DNA of 49,462 bases, taken from an uncultured Bacteroidales bacterium (GTDB lineage: Bacteria > Bacteroidota > Bacteroidia > Bacteroidales > WCHB1-69). How positions within the stretch are numbered: the first letter of the stretch is position 1; every line of letters starts with the position of its first letter. The notes under the pieces were generated by a model. It saw only the letters and a list, made by a program, of their open reading frames with translations. It was not told the origin of the DNA and did not search any database. The stretch lies in the NCBI GenBank assembly GCA_905235135.1, contig CAJOKR010000015.1, forward strand, positions 1 through 49,462. The letters are read 5' to 3'. Position numbers and translations under genes: made by a program. Below are positions 1-49,462 of this stretch, in pieces.

Positions 1-1875
1 AACGCGGCGGGCTGCGACAGCGTCCTGACCATCGAACTCTCCGTGCTTTACAACGTCGCGGCGCAGGCCGACAGCACCCTCTGCGCCGATGAACTGCCGT
101 TGACGTGGAACGGGGTTACGTTCACGCAGGCCGACACGCTGACTGCCGTTCTTCCCGCCGCCAACGGCGCGGACAGCGTCATCACCATGGTGCTGAATGT
201 CAAACCGCTGTCCGACAGCACGTTGAATGTCTCCGTGGTGCAGAATGACCTGCCCTACACCCTGAACGGAGTCGATTATAGCGCAACGGGAACCTATGAC
301 CAGCATTTCACCAACGCCGTGGGCTGCGACAGCACCCTAACCCTCCATCTGACCGTCTATCCCAACGTGACGGCACAGGTCGATACCACCGTCTGCGCCG
401 CCAATATGCCCTTCACATGGCATGGGCACTCGTTTACGGCGGCGGGAACGTACACCGTCACGCTGCTCACCTCGCACGGGGCCGACAGCACGGTGACATA
501 CCATCTCTCGGTCGATAACATCTCCGCCACGGTGGGCAATATCACGCACATCACCTGCCACGGTGAATCCACCGGCGCGGCCACGGCCACGGTGACGGGC
601 GGGCAGTCGCCACTTTCCTACGCGTGGACGAACGCATCCGGCACGAGCGTTTCCACCACGACTTCTATAAGCAATCGTCCGGCGGAAACCTACACGTTTA
701 CGGTCACCGACCATCTTGGCTGCACGGCCACAACCACGGTGACGCTCAACACGCTGAACGGGCCGCTGGCCCCCGGCACCGTCTCCGCCGACAAGGTGGT
801 CTGCGACGGCGAGGATGTGCCCCCGTTCACGGGCACGGCGGCCTCGGGCGGCGACAACGGCGCGTACCAGTGGCAGATTTCGACCAACGGCACCGACTGG
901 ACTCCCGCGCCGGGCACGAACAACGCGCAGAACTACACCTATCCGAGCCCCGCTGCGTATGCGTTCACGCTGCGCCGTGCGTGGGTGAGCCAGAGCTGCG
1001 GCACGGTCTATAGCAACACGCTGACCGTTGAGGTGGCCCCGAACTCCAGCGACACCCTCACCGCGGAGGTCTGCCAGGGCGAGGCCTATCAGGAGAACGG
1101 CTTCGACATCACGGCGGACCAGACGGCGGAGACGGGCGAATACACTTTCGAGCAGCACTATGCCACCGGCCACTGCGACAGCGCGGTCATCCTGTTGCTG
1201 ACGGTATGGCCGCAGTACGAGACAGACATTGAGGATGTGGTCTGCGAGGGCGACGGCTACAGTGACAACGGCTTCGAGGTCAGCCCGTTGGAGACGGTGG
1301 GCGCGGAGGTGCTGCAACGCACGCAGAACCTCCAGAGCGAGCACGGCTGCGACAGCATCGTCACCCTCCAGCTGACAGTGATTGACACGGCGTTGCGGAT
1401 TGTGCCGCTCACGGGCGACTTCTGCGACAATATGTCGGCGGAGCTGATGGTGGTGACGGAAATGCCTGATTATGTGTGGAGTACGGGCGAGACCGCCCCG
1501 ACCATCACGGTGACGGCCTCGGGCTACTACTCGGTGACGGCCACGGAAGGCGGCTGCACGGCCACGGCGGCTTACCGCGTGGAGGGCTGCCAGTTCGAGC
1601 TCATCCTTCCCAACGCCATCACCCCGTCCGACTTCGACGGCGTGAACGACTACTTCGCCCTGCCGGAGTTCTTCCTCCGCGACATCTCGTTGTTCGAAAT
1701 CGCCATCTTCAACCGCTGGGGCGAGATGGTCTATTACAGCACCGACAAGGGGTTCAAGTGGAACGGGGAGTACCGGGGCGAGATCCAGTACCAGACCATC
1801 TACAACTACGTGATCAAATACACCGACACGGCGGGGCGGCCGTTCAGGCGGACGGGGAGTGTCACAGTACTATAA
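1..1875 (+). CDS. T9SS type B (gliding-motility-associated C-terminal domain) surface protein, 5' truncated by window
   Basis: The reading frame is already open at base 1, so only the last ~624 residues are seen. They contain several copies of a Bacteroidota extracellular repeat ending in GCDS...TLxLTV (near bases 10, 320, 1340). A SprB-type repeat follows (about 520-750, with TCHGESTGAATATVTGGQSP). An Ig-like stretch comes next. The last ~90 residues form a gliding-motility-associated C-terminal domain: LPNAITPSDFDGVNDYF, then IFNRWGEMVY, then YNYVIKYTD and a final TGSVTVL. This domain is the sorting signal for export and anchoring by the type 9 secretion system. The protein is therefore probably a very large cell-surface adhesin or motility-related protein. 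GC is high (about 60%), as in UvrA. The precise ligand is unknown. Confidence 0.9.
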   Translation, partial: NAAGCDSVLTIELSVLYNVAAQADSTLCADELPLTWNGVTFTQADTLTAVLPAANGADSVITMVLNVKPLSDSTLNVSVVQNDLPYTLNGVDYSATGTYDQHFTNAVGCDSTLTLHLTVYPNVTAQVDTTVCAANMPFTWHGHSFTAAGTYTVTLLTSHGADSTVTYHLSVDNISATVGNITHITCHGESTGAATATVTGGQSPLSYAWTNASGTSVSTTTSISNRPAETYTFTVTDHLGCTATTTVTLNTLNGPLAPGTVSADKVVCDGEDVPPFTGTAASGGDNGAYQWQISTNGTDWTPAPGTNNAQNYTYPSPAAYAFTLRRAWVSQSCGTVYSNTLTVEVAPNSSDTLTAEVCQGEAYQENGFDITADQTAETGEYTFEQHYATGHCDSAVILLLTVWPQYETDIEDVVCEGDGYSDNGFEVSPLETVGAEVLQRTQNLQSEHGCDSIVTLQLTVIDTALRIVPLTGDFCDNMSAELMVVTEMPDYVWSTGETAPTITVTASGYYSVTATEGGCTATAAYRVEGCQFELILPNAITPSDFDGVNDYFALPEFFLRDISLFEIAIFNRWGEMVYYSTDKGFKWNGEYRGEIQYQTIYNYVIKYTDTAGRPFRRTGSVTVL

Positions 1876-1876
1876 C

Positions 1877-1920
1877 AAAAAAAATGGCTGCGCAGGCATC
1901 TCAATCACACCTGCGCAGCC
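1877..1920 (-). terminator. Rho-independent terminator of the cysteate-synthase-like gene
   Basis: A perfect 11-bp stem (GGCTGCGCAGG at 1886-1896, CCTGCGCAGCC at 1910-1920) with a 13-base loop. On the minus strand it is followed by eight T residues (1884-1877). It lies 5 bp past the stop of the minus-strand gene. On the plus strand it has only an A-tract before it, so it serves mainly the minus strand, though it also separates the two convergent genes. Confidence 0.9.
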
Positions 1921-1925
1921 AAAAG

Positions 1926-3158
1926 CTAACAGCCAAATTCGTCCACCATCTTTTTGAACCAAGTGGCTCTGTCGGCGCCCTCGCCGGTATTCAGGAGCAC
2001 GGTCTCGCCATCGTGGATCTGTCCTTCTTCCAGGGCTTTATAGAAGCCGGCAAAGCAGACGATGGAAGCGGGCCCGAAGTAGATGCCGCGCTCGTCCTTC
2101 ACTATTCGGCCGTATTTCGCCAGCTCGCTCTCCTTCACACGCAGGAACGTTCCGCCGCTTTTGCGTACGATGGGCGCCACAATGGGATACATACCCGGGT
2201 TGCCGGCCGAAAGGATGGAGACCATGGTCTGCGGGTTCGGGATAACGGGATAGTTCTTCTCATAACCCTCCGGGAATCCGGCCTTCACGGCACGCTCCCA
2301 CCCCTGCACCATCGGGTCGCAGGTATCTTGCTGTATCAACAGCATCCGGGGCATCTTGGTCTCCGGGAAGGTGGTCTGTAGGTCGCGGATGCCCTTGTCA
2401 AGTGCAATAGGACCCGTGCCGCCCGCAACAGCCTGCATATAGACGTCGGGCATCTTGCCCAGCTGACGCAAATACTCGAAAACCATCGTCTTCTTGGCTT
2501 CTACACGAATGGGATCGATGTTGCCGGTGGAGATCAGCACGTGATTTTTCTCGTGGAAGTCGTTGGCCTCCTTCTTGGCATCGCCGTATGTGCCGTCGCA
2601 CACGACCACGGTCTGCCCGTAGGAACGGATGGCCTTCACCGTATCCTCGCACGCATCGTGCGGCATGAAGACCGTGAACTTGATGCCGGCCTCAGCCAAA
2701 TAGCGGGCGTAAGCGGTGGCCGTGTTGCCGGTGGAAGCCACGCAGAACTCCTTGACACCGTTTTCTTTGAAAAGAGATGCGGCCAACGAAGCGGCGATGT
2801 CCTTGAAGGTGTTGCTGCCGCCGTTCAGGTCGTTGCGATAGACCATCACCTTGCAATCCACGCCGTATTTCTCCTTCGCCAGCTTCTCCAAGAAGTCCCA
2901 CTCCTCAATCGGAATGGCGCCCTCTCCAAAAGAGACGATGTTCTTCTTGTCCATAACGGGCAGGAAGTCGAAATAGTGGTAGAAATTCGCGGGCTTGTGC
3001 TCCGGTTTCGTCAGCTCGGTGATTTGGTGATAATCAGCGCTATAGACGACATCCGCACGTTTGCATCCGCACTTGCACTGCTGGTTCTGTGAAAACCAAG
3101 TGGCAAAGTCGGGAATGACTTCGCCACATTGGGTACATTTCAGGTAGTATTTTGACAT
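1926..3158 (-). CDS. Threonine-synthase-fold PLP enzyme, probable cysteate synthase
   Basis: A 410-residue fold-type II PLP enzyme. It has an N-terminal zinc-ribbon-like segment (CTQCGEV then CKCGCK, residues ~9-35). The PLP lysine is probably in GGSNTFKDIAAS. An STGNTATAYARY phosphate/cofactor loop and a glycine loop (VAGGTGPIALDKG) follow. The threonine-synthase hallmark PTGSFKDRG is replaced, which argues against ordinary threonine synthase. From memory the C-terminal half (MPDVYMQAV, ETVLLNTGEG) resembles archaeal cysteate synthase, which makes L-cysteate from O-phosphoserine and sulfite and is a threonine-synthase paralogue. The next gene upstream is a serine-palmitoyltransferase-like enzyme, so cysteate for capnine/sulfonolipid synthesis is the best reading. 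Fold assignment is firm; substrate is inferred. Alternative: a divergent threonine synthase. Confidence 0.68.
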   Translation of the reverse strand: MSKYYLKCTQCGEVIPDFATWFSQNQQCKCGCKRADVVYSADYHQITELTKPEHKPANFYHYFDFLPVMDKKNIVSFGEGAIPIEEWDFLEKLAKEKYGVDCKVMVYRNDLNGGSNTFKDIAASLAASLFKENGVKEFCVASTGNTATAYARYLAEAGIKFTVFMPHDACEDTVKAIRSYGQTVVVCDGTYGDAKKEANDFHEKNHVLISTGNIDPIRVEAKKTMVFEYLRQLGKMPDVYMQAVAGGTGPIALDKGIRDLQTTFPETKMPRMLLIQQDTCDPMVQGWERAVKAGFPEGYEKNYPVIPNPQTMVSILSAGNPGMYPIVAPIVRKSGGTFLRVKESELAKYGRIVKDERGIYFGPASIVCFAGFYKALEEGQIHDGETVLLNTGEGADRATWFKKMVDEFGC

Positions 3159-3264
3159 TGAACTATGAACTTTGACTTTTAACTTTGTTTTACTGACGTA
3201 TGCAATACGCTGTTCTTTTGGCTGTTGGCTTTTGGCCTATAAACCTTAAACCCTAAACCTTAAA
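3159..3264. repeat. Composite of three different heptamer arrays between two PLP-enzyme genes
   Basis: Read on the minus (coding) strand, the stop TAG of the upstream gene is followed directly by TTTAAGG-TTTAGGG-TTTAAGG. Next comes a CCAAAAG/CCAACAG run. After a short non-repetitive piece there is an AAGTTCA-like run that reaches the ATG of the downstream gene. Almost the whole spacer is built of 7-bp units of three different sequences. Confidence 0.75.
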
Positions 3265-4527
3265 CTACTTAATCAACGCCATATCCGGAATCGGCTTGTC
3301 GTACTCGCCTTTGGCCAGCCGCTCTTTGATGTCGCGGAAGGCAGCTAAGGTGCGCTCCACGTCCTCCATGCTGTGGGCAGCCGTGGGGATGATGCGGAAG
3401 ATGAGCATTCCGGGAGGGATGACGGGATAGGTAACGATGGAGCAGAAGATGTTGTAGTTCTCGCGCAGGTCAACGGCGATGTTGGCCGCCTGATCGACAC
3501 CGCAATAGAGATGCACAGGCGTGACACATGCCTCTGCAGGTCCAATCTCATAGCCGAGGTCGCGGAAGCCCTTCTGCAGGGCGCGGGTGATCTTCCACAG
3601 TTGGGCTCTCAGACGATCGCCTTCCTCGCTGCGGATAATCTCAAGGCGCTTCAGACAGCCAACCACGATGGGCATCGGGAGCGACTTGGCATACATTTGC
3701 GAACGCATGTTGTAGCGCAGGAAGTTGATGATGCTCTTTTCGGAAGCCACGAAGCCGCCGATGGTGGCCATAGACTTCGCATACGCGCCGATATAGACGT
3801 CAATGTCGTCCATCACGCCGAAATGCTCGGAGGTACCTCTTCCGTGAGGACCCATCGCGCCGAAACCGTGGGCATCGTCAATAAGGATGCGGAATTGATA
3901 TTTTTTCTTGAGGGCCGCAATCTGGTCAAGGATGCCCAGTGCGCCGGTCATGCCGAACACGCCTTCCGTAATCAGCAGCACACCACCGCCCTGTTCTTCG
4001 GCAATCTTGCAGGCGTTGCCAAGGATGCGGTCACAATCTTCGATGTCGTTGTGGCGGAACTTGAAGCTCTTTCCGAGATGCAAGCGGATACCGTCGCGCA
4101 GACAAGCATGGGCCTCCGCGTCATAGACGATGACATCGCGACGACACACGAGAGAATCGATGGTGGACATGATGCCTTGATAGCCGAAGTTAAACTCGAA
4201 AGCGGCCTCTTTGTGTTCGAAATCGGCCAGCTCGCGCTCCAGTTGTTCGTGGAGGGCGGTCTGTCCCGTCATCATACGGCTTCCCATCGGATAGGCCATA
4301 CCCCAGCGGGCGGCACCTTCCGCGTCGGCTTTGCGAACCTCAGGATGGTTGGCCAGTCCGAGGTAGTTGTTGAGGCTCCAGCAGAGCACCTCCTTGCCGT
4401 TGAAACGCATGTGCGGACCTAATTCGCCTTCCAACTTCGGGAATGCGAAATAGCCGTCAATTTTCTCTCTGTATTGTCCAATCGGGCCACCCGATGACTC
4501 TTTTATTCTTTCGAAAATATCTTTCAT
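3265..4527 (-). CDS. Serine-palmitoyltransferase-like alpha-oxoamine synthase, probable cysteate acyltransferase
   Basis: A 420-residue fold-type I PLP enzyme of the alpha-oxoamine synthase family (BioF/Kbl/SPT). Visible landmarks are NNYLGLANHPEV (53-64), a cofactor-stacking His at 140 in YDAEAHACLRDG, DDAHGFGAMG with Asp218 and His220, and the PLP lysine K251 in GAYAKSMATIGGF. The family joins an amino acid to an acyl thioester with loss of CO2. Beside a probable cysteate synthase, the likely reaction is cysteate plus acyl-CoA or acyl-ACP to 3-dehydrocapnine, the committed step of sulfonolipid synthesis in gliding and gut Bacteroidota. It is first in a two-gene unit with a 106-bp spacer. 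Ordinary SPT activity on serine, for sphingolipids, cannot be excluded from sequence alone. Confidence 0.75.
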   Translation of the reverse strand: MKDIFERIKESSGGPIGQYREKIDGYFAFPKLEGELGPHMRFNGKEVLCWSLNNYLGLANHPEVRKADAEGAARWGMAYPMGSRMMTGQTALHEQLERELADFEHKEAAFEFNFGYQGIMSTIDSLVCRRDVIVYDAEAHACLRDGIRLHLGKSFKFRHNDIEDCDRILGNACKIAEEQGGGVLLITEGVFGMTGALGILDQIAALKKKYQFRILIDDAHGFGAMGPHGRGTSEHFGVMDDIDVYIGAYAKSMATIGGFVASEKSIINFLRYNMRSQMYAKSLPMPIVVGCLKRLEIIRSEEGDRLRAQLWKITRALQKGFRDLGYEIGPAEACVTPVHLYCGVDQAANIAVDLRENYNIFCSIVTYPVIPPGMLIFRIIPTAAHSMEDVERTLAAFRDIKERLAKGEYDKPIPDMALIK

Positions 4528-4596
4528 ATTAATGTCGGTTTATTTACTGTTTATCCAATTAACCAATTAAAATGTACTCGTGTTGGTTTGTCGTTA

Positions 4597-4682
4597 CAAG
4601 ACGTAAGACTTTAGACTTTAGACTATTTATGGTGTTTTAAGTATCTCACTCTTAAGTCTTAAGTCTCAAGTCTTAAGTCTCA
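4597..4682. repeat. Heptamer arrays upstream of the PLP pair
   Basis: Two arrays: TTTAGAC-type units at about 4603-4625 and, read on the minus strand, GAGACTT/AAGACTT units at about 4646-4682. The TGA stop of the minus-strand gene ending at 4680 lies inside the second array (GAG TGA GACTTAAG). Confidence 0.75.
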
Positions 4683-6218
4683 CTCCCCTTTCCGTTTCGC
4701 CTCCTCAATCTTCTCGTACTCCTCTAAAAACTGCGGGATGTTGGACATCTCGATACGCTTGTTGAGGATGATACTATGGTCCTTGTTGTCCATGATGAAC
4801 ATCGCGGGGTTACCCATCTCGTAGATGTTAAAATATTCGAGGTAGTCGAGGTTGCCCTTGTTGCCGCCGACCTGCAGCCACGGGTAGTTGTTCTCTTTCA
4901 CGTACTTTTTCCAACGGTCGATGTCGGCGTCGTTGGCGATGGCATAGACATCGAAATTACGCTTGCCGATCGTCTCCAAAGAATCATAAACCTCGCGCAG
5001 CTTCTTCGATTCCTTCTTACAAGTCGGACAGTCGGGGTCGTAGAACCACAGGATGGTGTAAGGTTTGCTCATCCGATAGGAGGAGTGCCAGTTACGCATG
5101 TCGTCGCTCAACGTGGTGTCGGGGATGAACAGCTCGGGCGCGATCTTGCCGATGAGGATGGGCGCCAAACGGGCGGTACGCTTCTGGTACTTGGCCAGCA
5201 CGTCCTCGTCGAGCCAGTAGCACTTGCCGGCCATCTGGTTCGTCATGGCGATGTGGTAGAACACCGCATCATGACCAATCACCTTGCTGGTCTCGAAGTT
5301 GTACGACAGCCAGTCGCAGCAATAATGGTACATAAACGTATCCTTCTCGGTCTTTTTCAAGAAAATGTCGATGTATTTGTTGATGGTATCGGACTCCTGG
5401 TGATAGAGCAGCTTCAGGAAATAATCCTTCATCTTCGGGTCGAATGAGGGAATATAGATGAAGCGGTGGTCGGCAAGGTCGAAGTTGTCCCAGTAGTGCA
5501 GCCGGTAGTAAGCGGCCTGCTTCTGGTAATCCGGCTCGCCGTCTTCCTTCTTATACTCAGGAATGTCGATGTTCTTGTACGACTTCTGCATCTTGGAGAA
5601 GAGGAAATCCGGATTCTTGGCGATGAGATCGTCAATAAACTCTGTCATCTCGTTGTTGATGTTCGTCAGTTTCTCCTTATAGACATTCGCGCTGTCGGTG
5701 TTGCCGGCATCCTCGAATTCCTTGCGTTTCTTGGCCCAATCGCTGGCATCCTTTGACGCCTGCGCGGTCTTCTTCTGGAAACGCAGCATCTCAGCGTTCT
5801 CGGGAGAGTTCACCACCGAGAAGTTGTTCACATCCATCGTGGTGTCCAAATTGTACGTGAAATGCTGGTTATTATCGAGGATGAAGTTGAGATACAGCTT
5901 CTTATCCATGGAAACCAGCGAATACATGCCGTCGTCGTAGCGATCCGTGCCCTTGAACACGAACTTGCCCTTGGAAACGGGTTTCACGGAATCCTTGAGG
6001 ATGAGCTTGTCGTTGTAATGAATCACCATATAGACCAGCGTGTCCTTGGAGTCCTTGATGTTGAAAATCAGCTCGTGGCCGTCCTTATCGCGGTAGTTAG
6101 CCGGATTGTTCTTCGACTTCTGAAGATTCTTCGGCACGTTGTTCTGGGCAAAAATCCCAGATATTCCAAAGATGAAAATGGACATCAACAGAAGAATAAA
6201 CGTTTTTTTCATATTCAT
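4680..6218 (-). CDS. Envelope thioredoxin-fold protein (DUF4369/DUF5106-like), paralogue 1
   Basis: A 512-residue exported protein. A signal peptide (MKKTFILLLMSIFIFG, cleaved near FAQ) is followed by a DUF4369-like beta-rich N-terminal domain (DTLVYMVIHYNDKLILKDS). A helical DUF5106-like middle region comes next. The C-terminal TlpA/AhpC-type thioredoxin domain has the redox motif CPTC in WFYDPDCPTCKKE (~residue 400) and a cis-Pro region GNPAMFI. Likely role is periplasmic thiol-disulfide exchange, partner unknown. The two in-frame starts MNMKK and MKK (6218 or 6212) sit at the edge of a heptamer array, and MKK fits the signal peptide better. It is the second of two tandem paralogues, 24 bp after the first. 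The last codons GEG-stop run into an array. Confidence 0.8.
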   Translation of the reverse strand: MNMKKTFILLLMSIFIFGISGIFAQNNVPKNLQKSKNNPANYRDKDGHELIFNIKDSKDTLVYMVIHYNDKLILKDSVKPVSKGKFVFKGTDRYDDGMYSLVSMDKKLYLNFILDNNQHFTYNLDTTMDVNNFSVVNSPENAEMLRFQKKTAQASKDASDWAKKRKEFEDAGNTDSANVYKEKLTNINNEMTEFIDDLIAKNPDFLFSKMQKSYKNIDIPEYKKEDGEPDYQKQAAYYRLHYWDNFDLADHRFIYIPSFDPKMKDYFLKLLYHQESDTINKYIDIFLKKTEKDTFMYHYCCDWLSYNFETSKVIGHDAVFYHIAMTNQMAGKCYWLDEDVLAKYQKRTARLAPILIGKIAPELFIPDTTLSDDMRNWHSSYRMSKPYTILWFYDPDCPTCKKESKKLREVYDSLETIGKRNFDVYAIANDADIDRWKKYVKENNYPWLQVGGNKGNLDYLEYFNIYEMGNPAMFIMDNKDHSIILNKRIEMSNIPQFLEEYEKIEEAKRKGE

Positions 6219-6242
6219 AATTCAAAATTCTTAATTCATAAA
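6213..6242. repeat. Heptamer array filling the gap between tandem thioredoxin genes
   Basis: On the minus strand, after the TAA stop of the upstream gene: TTATGAA, TTAAGAA, TTTTGAA, TTATGAA, then ATGAAA. The array supplies the candidate start ATG of the downstream gene and repeats TGA/TAA every 7 bases. Confidence 0.75.
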
Positions 6243-7652
6243 TTATTTCATCAAACGCATAATCTCATCTAACGTAACCTGACGTGCAATTATTGCATGA
6301 TTTTTTTGATTATCAATCAACAAAATCACCGGTGTGGTGACAATGTCGAAATACTCAATGTAATCGACGCTGGTTTCGCCCATGGAGGTGCTCAGGTTGA
6401 TCCAGTCGCTGAGGCCGTGTTTCTCGGAGAAGGCTTTCCAGCGGTCGTAGTCATCGTTGACCTCCACGGCAAAGACCTCGAAGTCAAGATTATCGGCCTC
6501 CTTTTGGTAGAGGTCGTGCAGAACCGGGGTCTCCTCCTGACAGTGGTCGCAGTCGGGGTCCCAGAACCAGAGGATGGTATATTTCGTCTGTATCTCGTTG
6601 GTGGAGTGCTGTTTGCCGTTAATATCGAAGGCCGTGAGTTCGGGAATTTGCGCACCGGGGGCGAGCTTGCGGATGCGGTCCATCTGCCGCTTGATCCGCC
6701 GCTCCTGATCCTCGGGAATCCAACCTCGGTCGTAGGTGTCGTAAATATGCAGCATCACCGGCTCATAATACGGGTCGCCGGTCATGTCGAAGATGCCGTA
6801 CAGCCACTGCGCATACAGCCCGCACTGGTACCTTCCGCCACGCGCCGCACGGGTGAGGATGGTATCGACCTCGGTGATAATTTCGGCAGCGGATTCGCGA
6901 TTATTGGATAGCAAATACTCCTTGATGAAGTGGAAAAGCAAGAAGGAACTGTGGCAAAGTCGCGCATCCGTGAAATCCACCTGCGATATCACACGATGGT
7001 AATTATCCTTCGGCACCGCAGAAAAGGCGAAATGGACAGTAGGATCATCCGACTGGGCCGTTTTGAGAATCTCATCCTGTAAACGATAGTATTGACCCAA
7101 GAACGACTGCGGCATGGTGGATGTCAACTCTGCCGCCACTTTCGCACCTTCAAATGCATTCTGTTGCTCATTCCAAGCGAATTCGACCGTTTTATACAAC
7201 TGATTCTCATCAGATTTTCTAAAAGAATGATTGGTAAACCGATCGGGATTATGTATATCCACCTCAATTTCAAAACTATTTTGCTGGTTTATGATGATTT
7301 GAAATGGAAAAAGAGTTTCCCCGAAGATATCATAGAATCCTTTAGGAAACAATTCTGAAATCTCATTTTTCTTTTTTGCCGAACTGTTTTTCCGAAAAGT
7401 GGCTTTGCCGTTTTTCACTTCCGTACTGTCAACCACATGCCAGTTTCCAAAATAGTAACCCCATAGGTATAACTTATACTGTTCCGGCACATCCTTCAAT
7501 ATAATGGATATGTTATACCCATCGCAATAATCCCGCTCCAGATTCTCTTTCCCATACTGAACCGTTTCGTTTTGGGCATTCACTAAACTTGTCGGCCATA
7601 AAACGATGGTCAACAACACTCCTATTGCCCAAAAACGAAACCAGTATTTCAT
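6243..7652 (-). CDS. Envelope thioredoxin-fold protein (DUF5106-like), paralogue 2
   Basis: 469 residues with an N-terminal signal or anchor segment (FWAIGVLLTIVLWPTSLVNA). It has the same architecture as the gene at 4680: a beta-rich N-terminal part (NISIILKDVPEQYKLYLWG), a helical middle, then a TlpA-like thioredoxin domain. Its redox pair is CDHC in WFWDPDCDHCQEE, and TTPVILLIDNQ is the cis-Pro region. The shared layout suggests tandem duplication. The different active-site dipeptides (PT versus DH) imply different redox potentials or partners. It starts 19 bp after the stop of GlmM and is probably co-transcribed with it. Confidence 0.78.
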   Translation of the reverse strand: MKYWFRFWAIGVLLTIVLWPTSLVNAQNETVQYGKENLERDYCDGYNISIILKDVPEQYKLYLWGYYFGNWHVVDSTEVKNGKATFRKNSSAKKKNEISELFPKGFYDIFGETLFPFQIIINQQNSFEIEVDIHNPDRFTNHSFRKSDENQLYKTVEFAWNEQQNAFEGAKVAAELTSTMPQSFLGQYYRLQDEILKTAQSDDPTVHFAFSAVPKDNYHRVISQVDFTDARLCHSSFLLFHFIKEYLLSNNRESAAEIITEVDTILTRAARGGRYQCGLYAQWLYGIFDMTGDPYYEPVMLHIYDTYDRGWIPEDQERRIKRQMDRIRKLAPGAQIPELTAFDINGKQHSTNEIQTKYTILWFWDPDCDHCQEETPVLHDLYQKEADNLDFEVFAVEVNDDYDRWKAFSEKHGLSDWINLSTSMGETSVDYIEYFDIVTTPVILLIDNQKNHAIIARQVTLDEIMRLMK

Positions 7653-7671
7653 CCTATTGCCTAATGCCTAA
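7653..7671. repeat. Heptamer pair between glmM and the thioredoxin gene
   Basis: On the minus strand the TGA stop of glmM is followed by TTAGGCA-TTAGGCA-ATAGG and then ATG. The complete 19-bp spacer is heptamer sequence. Confidence 0.65.
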
Positions 7672-9114
7672 TCACGCCATCAACTCGCGGATGTCCGCCA
7701 TCAGCTTGTTCGCGATGTTCTCAGCGATTTGCGGGGTGAGAGCCTCGGCGTAGATGCGCATGATGGGCTCGGTATTGGAACTGCGCACATGCACCCAGCT
7801 GTCGTCGAAGTCAATACGCACACCATCGACGGTATTCACCTGATAGTTGGCGTATTTCTGGGCTATCTTCGCCAAGATATCCTTCAGGTTGACGGAGCTG
7901 CCCAATTCGGTTTTCTTCTTCACGATGCAGTAGTCGGGATAGAGCGCACGGATTTGGCTGCAACTCTTCTTGGACTCAGCCATATAGGTCAGGAAGAGCG
8001 CAATACCCACGAGCGCGTCGCGTCCGTAGTGCAGTTCGGGATAGATGACGCCTCCGTTACCTTCGCCGCCGATGACGGCATTGGTCGCCTTCATCATCTC
8101 CACCACGTTGACTTCGCCCACCGCGGAAGGCGTGTAAGTCATTCCGTACTTGTCGGTTACATCCTTCAGGGCGCGAGAGGAGGAGAGGTTGGAAACCGTA
8201 TTTCCGGGCGTGTGTTGCAACACGTAGTCGGCCACAGCCACGAGGGTATTCTCCTCCACGAAGAGTGTGCCGTCCTCCTTGACAATAGCGAGACGGTCCA
8301 CATCGGGATCCACCACGAAACCGACATCGTAGTTGGAACGGTTCATGGCGTTGCAGATACCTGCGAGGTTCTCGGGAATCGGTTCGGGATTGTGAGCGAA
8401 AACACCGTTCATCTCGCCGTTCAAGATCGTCACATCGTTGACGCCCAGTGCTTTGAGCAGCACCGGAAGGGCCAATGCGCCGGTAGAATTCACCGTATCC
8501 AGAATCACCTTGAAGTTGGCCTTGGCGATAGCGTTCTTATTCACCAACGGGAGATTCAGAATAGCATCCACATGATCTTGGATGGCGTTCTCGTACAGCT
8601 GATAACTGCCAAGTTTATCGAAAGTTGCATACGTCAGTTCATCCGATTCAGTCAGCTCAACGATACGCTTAGCCTCCGCGCCGGAAACGAACTCGCCCGT
8701 ACGGTCGAGCAGCTTCAGGGCATTCCACTGCATCGGGTTGTGACTGGCGGTAATGATGATGCCACCATCAGCTTTCTGTTGGATGACAGCCATTTCCGTC
8801 GTCGGAGTCGTGGAGAGCCCAAGGTCGATCACGTCAATGCCCATGCTCTGCAACGTACTGCATACCAGACGGTTCACGATGTCGCCGGAGATGCGGGCAT
8901 CGCGCCCGACAACCATACGCATTCTGGAGCAATCTGCGTCCCGCCGATTGTTATTATCCGACTGCGAGGACGCAGTCAGCTCCATAGCCCTCTTCTCAAG
9001 CAGAAAAGTGGCAAAAGCTGTTGTAAACTTCACCACATCAACGGGGGTAAGGTTCTCGCCAATGGTTCCTCCGATGGTTCCTCGGATTCCGGAAATGGAT
9101 TTAATCAATGTCAT
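7672..9114 (-). CDS. glmM: Phosphoglucosamine mutase
   Basis: A 480-residue alpha-D-phosphohexomutase. It begins MTLIKSISGIRGTIGG, the usual Bacteroidota GlmM start. The phosphoserine loop is TASHNPMQWNALK, the Mg2+ loop is DPDVDRLAIV, the sugar-binding loop is GGEGNGGVIYPELHYGRDA, and the C-terminal phosphate-binding loop is RSSNTEPIMRIY. It converts glucosamine-6-phosphate to glucosamine-1-phosphate for UDP-GlcNAc, and hence peptidoglycan and LPS. A low-complexity insertion (SSQSDNNNRRDAD, ~residues 49-61) lies before the conserved VGRDAR segment. Phosphomannomutase activity is the main alternative. Confidence 0.85.
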   Translation of the reverse strand: MTLIKSISGIRGTIGGTIGENLTPVDVVKFTTAFATFLLEKRAMELTASSQSDNNNRRDADCSRMRMVVGRDARISGDIVNRLVCSTLQSMGIDVIDLGLSTTPTTEMAVIQQKADGGIIITASHNPMQWNALKLLDRTGEFVSGAEAKRIVELTESDELTYATFDKLGSYQLYENAIQDHVDAILNLPLVNKNAIAKANFKVILDTVNSTGALALPVLLKALGVNDVTILNGEMNGVFAHNPEPIPENLAGICNAMNRSNYDVGFVVDPDVDRLAIVKEDGTLFVEENTLVAVADYVLQHTPGNTVSNLSSSRALKDVTDKYGMTYTPSAVGEVNVVEMMKATNAVIGGEGNGGVIYPELHYGRDALVGIALFLTYMAESKKSCSQIRALYPDYCIVKKKTELGSSVNLKDILAKIAQKYANYQVNTVDGVRIDFDDSWVHVRSSNTEPIMRIYAEALTPQIAENIANKLMADIRELMA

Positions 9115-9148
9115 ATATCCTTCAATTTTTAATTTTCAAAACAAGCGG

Positions 9149-9156
9149 CAAAAGTA
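9149..9156 (-). promoter_or_regulatory. -7 promoter element for glmM
   Basis: TACTTTTG on the minus strand matches the Bacteroidota -7 consensus TAnnTTTG, 34 bp before the glmM ATG. It directly follows the lolA terminator. No clear -33 TTTG is seen at the expected spacing. Confidence 0.6.
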
Positions 9157-9188
9157 AGAAAAATCGGCATACCCGATAGGGGTTGCCG
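9157..9188 (-). terminator. Terminator of lolA-like gene
   Basis: On the minus strand CGGCAACCC...GGGTATGCCG forms a hairpin with a one-base bulge, followed by ATTTTTCT. It begins 8 bp after the stop of the lolA-like gene and isolates glmM as a separate transcription unit. Confidence 0.75.
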
Positions 9189-9195
9189 AAAAAAA

Positions 9196-9840
9196 TTATC
9201 GCATGTCGTTGACCTCCACGCCGGGGTATTTGGTCTTGTCGAACACGAACAGTTTGTCATCCAAGGAGATGTCGTGTTTAAACTGCTCAATGCTATAATT
9301 ATAAATGGTATTGTCTTTCTCGTACAGGGCCACCCTGGCAATTTGCAGCGTCATCTTATTGATATAGAGACGGATGCGATAGAACGACTGCGCAGTCTTG
9401 GGGGTAAGATCGACGATGCTGTACTGCACGTTGTTCGTGAACTCGTCGCGAATAAACTTGGCGCGGAATTGCGCATTCCAGTCTTTGAGGATGAGCTGCG
9501 GGTTCATCAGGTTCTGGTCGTCGTCGGGGTCATACTCGTAAATGGAGACCTCATTGGCCTCTTTATCGTAACTCCAAATCGACACCCCGTCGCAAAAATA
9601 CTGCTGTCCGCCGAAATTGGTCTTATACTTGTTGCCTTTGAGATAGAAATCGCCCTGGCTCACGCCCAGCGTCTTGTCGTCCTTGGTGGTCTTCAGGGTG
9701 TAATGGAACTGCATCGTGGCATACTTCTGGTACTGCAGGGCGACCTTCTTCATCAGGTCGTTCGCGCCGCCATCGACGTTTTGGGCGGTGAGGACGCTGA
9801 TTGACATCAGCGCGATGATTATGGTGAATAGTCTTTTCAT
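9196..9840 (-). CDS. lolA: LolA-like outer-membrane lipoprotein carrier
   Basis: 214 residues. The start was taken at 9840 (MKRLFTIIIALMSISVLTAQ, a clean signal peptide) rather than 9897, which would add a 19-residue hydrophilic leader. The mature part has the LolA pattern: an N-terminal helix (LMKKVALQYQKYATMQFHY), then antiparallel strands with GDFYLKGNKYKTNF, and CDGVSIWSYDKEANEVSI. LolA ferries lipoproteins across the periplasm. A second Bacteroidota role of LolA-like proteins in pigment or envelope export is possible. It has its own terminator downstream. Confidence 0.75.
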   Translation of the reverse strand: MKRLFTIIIALMSISVLTAQNVDGGANDLMKKVALQYQKYATMQFHYTLKTTKDDKTLGVSQGDFYLKGNKYKTNFGGQQYFCDGVSIWSYDKEANEVSIYEYDPDDDQNLMNPQLILKDWNAQFRAKFIRDEFTNNVQYSIVDLTPKTAQSFYRIRLYINKMTLQIARVALYEKDNTIYNYSIEQFKHDISLDDKLFVFDKTKYPGVEVNDMR

Positions 9841-9876
9841 GTTTATATTGACTTTCTGATTATTCGTTTGTTTAAT

Positions 9877-10000
9877 CCCAGGGCTCACTACGTTCACCCT
9901 GGGTTAGCATAGGTCGGGCTTTCAGCCCTTTTTGGAAGCCCAGGGCTCGCTATCGCTCACCCTGGGTTGACACGTGTCGGGCTTACAGCCCTCTTGGAAG
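9877..10000. repeat. Two tandem copies of a 62-bp double-hairpin repeat
   Basis: Units 9877-9938 and 9939-10000. Each has a CCCAGGG/CCCTGGG stem and a second hairpin GGGCT-loop-AGCCC. Differences lie mostly in loops: inside the first stem, read on the minus strand, GAACGTAGTGAG in one copy and GAGCGATAGCGAG in the other. The inner pairs covary, AC/GT against GC/GC. It fills the lolA to EamA spacer. Confidence 0.85.
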
Positions 10001-10002
10001 CT

Positions 10003-10875
10003 CTAATTCTTAATGATCAGCAGGACGGCGGCCAGGATCAACACAATACCAATCGCGAGGCGGGCGGTGAAGAGGCCGTCGAAGACGAAGACGGAGATGC
10101 AGACTGCGGTGACGGGTTCGAGGGCGCCGACAATGGCCGTGGGGGTGGAACCGGCGTTCTGGATGCCGATGTTGAGCATCGTCATCGCGATGATGGTCGG
10201 GACGATGGCCACCATACAAATCCAACCGAAAGCTGTCCAACTCGGGATGGGCATGAGGTGACTACCGGGCACGCAGAACGAATAAACCCCAATAATGACC
10301 GCCGCAAAGGCCATGATGTAAAAAGTCATCTTGAACGGCGGCATAGAGATGTGCGTACGGTTCACCACGACGATATAGACAGCGTATGTGAGTGACGAAA
10401 TCAGCACCAAGATGACGCCCCACAGCGACATTTTCACTTCACCATCTCCTTGATACAGCAGCAGTATTCCAATGACACTCAACACGATAGAGATTATCAT
10501 CATCGGAGTGGCACGCTCCTTGAAGAAGACCGCCATAATGACCGCCACCATCACGGGATAGGCGAATAGGATGGTGGAGGCGACCCCGGAATCGAGGTGC
10601 TTGAACGAGGTGTAGAGCGACAGTGCGGAGGCCGCGAAGAGCACGCCCAACGAGAGCAAAACCTTGAACTCGTATTTCGTAATCTTGAACGGCACTTTCT
10701 GCACTAACAAAATGATTGCCAATATGATAACCGCGAACGTAAACCGGTAGAATATCACGCTCGGCGGATTGAACCCCTCCTGGTACAAAAACAACGCCCC
10801 CAACGGATTCGTTCCGTATGCTATTGCCGCGATGATTCCGGCGATGTATCCTTTTATCTTTGATTGTTCTGGCAT
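10003..10875 (-). CDS. EamA/DMT-family transporter
   Basis: 290 residues with about ten hydrophobic helices in two homologous halves, typical of EamA (drug/metabolite transporter) proteins. Landmarks are IAAIAYGTNPLGALFL in the first helix, an SFKHLDSGVASTILFAYPV segment in repeat 1, and TPTAIVGALEPVTAV in repeat 2. These carriers export small metabolites or amino acids; substrate unknown. Its leader contains one copy of the three-hairpin repeat (10891-10977). Its stop lies 2 bp from the 62-bp tandem repeat. Confidence 0.85.
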   Translation of the reverse strand: MPEQSKIKGYIAGIIAAIAYGTNPLGALFLYQEGFNPPSVIFYRFTFAVIILAIILLVQKVPFKITKYEFKVLLSLGVLFAASALSLYTSFKHLDSGVASTILFAYPVMVAVIMAVFFKERATPMMIISIVLSVIGILLLYQGDGEVKMSLWGVILVLISSLTYAVYIVVVNRTHISMPPFKMTFYIMAFAAVIIGVYSFCVPGSHLMPIPSWTAFGWICMVAIVPTIIAMTMLNIGIQNAGSTPTAIVGALEPVTAVCISVFVFDGLFTARLAIGIVLILAAVLLIIKN

Positions 10876-10890
10876 AGCTTATTCGTTACC

Positions 10891-10977
10891 GCCCCACACT
10901 GCGGCTTCGCCTTGTGTGGGGTTATTTGCGCTCCGCGCGTTTTGCCTCTTCGAGGCTGCTCAAGGTATTATGTTTAT
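10891..10977 (-). repeat. Three-hairpin dispersed element, copy 1
   Basis: Read on the minus strand: GCCTC-GAA-GAGGC, then GCGC-GGA-GCGC, then CCCCACAC...GGC-GAA-GCC...GTGTGGGG. It lies 16 bp upstream of the EamA start codon, so it should be in its leader RNA. Confidence 0.8.
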
Positions 10978-10999
10978 AATAATTGTTGCTTTTCGGACC

Positions 11000-11034
11000 A
11001 TCATTGTACATTGTACATTCTACATTGTACATTG
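11000..11034. repeat. Heptamer array after the MurL-like gene
   Basis: Five units of ACATTGT/ACATTCT on the plus strand (CAATGTA on the coding strand), directly after the TAA stop of the gene ending at 11035. Unlike most other arrays this unit offers no recurrent stop triplet. Confidence 0.75.
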
Positions 11035-12348
11035 TTACGGGGCCATATTGTAATACTCCTCCAGCATGTCGTCCTCCATTTGGGCGAGGGTTGCGTTGAC
11101 GTAGTGCTTCAGCAAGTACTTGTCGCCGTGGGTGTTGCAGATACGGCGGAGGGCTTCGTTGACCTCACGCACGGTGCCGACGCATTCGAAGGGCTTGATC
11201 TTGGAGAGACCGGAAAGCTCGTCGAAGGTCTGCTCTAAGGTCGGGTCGTCGAGAAGGTCGTGGCCGAAAATCTCCTGTAGCTGAGCATCGGGGATAAACG
11301 GGGAGAGGATGATGTAGGCGAAGAGGCACTTCGGACAATGACCGCACCATATGTTCTCCTTGCTGCCGACGTTGCAGCTCTTGAAGACCGGAAAATACTG
11401 CGGGTACTGTGCAAAACGCTCGGCAATCTGAAGCTCGTTGAGCGGACGCAAGTGGCTGTAATAGTGGTTGCTGTCGCCCACCCAATCGTGGACGTAGTCG
11501 CGGAAATCGGTCTCGAATTCCAGCGATTTAGAGTACTGGTGGTTGATGTAGGTACCGGGGATGGTCGGCTCGTTCGCGCTCGACTCGTTCGAAAGAGCCA
11601 CGTCGCGGATGCCGGTAACCGCGCTCAGCAGCACCGAGTAGAAGGCGAGCATCGCGGAGAACGGCGTATGTCCGTTGAGGTAGCCGTTCGCGTTGAGTTC
11701 CAACAGCTTGCGGTCGATTTCGCGATGGAGAATCAGGATTTGCTCCTCGCGGTCAAAGCCGGCCACGCGGGCGCAGTCGAGGGTCGCGCCGCGCGGGTTG
11801 ATGATGAATGGCACCACCTTGCGCGTGCGACGAAGATCCTCCAGCGTCACCACGGAATCTTTGCCCCCACCGATGGGAACAATCACGGAATCAGTGTCTT
11901 GCGCTTTCGGATAGGAAAGCGAAGAAGAAGCTTTCGTTCCAACAGGGAATACAAAATTCATGAACTGCAGGTGGTCGGTTTCAATGCTGTTTTTGTACAT
12001 AAACTCGCCCAGTCCGTACCAATAGAGCTTCCGCCACCACCACTGCTGGTCCTCATTCAGCGAATAGGGCTTGATGAGGATGGTGGGACAGCAGGCGCAC
12101 TTCCAGTAGCTGATCAGCTCGATCATCCCGATATGGAAGATGATGCTCTCCAACTGCTTGAGGTCAAAGGTGTTCCAGTCTGGCGTATGCTCCCCAGCTG
12201 ACAGCACCATCTTCGGGGCGAAATGGATCTCCTCCCCTATCGAAAAATGGAAAACGAGGTGCAAGTCCCCGTTTTCGATGCCATATTGATACCCCTCATA
12301 CGTAAATACGGGGTGTTTTTCGCGTAATTCGTCAAATTTTGCGTTCAT
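11035..12348 (-). CDS. PP-loop protein resembling MurL (UDP-MurNAc-L-Ala-L-Glu epimerase)
   Basis: 437 residues. An ATP-pyrophosphatase PP-loop is visible (VPIGGGKDSVVTLE, ~155-168). A C-terminal cysteine motif WCGHCPKCLFAYIILSPF may bind metal. The motif pair and length recall MurL, the ATP-dependent epimerase first described in Xanthomonas. MurL acts with MurD2 to set D-glutamate in peptidoglycan by epimerising UDP-MurNAc-L-Ala-L-Glu, bypassing glutamate racemase. No murD paralogue lies in this window. It starts 3 bp after argS ends and is probably co-transcribed with it. Other PP-loop functions, such as tRNA modification, are possible and the argS linkage would fit that too. Confidence 0.55.
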   Translation of the reverse strand: MNAKFDELREKHPVFTYEGYQYGIENGDLHLVFHFSIGEEIHFAPKMVLSAGEHTPDWNTFDLKQLESIIFHIGMIELISYWKCACCPTILIKPYSLNEDQQWWWRKLYWYGLGEFMYKNSIETDHLQFMNFVFPVGTKASSSLSYPKAQDTDSVIVPIGGGKDSVVTLEDLRRTRKVVPFIINPRGATLDCARVAGFDREEQILILHREIDRKLLELNANGYLNGHTPFSAMLAFYSVLLSAVTGIRDVALSNESSANEPTIPGTYINHQYSKSLEFETDFRDYVHDWVGDSNHYYSHLRPLNELQIAERFAQYPQYFPVFKSCNVGSKENIWCGHCPKCLFAYIILSPFIPDAQLQEIFGHDLLDDPTLEQTFDELSGLSKIKPFECVGTVREVNEALRRICNTHGDKYLLKHYVNATLAQMEDDMLEEYYNMAP

Positions 12349-12351
12349 AAT

Positions 12352-14139
12352 CTACATTTTTTCCGGAACATCAATTCCCAGCAACGCCATTCCGCTTCGC
12401 AGCACAAGCGACACCCAGCGGGAGAGTTTGAGGCGGAGGAGGCGTTTTGCGGCATCCTCTTCCTTGAAGATCGGGGTGTCCTGGTAGAAGTGGTTGAACT
12501 GCTTGGCCAGGTCGTAACAGTAGTTGGCGATGAGCGCGGGACTGAAGTTGTCGCCGGCAACCGAAACTGTCTTGGGATATTGATACAGCAGGTTGATTAA
12601 CGTCTTTTCCTCCTCATTGAGAGCTATTTGCGGCAACTTAGCGGAGAGGTCGATGCCGTTCTCCGCGCCCTTGCGCAGCATCGAACGGATGCGGGCGTGC
12701 GTGTATTGGATGAACGGCGCTGTGTTGCCGTTGAAGTCGATGGACTCTGCGGGGTTGAAGAGCATGTTCTTGCTCGGATCGACCTTGAGGATGAAATACT
12801 TGAGTGCCCCTAGCCCAATCATCTCGTAGAGTTTGTCAGCCTCCTCGGGGGTAAATTGGAACTTACCCAATGCCTCGGTGCTTTTCTTGGCCTCCTCGTA
12901 CATGGCGTCCATGAGGTCGTCGGCATCGACCACCGTGCCCTCGCGGGATTTCATCTTGCCCGATGGCAGCTCCACCATCCCGTAGGACAAATGGTAGATA
13001 AACTCGCCGAATGGCTTCTCCAACTTCTTAGATAACACCAGCTTGAGCACGTCAAAGTGGTAGTTTTGCTCGTTGCCGACCACATAGATCATCTTCTGCG
13101 GATGGAACTCCTCATAACGGAGCTGCGCGGTGCCGAGGTCCTGCGTCATATAGACAGAAGTGCCGTCTTTGCGCAACAATACCTTTTCGTCCAAACCTTC
13201 ATCCGTGAGATCCACGCGCACAGAGCCGTCCTCATGTTTATAGAACGCGCCCTTGTCCAATCCCTCCTGCACCAGGCTCTTGCCCAACAGGTAAGTCTGG
13301 GACTCATAATACGTCTTGTCGAAGTGGATGCCCAAACGTTCGTAAGTCTGGTCGAAGCCGGCATAGACCCATCCGTTCATCGTTGCCCACAATTCACGGA
13401 CTTCCGGATCGCCCGCCTCCCACTTGCGAAGCATCTCACGAGCCTCCAAAATCAGGGGAGCTTTGTCTTTCGCCTCGTCTTCCGAAAACCCTTGTTCAAC
13501 AAGCTCTTTCTGTTCTTCTTTATAATGCTGGTCAAAAACGACATAGTACTTGCCAACGAGGTGGTCTCCCTTCATGCCAGAGTTCTCGGGAGTCTCGCCA
13601 TTGCCGTATTTCAGCCACGCCAACATCGACTTGCAGATGTGGATACCGCGGTCGTTGACCAGGTTGACCTGCACCACAGGATGACCACAAGCTTTTAGGA
13701 TTTGCGACACGGAATGGCCAAGCAGGTTGTTGCGGATATGACCGAGGTGCAGCGGTTTGTTGGTATTCGGCGACGAGTACTCAATCAGTACAGGGGCCTC
13801 ATCGTAAGTCCCCAGCCGACCATAACCCTCATTATCAGACTCTTGCTCCAACAGTTGCAACCAGAAATCCTCCTTGATTTGCAGGTTCAGATAGCCTTTC
13901 ACTACGTTGAAATCCTGGATACAGTCCAAGTTCTCAAGCAGTTGCTGCCCAATTTCCGCACCGAGCGCGTCGGGCGACTTGCGGGCGGTCTTCACCCACG
14001 GGAACACCACGACGGTGAGGTCGCCGGTGAAACCTTTGCGGGTGGGCTGCACGAGAGCGGAATCGGCTTCAATGTCGATGTTGTACAGGTTCTTTAGAGC
14101 GTTTTGTAACGCGATGGCTATCTGGGTTTCTAGTATCAT
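12352..14139 (-). CDS. argS: Arginyl-tRNA synthetase
   Basis: 595 residues, class Ia synthetase. An N-terminal additional domain is followed by the HIGH motif as HLGHIRNNLLG (within SSPNTNKPLHLGH, ~128-145). The KMSKS equivalent is GKMKSREGTVV (~395). A DALR anticodon-binding domain closes the protein, starting FIQYTHARI. It charges tRNA-Arg. The ATG at 14139 is preceded by a three-hairpin element 21 bp upstream, so the leader RNA is probably structured. Confidence 0.95.
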   Translation of the reverse strand: MILETQIAIALQNALKNLYNIDIEADSALVQPTRKGFTGDLTVVVFPWVKTARKSPDALGAEIGQQLLENLDCIQDFNVVKGYLNLQIKEDFWLQLLEQESDNEGYGRLGTYDEAPVLIEYSSPNTNKPLHLGHIRNNLLGHSVSQILKACGHPVVQVNLVNDRGIHICKSMLAWLKYGNGETPENSGMKGDHLVGKYYVVFDQHYKEEQKELVEQGFSEDEAKDKAPLILEAREMLRKWEAGDPEVRELWATMNGWVYAGFDQTYERLGIHFDKTYYESQTYLLGKSLVQEGLDKGAFYKHEDGSVRVDLTDEGLDEKVLLRKDGTSVYMTQDLGTAQLRYEEFHPQKMIYVVGNEQNYHFDVLKLVLSKKLEKPFGEFIYHLSYGMVELPSGKMKSREGTVVDADDLMDAMYEEAKKSTEALGKFQFTPEEADKLYEMIGLGALKYFILKVDPSKNMLFNPAESIDFNGNTAPFIQYTHARIRSMLRKGAENGIDLSAKLPQIALNEEEKTLINLLYQYPKTVSVAGDNFSPALIANYCYDLAKQFNHFYQDTPIFKEEDAAKRLLRLKLSRWVSLVLRSGMALLGIDVPEKM

Positions 14140-14160
14140 TTTGGTTATGGGTTACGGTGT

Positions 14161-14246
14161 GACCCCACACTGCGGCTTCGCCTTGTGTGGGGTTAATTGC
14201 GCTTCGCGCTTTTTGCCTCTTCGAGGCTGCTTAAGGAATATGTTTA
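14161..14246 (-). repeat. Three-hairpin dispersed element, copy 2
   Basis: On the minus strand: GCCTC-GAA-GAGGC, GCGC-GAA-GCGC, and CCCCACAC AA GGC-GAA-GCC GCA GTGTGGGG. All three loops are GAA in this copy. It lies in the argS leader. Confidence 0.85.
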
Positions 14247-14268
14247 AATGTAGCTGGGTTAACGCAAT

Positions 14269-14349
14269 GTAGAGACGTGCCACGGCGCGTCTCTACACGT
14301 ATTATATGGTTTGTTTGTTGTAGAGCCGCCATAGTATGACGGCTCTACA
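14269..14349. repeat. Two adjacent hairpin repeats (GTAGAGACG and TGTAGAGCCG families)
   Basis: The first hairpin is GTAGAGACG (14269-14277) against CGTCTCTAC (14288-14296), extended inward by GCC/GGC. The second is TGTAGAGCCG (14319-14328) against CGGCTCTACA (14340-14349). They follow the FKBP stop on the minus strand by 8 bp. There is no T-tract, so terminator function is doubtful. Relatives occur at 28550, 31084 and 47574. Confidence 0.85.
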
Positions 14350-14356
14350 GAGAAAA

Positions 14357-15028
14357 TCATTCGAACGAGATCAATTCGACGTCGAAAATCAACGTAGCAC
14401 CGCCGGGAATCATGCCACCTGCGCCCTGCTCACCATATGCGAGGTTGTAGGGGATGAAGAGGCGATATTTGGAGCCGGGGGTCATCAGCTGCAGACCTTC
14501 CGTCCAGCCGGGAATCACCTGGTTGAGGCCGAAGGTGATGGGCTCGCCACGATCCACGGAGGAATCGAAAACAGTGCCGTCGAGGAGCTTACCGGTGTAG
14601 TGCACGGTGACTTTGCTCTTGGCCGTCGGGTGCTCACCCTTGCCCTCTTGCAGGACCATGTACTGCAGGCCGGAAGCGGTTTCCTTCACTTCGGGATTTT
14701 TCTTGTTCTCGGCGAGGAACTTCGCACCCTTCTCAATTTCAGCGGCGCTGGCGCTCTGTTTCTTGGATTGCATCTCGGCCTGGAGATCAGCAAAAATCTG
14801 CTGCATCTGCTCGTCCGTGAACTTGTTCGTGCCGGCATAAGCGTCCTTGATACCCTGCACGAATGCGTCGTAATCCAGCTCAATGCCGTCGTGGCTCATG
14901 CCGTTGCCAACGTTATGACCGATGGCGTAGCTACTTTTCTGTTGGTTTGTCATTTCTGTCTGTGATTTTGCGGAAAAACCCATGCAGACAAGCGCCAGGG
15001 TGATTCCAATTGTGAACAATTTCTTCAT
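14357..15028 (-). CDS. FKBP-type peptidyl-prolyl cis-trans isomerase, exported
   Basis: 223 residues from the start at 15028 (MKKLFTIGITLALVCMGFSAKSQ, signal peptide). The upstream extension to 15121 overlaps the promoter and was rejected. An FkpA-like N-terminal dimerisation region (YAIGHNVGNGM, EMQSKKQSASAAEIEKGAKFL) precedes the FKBP domain. FKBP landmarks are KVTVHYTGKLLDGTVFDSS, PITFGLNQVIPGWTEGLQLM, and YNLAYGEQGAGGMIPGGATLIFDVELI. Most canonical FK506-pocket residues are kept (Y, F, D, V, I, W). Role: periplasmic folding of proline-containing envelope proteins. Confidence 0.92.
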   Translation of the reverse strand: MKKLFTIGITLALVCMGFSAKSQTEMTNQQKSSYAIGHNVGNGMSHDGIELDYDAFVQGIKDAYAGTNKFTDEQMQQIFADLQAEMQSKKQSASAAEIEKGAKFLAENKKNPEVKETASGLQYMVLQEGKGEHPTAKSKVTVHYTGKLLDGTVFDSSVDRGEPITFGLNQVIPGWTEGLQLMTPGSKYRLFIPYNLAYGEQGAGGMIPGGATLIFDVELISFE

Positions 15029-15110
15029 TTTTCCTATGTTTTTTAATTTTTTCAACGTTGCAATGGACGGAAACGCCCGTCCGAGGTTTAGCCGTATTTT
15101 AAAACGGCCG

Positions 15111-15118
15111 CAAAGATA
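15111..15118 (-). promoter_or_regulatory. -7 promoter element for the FKBP gene
   Basis: TATCTTTG on the minus strand, matching TAnnTTTG exactly, 82 bp before the ATG. The leader downstream can form two hairpins (GCCGT/ACGGC at 15091-15108, GGACG/CGTCC at 15065-15082). Confidence 0.75.
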
Positions 15119-15125
15119 CATTTTT

Positions 15126-15153
15126 TTGGGTTACACGGTTACACGGTTAAGCG
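15126..15153. repeat. Octamer array between the PaaK-like gene and the FKBP promoter
   Basis: On the minus strand TAACCGCT-TAACCGTG-TAACCGTG-TAACCC. It is an 8-bp unit with TAA in each copy, 19 bp past the PaaK-like stop codon. Confidence 0.7.
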
Positions 15154-15171
15154 GTTATTTTCACAACGTCC

Positions 15172-16509
15172 CTATCGGGTTCGCAAGTCCACGAACTTCA
15201 CGGGCTTGCGGGCACTGGGCGGGAAGTTGATGCGCTGCACCTCCTCCACGGGGGCGATTTGCACCACCGGGGCCACACGCACGTGGGCACGGAAGCGGTT
15301 TTTCAGTTCGTTGACAATCTCCTCAGGATGGGCCTTGAAACGCACATTCTCGGCCACCACCTCTTCTTTCAGTCCCACCTTCACGACTACCTCGTCAGTA
15401 CCTTGTTGCGAATCCTGCACGTAGATGACATAGTTCTGCACAAACGGGGTATTGTTGAGCACGTCCATCAGCGCAGGCGGATAGAGCGTAGTGCCCTTCA
15501 GCTTGATCATGTTGTTTTTGCGACCCACCAACGGGGTGAGTCTGTAACTATTTCTGCCACAGGGACATTGCTCTGTAATTTTCGCGCACATATCGCCCGT
15601 GCGGAAGCGCAAGAGCGGCATTCCCTCCACGCCGAGGGTCGTCACCACCACCTCGCCGGTCTCGCCGTCGGCAACCGGCAGGTTGTCCTCGCCGATAATC
15701 TCCACGATGATGAGTTCCGGGTGTACGTGACCGCCCACGCCGAACTCGCATTCGCTGAACGTTGCGCCCATCTCCGTGGAAGAATACGTCGCGTAGAGCT
15801 CCACGTCCCATTTCGACTTGATCTGCTCGCCGAGGAGGTTGAGCGAGAAGTCCTGGTTGCGCAAACTCTCCCCTATCCCGATAATCTTTCGGATGCTGGA
15901 ATTCTGGTAGTCAATACCGTGATCCTCAGCGTATTGGATTAGCCGCGGGATAAACGACGGCACACACATGATGCTGTCGGGGCGGATGCGCTGAATGGTG
16001 TCCCACTGCAGTTCGGGGATACCGTTACCAACGCGGATGACGGATGCACCCAACTCGCGCAGCCCAAGGAAATAAGCCAGTCCAGCCATGAACCGCTTGT
16101 CAAGGGTGACCATGAGCTGGAGAATGTTGCCGGGCTTCAATCCCGCACACTCAAAGCTCTTCTTCTCGTTGTATGCCAACCGCTGGAGATCTTTCTCGGT
16201 GCAACAGAAGGTCACGGGATCACTCAGCGTGCCGCTGGTGGTGATGTAGTCAATCACCTTCTCCTTGGGCACGCAGAGGAAGTCCTCGTTGAAGAGTTGC
16301 AAGTCCTTTTTCTCGGTGAACGGGATATTCACGAGGTCCTCAATAGTGCGAATCTTCTCCACATTAATACGGTAGCGTTCGAACATGCGCTGGTAATAGC
16401 GGGAGTTCTGTTGCAGGTAAGCCAACGCATCGCGCAGTTTCGCTTCCTGAAAAGATTTTATTTCTTCCGCCGAAGCAAATTCTATATCGTTCTTATTGAT
16501 TATCATCAT
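15172..16509 (-). CDS. Phenylacetate-CoA ligase-like adenylate-forming enzyme
   Basis: 445 residues of the PaaK branch of the ANL superfamily. The P-loop-like motif is ITTSGTLSDPVTF, the A5-type motif is YSSTEMGATFSEC, and the ribose-binding motif is LLRFRTGDMC. A cysteine pair CPCGRN follows, then the hinge GRKNNMIKLKGTTLYPP and a C-terminal lid. It activates an aryl or other carboxylic acid to an acyl-CoA through an adenylate. Bacteroidota often carry such a ligase without a phenylacetate ring-opening pathway, so the natural acid is unclear. There are two possible starts, 16509 and 16506. A TATTTTTG promoter element lies 47 bp upstream. Confidence 0.8.
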   Translation of the reverse strand: MMIINKNDIEFASAEEIKSFQEAKLRDALAYLQQNSRYYQRMFERYRINVEKIRTIEDLVNIPFTEKKDLQLFNEDFLCVPKEKVIDYITTSGTLSDPVTFCCTEKDLQRLAYNEKKSFECAGLKPGNILQLMVTLDKRFMAGLAYFLGLRELGASVIRVGNGIPELQWDTIQRIRPDSIMCVPSFIPRLIQYAEDHGIDYQNSSIRKIIGIGESLRNQDFSLNLLGEQIKSKWDVELYATYSSTEMGATFSECEFGVGGHVHPELIIVEIIGEDNLPVADGETGEVVVTTLGVEGMPLLRFRTGDMCAKITEQCPCGRNSYRLTPLVGRKNNMIKLKGTTLYPPALMDVLNNTPFVQNYVIYVQDSQQGTDEVVVKVGLKEEVVAENVRFKAHPEEIVNELKNRFRAHVRVAPVVQIAPVEEVQRINFPPSARKPVKFVDLRTR

Positions 16510-16555
16510 CTTATCTTTCTGTTGGAAAACAGATGCCCTATTAAAAAAGTGGCGG

Positions 16556-16563
16556 CAAAAATA
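16556..16563 (-). promoter_or_regulatory. -7 promoter element for the PaaK-like gene
   Basis: TATTTTTG on the minus strand, exact TAnnTTTG, in a 150-bp A/T-rich divergent spacer shared with the plus-strand sigma-like gene. Confidence 0.65.
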
Positions 16564-16659
16564 GCAAAATTGCGGGATTTGTCTGCCTTTTTCAAAATTT
16601 CACACAATATTTTCAAGACTATCACGTTTCCCCATCTAATCATAAAACAGTATAAAATA

Positions 16660-17634
16660 ATGAACACCATCGAGCAACCGAAAGTCCCATTTGCAAACGT
16701 TCCCATCGCCGATTTCGTCGGCATCATCCTTAGCGGAGGTAAACGCGCGGACGAAGCCATGTACTTTTTACTGCAACATGTTCTACATCTGCCGTTAAAA
16801 AGACTGTACGAAAGAGTCCAAAACCAGCTGATTGACGATTTCGACGACATCCTCAACGACTTCTTCTTCCATCTGCGCGACGGGAACGCAATATGCAGTA
16901 GGTTTGAAAGAGCCGTTGAAGAGACTGGAGGGAACGTAGGGGATACTCATCCCGCCTCTGACAATCAGCCCCCCTATCCTTCGCTGCGGCGCATCCGTAA
17001 CCGCGAGGCCTCCGTGCAGTGGTTGCTCCGCACCTTCCGCAACTACCTCGCCAAACGGGCCGACAGGGAGGAGACGCTTTCCAGCACCGGACTCGACCCC
17101 GACTGCGTTCCCGACGCCGATGTCCCGACCTCCATCCTGACCGACGAGGAGAAACTCTCCTTTGCCTCCAACCTGCTCGCCTACGCCCTCCAGGAGTTGC
17201 CCCCGCGCGACAGTTTCATCCTGCTCCGGTCGCTGCTCGCGTTGCTAAACAAAGGGAAGTCGCTCCCCAACGAAGAGATGGCCGAAGCCCTCGGAATGTC
17301 CAACATCTCCTACCGGGTGAGCGTCCACCGCGTGAAGAGCCACCTCGCCCGTTACCGCACCCGTCTTCTCCAGGGCGGTCCCCTCCGTCTCGACGGCCCG
17401 CACCGGGAGATGGCGCAGCGCATCCACGAGGACTTCCTCAATCTCTACCCCACCTTGTTGCACTATTACACCCAATCCATCAACACCCTGGCCCCTGACC
17501 GTGCCGACGCTGTCAACCGCCTCCGACAATGCCATCTAACCGCCACCGGCAACCTGCTTCACGAACCCACCGCACCATACGAGGGAATTTATTCCAAGGC
17601 GGCGCTATGGAATCTGATGGAACGTCTGCTGTAA
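16660..17634 (+). CDS. Sigma-70-like (ECF-like) transcription factor with C-terminal extension
   Basis: 324 residues. The ATG at 16660 was chosen because the open frame upstream overlaps the PaaK-like gene. The N-terminal part has a sigma region-2-like acidic helix (RLYERVQNQLIDDFDDILNDFF). An arginine/tryptophan helix follows (NREASVQWLLRTFRNYLAK), comparable to the region-2 DNA-binding helix. Residues ~180-245 resemble region 4: LPPRDSFILL, then EEMAEALGMSN, then YRVSVHRVKSHLARYRTRLL as the recognition helix. About 80 further residues are unlike classic sigma factors. It is convergent with the unknown gene at 17656 (21-bp gap) and may act on the matched promoter pair at 19256-19363. Family identity is moderately sure; target is inference. 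Confidence 0.6.
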   Translation: MNTIEQPKVPFANVPIADFVGIILSGGKRADEAMYFLLQHVLHLPLKRLYERVQNQLIDDFDDILNDFFFHLRDGNAICSRFERAVEETGGNVGDTHPASDNQPPYPSLRRIRNREASVQWLLRTFRNYLAKRADREETLSSTGLDPDCVPDADVPTSILTDEEKLSFASNLLAYALQELPPRDSFILLRSLLALLNKGKSLPNEEMAEALGMSNISYRVSVHRVKSHLARYRTRLLQGGPLRLDGPHREMAQRIHEDFLNLYPTLLHYYTQSINTLAPDRADAVNRLRQCHLTATGNLLHEPTAPYEGIYSKAALWNLMERLL

Positions 17635-17655
17635 CATTTCCTTTTCCCCATTATA

Positions 17656-19233
17656 TCAGCCTGCCGGAGGAAGCTCCCTTTTCTCCTTAAGACTCCGTAT
17701 CAATGCCTTCATCGCCTCATTGAATGTCGGGAAAAACGTGCCGCATTGGGTCGCCAAAAGCTTATCGTTCCTCAAAGGAATGATGTAATAATAACCATTA
17801 TAACCATCCTGCTTATTAACAGACAGGTAGGTATCATACTTCTTCTCGATACGACGTCTGATTTCACTCAGGGTCATCGGGGCATCCACCTCATCACGAA
17901 TCAAGTTATAGACCGCATCGTTCAAGGGTATCGGCTTGTCCAGCTTCAGTTGCACATCAGGCTCCCACTCGGCAAGTTTCACTATCTCATCATATTGCGC
18001 CCGCGTAAGCGCTCCCTCTTTGCCGCAGTCCTCCACATATGGCAGACCAAACACACCCTCATCATCTCCACCCTGCAGATAATCGTGAAAGGTGAACGGA
18101 GAAAGGCGGACCGTCCCTGATTCTTCAAGGGCATGTAGCAGGTTTTCAGCCTCATAAAAGATAAACGGCACCCCTGTCTCATACAGTGCCATAGCTATTC
18201 GCAGACCCACTTCCGCGCATACCGAATAGCTGAATCCGAAGGTGACAATCCATTTGTCCCTGACATAATAGTCGCTCGCGCTCAAGTTCATCCTCGCCAG
18301 GCCTATTTCGCCGTAGTAGTCCCGGGCAAAGCTTTTGAACGCCTCTTCGCTATCCAAATCACACCCTTCCAAACTATCATGGAGCCCGTGATGGCTGTAG
18401 TACACCACATCATCCTTAATGCGGAAAGCTTTCTCTACGCGCTTATTACCAGACATGGACCAGAAAACCGTGTCGGCTATCCGATAGTACTTGCAAAACG
18501 TGCGAATGGACATCGTGTCGAGAGGGGCGGGGACACCCTTGCTCTCCCAATCCACAGCCGAGGAGCCCTTCTCCTCTGAATAGACCTTCTCCCTTCGCAG
18601 CAGCTCCTTCATCACTTCTATGCAATGTTCCCGATCCGGGACCTGCAGTTTCTCCTCCGGAACAATCTTGTTAAGATACTTACTTCTAATTCTTCCTGAA
18701 CGTTGACGGTAAGGCAGCTTCTCTTCTATATGCTTATTATATGCATCCGGGTCTCTCGTGACGAGATTCACCCGCTCCTTAACCAGATCGAGCAACGGCT
18801 CAAACAGCCAGACCATGTCCACCGGATGATTCTTTTCGTAAAAAGTCCTGTTGGAGAAAAGGACATACTTATGGTCCCTGTCTGAAATCTTCAGAAACGT
18901 GTATTCCCGAGAGGTCGAAGTGATGATGAAAAGCCACTTTGTCTCGCTGGGGAAGCATTCCTCCAACTCTTCCTTATATCTGGCAAGGTTATCGTTTCCG
19001 TCGCCAGGGCGCCTGCTTCGCATATCATCAAAAGCCTTCCATTCCTCCGCCGTCCCTCGCGGAATTTCCAACCAGATTTTACGTGCCTCATCATCTCCTA
19101 TCGGCTCAAGCACCGACAGAGCCTTCTGTATCTCCAGCAGCAAAGCGAACGACCTCCCGTCCACATACACTTCATTGCCAAGTGTTCCGAGCATCACGCT
19201 GTCTATAAGCGGTTGTGTGATTCTATTGTCCAT
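17656..19233 (-). CDS. Unknown 525-residue accessory protein
   Basis: No family was recognised. The protein is soluble, with no signal peptide or membrane helix, and rich in charged and aromatic residues. An N-terminal helical part (VDGRSFALLLEIQKALSVLE) precedes a beta-rich segment (KWLFIITSTSREYTFLKI). The middle is basic (PYRQRSGRIRSKYLNKI). The C-terminus could be a small winged-helix (MTLSEIRRRIEKKY) followed by NGYYYIIPLRNDKLLATQ. It has lower GC than the neighbouring sigma-like gene. Its start is preceded by a promoter-like site with the layout TGTAACA-N14-GTACTTATAGGG instead of TAnnTTTG. An identical layout faces the broken gene at 19396 on the other side. Confidence 0.75.
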   Translation of the reverse strand: MDNRITQPLIDSVMLGTLGNEVYVDGRSFALLLEIQKALSVLEPIGDDEARKIWLEIPRGTAEEWKAFDDMRSRRPGDGNDNLARYKEELEECFPSETKWLFIITSTSREYTFLKISDRDHKYVLFSNRTFYEKNHPVDMVWLFEPLLDLVKERVNLVTRDPDAYNKHIEEKLPYRQRSGRIRSKYLNKIVPEEKLQVPDREHCIEVMKELLRREKVYSEEKGSSAVDWESKGVPAPLDTMSIRTFCKYYRIADTVFWSMSGNKRVEKAFRIKDDVVYYSHHGLHDSLEGCDLDSEEAFKSFARDYYGEIGLARMNLSASDYYVRDKWIVTFGFSYSVCAEVGLRIAMALYETGVPFIFYEAENLLHALEESGTVRLSPFTFHDYLQGGDDEGVFGLPYVEDCGKEGALTRAQYDEIVKLAEWEPDVQLKLDKPIPLNDAVYNLIRDEVDAPMTLSEIRRRIEKKYDTYLSVNKQDGYNGYYYIIPLRNDKLLATQCGTFFPTFNEAMKALIRSLKEKRELPPAG

Positions 19234-19255
19234 AACGTTTCAATTTTTTCTTTCG

Positions 19256-19288
19256 CCCTATAAGTACCCATTTTCCGAAACTGTTACA
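19256..19288 (-). promoter_or_regulatory. Non-standard promoter-like site, arm facing the unknown gene
   Basis: On the minus strand TGTAACA (19288-19282), 14 bases, then GTACTTATAGGG (19267-19256), 22 bp before the ATG at 19233. The arrangement recalls an ECF-type -35/-10 pair. It is mirrored at 19331-19363 with identical boxes and spacing. Confidence 0.6.
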
Positions 19289-19330
19289 CGCCTCGCGAAT
19301 TTTTTTTGAAAAATTTTTTTCAGGCATGTA

Positions 19331-19363
19331 TGTAACATTTCCGGTTTTTCCGTACTTATAGGG
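19331..19363 (+). promoter_or_regulatory. Non-standard promoter-like site, arm facing the broken small gene
   Basis: TGTAACA (19331-19337), 14 bases, then GTACTTATAGGG (19352-19363), 32 bp before the ATG at 19396. The 42 bp between the two arms hold an A/T palindrome (TTTTTTTGAAAAATTTTTTT). Whether these are promoters or a symmetric operator cannot be decided by eye. Confidence 0.6.
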
Positions 19364-19395
19364 GTGAAACAGTTAAACATCAAAATGTTACAGTT

Positions 19396-19619
19396 ATGAA
19401 CAAAGAAAAAGAAGTCTTATATTTTTTAGAAGCGAATAAATTCCCTGAAAAGATGTCGGACAGCCGAAGGACATCCATTTCTCGGGCGACAAGCAGAAAT
19501 GGGGTTTCATTCTGAGAAATATGCATCTGATGGAGGAACAGGATTTGCCGGGCGAGGACGTTATCTTCAAAGGGCGCAGCCCCACGGCCACGCCCTCATT
19601 CTTAATTCTGAACTCTTAA
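19396..19619 (+). pseudogene. Frameshifted and 3'-truncated small gene of unknown function
   Basis: From the ATG at 19396 the frame reads MNKEKEVLYFLEANKFPEKM and stops early. After a one-base loss near 19460-19466 a second frame continues convincingly as PKDIHFSGDKQKWGFILRNM and EDVIFKGRS. It then runs into a heptamer-like array that encodes SFLILNS and the TAA stop. The original C-terminus thus appears to have been replaced by array sequence. No family was recognised. It has its own promoter-like arm upstream. Confidence 0.6.
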
Positions 19620-19630
19620 TTCTTAATTGA
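19598..19630. repeat. Heptamer/octamer-like array at the broken gene's 3' end
   Basis: ATTCTTA, ATTCTGA, ACTCTTA, ATTCTTA, ATTGAAC on the plus strand, between the broken gene and the FISUMP gene stop at 19632. It contains TAA/TGA on the plus strand in successive frames. Confidence 0.65.
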
Positions 19631-19631
19631 A

Positions 19632-22217
19632 CTAATCGCGGAGGCAGCGGACGGAACGACCATAAATATGGTTGACATTTCCATCGGCATCAATATAACA
19701 ACCTGCACCTTTAGACGTATTTAACATACCGAAGTAATAGGCGACTGAATTAGAATTACTTGCGTCTTCTTGGGTTATACTCCAGTATTGAGCACCATAT
19801 CCTGGTGTGGAAAAACCATTGTTCGTAGAATTTCCATAGTATCCACCTGCAGGCAACGCACCGAATCCTGTGGCGTTATTGCCACTTTGATTATATCCGG
19901 GTGTACACGCTGTTGAGGAGGTCTGCCACCATGTACTAGTAGAAGCCAACGCCTTTGCTACGTATGATGAATTGCTGCCGCAGATATAAGAACTTTGACT
20001 TCCAACATACGAGATTAATTGTAACCATTCCGAGCGACTCGGCACATGCCAGCCTGCTGGACAAACACCTTGCACATTGGAGGGATTTAAGTCACTTGAA
20101 GTAGAATTACGCCTCACAGCTTTCCAATTGTAAAGATAGCCCAATGTCGAGACATAACTATAATTATTGTTAGGTGAATAACGATAAGCTATTGACGTAC
20201 TTGTAGTAGAACCTGCTGCTATAGAGGTTCCGTCACTGTAGTGAGTCGTTTTCAGATTCTCCTTCATCCAACACTGCGTACCAATTTGTACTGTACTATA
20301 GATATTGCCATCATAGTCCGTTATCGTATTTGTTCCACAGACAAAATCTGAAAGTGTTGTAAATGTAACCTGATTCCCATAAGAAGTCCCCATAGCATTG
20401 GATGCATAGGCGCGACAATAATAGGTTGTTCCCGCCGTAAGTTCTGTCAAAGTTGCAGAATAATTGCCAGTGGAGCCATAAACCGAGACACGGCTATTTG
20501 CTGTCGTGGGGTTGGGAGAAGTTGACCAGCATACACCTTTCGCGGTCACTATGGCACCACCATCAGAAATGACGTTTCCGCCAAGAGTTGCCGTTGTTTG
20601 CGAAATAGAGGATGCTGAGGTTGTTGTCACAGAAGGTATGGAAAGAGTTTCGCCTCCTGCTCCATCCTTCAGGCAACGAACTGAGAATGCATACTTTTTG
20701 AGTACTTCGTCGAATAATCCTGCATCAACGTAATTGTAATCCAACGAGTGAGCATAAGCATAATCGGAACCATTTGCTGTCGTAGTCCAAAAAAATGCGC
20801 CCCCACTAAAATACGAATATGAACCACCATAAAATCCAGCAGGAAGAGCAGAAAATCCAGTGATATTGTTATAGACAGATTGATTTCCCGGAGCGCATGA
20901 GTTCGAGCTTGAGGCCCATCCTGTTGAAGAGGCCAATGCCTTGGCATTACATGCAGTATAATTCCCACACAAATACGCATCAGTACTGCTCACATAACTT
21001 TCCAAGAGTGCAAATTCCATGTGACTCGGCACGTGCCAGCCGTTAGGACAAATGCCCTGGACACCGCTAGGATTGACCTGACTACCAGAAGAATTGTTCA
21101 TCGCGGCTTTCCAATTGTAAAGATAACCATAATCGTCAATATTTGCAGAATTATTGTTCGGATAATAGCGATAAGCTATTGAAGTACTTATTGTTGTGCC
21201 TATAGATATACTCGTTCCATCTGAGTAGTGAGTAGTCCTCAAGTTCTCTTTCATCCAGCACTGGTTTCCAATCTGCACGGTATTGTAAACATTACCATCG
21301 TAATCTGTGACTGTTGGATTTCCTGGACATGGTTGCGCATCTACCGTATCCTGTGTTTCAGGCTGTTGGCTACCCACAAGAGTCTCCAAGCTATCTACTC
21401 TGTTGTTCAGTAAATTGATTTCATCAATCAGTTGCTGGAGTTCAACGGCAGTTATGTACCCCGCATCATTGTTGAACGTACTCACATTTTCGGGAATAGT
21501 AGGGATTTCCGGTTTGTTCAGGATGTACGCCGCACCATCAGTGGCCTCCCAGTCGGAGTTCACCTGCTCGGGAATGTCGCCTGCGGTAATGTAATTGGCA
21601 TCATTTTCCAACTCACTCACATTCGTCGGGACAGTCGGAATGGTCGGGGTGTTGATCAAATCGTTGTAATCCTTGTCCCACGCATTGAACTGCGGGTCGG
21701 TTTCGGTGTAGGAGGTGAGGTAACCAGCATCATTGTTAAAGGCACTCACATCTGCGGGAATCTGCGGGATCTGCGGGAGATTCGTCAGGTCGTTGTAGTC
21801 GCCGCTGAATCCGTTGCCAGCCTCTTTGGAGTAGAGCGCATACGGCACACTCAGCATCTGCTGCGTACTGGCGACGCTGTAGTTGGTGCCGCCGGCCGGG
21901 TCGGTCTCGGTCTTCAGGAAGTACGGACCGTTGGCCCAGTCGATGTCGGCGAAGGTGCCTTGCTGCACGCTGCCGCCGCCGATTTCCAGGGTCAGCAGAC
22001 CGTTGGCGTTCGTGGTGGCCGTCTGGGTCTCCACATACACGAGATTGCCCGTGGCGCTCCCATGCAGGATGCTCACGCGCACGCCCACAGGGGCGCTTAC
22101 CACCAGCGCGTTGCTTGCATTGCGCACCACCGCCTGGTAGGTGAACTTCTCCGGCAACTGCGCGAGGAGGGTGACTGCGCAGAGCAGGAGGGTTAGGAAG
22201 GTTGTAAGTTTTTTCAT
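19632..22217 (-). CDS. Exported protein with two FISUMP domains and an Ig/Fn3-like linker
   Basis: 861 residues. The signal peptide is MKKLTTFLTLLLCAVTLLAQ. The N-terminal ~280 residues resemble phage-tail-fibre-like passengers: FTYQAVVRNAS, then DYNDLTNLP-type and VSTFNNDAGYIT-type repeats, then a short coiled coil (LQQLIDEINLLNNRVDSLETL). Two FISUMP domains follow (~300-530 and 626-861). Each starts TDYDGNxYxTVQIGxQCWMKENL, has CPxGWHVPS, and ends VRCL(K/R)D. An Ig/Fn3-like module lies between them (GVCWSTSPNPTT, GTTYYCRAYASNA). No T9SS C-terminal signal was seen. Base composition changes from GC-rich at the N-terminal part to AT-rich over the FISUMP part, suggesting domain shuffling. Function: probably surface recognition, ligand unknown. 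Confidence 0.85.
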   Translation of the reverse strand: MKKLTTFLTLLLCAVTLLAQLPEKFTYQAVVRNASNALVVSAPVGVRVSILHGSATGNLVYVETQTATTNANGLLTLEIGGGSVQQGTFADIDWANGPYFLKTETDPAGGTNYSVASTQQMLSVPYALYSKEAGNGFSGDYNDLTNLPQIPQIPADVSAFNNDAGYLTSYTETDPQFNAWDKDYNDLINTPTIPTVPTNVSELENDANYITAGDIPEQVNSDWEATDGAAYILNKPEIPTIPENVSTFNNDAGYITAVELQQLIDEINLLNNRVDSLETLVGSQQPETQDTVDAQPCPGNPTVTDYDGNVYNTVQIGNQCWMKENLRTTHYSDGTSISIGTTISTSIAYRYYPNNNSANIDDYGYLYNWKAAMNNSSGSQVNPSGVQGICPNGWHVPSHMEFALLESYVSSTDAYLCGNYTACNAKALASSTGWASSSNSCAPGNQSVYNNITGFSALPAGFYGGSYSYFSGGAFFWTTTANGSDYAYAHSLDYNYVDAGLFDEVLKKYAFSVRCLKDGAGGETLSIPSVTTTSASSISQTTATLGGNVISDGGAIVTAKGVCWSTSPNPTTANSRVSVYGSTGNYSATLTELTAGTTYYCRAYASNAMGTSYGNQVTFTTLSDFVCGTNTITDYDGNIYSTVQIGTQCWMKENLKTTHYSDGTSIAAGSTTSTSIAYRYSPNNNYSYVSTLGYLYNWKAVRRNSTSSDLNPSNVQGVCPAGWHVPSRSEWLQLISYVGSQSSYICGSNSSYVAKALASTSTWWQTSSTACTPGYNQSGNNATGFGALPAGGYYGNSTNNGFSTPGYGAQYWSITQEDASNSNSVAYYFGMLNTSKGAGCYIDADGNVNHIYGRSVRCLRD

Positions 22218-22255
22218 ACTCTTTTATGTTTTGGTGAATACTGTATGTTCTGTGT

Positions 22256-22340
22256 CGCCCCGCACTGCGCTTCGCTTGTATGGGGTTACTTGCACTTCGT
22301 GCGTCTTGCCTCTTCGAGGCTGCTCAAGGAATATTTTTAA
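22256..22340 (-). repeat. Three-hairpin dispersed element, copy 3
   Basis: On the minus strand GCCTC-GAA-GAGGC, GCAC-GAA-GTGC, and CCCCATAC..GC-GAA-GC..GTGCGGGG. The middle stem is GCAC/GTGC here against GCGC/GCGC in other copies, a compensatory change. The third stem has one mismatch. It lies 38 bp upstream of the FISUMP gene start and abuts the IS end. Confidence 0.75.
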
Positions 22341-22370
22341 TGATAATCCGTATCTAACCCCAAAAAAGTG

Positions 22371-22378
22371 TATATTTG
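22371..22378 (+). promoter_or_regulatory. -7 promoter element of the IS transposase
   Basis: TATATTTG, exact TAnnTTTG, inside the left end of the IS, 22 bp before the ATG at 22401. Confidence 0.55.
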
Positions 22379-22400
22379 CAGCCATCAAAATATAGGTGCT

Positions 22401-23339
22401 ATGAAATTGATAGACTTTGCCAAACGCTTTGACAGTGAGGAATCTTGCGAGCAATACCTCAAGGAGGCACGCGAGAAAGAGGGTGTGGTCTGTACCAAGT
22501 GTGGCTGTAAGAAACAGTACTGGAACCGAGCCAGAAAACGTTGGACGTGTGCCGAATGCGGCCACGAGACCACGTTGAGGTCGGGAACTGTGATGCACGG
22601 CAGCAAACTGCCTCTGATGTACTGGTTCACAGCCATCCATCTGCTGACCTCCACCAAGAAGACGTTCTCCGCACTGGAGATGCAGCGTCAGCTGGGACAC
22701 AAGCGCTATCAGCCCATTTGGGAGATGATGCACAAGCTGCGTAGCGTAGCGAGATGCCGAATACGAACTTACCGGGACCATTGAGCTGGACGAGGGGTAT
22801 TTCACCAAGGAGAATGACCTTGAAGAGTCTGAGCCGCTGAAGCGGGGTGTCGGAAGCCAGCAGAAAGCAAAAGTTTGGTGATGGTGGAAAGCGAGAAGTT
22901 GGAAAACCCCAAGAAAGGGAAAAAGAACCGCAAGTGCGGACATCTGAAGATGCAGGTGATACCGGACCTGAAGGCAGAGACATTCAAGACGGTCGTGAAA
23001 AAATCCGTGAACGCAGAATCCACGGTGGTGATGGACAACCTGGCTGCACATTCCGGGGTTGAAGAGGTCACAGCCAAGTCTGAGAGACAGACCGTACCAG
23101 GCAAAGACGCTCCAAAAGTGCTTCCATGGGTGCATATCGCCATATCAAATGCCAAATCTCTGTTCAAGGACATGTACCATGGGATAAAGGAGGCGTTCCT
23201 TCAAGAATATCTAAACGAGTTTTGCTACAAGTTCAACCGAATGTATTTCGGAGACAGGCTGTTTGACAGGTTAATGCTTGCCTCTATTTCATACAAGCCA
23301 ACGTTCACCCACCGCAGGTATGGGGCTGGGGGGGGGTGA
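22401..23339 (+). pseudogene. IS1595-family transposase, frameshifted
   Basis: The first frame from 22401 gives the N-terminal zinc ribbon (CTKCGCKKQYW then CAECGHETTLRSGT) and a helix-rich region typical of ISXO2-like transposases (FTAIHLLTSTKKTFSALEM). Near 22745-22753 the frame changes, and DAEYELTGTIELDEGYF gives the first catalytic Asp. Near 22865-22875 it changes back, and VVMDNLAAHSG gives the second Asp. The end continues with WVHIAISNAKSLFKDMYHGIKE, where the third acidic residue region is unclear, then YLNEFCYKFNRMYFGDRLFDRL. The two shifts cancel but the enzyme must be inactive without double recoding. Confidence 0.8.
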
Positions 23340-23368
23340 ATGCGGATAATCATTTAAAAAAATACACT

Positions 23369-23599
23369 ATGAAAGAAAAACTTAGTCCACAGTACAACGA
23401 TGCCGTCAATCAGATCAAGGAAGAGAACCCGCCTGTTGGCATCATCCTTTGTAAAGATGCCGACAGAACTTTCGTCGAATACGTCCTGCAGGATTACCAA
23501 CGCCCGATGGGTGTCGCCACCTATCAGTCAAACCAAAAGAAACTGATGGAGCTGCTCCCCGACGAAGAGGAAATGAAAAAGTTGATGTCGAAGCCCTAA
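23369..23599 (+). pseudogene. C-terminal remnant of a YhcG/DUF1016 nuclease-family protein
   Basis: 76 residues, MKEKLSPQYNDAVNQIKEEN followed by PPVGIILCKDADRTFVEYVL and RPMGVATYQ. This matches only the last part of DUF1016/YhcG proteins (PD-(D/E)XK nuclease family), where the IGLILCK, VEYAL and PIGV motifs lie. The first three quarters are missing and the IS right end lies 16 bp upstream of the ATG. The IS, or a later deletion, therefore probably removed the 5' part. Expression and function are unlikely. Confidence 0.65.
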
Positions 23600-23619
23600 A
23601 CATTTCGACCGAAAAAGAG

Positions 23620-23627
23620 TACTTTTG
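23620..23627 (+). promoter_or_regulatory. -7 promoter element of the uvrA-like gene
   Basis: TACTTTTG, exact TAnnTTTG, 32 bp before the ATG at 23660 and 20 bp after the stop of the YhcG remnant. Confidence 0.7.
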
Positions 23628-23659
23628 CACTCGGTTTTAATCAGAATTGAAGAATCATT

Positions 23660-26179
23660 ATGTCTCTACCTGACAACACTTTACATTCCGGCCGCCCCTC
23701 CCACATCCGCATCCGGGGAGCCCGCGTGCACAACCTGAAGAACATCGACGTGGACGTGCCGCTGCACCAAATCGTGGCCGTGGCGGGGGTGTCCGGATCG
23801 GGGAAGTCGTCGCTCGCATTGGGCGTGCTCTACGCCGAGGGGTCGCGCCGCTACCTCGAATCGCTATCCACCTACACGCGCCGCCGCATGACACAGGCCG
23901 CCAAGGCCGACGTGGATGAAATCCTCTACGTGCCCGCCGCCCTCGCCCTGCACCAACGGCCCGCCGTGCCCGGCATCCGCTCGACCTTCGGCACCGGCAC
24001 CGAGCTCCTTAACAGCCTGAGACTCATGTACTCCCGCCTGGCGCACCACCGCTGTCCCAACGGGCACTATCTTGAGCCATCTCTGGCGGTCGCCGCCGGA
24101 CAGGAGCTCGTCTGCCCCGACTGCGGCGAGCACTTCTACGCCCCGGGCGCGGAGGAACTGGCCTTCAACAGCCAGGGCGCGTGCCGCTGTTGCGGTGGCA
24201 CCGGCATGGTGCGCACCGTCGATAAGGCCACCCTCGTGCCCGACAAGTCGCTCACCATCGACCAGGGTGCCGTCGCCCCGTGGAACAGCCTCATGTGGTC
24301 GCTCATGACCGACGTGTGCCGCGCCATGGGCGTGCGCACCGACGTGCCGTTCCGCGAACTCACTGAGGAAGAGAAAGATATAGTCTATAACGGTCCCGCA
24401 GTGAAGAAGCACATCTTCTATAAATCCAAGACCACCAACGAGGCCGGCGAGCTCGATTTCACCTACTTCAACGCCACCTACACGGTCGAGAACGCACTGT
24501 CGAAGGTGAAGGACGAGAAGGGGATGAAGCGCGTGGAGAAGTTCCTGAAGGAGGATGTCTGCCCCGAATGCCACGGCACCCGGCTGTCGGAGGCCGCCCG
24601 CGCACCGAAACTGCGCGGCATCGGGCTCGACGAGGCCTGCCAGATGACCCTGGCGGAGCTCACCCGATGGGTGGATGGCGTGCCCCCGGCGCTGCCCGGG
24701 GAGATGCGCCCCATGGCGGAGAGCATCTGCGAGTCGTTCCGCACCGCCGCCAACCGGCTGATGGACTTGGGGTTAGGCTACCTTACCCTCGACCGCGCAG
24801 CCTCCACCCTCTCCACCGGCGAACGGCAACGCATGCAGCTCGCCCGTGCCGTCCGCAACCGCACCACCGGCGTGCTCTACGTTCTCGACGAGCCCTCCAT
24901 CGGACTGCATCCCTCCAACATCGTGGGCCTCAACGGCGTGATGCACGACCTCGTGGCCGACGGCAACACCGTGTTGCTCGTCGATCACGACACGCAAATC
25001 CTGCAGGAGGCCGACTGGCTCATCGAGCTGGGTCCCGACGCGGGCGCGAAAGGCGGACAGGTCATCGCCGAGGGCACCATCCAGGACATCATCCACAACA
25101 GCGAATCCCGCATCGGGCCGTTCCTCAGCCGGCAGGAGATGCGCGGCTGGAACGAGACCGACAAAAACCGACTGTTCGAGTTCGGCAATATTCACCTGTC
25201 AACCAAGCAGATACACACCGTCAAGCCCTTAGAGGTCGATATTCCCAAAGGTCGGCTCACCGTGGTGACGGGCGTTTCCGGCTCGGGCAAAACGACCCTG
25301 ATTCTCGAAAGTCTCGTGCCCGCCTTGGAAGCGCTGACCCGCAAAAAACGGATGCCCGAACATGTCACCGACATCCTCGCGGAGGGCATCGAGCACGTGA
25401 AGCTCATCGACGCCACGCCCATCGGCATCAACATCCGCTCCACCGTGGCCACCTACGCCAACGTCCACGACGAGCTGCGTAAGCTCTACGCCCGCACGCC
25501 CGACGCGAAACATCGCGGCAACAAGGCCGGCGACTTCTCCTACAACACCGGCGACCTGCGCTGCCCTGTCTGCGACGGCACCGGCTCCATCAGCCTCGAC
25601 GTGCAGTTCCTCCCCGATGTCGATATTCCCTGCCCCGACTGCCGTGGTTCACGCTACGCGAAGGCCGCCTACGCGGTTCGCCACACCAACAAACGCAACG
25701 AGACCCGCTCGCTGCCCGAACTGATGGACATGGACGTGACCTCGGCATTGGAGTTCTGCCAAGACATGAAGAGCGTGTTCCCCAGACTGCAGGTGCTGCA
25801 AAGCCTTGGTTTGGGCTATCTTACGCTCGGCGAAGAGACCCCGAGTCTGTCGGGCGGCGAGGCACAGCGGCTGAAGTTGGCCACCGAGATGGGCCGCCTG
25901 CAACACGACTCCGTCTTCGTGTTCGACGAACCCACCATCGGGCTGCACCCCTTGGACGTGCGCACCTTGCTGCAAGTATTTGATACTCTGATCAAAAACG
26001 GAGCTACAGTCATCGTCATTGAGCACGACTTAGACGTGATCCGCTCCGCCGACTACATCATCGACATGGGTCCCGGCGGCGGGGAGGACGGCGGCAGAAT
26101 CGTGGCTACAGGCACTCCTCAGGAAATCGCGGAATGCCCCGAAAGTATCACAGGTAAGTTTTTGGGAATGAAGAGGTAA
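23660..26179 (+). CDS. Class II UvrA-like ATPase (UvrA2)
   Basis: 839 residues, about 100 shorter than UvrA1, as in class II UvrA proteins that lack the UvrB-binding domain. Two ABC modules are visible. Walker A motifs are GVSGSGKSS (~45) and GVSGSGKTT (~536). Signatures are [14 protein letters not shown] (~387) and [15 protein letters not shown] (~730). Walker B regions are [11 protein letters not shown] and [11 protein letters not shown]. Zinc-finger cysteines appear in [24 protein letters not shown] and [16 protein letters not shown]. Such proteins bind damaged or drug-modified DNA, or protect against DNA-binding antibiotics, and are usually accessory to true UvrA. High GC fits the host core. 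It is convergent with the esterase gene. Confidence 0.9.
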
Positions 26180-26183
26180 CGTC

Positions 26184-26219
26184 CGTTGTAGAAACGATGT
26201 GCGCAGATCCACTACAACG
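26184..26219. terminator. Hairpin between convergent uvrA-like and esterase genes
   Basis: CGTTGTAG (26184-26191) against CTACAACG (26212-26219), loop 20 bases. The esterase stop codon TAG lies in the right arm. No T-tract is seen on either strand, so intrinsic termination is uncertain. Confidence 0.4.
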
Positions 26220-27009
26220 AGCCACGCAACCATTTCAGGAACTCCTCCGGCCAAACCGAGCATCCTTTTCCTGCCATCTTCTCCGCATTCACCCCGAAAC
26301 CGTGGCCGCCGGTCTTCGGGCGGACGATATGATACGGTTTGCCTTTGACCGCCAACGAATCGGCCATCATTTGGGCGTTCTGCCAATTCACGGTGGGGTC
26401 GTCGTCGCAGCTCAGCAGGAAGACTGGACAGCGCACCTTGTCGGCGTGCAGTTCCATCGAGAGGGAATCCCACATCACGGGATTGTGTTGGCGACGTTCG
26501 CCCATAAGCCCGCGGCGGGAACGCTTGTGTACGTACGGCTCGCGCATGGTGACCACCGGATAGATGGGAGCCACGAAATCGGGAGCGACACTGTCAGGCA
26601 GCAGTTCCGCAGCACTCAACACCAAATGCCCGCCGGCGGAGAAGCCCATCGCCCCGACGGTCGTGTAGCCCTTCGATTTAACGGTTTTTAACGCATTTTC
26701 CAACGCGTTCAGCTGACCGGGATACTGCGTGCAGCAACTTCTACGGATGTGGGTGAACCACGACCACCAGCCGGAAACCGGATATTCCAGCACGTACGCG
26801 GCATAGCCGTTCGCGTTCAGCCACTGCGCCACCTCGCTGCCCTCACCGCGTTTCGCCAACCAATAGTAACTGCCGCCGGGACAAACTATCACGGCGGTGT
26901 CGGACTTTCCATTCTCGGGTAAAAACTCCGTTATCTTTTGCGCGAAAACGTTGTCAACCCACAACGTCGCACAAATCAAAACCATCAATATTGTTCGGAT
27001 ATTATTCAT
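26212..27009 (-). CDS. Exported alpha/beta hydrolase (esterase-like)
   Basis: 265 residues. The signal peptide is MNNIRTILMVLICATLWVDN, cleaved near VFAQ. The oxyanion loop is VIVCPGGSYYWLA, in the HGG-like position. The nucleophile elbow is GFSAGGHL (Ser ~123), the acid is in SCDDDPTVNW and the catalytic His is in GGHGFGV. It resembles the endo-1,4-beta-xylanase/acetyl-esterase-like BD-FAE group that removes acetyl groups from polysaccharides. The signal peptide fits a periplasmic role. It starts 3 bp past the stop of the upstream gene; both codons lie in a heptamer array. Confidence 0.85.
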   Translation of the reverse strand: MNNIRTILMVLICATLWVDNVFAQKITEFLPENGKSDTAVIVCPGGSYYWLAKRGEGSEVAQWLNANGYAAYVLEYPVSGWWSWFTHIRRSCCTQYPGQLNALENALKTVKSKGYTTVGAMGFSAGGHLVLSAAELLPDSVAPDFVAPIYPVVTMREPYVHKRSRRGLMGERRQHNPVMWDSLSMELHADKVRCPVFLLSCDDDPTVNWQNAQMMADSLAVKGKPYHIVRPKTGGHGFGVNAEKMAGKGCSVWPEEFLKWLRGSL

Positions 27010-27018
27010 AATTCATAA
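27004..27018. repeat. Heptamer array supplying stop and start codons
   Basis: On the minus strand TTATGAATTATGAATAAT. The first copy gives the TGA stop of the oxidoreductase (27015-27013), the next copy gives the ATG start of the esterase (27009-27007). This is likely a translation-coupling junction. Confidence 0.7.
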
Positions 27019-28512
27019 TTTTCTCACAATCCGATCCTTCTCCCCCATCACCGCCTCCGCCGTCATCACCGCGGTGAGGGGTACCCCGCAGCAACCGTGG
27101 AGATAGACGTTCTGGCCGGTCATGAAGAGGTTTTCGGCCTTGGTTCGGATGGGCAGGTAGCCGGCGTAGGGGTCACGACAGTCTTTTCGCAAACCGTAGA
27201 GCGACCCGTCCGGCTCGTTAAAGTAGTCGCGGACGGTGAGCGGGGTGGCATCATAGACAGCCTCCACACAGGAGCGAAAACCGGGCATCTTCTTCTCCAA
27301 CTTGTTCAAAATCAACTCCGTATGCTTTCTTTTCCACGCCTCGTACTCCTGCCCGCGCTTCCCGACGGTGGTCCCCTGCCATCGCTCGCACATCGAGAAC
27401 GGGGAAAAGACAATCACCTGCAAAGCCCGCGCAAATGGTCCCTGATTCTTCGCACACGGAGTAAAATAGACGAAGTTTTGCGGCCAATCCTGCTCCACGT
27501 ATTTGCCGAAGTTCCATACCTTATCGTAATCATCCCAACAGTAGCACGGATGGTTCAAGTACGGGAACATCCCCTCCTTGAGCACCGCATAAACGCAGTA
27601 CGCGGAATAGTTGTTAGGAGCAGCCGACAACCGCGTGCGGGCCGCCTTCGTGAACAACTGATTATTCACAATTTTTAACATTGCTTGCGGATGGATGGAG
27701 GAGATGAAGACATCGGTTTCGAACTCCCGGCCGTCGGCGGTGGAAAGCGACTGCACTCGCCCACCCTCCATGCGGATGTCGGAAACCTCAGCATTGGTCA
27801 GCACCTCGCCCCCTAACTCGCCGATGCGCCTAACCAACGCCTCCGCCAGCTGCTCCGCCGGTCCTTCGAAACGGGAATGGCCGCTGATATACAGATAGTT
27901 GATTAAGGCAAAGATGTAGGCGGGCGTAAATCCAGCCTCACCCCCGCACAAGGGACTAAGGTAGGCCAGCAGACTGCGCAAACGCGGGTCGCGCACGTGG
28001 TCGGCAATAAACTGCGACGACGACTGGTAAAAGGCCTCGTCGCCATTGGAGCCCGAAACGCTGCCCGGACGGAGGAAGAAGAAATCAACTTGGTCAGCGA
28101 GGGAGAACAGCCTGTCCGCGTAACGTCGGATGCTCTCACGTTCGTCGGGAAATTGCTGGCAGAAATAATCGGTGAAGGGTTCGAGACCCTGCGGTACCCG
28201 ATAGCTGCGACCGTCGGCGAAGCAGAAAACCTCATCCATGCAGTCGGCATCAACGGCACGGTAGGAGATCTGGTCCAAGATGCCGAGGTGGCGGCAGATG
28301 CGGTTGAGCGAACCTCCGGGCTGGAGGCCACCTACCACGTGCATACCAGCGTCAAAGGTCACCCCGTTGCGGGTGAACGACTGCAGACCGCCGCCCACGT
28401 GCGCACTCCGCTCCAGGACAGTCACCCTGTAACCCTCCTTGGCCAAAAGCGCGCCCGTGAAGAGCCCGCCGATGCCGCCGCCGATAATCACCACAGCTCT
28501 ATCCATTTTCAT
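27013..28512 (-). CDS. CrtI-like FAD-dependent oxidoreductase (phytoene-desaturase family)
   Basis: 499 residues. The N-terminal Rossmann motif is VVIIGGGIGGLFTGALLAKE with the FAD-binding acid in VTVLERSAHVGG. FDAGMHVVGG follows, and the C-terminal FAD motif is NLFMTGQNVYLHGCCGVPL. Bacteroidota use relatives for carotenoid, flexirubin or lipid desaturation/isomerisation; no other pigment gene is near. The last codons KL-stop fall in the heptamer array. A TATTTTTG promoter element lies 12 bp upstream of the start, so the leader is very short. Confidence 0.82.
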   Translation of the reverse strand: MKMDRAVVIIGGGIGGLFTGALLAKEGYRVTVLERSAHVGGGLQSFTRNGVTFDAGMHVVGGLQPGGSLNRICRHLGILDQISYRAVDADCMDEVFCFADGRSYRVPQGLEPFTDYFCQQFPDERESIRRYADRLFSLADQVDFFFLRPGSVSGSNGDEAFYQSSSQFIADHVRDPRLRSLLAYLSPLCGGEAGFTPAYIFALINYLYISGHSRFEGPAEQLAEALVRRIGELGGEVLTNAEVSDIRMEGGRVQSLSTADGREFETDVFISSIHPQAMLKIVNNQLFTKAARTRLSAAPNNYSAYCVYAVLKEGMFPYLNHPCYCWDDYDKVWNFGKYVEQDWPQNFVYFTPCAKNQGPFARALQVIVFSPFSMCERWQGTTVGKRGQEYEAWKRKHTELILNKLEKKMPGFRSCVEAVYDATPLTVRDYFNEPDGSLYGLRKDCRDPYAGYLPIRTKAENLFMTGQNVYLHGCCGVPLTAVMTAEAVMGEKDRIVRKL

Positions 28513-28523
28513 TTTTTCGGCCG

Positions 28524-28531
28524 CAAAAATA
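28524..28531 (-). promoter_or_regulatory. -7 promoter element of the CrtI-like gene
   Basis: TATTTTTG on the minus strand, exact TAnnTTTG, ending 12 bp before the ATG at 28512. A transcript starting there would have only a few leader bases. Confidence 0.65.
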
Positions 28532-28549
28532 CGATATTTTTTAAAACGC

Positions 28550-28575
28550 GTAGAGACGCAATGACGCGTCTCTAC
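28550..28575. repeat. GTAGAGACG-family hairpin
   Basis: GTAGAGACG (28550-28558) and CGTCTCTAC (28567-28575), 8-base loop. It lies between the HMA gene stop and the CrtI-like promoter. Confidence 0.85.
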
Positions 28576-28619
28576 ATTCGATTCAAATATCTGAATTTAC
28601 CGTTATCGGATATCACTTG

Positions 28620-29099
28620 CTATTTGTGATCGGAACAGCTCTTCTGGGCACCATGATTGCCGCAACCTTGGCCATTGCCATGATTGCCACAGCTCTGACC
28701 TTTAGCATGATTGCCACAACCCTGACCATTACCATGTCCGGCACAACCACCGCAACCGCTCTTCTCCACACGACAGCATGCGGGCAGTTTGGCACGTGCG
28801 GCTGCATCAGCCTTCACATTGTCGGCATTGTAGCCCAGCTTGCTGATTTGCTGACGCAACTGGTCGGGATTGGTCTTCTTCGCATCGTAGTTGATGGTCA
28901 GCTTGGCCGTCTTCTGGTCGTAGGTGTAGGATTTCACGCCCTTGAAATAAGGCACGTTCTCTTTGAATTTGTCGGCACATTTCTGGCAGACGCCGTTGGT
29001 TTGGATCGTCACGGTCTGCTCGTTCTTGGAGGCCGTTTTCTGGGCGCTCACACCCAGCGTGATGAGGCTTACTAAAGCCAGGATGATGATTCTTTTCAT
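28620..29099 (-). CDS. Exported heavy-metal-associated (HMA-like) protein with Cys/His-rich repeat tail
   Basis: 159 residues: signal peptide (MKRIIILALVSLITLGVSAQ), then one ferredoxin-like HMA domain. The metal loop is NGVCQKCADKF (CxxC). Strand pattern is YTYDQKTAKLTINYDAKKTN then LRQQISKLGYNADNV. After LPACCRVEKSGCGGCAG the last ~35 residues are repeats of the type GHGNGQGCGNH / AKGQSCGNH, ending SCSDHK, rich in Cys and His. A tail like this could bind several Cu or Zn ions. Likely a periplasmic metal chaperone or buffer. No P-type ATPase or metal sensor is adjacent. One three-hairpin repeat lies in its leader. Confidence 0.8.
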   Translation of the reverse strand: MKRIIILALVSLITLGVSAQKTASKNEQTVTIQTNGVCQKCADKFKENVPYFKGVKSYTYDQKTAKLTINYDAKKTNPDQLRQQISKLGYNADNVKADAAARAKLPACCRVEKSGCGGCAGHGNGQGCGNHAKGQSCGNHGNGQGCGNHGAQKSCSDHK

Positions 29100-29133
29100 A
29101 TTGCTATTACTTGTTAATTTGTTTCTGTCTCAC

Positions 29134-29230
29134 CCCCACACTGCGGCTTCGCCTTGTGTGGAGTTAATTGCGCTATCGCGCGTTTTGCCTTACCACCCCG
29201 CCCTTCGGGCACCCCTCCAGAGGAGGGGAA
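29134..29230 (-). repeat. Three-hairpin element copy 4 (partial) plus a CCCCTCC/GGAGGGG hairpin
   Basis: On the minus strand GCGC-GATA-GCGC and CCACAC..GGC-GAA-GCC..GTGTGGGGG are kept; the GCCTC hairpin is lost after GCCTT. An unrelated repeat follows (CCCGCCCTTCGGGC, then CCCCTCC-AGA-GGAGGGG at 29213-29229). It lies 34 bp upstream of the HMA gene start. Confidence 0.75.
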
Positions 29231-29285
29231 TGGCTGCCCAATGAATTTTATTGACGGATCAATCCCGAAAAGGTTTAATCGCTAA

Positions 29286-30986
29286 CTACCCCTCGATTCG
29301 GTGCTTCAAAAAATCCGTGCAGTCCTCGAAGGTCTCGAAGGTGTGCTGTTCGGGGACGAGTTCGGGGATGACCTTCATCGTCTTGAGCATGTACATGGGC
29401 TGCGGCTGGATGATGGTCATCAGCACCAGAACGCCGCGGTCTTGAAGCTCCTTGATGGCGGTTTCCATTGCATAAAGACCGGACTGGTCCATAAAGCTGA
29501 CGAGTCTCATGCGGATGATGACAATCTTGGCATCCTCGGGCACGTCGGTCATCACCTGCTGGAACTTGGTGATCGTGCCGAAGAAGATCGGGCCGTTAAG
29601 TCGCTGAATGTAAATCTTGTGCTGCACCTTGTCAGGCATACCGCCCTCGTCCTGCCACGGGCTCTCCTTGTCGAAGTTGGTCATCTCGGCGGAGCTGTAG
29701 CCGCCCTCCACGAGGTCGCTGGCGCGCTTCATGAAGAGGACACAGGCAATCACCATGCCGATGCCGACCGCCGTGAGCAGATCCACGAAAACGGTGAGCA
29801 GGAAGACGATAATGAGCACCACAGCGTCGGCACGCGGGATGCGGAGCAGATCCCTGAACCCTTTGAAGTCAATGATTCCCCAGCCGACGGTGATCAGGAT
29901 GCCGGCGAGGACGGACAGCGGGACGTAACGCACCAGACTGCCCAGACCGAGCAGTACGGCGAGCAGCAGCAGGGAATGCACCATGCCGCTGATCTGCGTG
30001 CGACCGCCGCTCTTCACGTTCACTACGGTACGCATGGTGGCACCCGCACCGCTGATGCCGCAGAATAGGCCGCTGATCATGTTACCGATACCCTGCCCCA
30101 CCAGCTCGCGGTTGCTGTTGTGGTGGGTTTTGGTGATATTGTCGGCCACCACAGAGGTGAGCAGCGTGTCGATGCTACCCAAACCGGCGAGCGTAAGTCC
30201 CGGAATAACAGAGGCTTTCAGCACTGCACCCCAATCGAGACCGGCAAGGTCGAGACCCTCCTTGGCGAAAACCGGCATCGGGAACCCGGATGGAATCTGA
30301 CCGATAAGCAATTTTTCGTCCATATTGAGGAAGAGCGAGATGACAGTCATCACCAAAAGGGCCACCAACGTGGAAGGTATCTTCTTGGTTATCAACGGGA
30401 AAAGGTAGATAATGGCGATAGTCCCCAAACCGAGAAGCAGCGCGATGAAGGAGACACCACCGGCCACGCGCTCGGGAAACTGCGTAATCATATCGACGAC
30501 CAAAACCGGTGATTTACAACCGATTAGCGGATAAAGCTGCTGGATGATGATGATGACCCCGATGCCGCTCATGAAGCCCGACAGCACAGGATACGGGATG
30601 TAGCGCACATACTTGCCGATCTTCATGATGCCGAAGAGAATCTGGAAGATACCGCAGAAGAGTCCGGCGAGCGACATGCTGATGAGCACCGCGCCCATGG
30701 AGTGCTGCGCCGCCCACACGCCGCTGAGCAGCGAGGCCGTGATGACGGTCATCGGGCCGGTGGGGCCGCTGATCTGCGAGTGGGTGCCGCCGAACAGGGA
30801 GGCGAAAAAGCCGAGGAACGTCGCGCCGATGAGTCCGGCCAACACGCCCATGGAGCTGGCGGAGGGGTCGTCGATGCCCCCGAACGCCTGGATACCGAAT
30901 GCCAATGCGAGCGGCAACGCCACGATTCCCGCAGTGATGCCGCCGAATATATCTCCCTTCAAATTGTCCGTTTTAATCAATGCCAT
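29286..30986 (-). CDS. SulP-family anion transporter with STAS domain
   Basis: 566 residues. The N-terminal segment is NLKGDIFGGITAGIVALPLALAFG, followed by SGPTGPMTVITASLL and about ten to twelve membrane helices (LFCGISGAGATMRTVVNVKSGG is a SulP landmark). A cytoplasmic STAS domain of ~110 residues closes it (IVIIRMRLVSFMDQSGLYAMETAIKEL, holding the typical D-x-S-G). SulP proteins move sulfate, bicarbonate or C4-dicarboxylates. Sulfate would suit a sulfonolipid maker, but the two loci are 25 kb apart and no link is shown. It has its own TATTTTTG promoter element. Confidence 0.92.
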   Translation of the reverse strand: MALIKTDNLKGDIFGGITAGIVALPLALAFGIQAFGGIDDPSASSMGVLAGLIGATFLGFFASLFGGTHSQISGPTGPMTVITASLLSGVWAAQHSMGAVLISMSLAGLFCGIFQILFGIMKIGKYVRYIPYPVLSGFMSGIGVIIIIQQLYPLIGCKSPVLVVDMITQFPERVAGGVSFIALLLGLGTIAIIYLFPLITKKIPSTLVALLVMTVISLFLNMDEKLLIGQIPSGFPMPVFAKEGLDLAGLDWGAVLKASVIPGLTLAGLGSIDTLLTSVVADNITKTHHNSNRELVGQGIGNMISGLFCGISGAGATMRTVVNVKSGGRTQISGMVHSLLLLAVLLGLGSLVRYVPLSVLAGILITVGWGIIDFKGFRDLLRIPRADAVVLIIVFLLTVFVDLLTAVGIGMVIACVLFMKRASDLVEGGYSSAEMTNFDKESPWQDEGGMPDKVQHKIYIQRLNGPIFFGTITKFQQVMTDVPEDAKIVIIRMRLVSFMDQSGLYAMETAIKELQDRGVLVLMTIIQPQPMYMLKTMKVIPELVPEQHTFETFEDCTDFLKHRIEG

Positions 30987-31036
30987 AAACCTATTTCGTT
31001 TATAATCAACGTATTATAAAAAACCAAAATCGGCGG

Positions 31037-31044
31037 CAAAAATA
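31037..31044 (-). promoter_or_regulatory. -7 promoter element of the SulP gene
   Basis: TATTTTTG on the minus strand, exact TAnnTTTG, 50 bp before the ATG at 30986. Confidence 0.7.
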
Positions 31045-31083
31045 CACAATTTTCGGATATAAAGAAAACGATATTTTTCCTGT

Positions 31084-31111
31084 GTAGAGACGGGGCACGC
31101 CCCGTCTCTAC
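31084..31111. repeat. GTAGAGACG-family hairpin overlapping the regulator stop codon
   Basis: A perfect 13-bp stem, GTAGAGACGGGGC (31084-31096) and GCCCCGTCTCTAC (31099-31111), with a 2-base gap at the centre. The TAG stop of the LytTR gene (31110-31108) lies inside the right arm. It may halt transcription of the six-gene unit, but no T-tract follows on the minus strand. Confidence 0.85.
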
Positions 31112-31878
31112 AAGGTGTACCACTCTTTGAATTCGGGAACGCGGGCCTTGCTGATAAGAATGCGTTCGGGAACGTTCACCGAAAGGGATAGGTTCAGCTT
31201 GCCGCCAAACCACATTGAAATGCCCTCGATGGCCTTGTGCGCCACCACATATTGCCGGTTGGCGCGGAAGAAGAGATGCGGATCCAACTGATCCACAATG
31301 ACATCCAACGGCTTGCCCACCACGACGGTCCTTCCGTCGAACGTGACGGCTCGCAACACCTTGTCTTCCAAATAGAAACACGCCACCTCCGCAATGGCTA
31401 ACGGAACCAACTTGTCTTTCACCGGAATCAGGAAGTAGGACTGGTACTGCCGCGACTGCCGGTTGAACATCTCCATCAGGGCAGAAAGCTGGCTGTTTTC
31501 GGACGACGAGGGAGCTTTCTCCTCGATTTTCCCGAATTTGCACAACGCCCGCTGCAAATCCTCGCGGTTGATGGGCTTCAGCAGATAGTCGATGCTGTTT
31601 ACTTGGAAGGCCTGCAACGCATATTGGTCGTACGCGGTGGTGAAGATAATCGGGCATTCGATGGTGATTTTGTCGAAGATGCGGAAGGCCAGCCCGTCCG
31701 CGAGGTGGATGTCCATGAACACCAAATCGGGAGTGGGGTTCGTCTGGAACCAATCAACCGTATCTTCCACAGTTTGAAGCACTTGCACCACCCGCAAATC
31801 GGGATTCTCCTCCGACAGCATCTTGGACAATCTCTGGGCCGCAATCGCCTCATCTTCTATGATGACCACTTTTTTCAT
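31108..31878 (-). CDS. LytTR-family response regulator
   Basis: 256 residues. The receiver domain has acidic pocket E9/D10, phospho-acceptor D56 in LVFMDIHLADG, Thr in FTTAYDQYALQAF and Lys in YLLKPINRED. A C-terminal LytTR DNA-binding domain follows (~150-256: FLIPVKDKLVPLAI, FFRANRQYVVAHKAIEG, ERILISKARVPEFKEWY). It starts 6 bp after the kinase gene and is last in a unit with the efflux genes. It probably controls that unit; imperfect 10-bp repeats lie upstream of the first gene (38122-38150). Confidence 0.95.
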   Translation of the reverse strand: MKKVVIIEDEAIAAQRLSKMLSEENPDLRVVQVLQTVEDTVDWFQTNPTPDLVFMDIHLADGLAFRIFDKITIECPIIFTTAYDQYALQAFQVNSIDYLLKPINREDLQRALCKFGKIEEKAPSSSENSQLSALMEMFNRQSRQYQSYFLIPVKDKLVPLAIAEVACFYLEDKVLRAVTFDGRTVVVGKPLDVIVDQLDPHLFFRANRQYVVAHKAIEGISMWFGGKLNLSLSVNVPERILISKARVPEFKEWYTL

Positions 31879-31884
31879 AGCATT

Positions 31885-32976
31885 CTATTCTTTCATTCTA
31901 TCCAGCAATTCCATCGCTTTCTCTCTGGAAATCAGCGGAATATCCACCACAAACATCTCGTTGTCGCTGCGCACGGAGATATGCTCGCCGGCTATCAGTT
32001 CGTAACGTTTGTCCAAATTGGCAAGGCCGACCCCCTCGGACTCGATGGCTTCTTTCGGGCAAATGCGGTTGCTGACCCGCAATGTGCCGTTACTGGTCGC
32101 CTCCAGACGAATCTCCAACGGATGCTTGTCGCTTACCACATTGTGTTTCAGCGCGTTCTCAAGCAATTGCTGCACGCTGATGGGCACCACATAGCCCTCC
32201 ACCCCATCCAACCGGCGCACCACTTTCAGATTGTTGCCGTAGCGGATGTTCATCATGTAAAGATAGGCATCCGCAAAGCGAAGCTCCTCCTCGATCGGCA
32301 CCAGCTTGTTCTGCTGGATAGTGTAACGATAGGTCGATGCCAACTGCTGCAAATACTCCTGCGCCTTGTCGTCATCCATGCCAATCAATCCGCTAAGCGT
32401 GTTGAGCGAGTTGAATAGAAAATGCGGATCCAGCTGACTTTCAAGGGTTTCATAACGCACCAACAAGTTCTCCGACTGCAACCGCTCATTCTCCAGCATC
32501 ATCTGATGGCGGCGACTCAGACTAAAAATCAGCAGCGTAATCATGATGGTCGTGATGACAATCAACCCGTCCTTGATCATATTGCCGCTATAGGCCTTGT
32601 CTATCATAAATTCCTCGTAAACAAGACGTTGCAATCCGATAGAGAGCAGCGAGAAGACGGCGGCGATGAGCAACGAACCGGCCGTGGCCAACACGAAACG
32701 CCACACCACGGGCAGTTTGCTCTTCACAATGCTGAAAACGAAGAGGAAAAGGACGAAGAAGAGTCCGCAGTTCAGTGCCAGACTCAAGGCCGGATGATAA
32801 CTGGAAGCAATCGTCCAGGTGGCAGTGTCAAGATGCCCCATGGTCATGATTCCGGTGAGAATGATTCCGGCGGGCAGCGAGAGCCACAGGGCATTCCGCA
32901 CCGTGAAGGGGTTTATCACGTGCAACGGCTTCAGCCGAAACCCTGAAAGTCTTCTGTTTTTCGTATTGGCAACCAT
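31885..32976 (-). CDS. LytS/YehU-type sensor histidine kinase
   Basis: 363 residues with four predicted membrane helices in the first ~155 residues and no periplasmic sensor domain. The His_kinase motif follows with H185 in LESQLDPHFLFNSLNTLSGLI. The ATPase N-box is QQLLENALKHN (~270), and the G-box is GVGLANLDKRYELI. It would phosphorylate the adjacent LytTR regulator. The short loops suggest it senses an event in or at the membrane, perhaps the efflux substrate or envelope stress. The last step is inference. Confidence 0.93.
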   Translation of the reverse strand: MVANTKNRRLSGFRLKPLHVINPFTVRNALWLSLPAGIILTGIMTMGHLDTATWTIASSYHPALSLALNCGLFFVLFLFVFSIVKSKLPVVWRFVLATAGSLLIAAVFSLLSIGLQRLVYEEFMIDKAYSGNMIKDGLIVITTIMITLLIFSLSRRHQMMLENERLQSENLLVRYETLESQLDPHFLFNSLNTLSGLIGMDDDKAQEYLQQLASTYRYTIQQNKLVPIEEELRFADAYLYMMNIRYGNNLKVVRRLDGVEGYVVPISVQQLLENALKHNVVSDKHPLEIRLEATSNGTLRVSNRICPKEAIESEGVGLANLDKRYELIAGEHISVRSDNEMFVVDIPLISREKAMELLDRMKE

Positions 32977-33010
32977 ATTCCCTCAATCAAGCTGCAAATT
33001 AACATAAAAT

Positions 33011-34222
33011 TCAAATACACACAGCCCCGTCTTCGTATTTGAAAAATTTCACCTTATAGAGCAGACAGGTTGTCAGGAAATAGATGCCCGCCTGCACCCA
33101 AAGCATCTGATACTCAAACTGAACCTGCTTTAGATGGGCGCCCATGGAGTTGATGCGGACGAAGCCCTGGATGCCGTGCGTGGAGGGGAACAGGTAGGAG
33201 AAGTATTTCCAAAACAGCGGCATGTTGGAGCGAGGCCATACCACACCCGACAGGAACAGCAGCACCACGCTGAAGAAGATGCAGACGAGGATGCCGGTGT
33301 CACGCTGACGAACGAACGAACCCACTGTCATGCTGAAAGATATAGTCGCCAACAAGAACGGCAAGAAGAAGAGGCAGAGGTCACCGAGACGGCCGATGTG
33401 GGGCAGTCCGAAGACTCGCGGGAGCAGCACCAAGTCAATGGCTACCAGCGGGATGTAGATCATCATGTAGGCCAGTGAGCGACCCATGACCACCCGATAG
33501 ACACTCCGGTTGCGCAGTCGCTCGGGCACGATGGCGACGGTCTGTCCCTCCTCGCGCGCGGTGCCCGAAAGGATGCCGATGCCGAGGAACAGCGTTTGGT
33601 GGATGACCAACGCCAAGAGCGCCGGAACCAAAAAACTTGTGAATCCGCCCGCCGGCGAGAAGAGTTTCACGTCCTCGTAAGGCACTGGCGTAATGGCCGT
33701 TTCGGCATCCTGTCCCGTCACGCCGGCCATCGTGTAGCGTTCGAGTTCGATATGCTTCATCTCGTCCAGCATCACGCTGCTGGCACCGGTAAAGACGCTT
33801 CGGTAGTAGAGGAAACTGCTCATGTCGCAGAAGAGGCACAACCGCGCCGTCTCGCCCTTCGCCAAACGGTCGCTGTAATCGTTCGGGAAATAGACGATGC
33901 CGTTGACTTTGCGCTGCCGCATCAGCGATTCCGCCTCCGCCAAGGTGTTGCACTGGAAATCAACGTTAACCTCCGGCGTGGCATCCAACTTATGGATAAA
34001 ACGTTGACTCGAAGCACTTTGCGAATCATCAACCACCGCCACCGGAAGATTTCGGATACATTCGTGCTTGTAAATAGCCCCGAAAATCAGAGGATAAATC
34101 AACGAACCCACGAAGAATATCAGCATCACTCCCCCATCGGTGAAAATGCGGTACAATTCCAGCGTGAAGACATCGTAAATATCTTTCAGTCCCGCTGTTA
34201 TATTATGCCAAAAACTTTTCAT
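33011..34222 (-). CDS. ABC-2 type permease, second of pair
   Basis: 403 residues with the ABC-2 exporter layout. One N-terminal membrane helix (GGVMLIFFVGSLIYPLIFGAI) is followed by a ~150-residue periplasmic domain (LPVAVVDDSQSASSQRFIHKL ... GIVYFPNDYSDRLAKG) and five C-terminal helices (FLVPALLALVIHQTLFLGIGILSG to the end). It is similar in plan to YhiI-cluster/YbhR-type permeases that form tripartite pumps with HlyD and TolC partners. It starts 20 bp after its partner. No nucleotide-binding subunit is encoded in the unit. Confidence 0.88.
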   Translation of the reverse strand: MKSFWHNITAGLKDIYDVFTLELYRIFTDGGVMLIFFVGSLIYPLIFGAIYKHECIRNLPVAVVDDSQSASSQRFIHKLDATPEVNVDFQCNTLAEAESLMRQRKVNGIVYFPNDYSDRLAKGETARLCLFCDMSSFLYYRSVFTGASSVMLDEMKHIELERYTMAGVTGQDAETAITPVPYEDVKLFSPAGGFTSFLVPALLALVIHQTLFLGIGILSGTAREEGQTVAIVPERLRNRSVYRVVMGRSLAYMMIYIPLVAIDLVLLPRVFGLPHIGRLGDLCLFFLPFLLATISFSMTVGSFVRQRDTGILVCIFFSVVLLFLSGVVWPRSNMPLFWKYFSYLFPSTHGIQGFVRINSMGAHLKQVQFEYQMLWVQAGIYFLTTCLLYKVKFFKYEDGAVCI

Positions 34223-34242
34223 AATCTACTGTTTATCAATAT

Positions 34243-35415
34243 TTAACACTCTACGGTCGCCTTGTTCGAATCGCCCTTGGCCAATTGGTTCAGCAGCAAT
34301 CCTCCGATGCAACCCGCAATCAAAAAGCAGAGCAGCCAGCAAAGATGGGACCAGTACTGCGTAAAGTTCGCGCCAAACATCGCCACATCCGCGTAGGTCA
34401 AGTAATAGTGGCGCAGCGGGAAGATGTAACTGAAGGCCTGCAGGGCGGGCGGCATACTGACCACAGGATAGGAAAACCCTGACATTGAGAAGGATAACAT
34501 TCCGTAGATGGCGGCGATACTGACCGCAAGATGCTGGTCGGGGATCAGTCCGGCGAGAAGCACGCCCATCGACTGCATGGCCATCACGAATAGCAACATT
34601 GCCACAGAAAGGGCGAAGAAACTGCCCAAGCATACAAAATGGCTGAATCCGAACATCACAATGTTGCCGACAATGCCTAACAGTGTAAACCAGCAAGTGT
34701 AAGGTAATAGTTTGCCGATCAGTGCTTTAAGCATGTCGCCGCCTGCGGTTGAAAGCCAGATTATCTCGGTTTTCAGCTTATATTCGTTGGTCACCAAATA
34801 GACCGTGAGCAGCAGCGCCATCACCCCGATGATGCCGGGAAGCATGGTGGTGAGCACGTATGGCAGATAGCTTCCCCAAGGGTTGCTGATCAGGTGCGCG
34901 TCGATTTCGATGGGCTGGATCATCCCCATAATCTGGTCTTCGGAATAGCCCTTTTTCCGCATCACCTCGCGTTGCACCGCTGCGGAAGTGAGTTTTCCGA
35001 TGGTGCTTAACGTCTTGTAACTCAGCGTTCCTGCCAACAGGTAAGCGTTGTTGGAATAGAGCGCGAGGTGCGGGGTCTTGAAGTCGAGTACTTCCGAATA
35101 GGTGCCGGCGGGAATCTCCAGAAATGCAAAGATTTCCTGCCGCTGCATGGCCTCACGCGCTTCGCTGTGACTGTTATAGACCGCCACGACATCCACACCT
35201 TGGGTCGCGTCAATCTCATGGCACAGCCGGCGCGAAAGGTAGCTGCCGTCCTGATCCACCACCGCAATCGGCAGATTCTCAGGCTGTCCCTCGTGCATGA
35301 ACGTCAGGAAGAAGACGTAGCTGAAGAGGATGCCGGCCGTCAGCAGAATCAGGTAGCGCGGACTCTCCTTGATCAGTCCCAACTCCCTACAGAAGCAGTT
35401 CCACAAATGTCTCAT
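34243..35415 (-). CDS. ABC-2 type permease, first of pair
   Basis: 390 residues with the same layout as its neighbour. An N-terminal helix (YLILLTAGILFSYVFFLTFM) precedes a periplasmic domain (LPIAVVDQDGSYLSRRLCHEI ... IFAFLEIPAGTYSEVLDFKT). C-terminal helices follow (YVLTTMLPGIIGVMALLLTVYLV, FSMSGFSYPVVSMPPALQAFSYIFPLRHYY). The shared (I/A)VVD motif marks the pair as ancient paralogues that probably form a heterodimer. Proposed role: export of a lipophilic compound or lipid through the HlyD-TolC channel. It lies 28 bp after the HlyD gene. Confidence 0.88.
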   Translation of the reverse strand: MRHLWNCFCRELGLIKESPRYLILLTAGILFSYVFFLTFMHEGQPENLPIAVVDQDGSYLSRRLCHEIDATQGVDVVAVYNSHSEAREAMQRQEIFAFLEIPAGTYSEVLDFKTPHLALYSNNAYLLAGTLSYKTLSTIGKLTSAAVQREVMRKKGYSEDQIMGMIQPIEIDAHLISNPWGSYLPYVLTTMLPGIIGVMALLLTVYLVTNEYKLKTEIIWLSTAGGDMLKALIGKLLPYTCWFTLLGIVGNIVMFGFSHFVCLGSFFALSVAMLLFVMAMQSMGVLLAGLIPDQHLAVSIAAIYGMLSFSMSGFSYPVVSMPPALQAFSYIFPLRHYYLTYADVAMFGANFTQYWSHLCWLLCFLIAGCIGGLLLNQLAKGDSNKATVEC

Positions 35416-35443
35416 GATACAATATTATATAGGTTGAAGGAAA

Positions 35444-36427
35444 CTATCGTTTGATGATGACCGTCATGCCGGGACGCATGTCGGGAATCTTCTCTTGAGG
35501 GACCAACTTGACATCGAAGCTCTTCACGTCATACTGTCCGTTGGTTTTGGTGGCTCGCCAGGTGGCGTAGGAGGCCATGGCACGGAGGTAGGTGACCTTC
35601 GCCTTGTAGGTCTGCTCGCCCAACGCGGGAATCTGCACCTCCATCACGCTGCCCACCTTCAAATCCTGGAGCAGGTCTTCGCGCACGCTGAAGGTAAACC
35701 AGACGTCGTTCATATCCACGATGGACATCACGGGGGAGCCTGTGCCCAGCAACTCCGAGCGTTTGGGGTAGATTTCCATCACCTCGCCGTCGCAGGGCGC
35801 GATGAGAAAACGGTCGTGGATGTAGGATTCGACCTCCGACACGGCGCCGCTGGCCTGCGCCACAAGTGCCTGCGCCGCCAACCTGTCCTGACTTTGCGCG
35901 CCCTCCATGGCAAGGTCGTACTGCTGTTTTGCAGCATTTGCAGTCGCCACGGCGGCCTTATACTGCGCTTCGGCCTCATCGCGTTTCTGCGCGGAAACCA
36001 CTTTCTTGTCGTACAGAGCCTGCACGCGGTCGTAGGACTTCTTGGCAATATCGACGCCAGCCTGCGCCTTCTGCCACATCTCGTAGGCGGAGGCGATCTG
36101 CTGCTGACGGGCACCGCTGTTGGCCTTGCTGCTCTGCGCGGACGCGGCGGTGCGGGCGGCCTTCGCCTGCGTGAGCTTGGCATCCACCTCCGGGCTGCTG
36201 ATGTAAGCCAAGGTGTCGCCGACACGCACCTGCGAGGACTCCTCCACATAAAGGGTGTCCAACCGTCCGGGCACCTTGTTCGCGACACGGTATTCGTTGG
36301 CCACGACCTCGCCCATTAGCACTTCCGGCTCGGGACGCAAGGCCACCACTCCAATCAAGGCGACGATGACCACCACCGCAATCACCACGCCAATTCCAAT
36401 CCACAAATTTCTCTTTGATTTTTCCAT
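35444..36427 (-). CDS. HlyD/EmrA-type periplasmic adaptor
   Basis: 327 residues from the ATG at 36427 (MEKSKRNLWIGIGVVIAVVV, one inner-membrane anchor). The alternative start 36460 adds eleven polar residues. It has a biotinyl-lipoyl half-motif (VANKVPGRLDTLYVEESSQVRVGDTLAYI). A long alanine-rich coiled-coil hairpin follows (~90-200, AKAARTAASAQSSKANSGAR to AKQQYDLAMEGAQS). Then come the second lipoyl half (RFLIAPCDGEVMEIYPKRSELLG) and a beta-barrel end. It links the ABC-2 pair to the TolC protein across the periplasm. Confidence 0.92.
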   Translation of the reverse strand: MEKSKRNLWIGIGVVIAVVVIVALIGVVALRPEPEVLMGEVVANEYRVANKVPGRLDTLYVEESSQVRVGDTLAYISSPEVDAKLTQAKAARTAASAQSSKANSGARQQQIASAYEMWQKAQAGVDIAKKSYDRVQALYDKKVVSAQKRDEAEAQYKAAVATANAAKQQYDLAMEGAQSQDRLAAQALVAQASGAVSEVESYIHDRFLIAPCDGEVMEIYPKRSELLGTGSPVMSIVDMNDVWFTFSVREDLLQDLKVGSVMEVQIPALGEQTYKAKVTYLRAMASYATWRATKTNGQYDVKSFDVKLVPQEKIPDMRPGMTVIIKR

Positions 36428-36525
36428 ATTGTTTGTTTTTATATTTTCACAATTTGACATTAATTTGAATCATCACTGTTCTCTACCAAGCTTTGTCCCT
36501 GACAGGACTGCTTAAGGAACATGTA

Positions 36526-36572
36526 TTTCACTAATCACTATTCACTTTTGCCTTTTGCCTTTTCCCTATTCC
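36526..36572. repeat. Heptamer array after the TolC-family gene
   Basis: On the minus strand, AAG-TAG stop, then GGAATAG, GGAAAAG, GCAAAAG, GCAAAAG, TGAATAG, TGATTAG, TGAAATA. Seven consecutive 7-bp units start exactly at the stop codon. The preceding plus-strand stretch GACTGCTTAAGGAACATG (near 36507) resembles the tail of the three-hairpin element. Confidence 0.8.
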
Positions 36573-38039
36573 CTACTTCCCCAATGCCTTCTCAAGATAA
36601 AGATAATCCATACGAATCTCTATTTCCGCATCCACCACTTCGGATTTCGCTGACATCCAGGCCGTTTGAGCCGCCATCAAATCGCTGCTGCTGATGACAC
36701 CCGCCTCGAACGACTCATTCGCTAAACGAAGGTTCTCCTCCGCATTCAGCAGGTTGCTTTGCGCCTGCACGAGTTTCTTGTTCGCCACCTCTAACTCATA
36801 GTTCAACTTGTTTACTTGCAGCTCGATAGCATTGCGAGCCTCCTCCAATTCATACTGCACCTCAGCGCGTTTGTGCTTGGCCGCCTTCACCGCGAGGATA
36901 TCCTCCGCATGGCAAATAGGGATATTGACGACCACGCCGGCTGTGAACATTCCGGCAAACTTGTTCTGGAAACCGTTGAAAACGTTAGGATTACTCACCA
37001 AATACGACCCGGTCACCGCCACGTTCGGCAGCAGACCGGCCGTCGCCATCTTCACATTCGACTTGGCCATCTGATCGCCGATTTCCAACAGTTTGATCTC
37101 CTTACGATTATTCCAAACGTTCTGCATATCAAGCGTTTGCTCAGGAAGAAAAGACTTCATATCCACTTCCTCTGCAATTTCGTAATCGCCTGTCAGATTC
37201 AGTCCACAGAGTTGATAAAGCACCATTTTCGAGAGTGCCAGTCCGTTTTCCGCTTTGGTGAGGCTCATCTGCGCTTCGTTGAGTTTCACACGCACCTGCG
37301 TCAGGTCGCTTTGCGTGGCCACACCCTCGGCCACCATCGCTTCCACGTTTTGATTCAAAGTATCCAAAAGATTACAATATTGACGGGCAAGCAACTGCTT
37401 GTGTTGCAACGAGATCACACGCCAGTAGGCTTCATCGACCTGAATGAGCAGATTCTCCTGGGATTGGTCGGCTTGCAGGACTGCCGCCTGGTTGGTGAGT
37501 TTTGCGGTTTTGTACATGGCGCGGATTTTGCCTCCGAGATAGATGGGCTCGGACACCGTAACCGCCCCCGCAAATACGTTTCGCGTATCGATGTTAAAGG
37601 CATCCGTAATCTCCTGACCGACACCGTTTAACGCCTCCTCCACATTCATCCCGGACAAACTCTGCGCCAATGCCATGGCCAACTGAGGATCGCTTTGCAT
37701 CAGCTGCATGATGACCGGCTGCAGGGCGGGTGTCACCTGCGACATCACCGTGGTGCCCATGTTATTGATGGTGGCCTGCTGCTCATCGCTCAGCAGCGAG
37801 ATGTTTTTCTGGTTCCAGTTGTAAGTGCCATTCACACTGACTTTTGGGAAGAACTGCGCCAATGCAGCCCCTTTCAGTGCCTCTGTCTCGTCGACACGCT
37901 CCTGCGCGATCTTCAGACGATTGTTCGAAGCGAGGGCCAGTTCGTGACATTTTTCCAAGGTCAAGACCTGTTGTGCGCCAACCGAAGGTACCAGCCCGAA
38001 CATAACTACCGTGATAATCAACGATTTAATCTTTTTCAT
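36573..38039 (-). CDS. TolC-family outer-membrane efflux protein
   Basis: 488 residues with a signal peptide (MKKIKSLIITVVMFGLVPSV, cleaved near GAQ). Two OEP repeats are visible: LTLEKCHELALASNNRLKIAQERVDE at the start of the first, and LKINxx-like helices with TKAENGLALSKMVLYQLCG. The C-terminal half has LEEARNAIELQVNKLNYELEVANKKLVQAQ and LRLANESFEAGVISSSDLMAAQ, the classic end of TolC helix pairs. It forms the outer-membrane exit duct of the pump and is the first gene of the six-gene unit. Its promoter has both -33 and -7 elements. Confidence 0.93.
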   Translation of the reverse strand: MKKIKSLIITVVMFGLVPSVGAQQVLTLEKCHELALASNNRLKIAQERVDETEALKGAALAQFFPKVSVNGTYNWNQKNISLLSDEQQATINNMGTTVMSQVTPALQPVIMQLMQSDPQLAMALAQSLSGMNVEEALNGVGQEITDAFNIDTRNVFAGAVTVSEPIYLGGKIRAMYKTAKLTNQAAVLQADQSQENLLIQVDEAYWRVISLQHKQLLARQYCNLLDTLNQNVEAMVAEGVATQSDLTQVRVKLNEAQMSLTKAENGLALSKMVLYQLCGLNLTGDYEIAEEVDMKSFLPEQTLDMQNVWNNRKEIKLLEIGDQMAKSNVKMATAGLLPNVAVTGSYLVSNPNVFNGFQNKFAGMFTAGVVVNIPICHAEDILAVKAAKHKRAEVQYELEEARNAIELQVNKLNYELEVANKKLVQAQSNLLNAEENLRLANESFEAGVISSSDLMAAQTAWMSAKSEVVDAEIEIRMDYLYLEKALGK

Positions 38040-38059
38040 CTTTCCTATTTTTGAGGTCG

Positions 38060-38090
38060 CGAAAATAGGAAGTCACCATCACGGCACAAA
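38060..38090 (-). promoter_or_regulatory. Promoter of the efflux/two-component unit
   Basis: On the minus strand TTTG (38090-38087), 19 bases, then TATTTTCG (38067-38060), a one-mismatch TAnnTTTG. Spacing fits the Bacteroidota -33/-7 promoter. The TolC ATG lies 20 bp further. Confidence 0.6.
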
Positions 38091-38121
38091 CGACAAACGT
38101 TCCGAAGCGGACAAAAGCCAC

Positions 38122-38150
38122 TCGGAAACGACCGAAACGCAGTCGGAAAT
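38122..38150. promoter_or_regulatory. Possible LytTR-type direct-repeat operator
   Basis: Three phased near-copies on the plus strand: TCGGAAACG (38122), CCGAAACGC (38132), TCGGAAATG (38143), each about one helical turn apart, 32-60 bp upstream of the -33 box. This is an activator position. LytTR proteins usually bind pairs of about 9-bp direct repeats; the assignment to the linked regulator is inference. Confidence 0.4.
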
Positions 38151-38160
38151 GAAAAAAGGG

Positions 38161-39861
38161 TTACCGCTCCCTCCGTTCAATCACCTCTTTCAGGCGATAG
38201 CGATCCCCGGTGGCGGGGCCGACGGCATTGATGAACTGGAGGTCGTAGCCGGGCGTTTCGTAGCCCCAACGTTGGAAATTGCCGTCCTGGTCCACCTTCT
38301 TCATCACTTGGTCGTTGTACTTGACAATCAGGTATTTGGCCAGCACATCCCAACGCTTCATCATCTTGTCAGCATAAGCGATGCTCTTCTTATTGAGGTA
38401 GTCGCGGCGGTCGGCGGGGGTCATCTTCTCCACCGCCTTGAGCACGCTGTCCTGGTCGGCGAAGTAGTAGTCCTCCAGCTCGCGTTGCGCCTTGCGGAGG
38501 TCGCCGATCATCATCGAGTAGCGCGGATAGACCATGTTGGCCACCCAGTTGTTCATCCAGAAGGCCGACTCGAACGAGAACTCCGTGCGCGGGTTGTTCT
38601 CGGGACGGAAGCAGTCGGGTACCTGCGTGATGCAGCAATATATCGGCACGTAGGCCACCATGTCGGCGTCGTCGCAGTTGAACCAGGCGACGCCGCCCAC
38701 GTCATCGGGCAGCCACGAGCGCATCTGGCAGGTCATCGTGAAGCCGCTCTGCTGCGTGGCGATGGGACGCTCGCGGAAGTAGCTAACACCGGCAGTGTCG
38801 CGGAAGTGCATCGGCAGCGGACGGATCGGCATCCCCCACGGACCGGCGGTCATGTCGGCGGTCATATCCAACGGGGTGTTCTCGAAATGGTCACGCATAT
38901 CCTCCTGCAAGTCGCGCAAGGTCAGCGGTTTGTCAGGCTTGATCCAGAGCGGCAGGTGGTCGCACTTGTCGAACTCGCCGTTGAGGTATGGCAGGTACTT
39001 GTCCATCTCTTTCTGGTCATAATGGTGGCGGAAGAAGCTCCACACACGGGCGTCGGCGTAGCGCACGTTCTCGAAATCGATGGGACAGTAGGCGTCGCGG
39101 AACGAAAAGTCCGCATCCTTGCCGCTGAAGTAGCCCAGCTCGCGAGCCAGGGTGATGACATCCTCGGCATAGACGCACTCGACTTCGGGGCGGGTGATGT
39201 ATTGCAAATTCTTGCTGGAAATGGATTTGTAAGAACGTTTTTGTCCCAACGGGAATTGTCTGATTCTGCTGAGGTTGGCATGGGCGCAGATGCAGTCGTC
39301 TGGGATGCGCAGGGCCACCCAGACGGCCCCTTTCCTGCCTTTCCCCTTGCCAATGATCTCCATGATCCACGCCTCGTTGGGGTCGCAGACGGTGATGCTC
39401 TCGCCGGTGCTGTTGTAGCCGTACTCCGCCACTAACTCCGCCATGCATTTGATGGCCTCGCGGGCGGTGGAAGCGCGTTGCAGCGCGAGCCGCATCAGGG
39501 AGAAGTAGTCGAGCAGGCCTTCGCGGTTCTGGAGTTCCAGCCGTCCGTCGAAGGTGGTCTCCACGATGGTCACCTGCCGTTCGTTCATCAGTCCGACCAC
39601 GTTGTAGGTGTACTCGACCTGCTTCACGAACTGTCCTTCGTGCGCGGGTCCCCACCCGTGGATGGCGATTTGCTCGCCGGGAGCGTGGCGGCCGGCCGGA
39701 CTGTGGAACAGCGACCCGGAGAAGCCGAAGCCGTCGCAGTTGTAGGTACACATCACGCTGCCGTCGGCGGAGGCTTTCTTGCCGACGATAAGGTTGGTGC
39801 AGGCCATAGCGGGGAGGACGGCTACGGCGAGGAGGAGAAAGGTTGTGAGGAGGTTTTTCAT
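38161..39861 (-). CDS. C69-family dipeptidase
   Basis: 566 residues. The signal peptide MKNLLTTFLLLAVAVLPAMA ends directly before C21 in CTNLIVGKKASADGSVM. Removal exposes the N-terminal nucleophile Cys of peptidase family C69 (PepD type). Other landmarks are YNVVGLMNERQVTIVETTF, the STGESITVCDPNEAWIMEI segment, and ANLSRIRQF. It is longer than typical lactobacillus PepD (about 470), as is usual for exported Bacteroidota members. It probably trims dipeptides in the periplasm. The ATG is reached directly from a heptamer array. Confidence 0.9.
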   Translation of the reverse strand: MKNLLTTFLLLAVAVLPAMACTNLIVGKKASADGSVMCTYNCDGFGFSGSLFHSPAGRHAPGEQIAIHGWGPAHEGQFVKQVEYTYNVVGLMNERQVTIVETTFDGRLELQNREGLLDYFSLMRLALQRASTAREAIKCMAELVAEYGYNSTGESITVCDPNEAWIMEIIGKGKGRKGAVWVALRIPDDCICAHANLSRIRQFPLGQKRSYKSISSKNLQYITRPEVECVYAEDVITLARELGYFSGKDADFSFRDAYCPIDFENVRYADARVWSFFRHHYDQKEMDKYLPYLNGEFDKCDHLPLWIKPDKPLTLRDLQEDMRDHFENTPLDMTADMTAGPWGMPIRPLPMHFRDTAGVSYFRERPIATQQSGFTMTCQMRSWLPDDVGGVAWFNCDDADMVAYVPIYCCITQVPDCFRPENNPRTEFSFESAFWMNNWVANMVYPRYSMMIGDLRKAQRELEDYYFADQDSVLKAVEKMTPADRRDYLNKKSIAYADKMMKRWDVLAKYLIVKYNDQVMKKVDQDGNFQRWGYETPGYDLQFINAVGPATGDRYRLKEVIERRER

Positions 39862-39909
39862 GTTGGTTTACGGTTTACGGTTTACGGTTTATGGTTTACG
39901 GTTTGGGAC
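39862..39909. repeat. AAACCGT heptamer array between TPR and C69 genes
   Basis: On the minus strand, after the TAA stop: AAACCGT, AAACCAT, AAACCGT, AAACCGT, AAACCGT, AAACCAAC, then ATG. Each unit junction reads GTAAAC, so TAA recurs every 7 bases. The whole 48-bp spacer is array. Confidence 0.85.
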
Positions 39910-40779
39910 TTACAACGCTGCGATCATCTTATAGAACGAAGTTTGCTTGATATAGGAAATGCATTCTTCTTTGACAAAGCCGCTCTTTACTCTGTCTGGA
40001 ATGAAATAATAGTACATATAGTCTTCCGGCACTTCGATTTCCACATTCAAGAAAGAAATGTAGTGATGCGTATAGGTATGAATCTGCCCCTCTTTATCCA
40101 CATATTCAAACTTTTTCTCATACATGGCATCCATGGCTGTATCCAGTTCTTGCAGAAGCCCTTCCCTCCCAGACAACAGCTTTCGTATCTCTGCAATAAC
40201 TTTTGAAACATCTGCGAGGCCATCGAGAAAAACGGTCTTGAGGAGCTTTTCCAAAGCTTTGTCCGGCTGTCCCATGTGTTCATAAATTTCAGCGTATCGC
40301 AAGGCGTTGGACACATCGTTCTCCGCGTATGCATTGCCACAGAAATGGATATAGGGATACACCGTATCCGACAGCGCCAGATAGCGGAGGGCGGAATCCC
40401 ACTGCTGCTGGATGGCATAACATTCGTAAGCCATATCGGCTCCCCGGTGTCGGTAATTGGCATAAGGGTCAGCCATAATACCCCAACCCAGGGGGTCCTT
40501 TTCGTCCGCCTCGACGGCCATCAGTTTCCTGCACGTCTTGACACACTTTCCGTACTGCTTCAACAGGAACTGGCAGTGCGCGACATTGTACAACGCCCTC
40601 GGATAGCCTTGGTTCTTCGGGAAATGCTTCACAAAGTATTGATAACCTTTCAACGCCTTGTCGTACTGTCCGGCATCATAATAGCTGTTGGCCTCTTCGA
40701 AATAGTCAGCAGGCTTTTTCTGCGCAAACGCCGTGACAGAAAAGAGCATCGCCAACAAAAGAAACCGTATTTTCACCAT
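39910..40779 (-). CDS. Exported TPR-repeat protein
   Basis: 289 residues from the Met at 40779 (MVKIRFLLLAMLFSVTAFAQ signal peptide; four codons upstream is a second ATG). At least two TPR-like helix pairs: ADYFEEANSYYDAGQYDKAL with FVKHFPKNQGYPRALYNVAHCQFLLKQYG, then LRYAEIYEHMGQPDKALEKLL. The C-terminal ~70 residues are aromatic-rich and not recognised. Likely a periplasmic scaffold; partner unknown. Confidence 0.75.
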   Translation of the reverse strand: MVKIRFLLLAMLFSVTAFAQKKPADYFEEANSYYDAGQYDKALKGYQYFVKHFPKNQGYPRALYNVAHCQFLLKQYGKCVKTCRKLMAVEADEKDPLGWGIMADPYANYRHRGADMAYECYAIQQQWDSALRYLALSDTVYPYIHFCGNAYAENDVSNALRYAEIYEHMGQPDKALEKLLKTVFLDGLADVSKVIAEIRKLLSGREGLLQELDTAMDAMYEKKFEYVDKEGQIHTYTHHYISFLNVEIEVPEDYMYYYFIPDRVKSGFVKEECISYIKQTSFYKMIAAL

Positions 40780-40835
40780 TTTATGACACATTGTTGATCA
40801 AAATTGGTTTTTAAAAGGAATACTTCACCTGTAAT

Positions 40836-40855
40836 TCTACATTCTACATTCTCAA
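40836..40855. repeat. Short heptamer array containing the cupin stop codon
   Basis: On the minus strand GAATGTA-GAATGTA-GAATTAC; the TAG stop after Met lies at the first unit junction (ATG TAG AATG). Confidence 0.65.
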
Positions 40856-41191
40856 GATGCATGCCAGAAACTTCACGTCTTTGCCGCTGTGGTTGGCGAT
40901 GCTGTGGCGGGCGCCGTTGCCGGTGAACATCACGTCACCAGCACGCATGACGGCGGTCTTGTCATTGTCGGTAACCTCGGCCTCACCCTCTAAGATGTAG
41001 TAGATTTCGGCATCCTCGATGTGCGGATGCTCCTTGATCCGGCTTCCGGGCGGCAGAGTGATGATGTTGAACATCGACGCACGCTCCATCATTTCCGCCG
41101 GCGTGAGGACAATTTTCTTGCTGATACGGCCTTCAATGTTGCCGCTGTTTTCCACGGTTTCAACGTGGATGTCTTGGCTGTTTTTGATCAT
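40844..41191 (-). CDS. Single-domain cupin protein
   Basis: 115 residues. The start was taken at 41191 (MIKNSQDIHVETVENSG). The longer frame to 41278 overlaps the promoter element at 41228. Cupin motif 1 is recognisable as LPPGSRIKEHPHIEDAEIYYILEGE (two His, Glu). Motif 2 is GDVMFTGNGARHSIANHS. A metal-binding small beta-barrel; it may bind a sugar or amino-acid ligand or have dioxygenase-like activity. The last residues R-M-stop are set by the heptamer array. Confidence 0.85.
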   Translation of the reverse strand: MIKNSQDIHVETVENSGNIEGRISKKIVLTPAEMMERASMFNIITLPPGSRIKEHPHIEDAEIYYILEGEAEVTDNDKTAVMRAGDVMFTGNGARHSIANHSGKDVKFLACILRM

Positions 41192-41227
41192 TGTGGTGAT
41201 ATTTTGGTAGTGTTCGAAATCAATCCG

Positions 41228-41235
41228 CAAAAATA
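41228..41235 (-). promoter_or_regulatory. -7 promoter element of the cupin gene
   Basis: TATTTTTG on the minus strand, exact TAnnTTTG, 36 bp before the ATG at 41191. Confidence 0.65.
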
Positions 41236-41292
41236 CACAAATCATTGTAACCTTTTGAGATTTTTGCATCATATTCATATAGATGAATTTTC

Positions 41293-41300
41293 TATCTTTG
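41293..41300 (+). promoter_or_regulatory. -7 promoter element of the outer-membrane barrel gene
   Basis: TATCTTTG, exact TAnnTTTG, 31 bp before the ATG at 41332; divergent from the cupin promoter. Confidence 0.7.
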
Positions 41301-41331
41301 CATCGTTATTATTCATCAAATTATATTTGTT

Positions 41332-41922
41332 ATGATAAAGAGACTGAATTACACCCTACTCGTCGCAGTGCTCACCTTTACCATACAGGCGAATGCACAA
41401 ACGACAACATCTGAAAACACATACAAAGGCTTCAACATTACCGCGAACGCCACAGGAGGTGTATGCAGCTACCTGTTTTGGTCGGACACCTACATACAAG
41501 CAGGCGGCGGAGTGGGCTTCCGATACGATTTCAGTCGATTTTGGGGAATCTACACCAGTCTGGATTACGAAAGTGTTTTCAAACCGGCAAACAACGAGCA
41601 TTACCATTACCTGAGGATTCCGATTGAGATGGAATTCCACACACGGCACTTTTACGCCCGCGGCGGCCTTTCCTTCGGCATCGGGATAGAGGCTTGGACG
41701 GCAGCAAATGCCAAAGAGTGCTTTAACATAGGCGAGACAGTGTTCGAACTCGGAGGCCGCATCCCGTTGACTGCCAATGACATCCTCACAATTGGGGTCA
41801 ACACAAACGTATCAGTGGGGTTCGATAAGGTCTATCACGATGGTGTTGCCTATCCAGGGCTAAGTCCCTCGCCCCCTCGTTTCGGTGCCTGCATAAGACT
41901 CGGATACGAACATCGTTTCTGA
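41332..41922 (+). CDS. Small outer-membrane beta-barrel protein
   Basis: 196 residues with a signal peptide (MIKRLNYTLLVAVLTFTIQA, cleaved near NAQ). The mature part alternates polar and hydrophobic residues in strands: GGGVGFRYDFSRFWGIYTSLDY, HYLRIPIEMEFHTRHFYARGG, TIGVNTNVSVGFDKVY. It ends in an aromatic (LGYEHRF), as outer-membrane barrels do. It resembles the PorT-like/OMP_b-brl group. About eight strands fit. Specific function unknown. Confidence 0.7.
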   Translation: MIKRLNYTLLVAVLTFTIQANAQTTTSENTYKGFNITANATGGVCSYLFWSDTYIQAGGGVGFRYDFSRFWGIYTSLDYESVFKPANNEHYHYLRIPIEMEFHTRHFYARGGLSFGIGIEAWTAANAKECFNIGETVFELGGRIPLTANDILTIGVNTNVSVGFDKVYHDGVAYPGLSPSPPRFGACIRLGYEHRF

Positions 41923-41933
41923 CACTTACGACC

Positions 41934-42045
41934 TTCATTCATAATTCATAATTCATAATTCATAATTCTTCATTCTTCATTCTTCATTCTTCATTCTTCA
42001 TTCTTCATTCTTCATTCTTCATTCTTCATTCTTCATTCTTCATTA
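41934..42045. repeat. Largest heptamer array: (ATAATTC)4 then (TTCATTC)10
   Basis: Sixteen contiguous 7-bp units between two convergent genes. One TTCATTC is followed by four ATAATTC (41941-41968), ten perfect TTCATTC (41969-42038) and TTCATTA. The unit sequence switches abruptly at 41969. The TGA stop of the minus-strand gene (42035-42033) lies within the last units, so its final residues NEE are array-encoded. On the minus strand TGA recurs every 7 bases. A simple-sequence tract of this purity should be length-variable. Confidence 0.95.
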
Positions 42046-42797
42046 TCAATCTTCATCATCTTAATAAGGATGTCATATTTCTCGATTGCTTTGTCGTGGT
42101 AGAAGAGGCCGAAGATAGCCACCAACAGGGAACCGACAAGGTCGAGGATCAGGTCGGTCATCGTGTCGCGCAGGGCAGCATGACCGCACAACGGGATGTC
42201 CTCGGCGGTGAAGAGGGAACCCGTAGTCGAAGCCATAAATTGCTGGGTGTTCGTGCCGCTGATGCTATCGTAGGTGTATTCGATGATCTCCCAGCAGGCG
42301 CCCATACCCAAAGAAAACATCACTAAGAAAAGGGCCAGGAAGTATTTATTGAAATAGATGGCCTTGTCGTTGCCCGCCATGATGACGTGGATCAGCCACA
42401 ACGCAATCATGGAGAGGAGAACGCCCGAGAAACCGTGCAAAACGGAGTCCCACCAGGGGAATTTGCCGTAGAAGTCGAGACCGTCGCCGAGCACCAAAGC
42501 ACAGAAGCAGAAGAGGACGATGACGATGGAGAGCAGGGCGGGAACTTCTACTTTGAAGCGCATCCGCAGGACGCTGGGCAGTTTGAGTACCAGCAACACA
42601 GCCAAATACTGGCCACCCCGGAATGCAATTTCTTCCCAAGTGCTGTTGCCGCGAAAAATCAACATCCCCACATTGAACACGGCCAATGCGAGCGTCACCC
42701 AGAACGCCACATTGTTCAACGTGTGCAACCGTTTAATCCGTTGTCTGTACTTGGGTTCAATTTCCTCCCAACTTGCCGTCTTGGTTTCTTTTGCCAT
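42033..42797 (-). CDS. Polytopic membrane protein (YjdF/DUF2238-like)
   Basis: 254 residues with six predicted membrane helices: FWVTLALAVFNVGMLIF, GGQYLAVLLVLKLPSVL, LLSIVIVLFCFCALVLG, HGFSGVLLSMIALWLIHVIM, YFLALFLVMFSLGMGACWEI, LILDLVGSLLVAIFGLFY. Conserved-looking polar residues lie in or next to helices: WWDSVLHGFSG, CWEIIEYTYDS, DTMTDLILDLVG. This pattern recalls YjdF/DUF2238 proteins of unknown function. The cytoplasmic N-terminus is charged. The C-terminus DNEE is encoded by the heptamer array. Confidence 0.65.
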   Translation of the reverse strand: MAKETKTASWEEIEPKYRQRIKRLHTLNNVAFWVTLALAVFNVGMLIFRGNSTWEEIAFRGGQYLAVLLVLKLPSVLRMRFKVEVPALLSIVIVLFCFCALVLGDGLDFYGKFPWWDSVLHGFSGVLLSMIALWLIHVIMAGNDKAIYFNKYFLALFLVMFSLGMGACWEIIEYTYDSISGTNTQQFMASTTGSLFTAEDIPLCGHAALRDTMTDLILDLVGSLLVAIFGLFYHDKAIEKYDILIKMMKIDNEE

Positions 42798-42822
42798 AAT
42801 TCACATTTTTAAAAACGAAGCG

Positions 42823-42830
42823 CAAAGATA
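42823..42830 (-). promoter_or_regulatory. -7 promoter element of the YjdF-like gene
   Basis: TATCTTTG on the minus strand, exact TAnnTTTG, 25 bp before the ATG at 42797. Confidence 0.7.
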
Positions 42831-42870
42831 TAATTTTTCCATAACGTTTTCACCATATTCATAAATGGAA

Positions 42871-42898
42871 AGCGGTCCACCCTTCCGGATGAACCGCT
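42871..42898 (-). terminator. Terminator-like hairpin after aquaporin gene
   Basis: On the minus strand AGCGGTTCATCC-GGAA-GGGTGGACCGCT: a 12-bp stem with two G-T pairs and a GGAA tetraloop, followed by TTTCCATTTAT. It lies after the heptamer array that follows the aquaporin stop. Confidence 0.55.
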
Positions 42899-42931
42899 AA
42901 TTGCTAATTGCTAACTACTAACTGCTAATTA
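42897..42931. repeat. TTAGCAA heptamer array at the aquaporin stop
   Basis: On the minus strand GAG-TAA stop overlapping the first unit, then TTAGCAG, TTAGTAG, TTAGCAA, TTAGCAA, TTAGCGG. TAG recurs every 7 bases. Confidence 0.8.
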
Positions 42932-43621
42932 CTCTTTCGAGCATGCCAGTCCCTTCCACACCAATGCGGAAAGGGCGGCACCAATCATCGGGGCCACGAT
43001 GAAGACCCACACATCGGCAAGAGCCTGACCGCCGGCGAACAACGCGGGTCCGAAGGAACGGGCCGGGTTGACGGAGGTGCCGGTGAGGTTGATGCAGACC
43101 AAGTGGACGAGGATCAGAGTCAGACCGATGGCCAGACCGGCGAGGTTGCCTGCACCGAGCTTGCTGTCGGTGGTACCGAGAACCACGAGCACGAAGATGA
43201 AGGTGGCGATGATCTCCACGAGGCAAGCGCCCCAAACACCGCCGGCGTTAGCCACGCCATTGCAGCCGAGACCCATCATGCCTTCGGCGATGCCTTCAGC
43301 GGAGGGGGTCACAATGTTGACGAGTGCTAACAGAACAGCACCGGCAAGGATACCGCCGATGAACTGGCCAATCCAGTAGATGCAGGCCTCTTTCCAAGTC
43401 ATGCGGCCGGAAAGCGCCACTGCGAAAGTGATGGCCGGGTTGATGTGGCAGCCCGTGATGCCGCCGATGGTGTAGGCCATGGCGACTACCGTGAGACCGA
43501 AAGCGATGGCCGTGCCCACTACACCAGCAGGGGTGGCACAACCCAAGAACATTGCCGTTCCGCAGCCCAGCAGGGTGAGAACGAACGTTCCAATCAGTTC
43601 AGCGAATAATTTTTTTGTCAT
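42929..43621 (-). CDS. aqpZ: Aquaporin (AqpZ-like MIP channel)
   Basis: 230 residues with six membrane helices. The two selectivity-filter loops are GCHINPAITFAVALSG (NPA 1) and TSVNPARSFGPALF (NPA 2). Constriction residues look water-type (a small-residue/Arg filter, NPARS). The N-terminal segment is KLFAELIGTFVLTLLGCGTAMF, as in AqpZ. It allows water flow through the inner membrane. It has its own TACTTTTG promoter with an octamer array in the leader. Confidence 0.92.
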   Translation of the reverse strand: MTKKLFAELIGTFVLTLLGCGTAMFLGCATPAGVVGTAIAFGLTVVAMAYTIGGITGCHINPAITFAVALSGRMTWKEACIYWIGQFIGGILAGAVLLALVNIVTPSAEGIAEGMMGLGCNGVANAGGVWGACLVEIIATFIFVLVVLGTTDSKLGAGNLAGLAIGLTLILVHLVCINLTGTSVNPARSFGPALFAGGQALADVWVFIVAPMIGAALSALVWKGLACSKE

Positions 43622-43647
43622 AATGTATTAATTTTGGTGAATAATAA

Positions 43648-43700
43648 TAGGTTACTCGGTTAAACGGTTACGCGGCTAGACGGTTAGACGGTTAGCGGTT
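43648..43700. repeat. TAACCGNN octamer array in the aquaporin leader
   Basis: On the minus strand six or seven 8-bp units: TAACCGTC, TAACCGTC, TAGCCGCG, TAACCGTT, TAACCGAG, TAACCTAT. This one lies between the promoter and the start codon, not at a stop. The unit matches the octamer at 15126-15153. Confidence 0.75.
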
Positions 43701-43716
43701 ATTAATTTCGAACGGG

Positions 43717-43724
43717 CAAAAGTA
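43717..43724 (-). promoter_or_regulatory. -7 promoter element of aqpZ
   Basis: TACTTTTG on the minus strand, exact TAnnTTTG, 95 bp before the ATG; leader occupied by the octamer array. Confidence 0.6.
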
Positions 43725-43780
43725 GAATTTTTTTTGTTTGGGTGTAACAGTGGGGTGATTTTTTTTGAGAAGTTTCAAAC

Positions 43781-43830
43781 CACGCAGATTTGCGCAGATA
43801 TATTCTGCGAATATCTGCGAGATCTGCGGG
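43781..43830. repeat. GCAGAT-rich palindromic repeat
   Basis: Repeated (T)GCGCAGAT/ATCTGCG motifs. CGCAGATA (43793-43800) pairs with TATCTGCG (43812-43819). It follows the HicB-like gene's stop (43868) by about 40 bp, and resembles repeats I recall from other Bacteroidota genomes. Confidence 0.6.
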
Positions 43831-43867
43831 ATAAAAACGCCTACAAAAGACACGTCTTTTATTGTTT

Positions 43868-44275
43868 TTACACGCAAACTGCCTGCAGTTCCCGTCCTAA
43901 CGCGTGCAACGCATGGACGATTTTCCCGCTCTGTGCCGGACGAGGTTTGCTCCTGCCACAGATGTAATGACCCAACTGTCGTTCGTTGATGCCCGTCAGG
44001 CGCGATAACGCCGCACGGGTCAGAATCTTATCGTAACAGTACAGTATGCTCTGGATATCCATCTTGAAAACCAAGCTATACGATTGGTCGAATATGGCAG
44101 GATATTCTTCCTTGTCCTCTTTCGCGCAATCAACGAAAAAGTCTATGCTTTCGCGCACATAATCAATAAAGCCCGAAAAATCACCCGAAAAGGCGACAAC
44201 CCAGCCCGGTAGCAGCTCGCAACTGCCGCTGTACCCTTTCTCCGTTCTTGATGTTGAAATGACAACTTCTTCCAT
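43868..44275 (-). CDS. HicB-like antitoxin with C-terminal helix-turn-helix, no partner toxin seen
   Basis: 135 residues. The N-terminal HicB-like partial RNase H fold (EKGYSGSCELLPGWVVAFSGDFSGFIDYVRESIDFFVD) is joined to a helix-turn-helix (LTRAALSRLTGINERQLGHYICGRSKPRP). Such proteins neutralise a HicA mRNA-interferase and repress their operon. No HicA-like ORF lies directly upstream or downstream; upstream are a promoter element and repeats, downstream the aquaporin. It is therefore either an orphan regulator or a toxin-loss relic. The promoter element ends 7 bp before the ATG, so the mRNA is probably leaderless. Confidence 0.75.
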   Translation of the reverse strand: MEEVVISTSRTEKGYSGSCELLPGWVVAFSGDFSGFIDYVRESIDFFVDCAKEDKEEYPAIFDQSYSLVFKMDIQSILYCYDKILTRAALSRLTGINERQLGHYICGRSKPRPAQSGKIVHALHALGRELQAVCV

Positions 44276-44282
44276 AGCACCG

Positions 44283-44290
44283 CAAAGATA
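44283..44290 (-). promoter_or_regulatory. -7 promoter element of the HicB-like gene, leaderless
   Basis: TATCTTTG on the minus strand, exact TAnnTTTG, ending 7 bp upstream of the ATG at 44275. Transcription would begin within a few bases of the start codon. Confidence 0.65.
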
Positions 44291-44387
44291 GTAAAAACAC
44301 TACGACATTATATATGGCTCGGGAGAAGTTATGAACAGAATTATGAACAGTTGAACTCCGCGTGCCAAAAGCACGACATTTTAGTAA

Positions 44388-44464
44388 CCCCACACGAAAC
44401 GAACGTAGTGAGTGCCGTGTGGGGTACGGACGCATACGCGATAGCAGCGTGTCGAAGACACGCT
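44388..44464. repeat. Hairpin repeat cluster sharing the inner loop of the 62-bp repeat
   Basis: CCCCACACG...CGTGTGGGG (44388-44426) encloses GAACGTAGTGAG, the same inner sequence as one 62-bp repeat at 9877. It is followed by AGCGTGTC-GAA-GACACGCT (44446-44464), an 8-bp stem with a GAA loop. Confidence 0.75.
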
Positions 44465-44465
44465 A

Positions 44466-44618
44466 CTATTGAGGTTTCGTGCTTTCCGCACAAGCACGCT
44501 CATACGGAACATTATACTTCTTCCCGCTTCCCTTGTTCAGCCAATAATCCTCCGGCACAATTTCCGACAATGCCGTCTTCAGCGCATCAAGGTCTTCGTC
44601 GGTCCAGCCGTATATTCT
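44466..44618 (-). pseudogene. Gene remnant of about 50 codons, N-terminus missing
   Basis: A minus-strand open frame without a start codon reads YGWTDEDLDALKTALSEIVP, then EDYWLNKGSGKKYNVPYERA, and stops at 44466. The regular protein-like composition suggests a real C-terminal fragment. Its 5' end is cut at a heptamer array next to the symporter's stop. Family not recognised. Confidence 0.45.
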
Positions 44619-44634
44619 TCATTCTACATTTTCC
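44612..44634. repeat. Short heptamer array containing the symporter stop codon
   Basis: On the minus strand AAAATGTA-GAATGAA-GAATATA; the TAG stop after Met sits at the unit junction, as in the cupin gene. Confidence 0.6.
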
Positions 44635-46096
44635 TCCCGCTCGCCAGCATCAGCGCCCCGAAAACCAGCGCGCCGTTCACGATTAGCAGCTCGTAGCCGA
44701 ACTTGTAGCCGCAAAGCCATTGCTGGGAGTGCGTGGCTAAGATGTAGCAGAAGACAGGGATGCCGAGGGCGATGACCGGGACGAGCCAGCGGCGCGAACG
44801 CGGAATCTCGCGCTTGGTGAAGATGCCGAAGGCGAACAGACCTAAGATCGGGCCGTAGGTGTAGGAGGCCACCATAAAGATGATGCGGATGAGCGCGTCG
44901 TTATGGTGCTGCGAGACGATGAGAATCACCGTCAGGAAGAGCGCGGAGATGATCAGGTGGACAATGCGGCGGACGTTGATCTGCTGCTTCTCAGAGGGGA
45001 AACGCTTCTCGATGTCGAGCAAGTCGTAGCAGACGGTGGTCGTAAGAGCCGTGAAGGTGCCGTCCGCGCTGGAGAAGCCCGCCGAAATGAGCCCGAACAC
45101 GAAGACCAACGCCCCCACCTTGCCCAGGTAGTTAAAGGCTATCTCCGGATAGATGCGGTCAGTCGGGAACTGGCTGACATCCACGCCGTTGTGCTGCGCG
45201 AAGACGAGCAACATACCGCCTAACAGCAGGAAGAGGATGTTGACGACCACCAGAATGCAGGTGAACGAGAACATATTGCGCTGCGATTCCCGCAACGACT
45301 TGCACGACAGGTTCTTCTGCATCATATCCTGGTCCAGACCAGTCATCGCAATGGTGATGAACATGCCGCCGAAAATCTGCTTCAGGAAGTAGCTGTTGTT
45401 GCGCCAGTCGGTGTTGAATATGGTGCGGCAGTCGGTACCGTCCTTGCCCACAGTGGCCATTTGCGCCCAGATGTCGCTGAACGAGCCGCCCATGTTGCGC
45501 ATGATCACCACAATCGTAATCATCAGTGCGCCAATCAGAAAGGTGGTCTGCAGCATGTCCGTCCACACCACGGTCTTGATGCCGCCGCGGAACGTGTAGA
45601 GCAGGATGATGGCAATCATCACGATGGCCGTGGCCCAAATCGGGATGTTCCAGCCGTCGAAGACGAATATCTGCAACACAAAGATTACCAGATACATACG
45701 CAACGCCGAACCCAACAACCGCGACAGAAAGAAGAACAACGCACCCGTTTTATGCGCCTCCTCCCCTATCCTCTTGCCGAGATACTCGTAGATAGAAGTC
45801 ACGTTGAGCCGGTAATAGAGTGGCAGCAGCAACAACGCAATCACCGCGTAACCAAGGATATAGCCCAGCACGACCCCGAAATAGGTGAACTGGGTGGTAT
45901 AGACATCGCCGGGCACCGACATGAAGGTCACGCCCGACAGCGAACTGCCGATCATGCCGTAAGCCACCACAAACCAGGGCGACTTACGGTTGCCGGTAAA
46001 GTAACTCATCTTGTCCGTCTTGCGCGAGGTAAACCCCGTAATGACGAACAGCATCACCACGTAGAGGGCGAAGAAGGTGAAAATGAAGGTCTGCAC
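44624..46096 (-). CDS. Sodium:solute symporter (SSS family)
   Basis: 490 residues, about 13 membrane helices. Landmarks are MSYFTGNRKSPWFVVAYGMIG then SSLSGVTFMSVPG in the first helices. Others are LNVTSIYEYLGKRIG, YTFRGGIKTVVWTDMLQTTFL in the middle, and LISAGFSSADGTFTALTT for the second sodium-site helix. Members import sugars, amino acids, nucleosides or sialic acid with Na+. Substrate cannot be told here. The ATG at 46096 is preceded by a short A/T-rich gap, then the pgi stop and array. Confidence 0.92.
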   Translation of the reverse strand: MQTFIFTFFALYVVMLFVITGFTSRKTDKMSYFTGNRKSPWFVVAYGMIGSSLSGVTFMSVPGDVYTTQFTYFGVVLGYILGYAVIALLLLPLYYRLNVTSIYEYLGKRIGEEAHKTGALFFFLSRLLGSALRMYLVIFVLQIFVFDGWNIPIWATAIVMIAIILLYTFRGGIKTVVWTDMLQTTFLIGALMITIVVIMRNMGGSFSDIWAQMATVGKDGTDCRTIFNTDWRNNSYFLKQIFGGMFITIAMTGLDQDMMQKNLSCKSLRESQRNMFSFTCILVVVNILFLLLGGMLLVFAQHNGVDVSQFPTDRIYPEIAFNYLGKVGALVFVFGLISAGFSSADGTFTALTTTVCYDLLDIEKRFPSEKQQINVRRIVHLIISALFLTVILIVSQHHNDALIRIIFMVASYTYGPILGLFAFGIFTKREIPRSRRWLVPVIALGIPVFCYILATHSQQWLCGYKFGYELLIVNGALVFGALMLASGRKM

Positions 46097-46137
46097 CTGT
46101 TTGTTGTTTCGTTCTTACTTTTTATACTTCCAAAAGG

Positions 46138-46168
46138 CTGTTAGCTATTGGCTATTGGCTGTTGGCAA
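46138..46168. repeat. GCCAATA heptamer array after pgi
   Basis: On the minus strand GCCAACA, GCCAATA, GCCAATA, GCTAACA, GCC, starting 18 bp past the TAG stop of pgi. The junction ATAGCC repeats TAG. Confidence 0.75.
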
Positions 46169-46186
46169 AAAGGGTAAAAGCTAAGA

Positions 46187-47494
46187 CTACTTCACGCCGG
46201 GTTTGCCCAGCAGGCGGAACATATTCTTCTTATACGCCTCCACACCGGGTTGGTCGAAGGGGTTCACACCGAGCATGTAACCGCTTACGGCGCAGCTCAT
46301 TTCGAAGAAGTAGATAAGTTCGCCGAGGTGATACTCGTTGATTTCGGGGATCGTGATGCAGAGGTTCGGCACCTGGCCATCGACGTGCGCGAGGCAGGTA
46401 CCCTTGCGGGCGATCTGGTTGATTTCGTGGATGGTACGATGCTGCAGGTAGTTCAGGTTGTCGAGGTTCTCGGCATCCTCGGGGATGTTGACGCGGTGGT
46501 GGACCGCATCGATGGCGAGGACGGTCTCGAACATCTGGCGCGTGCCTTCCTGGATGTACTGTCCGAGGGAGTGCAGGTCGGTGGAGAAGATGGCGCCGGC
46601 GGGGAAGATGCCCTTGTGCTCCTTGCCCTCGCTCTCGCCAAAGAGTTGCTTGAACCACTCGATAAAGTAGAAGAGCTGCGGCTCGAAAGAGGCTAACAAC
46701 TCAACCTTCAACCCACTTTCGTACAACAAGTTACGAATGAGTGCGTATTGCAGAATGGGGTTGCTCTCGTAGGTCGGGTTCTCGGCCACGAACTTCTGCA
46801 TATCGCGGGCACCTTGCAGCAGCTGGAAGATGTCAAAGCCGGCCAATGCGATGGGCAGCAAGCCCACGGGGGTGAGCACGGAATAGCGGCCGCCCACATC
46901 GTCGGGAATCACGAAGGTGGGATAGCCTTCCTTGTCAGCGAGGGTCTTCAAGGCGCCGCGGGCCTTGTCGGTGATGGCCACGATGCGCTCTTTGGCAGCC
47001 TCCACGCCGTATTTCTTCTCGCAGTGCTGCTTCAGAATGCGGAACGCAAGGGCGGGCTCGGTGGTTGTGCCCGACTTGGAGATTACCACCACAGAGTAGT
47101 CGCGGGTGTCGAGAACGTCTAACAGATCATGGAGATAGTCCTCGTTGATGTTATTGCCTGCGTAGAGGATGTGCGGGTATTTGCCTTTCACGAAGGGAGC
47201 GAAGGAGTGCTGCAGGGCTTCGATGACGGCGCGGGCACCGAGGTAGGAGCCACCGATGCCAACCACCACAACCACCTCCGATTTGGCGGCCATACGAGCG
47301 GCACACTCCTCAATGCGGACGATGTCGTCCTCCGTCACATCATTCGGAAGCGTAATCCAGCCGAGGAAGTCGTTGCCGCGGCCGGTCTTGTCCAGCGCGG
47401 TCTGCAACGCGGCCTCCGCGTCTTTCTTTCTATTCTCAACTTTCTGATTGTCAAGAGCAAACATTGCATCTTGAAAGGTAAATCTGATATTCAT
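46187..47494 (-). CDS. pgi: Glucose-6-phosphate isomerase
   Basis: 435 residues from the ATG at 47494 (MNIRFTFQDAMFALDN). The longer open frame to 47605 crosses the promoter and was rejected. Landmarks are VVVVGIGGSYLGARAVIEAL (phosphate loop), SKSGTTTEPALAFR and DVGGRYSVLTPVGLLPIA. The catalytic Glu is in FFIEWFKQLFGESEGKEHKG, and the C-terminal His/Lys region includes NPFDQPGVEAYKKNMF. It is a short bacterial-type PGI and interconverts G6P and F6P. Confidence 0.95.
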   Translation of the reverse strand: MNIRFTFQDAMFALDNQKVENRKKDAEAALQTALDKTGRGNDFLGWITLPNDVTEDDIVRIEECAARMAAKSEVVVVVGIGGSYLGARAVIEALQHSFAPFVKGKYPHILYAGNNINEDYLHDLLDVLDTRDYSVVVISKSGTTTEPALAFRILKQHCEKKYGVEAAKERIVAITDKARGALKTLADKEGYPTFVIPDDVGGRYSVLTPVGLLPIALAGFDIFQLLQGARDMQKFVAENPTYESNPILQYALIRNLLYESGLKVELLASFEPQLFYFIEWFKQLFGESEGKEHKGIFPAGAIFSTDLHSLGQYIQEGTRQMFETVLAIDAVHHRVNIPEDAENLDNLNYLQHRTIHEINQIARKGTCLAHVDGQVPNLCITIPEINEYHLGELIYFFEMSCAVSGYMLGVNPFDQPGVEAYKKNMFRLLGKPGVK

Positions 47495-47541
47495 AACAGT
47501 ATAATTTTTGTTCAGAATCCGATTATAGTTTTTTGAATCGG

Positions 47542-47549
47542 CAAAGATA
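47542..47549 (-). promoter_or_regulatory. -7 promoter element of pgi
   Basis: TATCTTTG on the minus strand, exact TAnnTTTG, 47 bp before the ATG at 47494. Confidence 0.7.
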
Positions 47550-47573
47550 CATTTTTTATTTGGTTGCACGGTT

Positions 47574-47625
47574 TGTAGAGCCGCCATATTATGACAGGCC
47601 GCCATATTATGACGGACCTACCATA
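47574..47625. repeat. TGTAGAGCCGCCAT-family hairpin repeat, rearranged
   Basis: TGTAGAGCCGCCATATTATGAC is followed by a second partial copy, GCCGCCATATTATGACGG then ACCTACCA. It shares the unit with 14319-14349 but has a direct internal duplication of CCGCCATATTATGAC. It lies between the pgi promoter and the hendecad gene's stop. Confidence 0.8.
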
Positions 47626-47670
47626 CAAATTGTGGTTCGCTGTTGCAGACGCAGCGGAAATCCTGTTCCG

Positions 47671-48775
47671 TCAGAATCTCCGCAACGTATTCACGTCAAA
47701 AGGATCAAGGGAAAAGATATCGTCGCTACTGACACGGATAACCAGCAGACCTTCTTCGTGGGCAAGTTGGTCAGCACCGTCCTCGTAGTTGATGGCGGCC
47801 ACGGCGGCGATGATCTCCTTGTTGGCGTATTCGGGAAAGAACTCTCTGAACTTTTCCATTCTACGAACGAAGCGTTGCACTTTCTTCTTAGTAAAATCTG
47901 CCTTAACTTCCACGGGGACGAAGAATACATCATTGCCCAACAGGACATCGATTTCCGCCTTCCCGTTAACTTCGGGCTGCATCGGTTTTATATTCTTGCC
48001 GTAGTGAAGCAGGTCGAGACCGGCTTCTTTGAAGATTTTTTCAACAGCGGAACTTGCGAGGCCCTCCACGATATGGCCGGTGGCGCCAAGAAACTCTATG
48101 GAAATACGTCTGATTGCCGCATTTGTCTCATCCATGTTTTCTTTCAGCTCTTTGGAGAATTTTTCATGGCTTTCTTTCATCTCCCTATCGAATCGTTCAT
48201 CCCGCTCTTTCATCTCTTTTGTAAATCGCTCATCCCGCTCCTTCATTTCTTTGGCAAATTTCTCCCGATGTTCTTCCATCCCCTTTGCGAATCGTTCATC
48301 CCGCTCCTTCATTTCTTTGGCAAATTTCTCCCGATGTTCTTCCATCCCCTTTGCGAATCGTTCATCCCGCTCCTTCATTTCTTTGGCAAATTCCTCCCGA
48401 TGTTCTTCCAACCCCTTTGCGATTCGTTCATCTCGCTCCTTCATTTCTTTGGCAAATTCCTCCCGATTCTTCCAACCCCTTTGCGATTCGTTCATCCCAT
48501 TCTCGTATGCGCTTCTCGTGTTCAATTCTGGAGACTTCCTCAAATCTCTCGAGTCGGTCCATTCGTTCTCTTGATTTCCGCATGGATTCATCGGATTCTC
48601 TTCGAAAGTTTTCCAACCACTCGTCACGTTCGAGTTTTTTTCGGGCTTCTTCGTCGTTTTCCATACGCATTTTGTTGATCATCATTTCATTTCTGTTGAT
48701 TCTTCTGGTGTTTTCCAACACCATCTGCCGGAGTTGCGGCAAGTCGGGTTCCATCAAAGTAGTTGTTGTTTCCAT
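47671..48775 (-). pseudogene. Hendecad coiled-coil protein with C-terminal PD-(D/E)XK-like domain, split by a 2-bp deletion
   Basis: Read from the ATG at 48775 (METTTTLMEPDLPQLRQMVL) the product is an almost wholly charged coiled coil. It includes 11-residue units such as KEMKERDERFA and KGMEEHREKFA. The fourth 66-bp repeat lacks two bases at about 48466 (CCCGATTC instead of CCCGATGTTC). The frame breaks there and stops near 48428. The other frame continues to 47671 and ends in a globular domain: FLGATGHIVEGLASSAVEKIF, then EIDVLLGNDVFFVPVEVKAD (D...ExK, PD-(D/E)XK-like), AAVAAINYEDGAD. The family resembles DUF3782-like proteins. It may be a pseudogene or a phase-variable gene. Confidence 0.75.
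48242..48503. repeat. Four tandem 66-bp coding repeats (22 residues, two hendecads)
   Basis: Copies start at 48242, 48308, 48374 and 48440. The first two are nearly identical, the third and fourth carry a few changes (GLEE, EEF), and the fourth is 2 bp short. Half units (33 bp) continue to about 48160. The period of 11 residues fits a hendecad coiled coil. Confidence 0.9.
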
Positions 48776-48812
48776 ACCATAAATTTGTTTATTAATTAAA
48801 ATTTTCACGCCG

Positions 48813-48820
48813 CAAAAATA
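48813..48820 (-). promoter_or_regulatory. -7 promoter element of the hendecad gene
   Basis: TATTTTTG on the minus strand, exact TAnnTTTG, 37 bp before the ATG at 48775. Confidence 0.65.
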
Positions 48821-48959
48821 CACTTTTTCCAATACGCTTCGACACAAAGTTAAAATAATTTTTCCGAGCATTATTTAACAATTAACTGTTAAATTTTAAG
48901 TGTACTAAAAAACGCGGAAAATTGCAGTGCGAGATGCAAAAATGGAGGAGATTTCGCCT

Positions 48960-49462
48960 GCGTGCCCTTGCGAGTCCCAGATTCCGTTTGGACTGCCTGC
49001 CCTCGCGAGCCACAACCCGCCGCACCCGCTCACACCTGCCCGGGCAAGCCACCATCTCCCCTGACCGCCAAACGGAATGGAGGGGGCTCTTCCGTTACTG
49101 CGTGTGATCTGGCAACAACAGTGAAGCCTGACTTTTTCGTTGCTGCCTACCCCGACGAAAGCAACGAAAATTCCACCTCCATTCCGTTTGGCCGCTTGCA
49201 AAACCGAAAAAACCAAAAAAACCATGCGACAACGAGCCCCACGCCGTGACGAAAAAGCCTTGTGGGTACGGGGCCAAACGGAACCCCGTGAAACACGCAG
49301 GCGGTGACGAATAGCGCAGGCTTCAACAACCCACGTGCCCTTGCGAGTCCCAGATTCCGTTTGGACTGTCTGCCCTCGCGAGCCACAACCCGCCGCACCC
49401 GCTCACACCTGCCCTTGCGAGTTAACATCTCCCCTGACCGCCAAACGGAATGGAGGTGGCGC
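48960..49462. repeat. GC-rich nested direct and inverted repeats at the window end
   Basis: No gene is convincing here. A block of about 125 bp at 48961-49085 recurs at 49336-49460 with only a few differences. Each block is bounded by ATTCCGTTTGG and CCAAACGGAAT. A third, different segment between them (about 49183-49283) is also bounded by ATTCCGTTTGG and CCAAACGGAA. Within blocks a shorter motif of the form TGCCCTYGCGAGY returns every 38-43 bp. The region continues past the window. 48776-48959 holds only the promoter and A/T-rich sequence. Confidence 0.8.

Follow-up and report, generated by a model that had tools for sequence, protein, structure and literature searches.

Many gene borders of this uncultured Bacteroidales bacterium carry heptanucleotide tandem arrays of the STRR kind, which keep a period of 7, lie at both ends of genes, mostly read with their G-bearing strand outward from the gene, mostly stand head-to-head when they share a gap, and change their unit words between species at orthologous places. 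Bacterial heptamer arrays have been on record since the 1990s, the short tandemly repeated repetitive (STRR) heptanucleotides of cyanobacteria reportedly by Mazel in 1990, and we know of no accepted origin for them. Arrays of this kind are known from cyanobacteria, Xanthomonas, and Beggiatoaceae. To the earlier descriptions we add measurements of the outward polarity, the head-to-head order, and the replacement of unit words at orthologous gene ends.

We analyzed a quarter of the bacterium's own genome (833 kb; the organism is a gut bacterium), comprising the window, i.e., the whole stretch of 49,462 nucleotides, and two further samples (samples 1 and 2), together with 20 stretches from other array-rich species of the genus (clade A) and 20 stretches from other species of the genus (clade B). 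Arrays were detected with TRF and an autocorrelation scan, using a score of at least 9 for sites in the window and at least 10 for counts by period. Gene boundaries were drawn by our own simple gene caller, and in two of the five sets used for period counts the pieces that contained N or failed to shuffle were left out. The genome sample has 104 intergenic period-7 arrays, for about 0.2 in shuffled DNA, and other periods are far rarer (0, 0, 15, 3, 6, and 1 arrays for periods 5, 6, 8, 9, 10, and 11). Clade A has 41 arrays of period 7 versus 2 each for periods 6, 8, and 9 (shuffled: 0.0), and clade B has 18 versus 1, 9, and 1. The intergenic DNA of the window (30 pieces, 8.9 kb) holds 13 period-7 arrays with a score of at least 10, versus 0.0 in 10 dinucleotide shuffles, and 0 to 2 arrays for each other period from 4 to 15, except for the harmonic period 14, which has 7. 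In coding DNA (own gene calls, score of at least 10), period 7 is unremarkable, with 8 arrays for 8, 6, and 13 of periods 6, 9, and 12. The arrays are thus mainly non-coding: 58 in 60 kb of intergenic DNA (13 in the window and 45 elsewhere) versus 8 in 366 kb of coding DNA. In line with the original prediction, the length of the unit is conserved and its sequence is not, with 97 distinct units among 238 arrays and several unit families per genome, which makes one common protein-binding site unlikely. This diversity led us to drop a fixed unit template (AG-NN-WWW or RG-NNNNN) that the window had suggested. The dinucleotide TA is under-represented in units (z = -3.0), and units drift in phase inside single arrays, e.g., in the window at 36573 and in locus L043 at 9517.

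The original prediction claimed arrays at a minimum of fourteen minus-strand junctions and gave 13 coordinates, at 12 of which both TRF and the scan (score of at least 9) find a period-7 array (Table 1). The site at 44624, about 2.5 imperfect units, is detected by neither, and the arrays at 7672 and 27013 are present but short (2.9 and 2.4 copies). The scan of the window also revealed arrays that had escaped the prediction, at 3159-3186, 3218-3236, 4598-4624, and 19598-19628. That arrays begin at or contain the stop codon is correct for a part of the sites: the whole stop lies inside the array at 27013, 36573, 40844, and 42033, only its last base is overlapped at 3265, 4680, 7672, and 11035, and the array abuts it within 1 nt at 6243 and 42929, but there is no contact at 39910 or at 46187 (20 nt off). 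The array at 39910 (39865-39904) starts 5 nt past the stop but stops 3 nt short of the following start, and hence belongs to the start side. The placement at gene ends is right for stop ends, but the prediction had seen mainly the half that follows stops, and arrays also precede starts and promoter-like motifs. In the own sample, 38 arrays are in contact with a stop end alone and 22 with a start end alone, while 9 span the whole gap and 38 lie in mid-gap.

Table 1. Period-7 arrays of the window (positions within the 49,462 nucleotides).
Array	Position	Strand	Context and detection
Units like AGTTCAA/AGTCAAA, start side	3159..3186	(-)	Before gene 1926-3158; gap 0 to start; scan score 9
AGCCAAA/AGCCAAC	3218..3236	(-)	Inward partner in gap below gene 3265-4527; TRF and scan
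TTTAAGG/TTTAGGG	3240..3265	(-)	After stop of gene 3265-4527; TRF and scan
AGTCTAA	4598..4624	(-)	Inverted partner of 4650-4680; inverted score 20; RNA fold z -4.0; TRF and scan
GACTTAA/GACTTGA	4650..4680	(-)	After stop of gene 4680-6218; TRF and scan
TTATGAA/TTAAGAA	6213..6241	(-)	1 nt past stop of 6243-7652, into start of 4680-6218; scan
ATTAGGC, 2.9 copies	7653..7672	(-)	Fills gap after 7672-9114; TRF and scan
CAATGTA	11002..11035	(-)	After stop of 11035-12348; TRF and scan
AAGAATT type	19598..19628	(-)	After stop of 19632-22217; TRF and scan
AATTATG, 2.4 copies	27004..27020	(-)	Spans stop of 27013-28512 and start of 26212-27009; TRF and scan
Drifting, AGGGAAT-AGGGAAA-AGGCAAA-AGTGAAT-AGTGATT	36528..36575	(-)	Holds stop of 36573-38039
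AAACCGT, start side	39865..39904	(-)	Ends 3 nt before start of 38161-39861; TRF and scan
AGAATGT	40834..40852	(-)	Holds stop of 40844-41278; TRF and scan
AGAATGA turning into GAATTAT	41937..42044	(-)	Holds stop of 42033-42797; score 95; TRF and scan
TTAGCAA/TTAGCAG	42896..42928	(-)	Abuts stop of 42929-43621; TRF and scan
AGCCAAC/AGCCAAT	46137..46166	(-)	20 nt past stop of PGI gene 46187-47605; TRF and scan

Polarity was scored by GC skew for arrays that touch one gene end only, a score that leaves aside the own mid-gap arrays. The G-bearing strand reads outward from the gene in 54 of 59 own arrays (33/37 and one tie at stop ends, 21/22 at start ends) and in 24 of 26 arrays of clade A, which was fetched after the rule was formed (19/21 and two ties, and 5/5). 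Since this measure was chosen when samples 1 and 2 were already known, only clade A was retrieved later than the choice. A purine-rich outward strand, relative to the nearest end, had been tried as the rule and was weak (15/22 and 15/23 in sample 1, 19/27 and 14/18 in sample 2, 0/3 on the start side of the window), and GC skew replaced it. In clade B the polarity is found in 7/8 arrays at stop ends and 2/3 at start ends, and outside the genus it is weak or absent (12/17 flush arrays; head-to-head order 2 versus 2). Gene ends free of arrays have little skew in the own sample and clade A, respectively -0.02 and +0.04 after the stop versus +0.18 and +0.39 with arrays, and -0.04 and 0.00 before the start versus -0.62 and -0.45. 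Array-free gene starts in clade B and in more distant genomes have a mild excess of C over G (-0.15 and -0.10), so that base composition could account for some of the start-side bias in those genomes.

Where arrays are neighbours in a gap, they are arranged head-to-head, G-type then C-type, in 23 cases versus 3 overall (15 versus 1 in the own sample, 6 versus 0 in clade A). The polarity is kept by arrays lying 5' of the promoter-like motif TAnnTTTG (15/19, or 12/13 when three doubly counted arrays are removed), which are probably outside the leader RNA. We found no paper on outward polarity in Bacteroidales in the CC-licensed PMC literature. A point against the polar reading is that long pure arrays of TTAAACC can span from stop to start, as at 9659 in locus L025.

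Turnover was compared between species, at the PGI junction and at others. All 12 close genomes have arrays at the PGI junction, from four unit families, and in 11 of them the arrays begin at -3 to +2 of the stop; among deeper relatives, arrays occur in only 3 of 17, the other 14 showing none. Junctions 4680-3265 (9 rows) and 3265-1926 (8 rows) have five or more unit types each. Array-free relatives occur too at junction 40844, and no heptamer arrays were seen by eye at junctions 12352 (3 rows) and 38161 (9 rows). The C-terminus of PGI was read in 17 of the loci L049-L078 (match on the plus strand reaching a stop), and KPGVK is shortened to KPGV or KPGA in L052, L054, L056, and L060. Trimming by the arrays is suggestive only, because the last Lys is likewise missing from the array-free L066, L070, and L072.

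The explanation that we favour, and hold to be moderately probable, is a strand-polar, iterative synthesis of DNA in steps of 7 nt at gene borders, by slippage or end extension, with the products kept where harmless. Arrays would originate in the DNA itself, through 7-nt copying that recurs by slippage or by iterative extension of 3' ends, and would persist where they break nothing, selection presumably acting only by removing harmful insertions. Whether at a stop end or at a start or promoter end, the G-carrying, C-poor strand tends to read 5'-3' away from the gene, so that gaps tend towards the layout gene - (G-type units)n - (C-type units)n - gene; we infer that this polarity arises because 3' ends that face the gap are the sites of synthesis. 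Unit words drift in phase within an array and differ from one sister species to the next, but the place, the period, and mostly the polarity are kept. A hairpin can form in the transcript if the units of the two halves match, and an array eating into a gene end supplies the new stop; on this reading, both are consequences and not purposes. Slippage-type growth, the alternative offered with the original prediction, stays plausible. Simple slippage alone does not predict polarity, which is a point against our explanation. The polarity rule and the replacement of words at the same gene end make a testable signature, which separates polar 3'-end synthesis, a mutational origin, from ideas based on binding sites, stop signals, or transposons.

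Another possible, if unlikely, account is that the arrays make intercistronic RNA stem-loops, in which the post-stop G-type array base-pairs with a C-type array ahead of the following gene and protects or terminates the upstream transcript, leaving units free to change as long as both arms change. Among 28 adjacent own pairs, the complementarity of the arms averages 8.86 versus 6.32 when re-paired (sd 0.82; reached by 2/400 shuffles), and 10 pairs score at least 12 for 3.6 expected. Strong hairpins built from different units fold at the PGI junction of three relatives (z of -5.2, -5.1, and -3.9 in L051, L059, and L054) and at the 4680 junction of L164 and L162 (-7.7 and -14.1), as in the window (-4.0). 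The P6b stem of Nostoc trnL is such a case (PMC4476775). However, many arrays have no partner, z is near 0 at the 4680 junction of L159, L163, L167, L168, and L169 and only -0.9 at the window's own PGI junction, and an earlier version of the test, on the outermost arrays of 19 junctions, gave 8.89, within the range of 300 re-pairings (maximum 10.11). In relatives the inverted mean is 11.75 versus 9.42 (51/400), from only 4 usable pairs, as these loci extend only a short way past the gene. Moreover, hairpins do not require the G-type array to come first, as it mostly does, and the polarity persists 5' of promoter-like motifs.

The arrays could also be ready-made cassettes copied between loci by recombination or by a mobile hairpin element and not grown in place, which we find rather doubtful. 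Identical unit words do appear at many loci and in more than one species, the two arms of the PGI junction change in concert, and 36 of 40 genomes of the genus have Y1 transposases. Yet the variety of units and their in-phase drift inside one array speak against cassettes, and reading junctions by eye revealed neither a terminal motif nor a target duplication. Array-poor species have Y1 transposases just as often (4 each in G015, G027, and G028, versus 1 in G002, G009, and G063), and for this lack of contrast a REP-associated Y1 transposase was rejected as a candidate.

The original prediction saw in the arrays a fail-safe stop, period 7 and the stop triplets of the units halting ribosomes in every frame. 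The consequence is real: all three frames are closed within 10 codons at 65% of 55 array-bearing gene ends versus 11% of 604 others. However, AT-rich period-7 DNA gives this for free, and the stop-triplet test largely refutes the purpose. Stop-flush units contain a stop triplet in 28/38 own cases versus 23.5 in shuffled units (reached by 53/2000 shuffles), a weak excess, and in clade A there is none (15/23 versus 14.1; 844/2000). The opposite strand of these units has 20 and 13, respectively, 10/38 own and 8/23 clade A units have no stop triplet at all, and TA is depleted. Stop triplets are commoner still in start-flush units, where no stop is needed (19/22 own, 4/5 clade A). Nor do arrays single out stops: placement at stop ends exceeds the uniform expectation only moderately (7 versus 3.0 in the window, 15 versus 10.2 in sample 1, 15 versus 9.1 in sample 2), each set being within the range of 2000 random placements. 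The stop codons inside arrays look like a by-product, and we regard a fail-safe role as very improbable. MacGregor 2015 (PMC4679880) had already remarked that TAACTGA repeats stop all three frames, and took this as a constraint on their possible location. An artefact of short-read metagenome assembly is scarcely credible: every genome of the genus that was seen by name is a MAG and contigs C8, C10, C12, and C38 start inside arrays, but arrays sit within contigs, where species assembled independently have them at orthologous positions, and the same kind is reported in cultured strains in passages of PMC4679880 and PMC4692102.

The closest known systems share much with these arrays, as judged from excerpts of the sources. 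STRR and heptameric SSRs (Mrazek 2007, as cited in PMC4679880 and PMC4692102) have the unit length of 7, the intergenic position, and several words per genome; the copy numbers of those repeats vary, and a 7-nt footprint of DNA polymerase was proposed as their cause. They differ in phylum, and the polarity, head-to-head order, and word replacement at orthologous ends are measured here. TAACTGA direct repeats of Beggiatoaceae, Cyanobacteria, and five Bacteroidetes (PMC4679880, in part) also lie near start codons or overlap stops, with three-frame stops and strain-specific sets, but have one dominant word instead of about 97; TAACTGA arrays were not found in the own sample, and clade B has two (AACTGAT). 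The GGGAATC / GGGGAYT repeats of Xanthomonas and Nostoc (PMC4692102, in part) vary in length and sequence between relatives and have the same polarity, the G strand outward from the ORF, whereas their G-runs can form G-quadruplexes and most units here lack GGG. In the Nostoc trnL intron P6b (PMC4476775, in part), 7-nt repeats of the classes TDNGATT and NNTGAGT build a stem, and one class has repeatedly replaced the other at one site. That is a single stem-loop of a tRNA-Leu group I intron, unlike the genome-wide arrays at protein-gene junctions described here. Complementary arms with class replacement between relatives are seen at the PGI junction, where 6/12 genomes have same-family inverted arms by eye (L060 in part), and not at every junction.

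A specific form of polar synthesis, speculative and in our view improbable, is a template-flexible bacterial end extension, in which, once DNA opens at a gene border, 3' ends would be extended from both sides by iterative 7-nt copying favouring G over C. Joining of the extended ends would produce head-to-head arrays that resemble telomeres, with a new word at each event, and breaks that have healed would thus be recorded in the gene borders. In telomere arrays (TTTAGGG and others) the G-bearing strand runs 5'-3' outward from the retained DNA, and fused ends are head-to-head, as seen here; unlike them, the present arrays have no single template word, lie inside the chromosome, and come without a general reverse transcriptase. 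RVT_1 was found in only 10 of 40 genomes and not in the array-bearing G003, G007, G012, G013, G020, G026, G031, and G062, and the own genome has only a fragment below the cut-off; a telomerase-type origin with a reverse transcriptase wherever arrays are made was hence rejected. Ku end joining was found in 0/40 genomes, the control Ku of Bacillus subtilis being detected. That no enzyme or template for array synthesis was found counts against our favoured explanation. A genus with both array-rich and array-poor species is the place to seek such an enzyme, and reverse transcriptase is commoner in the array-rich ones (7/15, including the sub-cut-off fragments of the own genome and G063, versus 3/25).

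The window covers 49 kb of contig C15 in the draft genome (3.26 Mb, 118 contigs) of an uncultured Bacteroidales bacterium. The source organism carries a flexirubin acyl-CoA ligase gene, and the named records closest to it are MAGs, several of them of rumen origin. A scan with TRF and autocorrelation recovered period-7 arrays at 12 of the 13 coordinates given in the original prediction, while the array at 44624 fell below threshold; further arrays include the three in the table. The intergenic DNA of the window holds 13 such arrays (0.0 in shuffles), and other contigs of the genome gave 45 vs 0.3 in sample 1 and 47 vs 0.5 in sample 2 (20 stretches each). When 833 kb were pooled in a single gene-calling run, we counted 104 arrays of period 7 and, respectively, 0, 0, 15, 3, 6, and 1 of periods 5, 6, 8, 9, 10, and 11; period 14 is a harmonic of period 7. 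Within coding DNA, as delimited by our own gene calls, period 7 showed no excess over other periods. Period 8 is the second commonest intergenic period, and arrays of the period-8 units TAACCGTG, TAACCGCT, and GGTTACAC directly adjoin period-7 TTAAACC arrays.

Coordinates of arrays and other repeats (window unless a locus is named)
Feature	Location	Remark
Inverted-partner array	3218-3236	additional to original prediction
Inverted-partner array	4598-4624	additional to original prediction
Array preceding start	3159-3186	additional to original prediction
Period-8 next to TTAAACC arrays	L038 12616-12863; L043 7732-8091; L019 11679-11887; window 43650-43701	
REP-like palindromes	L019 12221-12406; L021 18709-18962; L032 3651-3794; L038 15650-15828; L043 7732-8091	
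Second dispersed element	window 10846-11064, 36431-36602; L013 14336-14600; L022 9361-9557	
66-bp repeat, 4.5 copies	48206-48498	inside reading frame 47671-48627
27-bp repeat, 3.2 copies	28650-28736	inside reading frame 28620-29099

Per 100 kb, the source genome has 12.5 arrays. Other array-rich species of the genus (clade A, 20 stretches) have 10.4 and further congeneric species (clade B, 20 stretches) 4.5; for 65 loci from other Bacteroidota and allied phyla the figure is 3.0, and for 12 loci from Firmicutes 0.5. The pattern TTAAACC x3 (one of its positions being Y) has 458 occurrences in the source genome; of 35 other species of the genus 14 carry it, as does 1 of 24 genomes from other families. 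Contigs C8, C10, C12, and C38 (L012, L014, L016, and L042) start inside arrays of TTAAACC or GGTTTAA, so the assembly was probably interrupted by the longest arrays, whose number is then underestimated. The clade B stretches (L224-L243) include two arrays of the TAACTGA word (canonical AACTGAT), known from Beggiatoaceae and cyanobacteria (PMC4679880).

Most of the arrays had been proposed to begin at or contain the natural stop codon, and the units to provide stops in all frames. The whole stop is held at 4 sites, its last base only at 4, and the array abuts it within 1 nt at 2, but the stop is untouched at 39910 and 46187. An array that extends into a gene will of necessity hold its stop, as MacGregor noted for TAACTGA (PMC4679880). 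Stop triplets do not appear to be the purpose of the units: among stop-flush arrays, i.e., those touching only that gene end, they occur in 28 of 38 in the source genome (23.5 in shuffles, 53 of 2000 reaching the observed value; 20 on the other strand) and in 15 of 23 in clade A (14.1; 844 of 2000; 13). They are commoner in start-flush than in stop-flush units, and the dinucleotide TA is depleted in units. All three frames do close sooner after array-bearing gene ends (65% vs 11% for others), but this is a by-product.

Placement is accompanied by a polarity. The arrays of the source genome lie at stop ends (38), at start ends (22), across whole gaps (9), or in mid-gap (38), and the strand reading outward from the gene has more G than C in 33 of 37 stop-flush arrays (plus one tie) and in 21 of 22 that are start-flush. 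The corresponding fractions are 19/21 (plus two ties) and 5/5 in clade A, 7/8 and 2/3 in clade B, and 8/12 and 4/5 in other Bacteroidota. The rule was derived from sample 1; an initial test of it on purines was weak, and it was recast as GC skew once samples 1 and 2 were known, so clade A is its cleanest test. Array-free gene ends have no GC skew in the source genome and clade A; array-free starts have a mild excess of C in clade B (-0.15) and other Bacteroidota (-0.10). When adjacent arrays share a gap, the G-type array precedes the C-type array in 23 pairs and follows it in 3, 26 more pairs being of a single type; outside the genus the two orders are equally frequent (2 vs 2). Of 44 arrays no more than 20 nt from a start, 37 show the polarity, as do 22 of 37 lying farther away (two ties). 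It persists 5' of TAnnTTTG, which from the Bacteroidetes literature we take to be a promoter-like motif (15/19, or 12/13 without three arrays counted from both sides), and a cause limited to leader RNA is therefore unlikely.

Array words turn over at orthologous junctions. Downstream of the phosphoglucose isomerase gene (PGI, 46187-47605), arrays occur in 12 of 12 close genomes (the window and 11 others; protein identity 85-96%); in 11 of these, the array begins between positions -3 and +2 relative to the stop. The stop-side unit is AGTTAGC/T in four, AGTTTCA in four, TTGGCTT in two and in the window's remnant array, and ATAATTC in one; in six close genomes the two arms are, by eye, reverse complements of each other, and partly so in L060. 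Among deeper relatives, 3 of 17 readable junctions have arrays, and array-free relatives have gaps of 9-34 nt (7 loci with the next start placed). The same turnover is seen at 4680-3265 (9 rows) and at 3265-1926 (8 rows), with no fewer than five unit types per junction, including the period-8 unit CGATGATA (L163, L168). Junction 11035-10003 (5 rows) has several types and one array-free relative with a 1-nt gap; no arrays were found among the relatives compared at 12352 and 38161. Units also change stepwise inside arrays, with the phase kept (L043 at 9517, window at 36573). At the other end of the PGI frame (47500-47605), most alignments with relatives begin at residue 34-40 or slightly earlier, and nucleotides 41-76 recur on three other contigs and resemble an intergenic element; judging from both observations, the true start is probably about 35 codons later than called.

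Arms within one gap match as inverted repeats better than re-paired arms (28 pairs in the source genome; 2 of 400 shuffles); an earlier, stricter form of this test, applied to 19 junctions, stayed within its shuffles. Folding of junctions from one orthologous site gave strong stems in some cases and no stem in others, so RNA structure is optional for the arrays.

Regarding candidate machinery, Ku was not found in any of 40 genus genomes, although absences are soft because these drafts are incomplete. RVT_1 reverse transcriptases occur in 10 of the 40, namely in 7 of 15 array-rich genomes (two of the seven below cut-off) vs 3 of 25 from other species, and were not found in eight array-bearing genomes, also incomplete drafts. 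Y1 transposases show no contrast between the two groups.

Heptameric repeats of bacteria are a known class, for which polymerase slippage has been hypothesized (Mrazek 2007, as cited in PMC4679880 and PMC4692102). In Nostoc, one word is described as replacing another in a heptamer stem (PMC4476775). The G strand of the GGGAATC / GGGGAYT repeats of Xanthomonas and Nostoc likewise reads outward from the ORF (PMC4692102); in the arrays studied here the polarity extends to words without G-runs and to positions 5' of promoter-like motifs, and it goes with head-to-head order and turnover of words. Most likely, they would arise through polar synthesis of 7-nt units at gene borders, by slippage or end extension.

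Other repeats are also dispersed in gene gaps. REP-like palindromes, starting with GTAGAGACGC and ending with GCGTCTCTAC, recur in those of the source genome, and Y1 (REP-type) transposases occur in the genus. A second intergenic element starts with CCTTAA/CCTTGA-GCAG-CC(T/C)...GAGGCAAAACGCGC and often has a CCCCACAC...GTGTGGGG hairpin.
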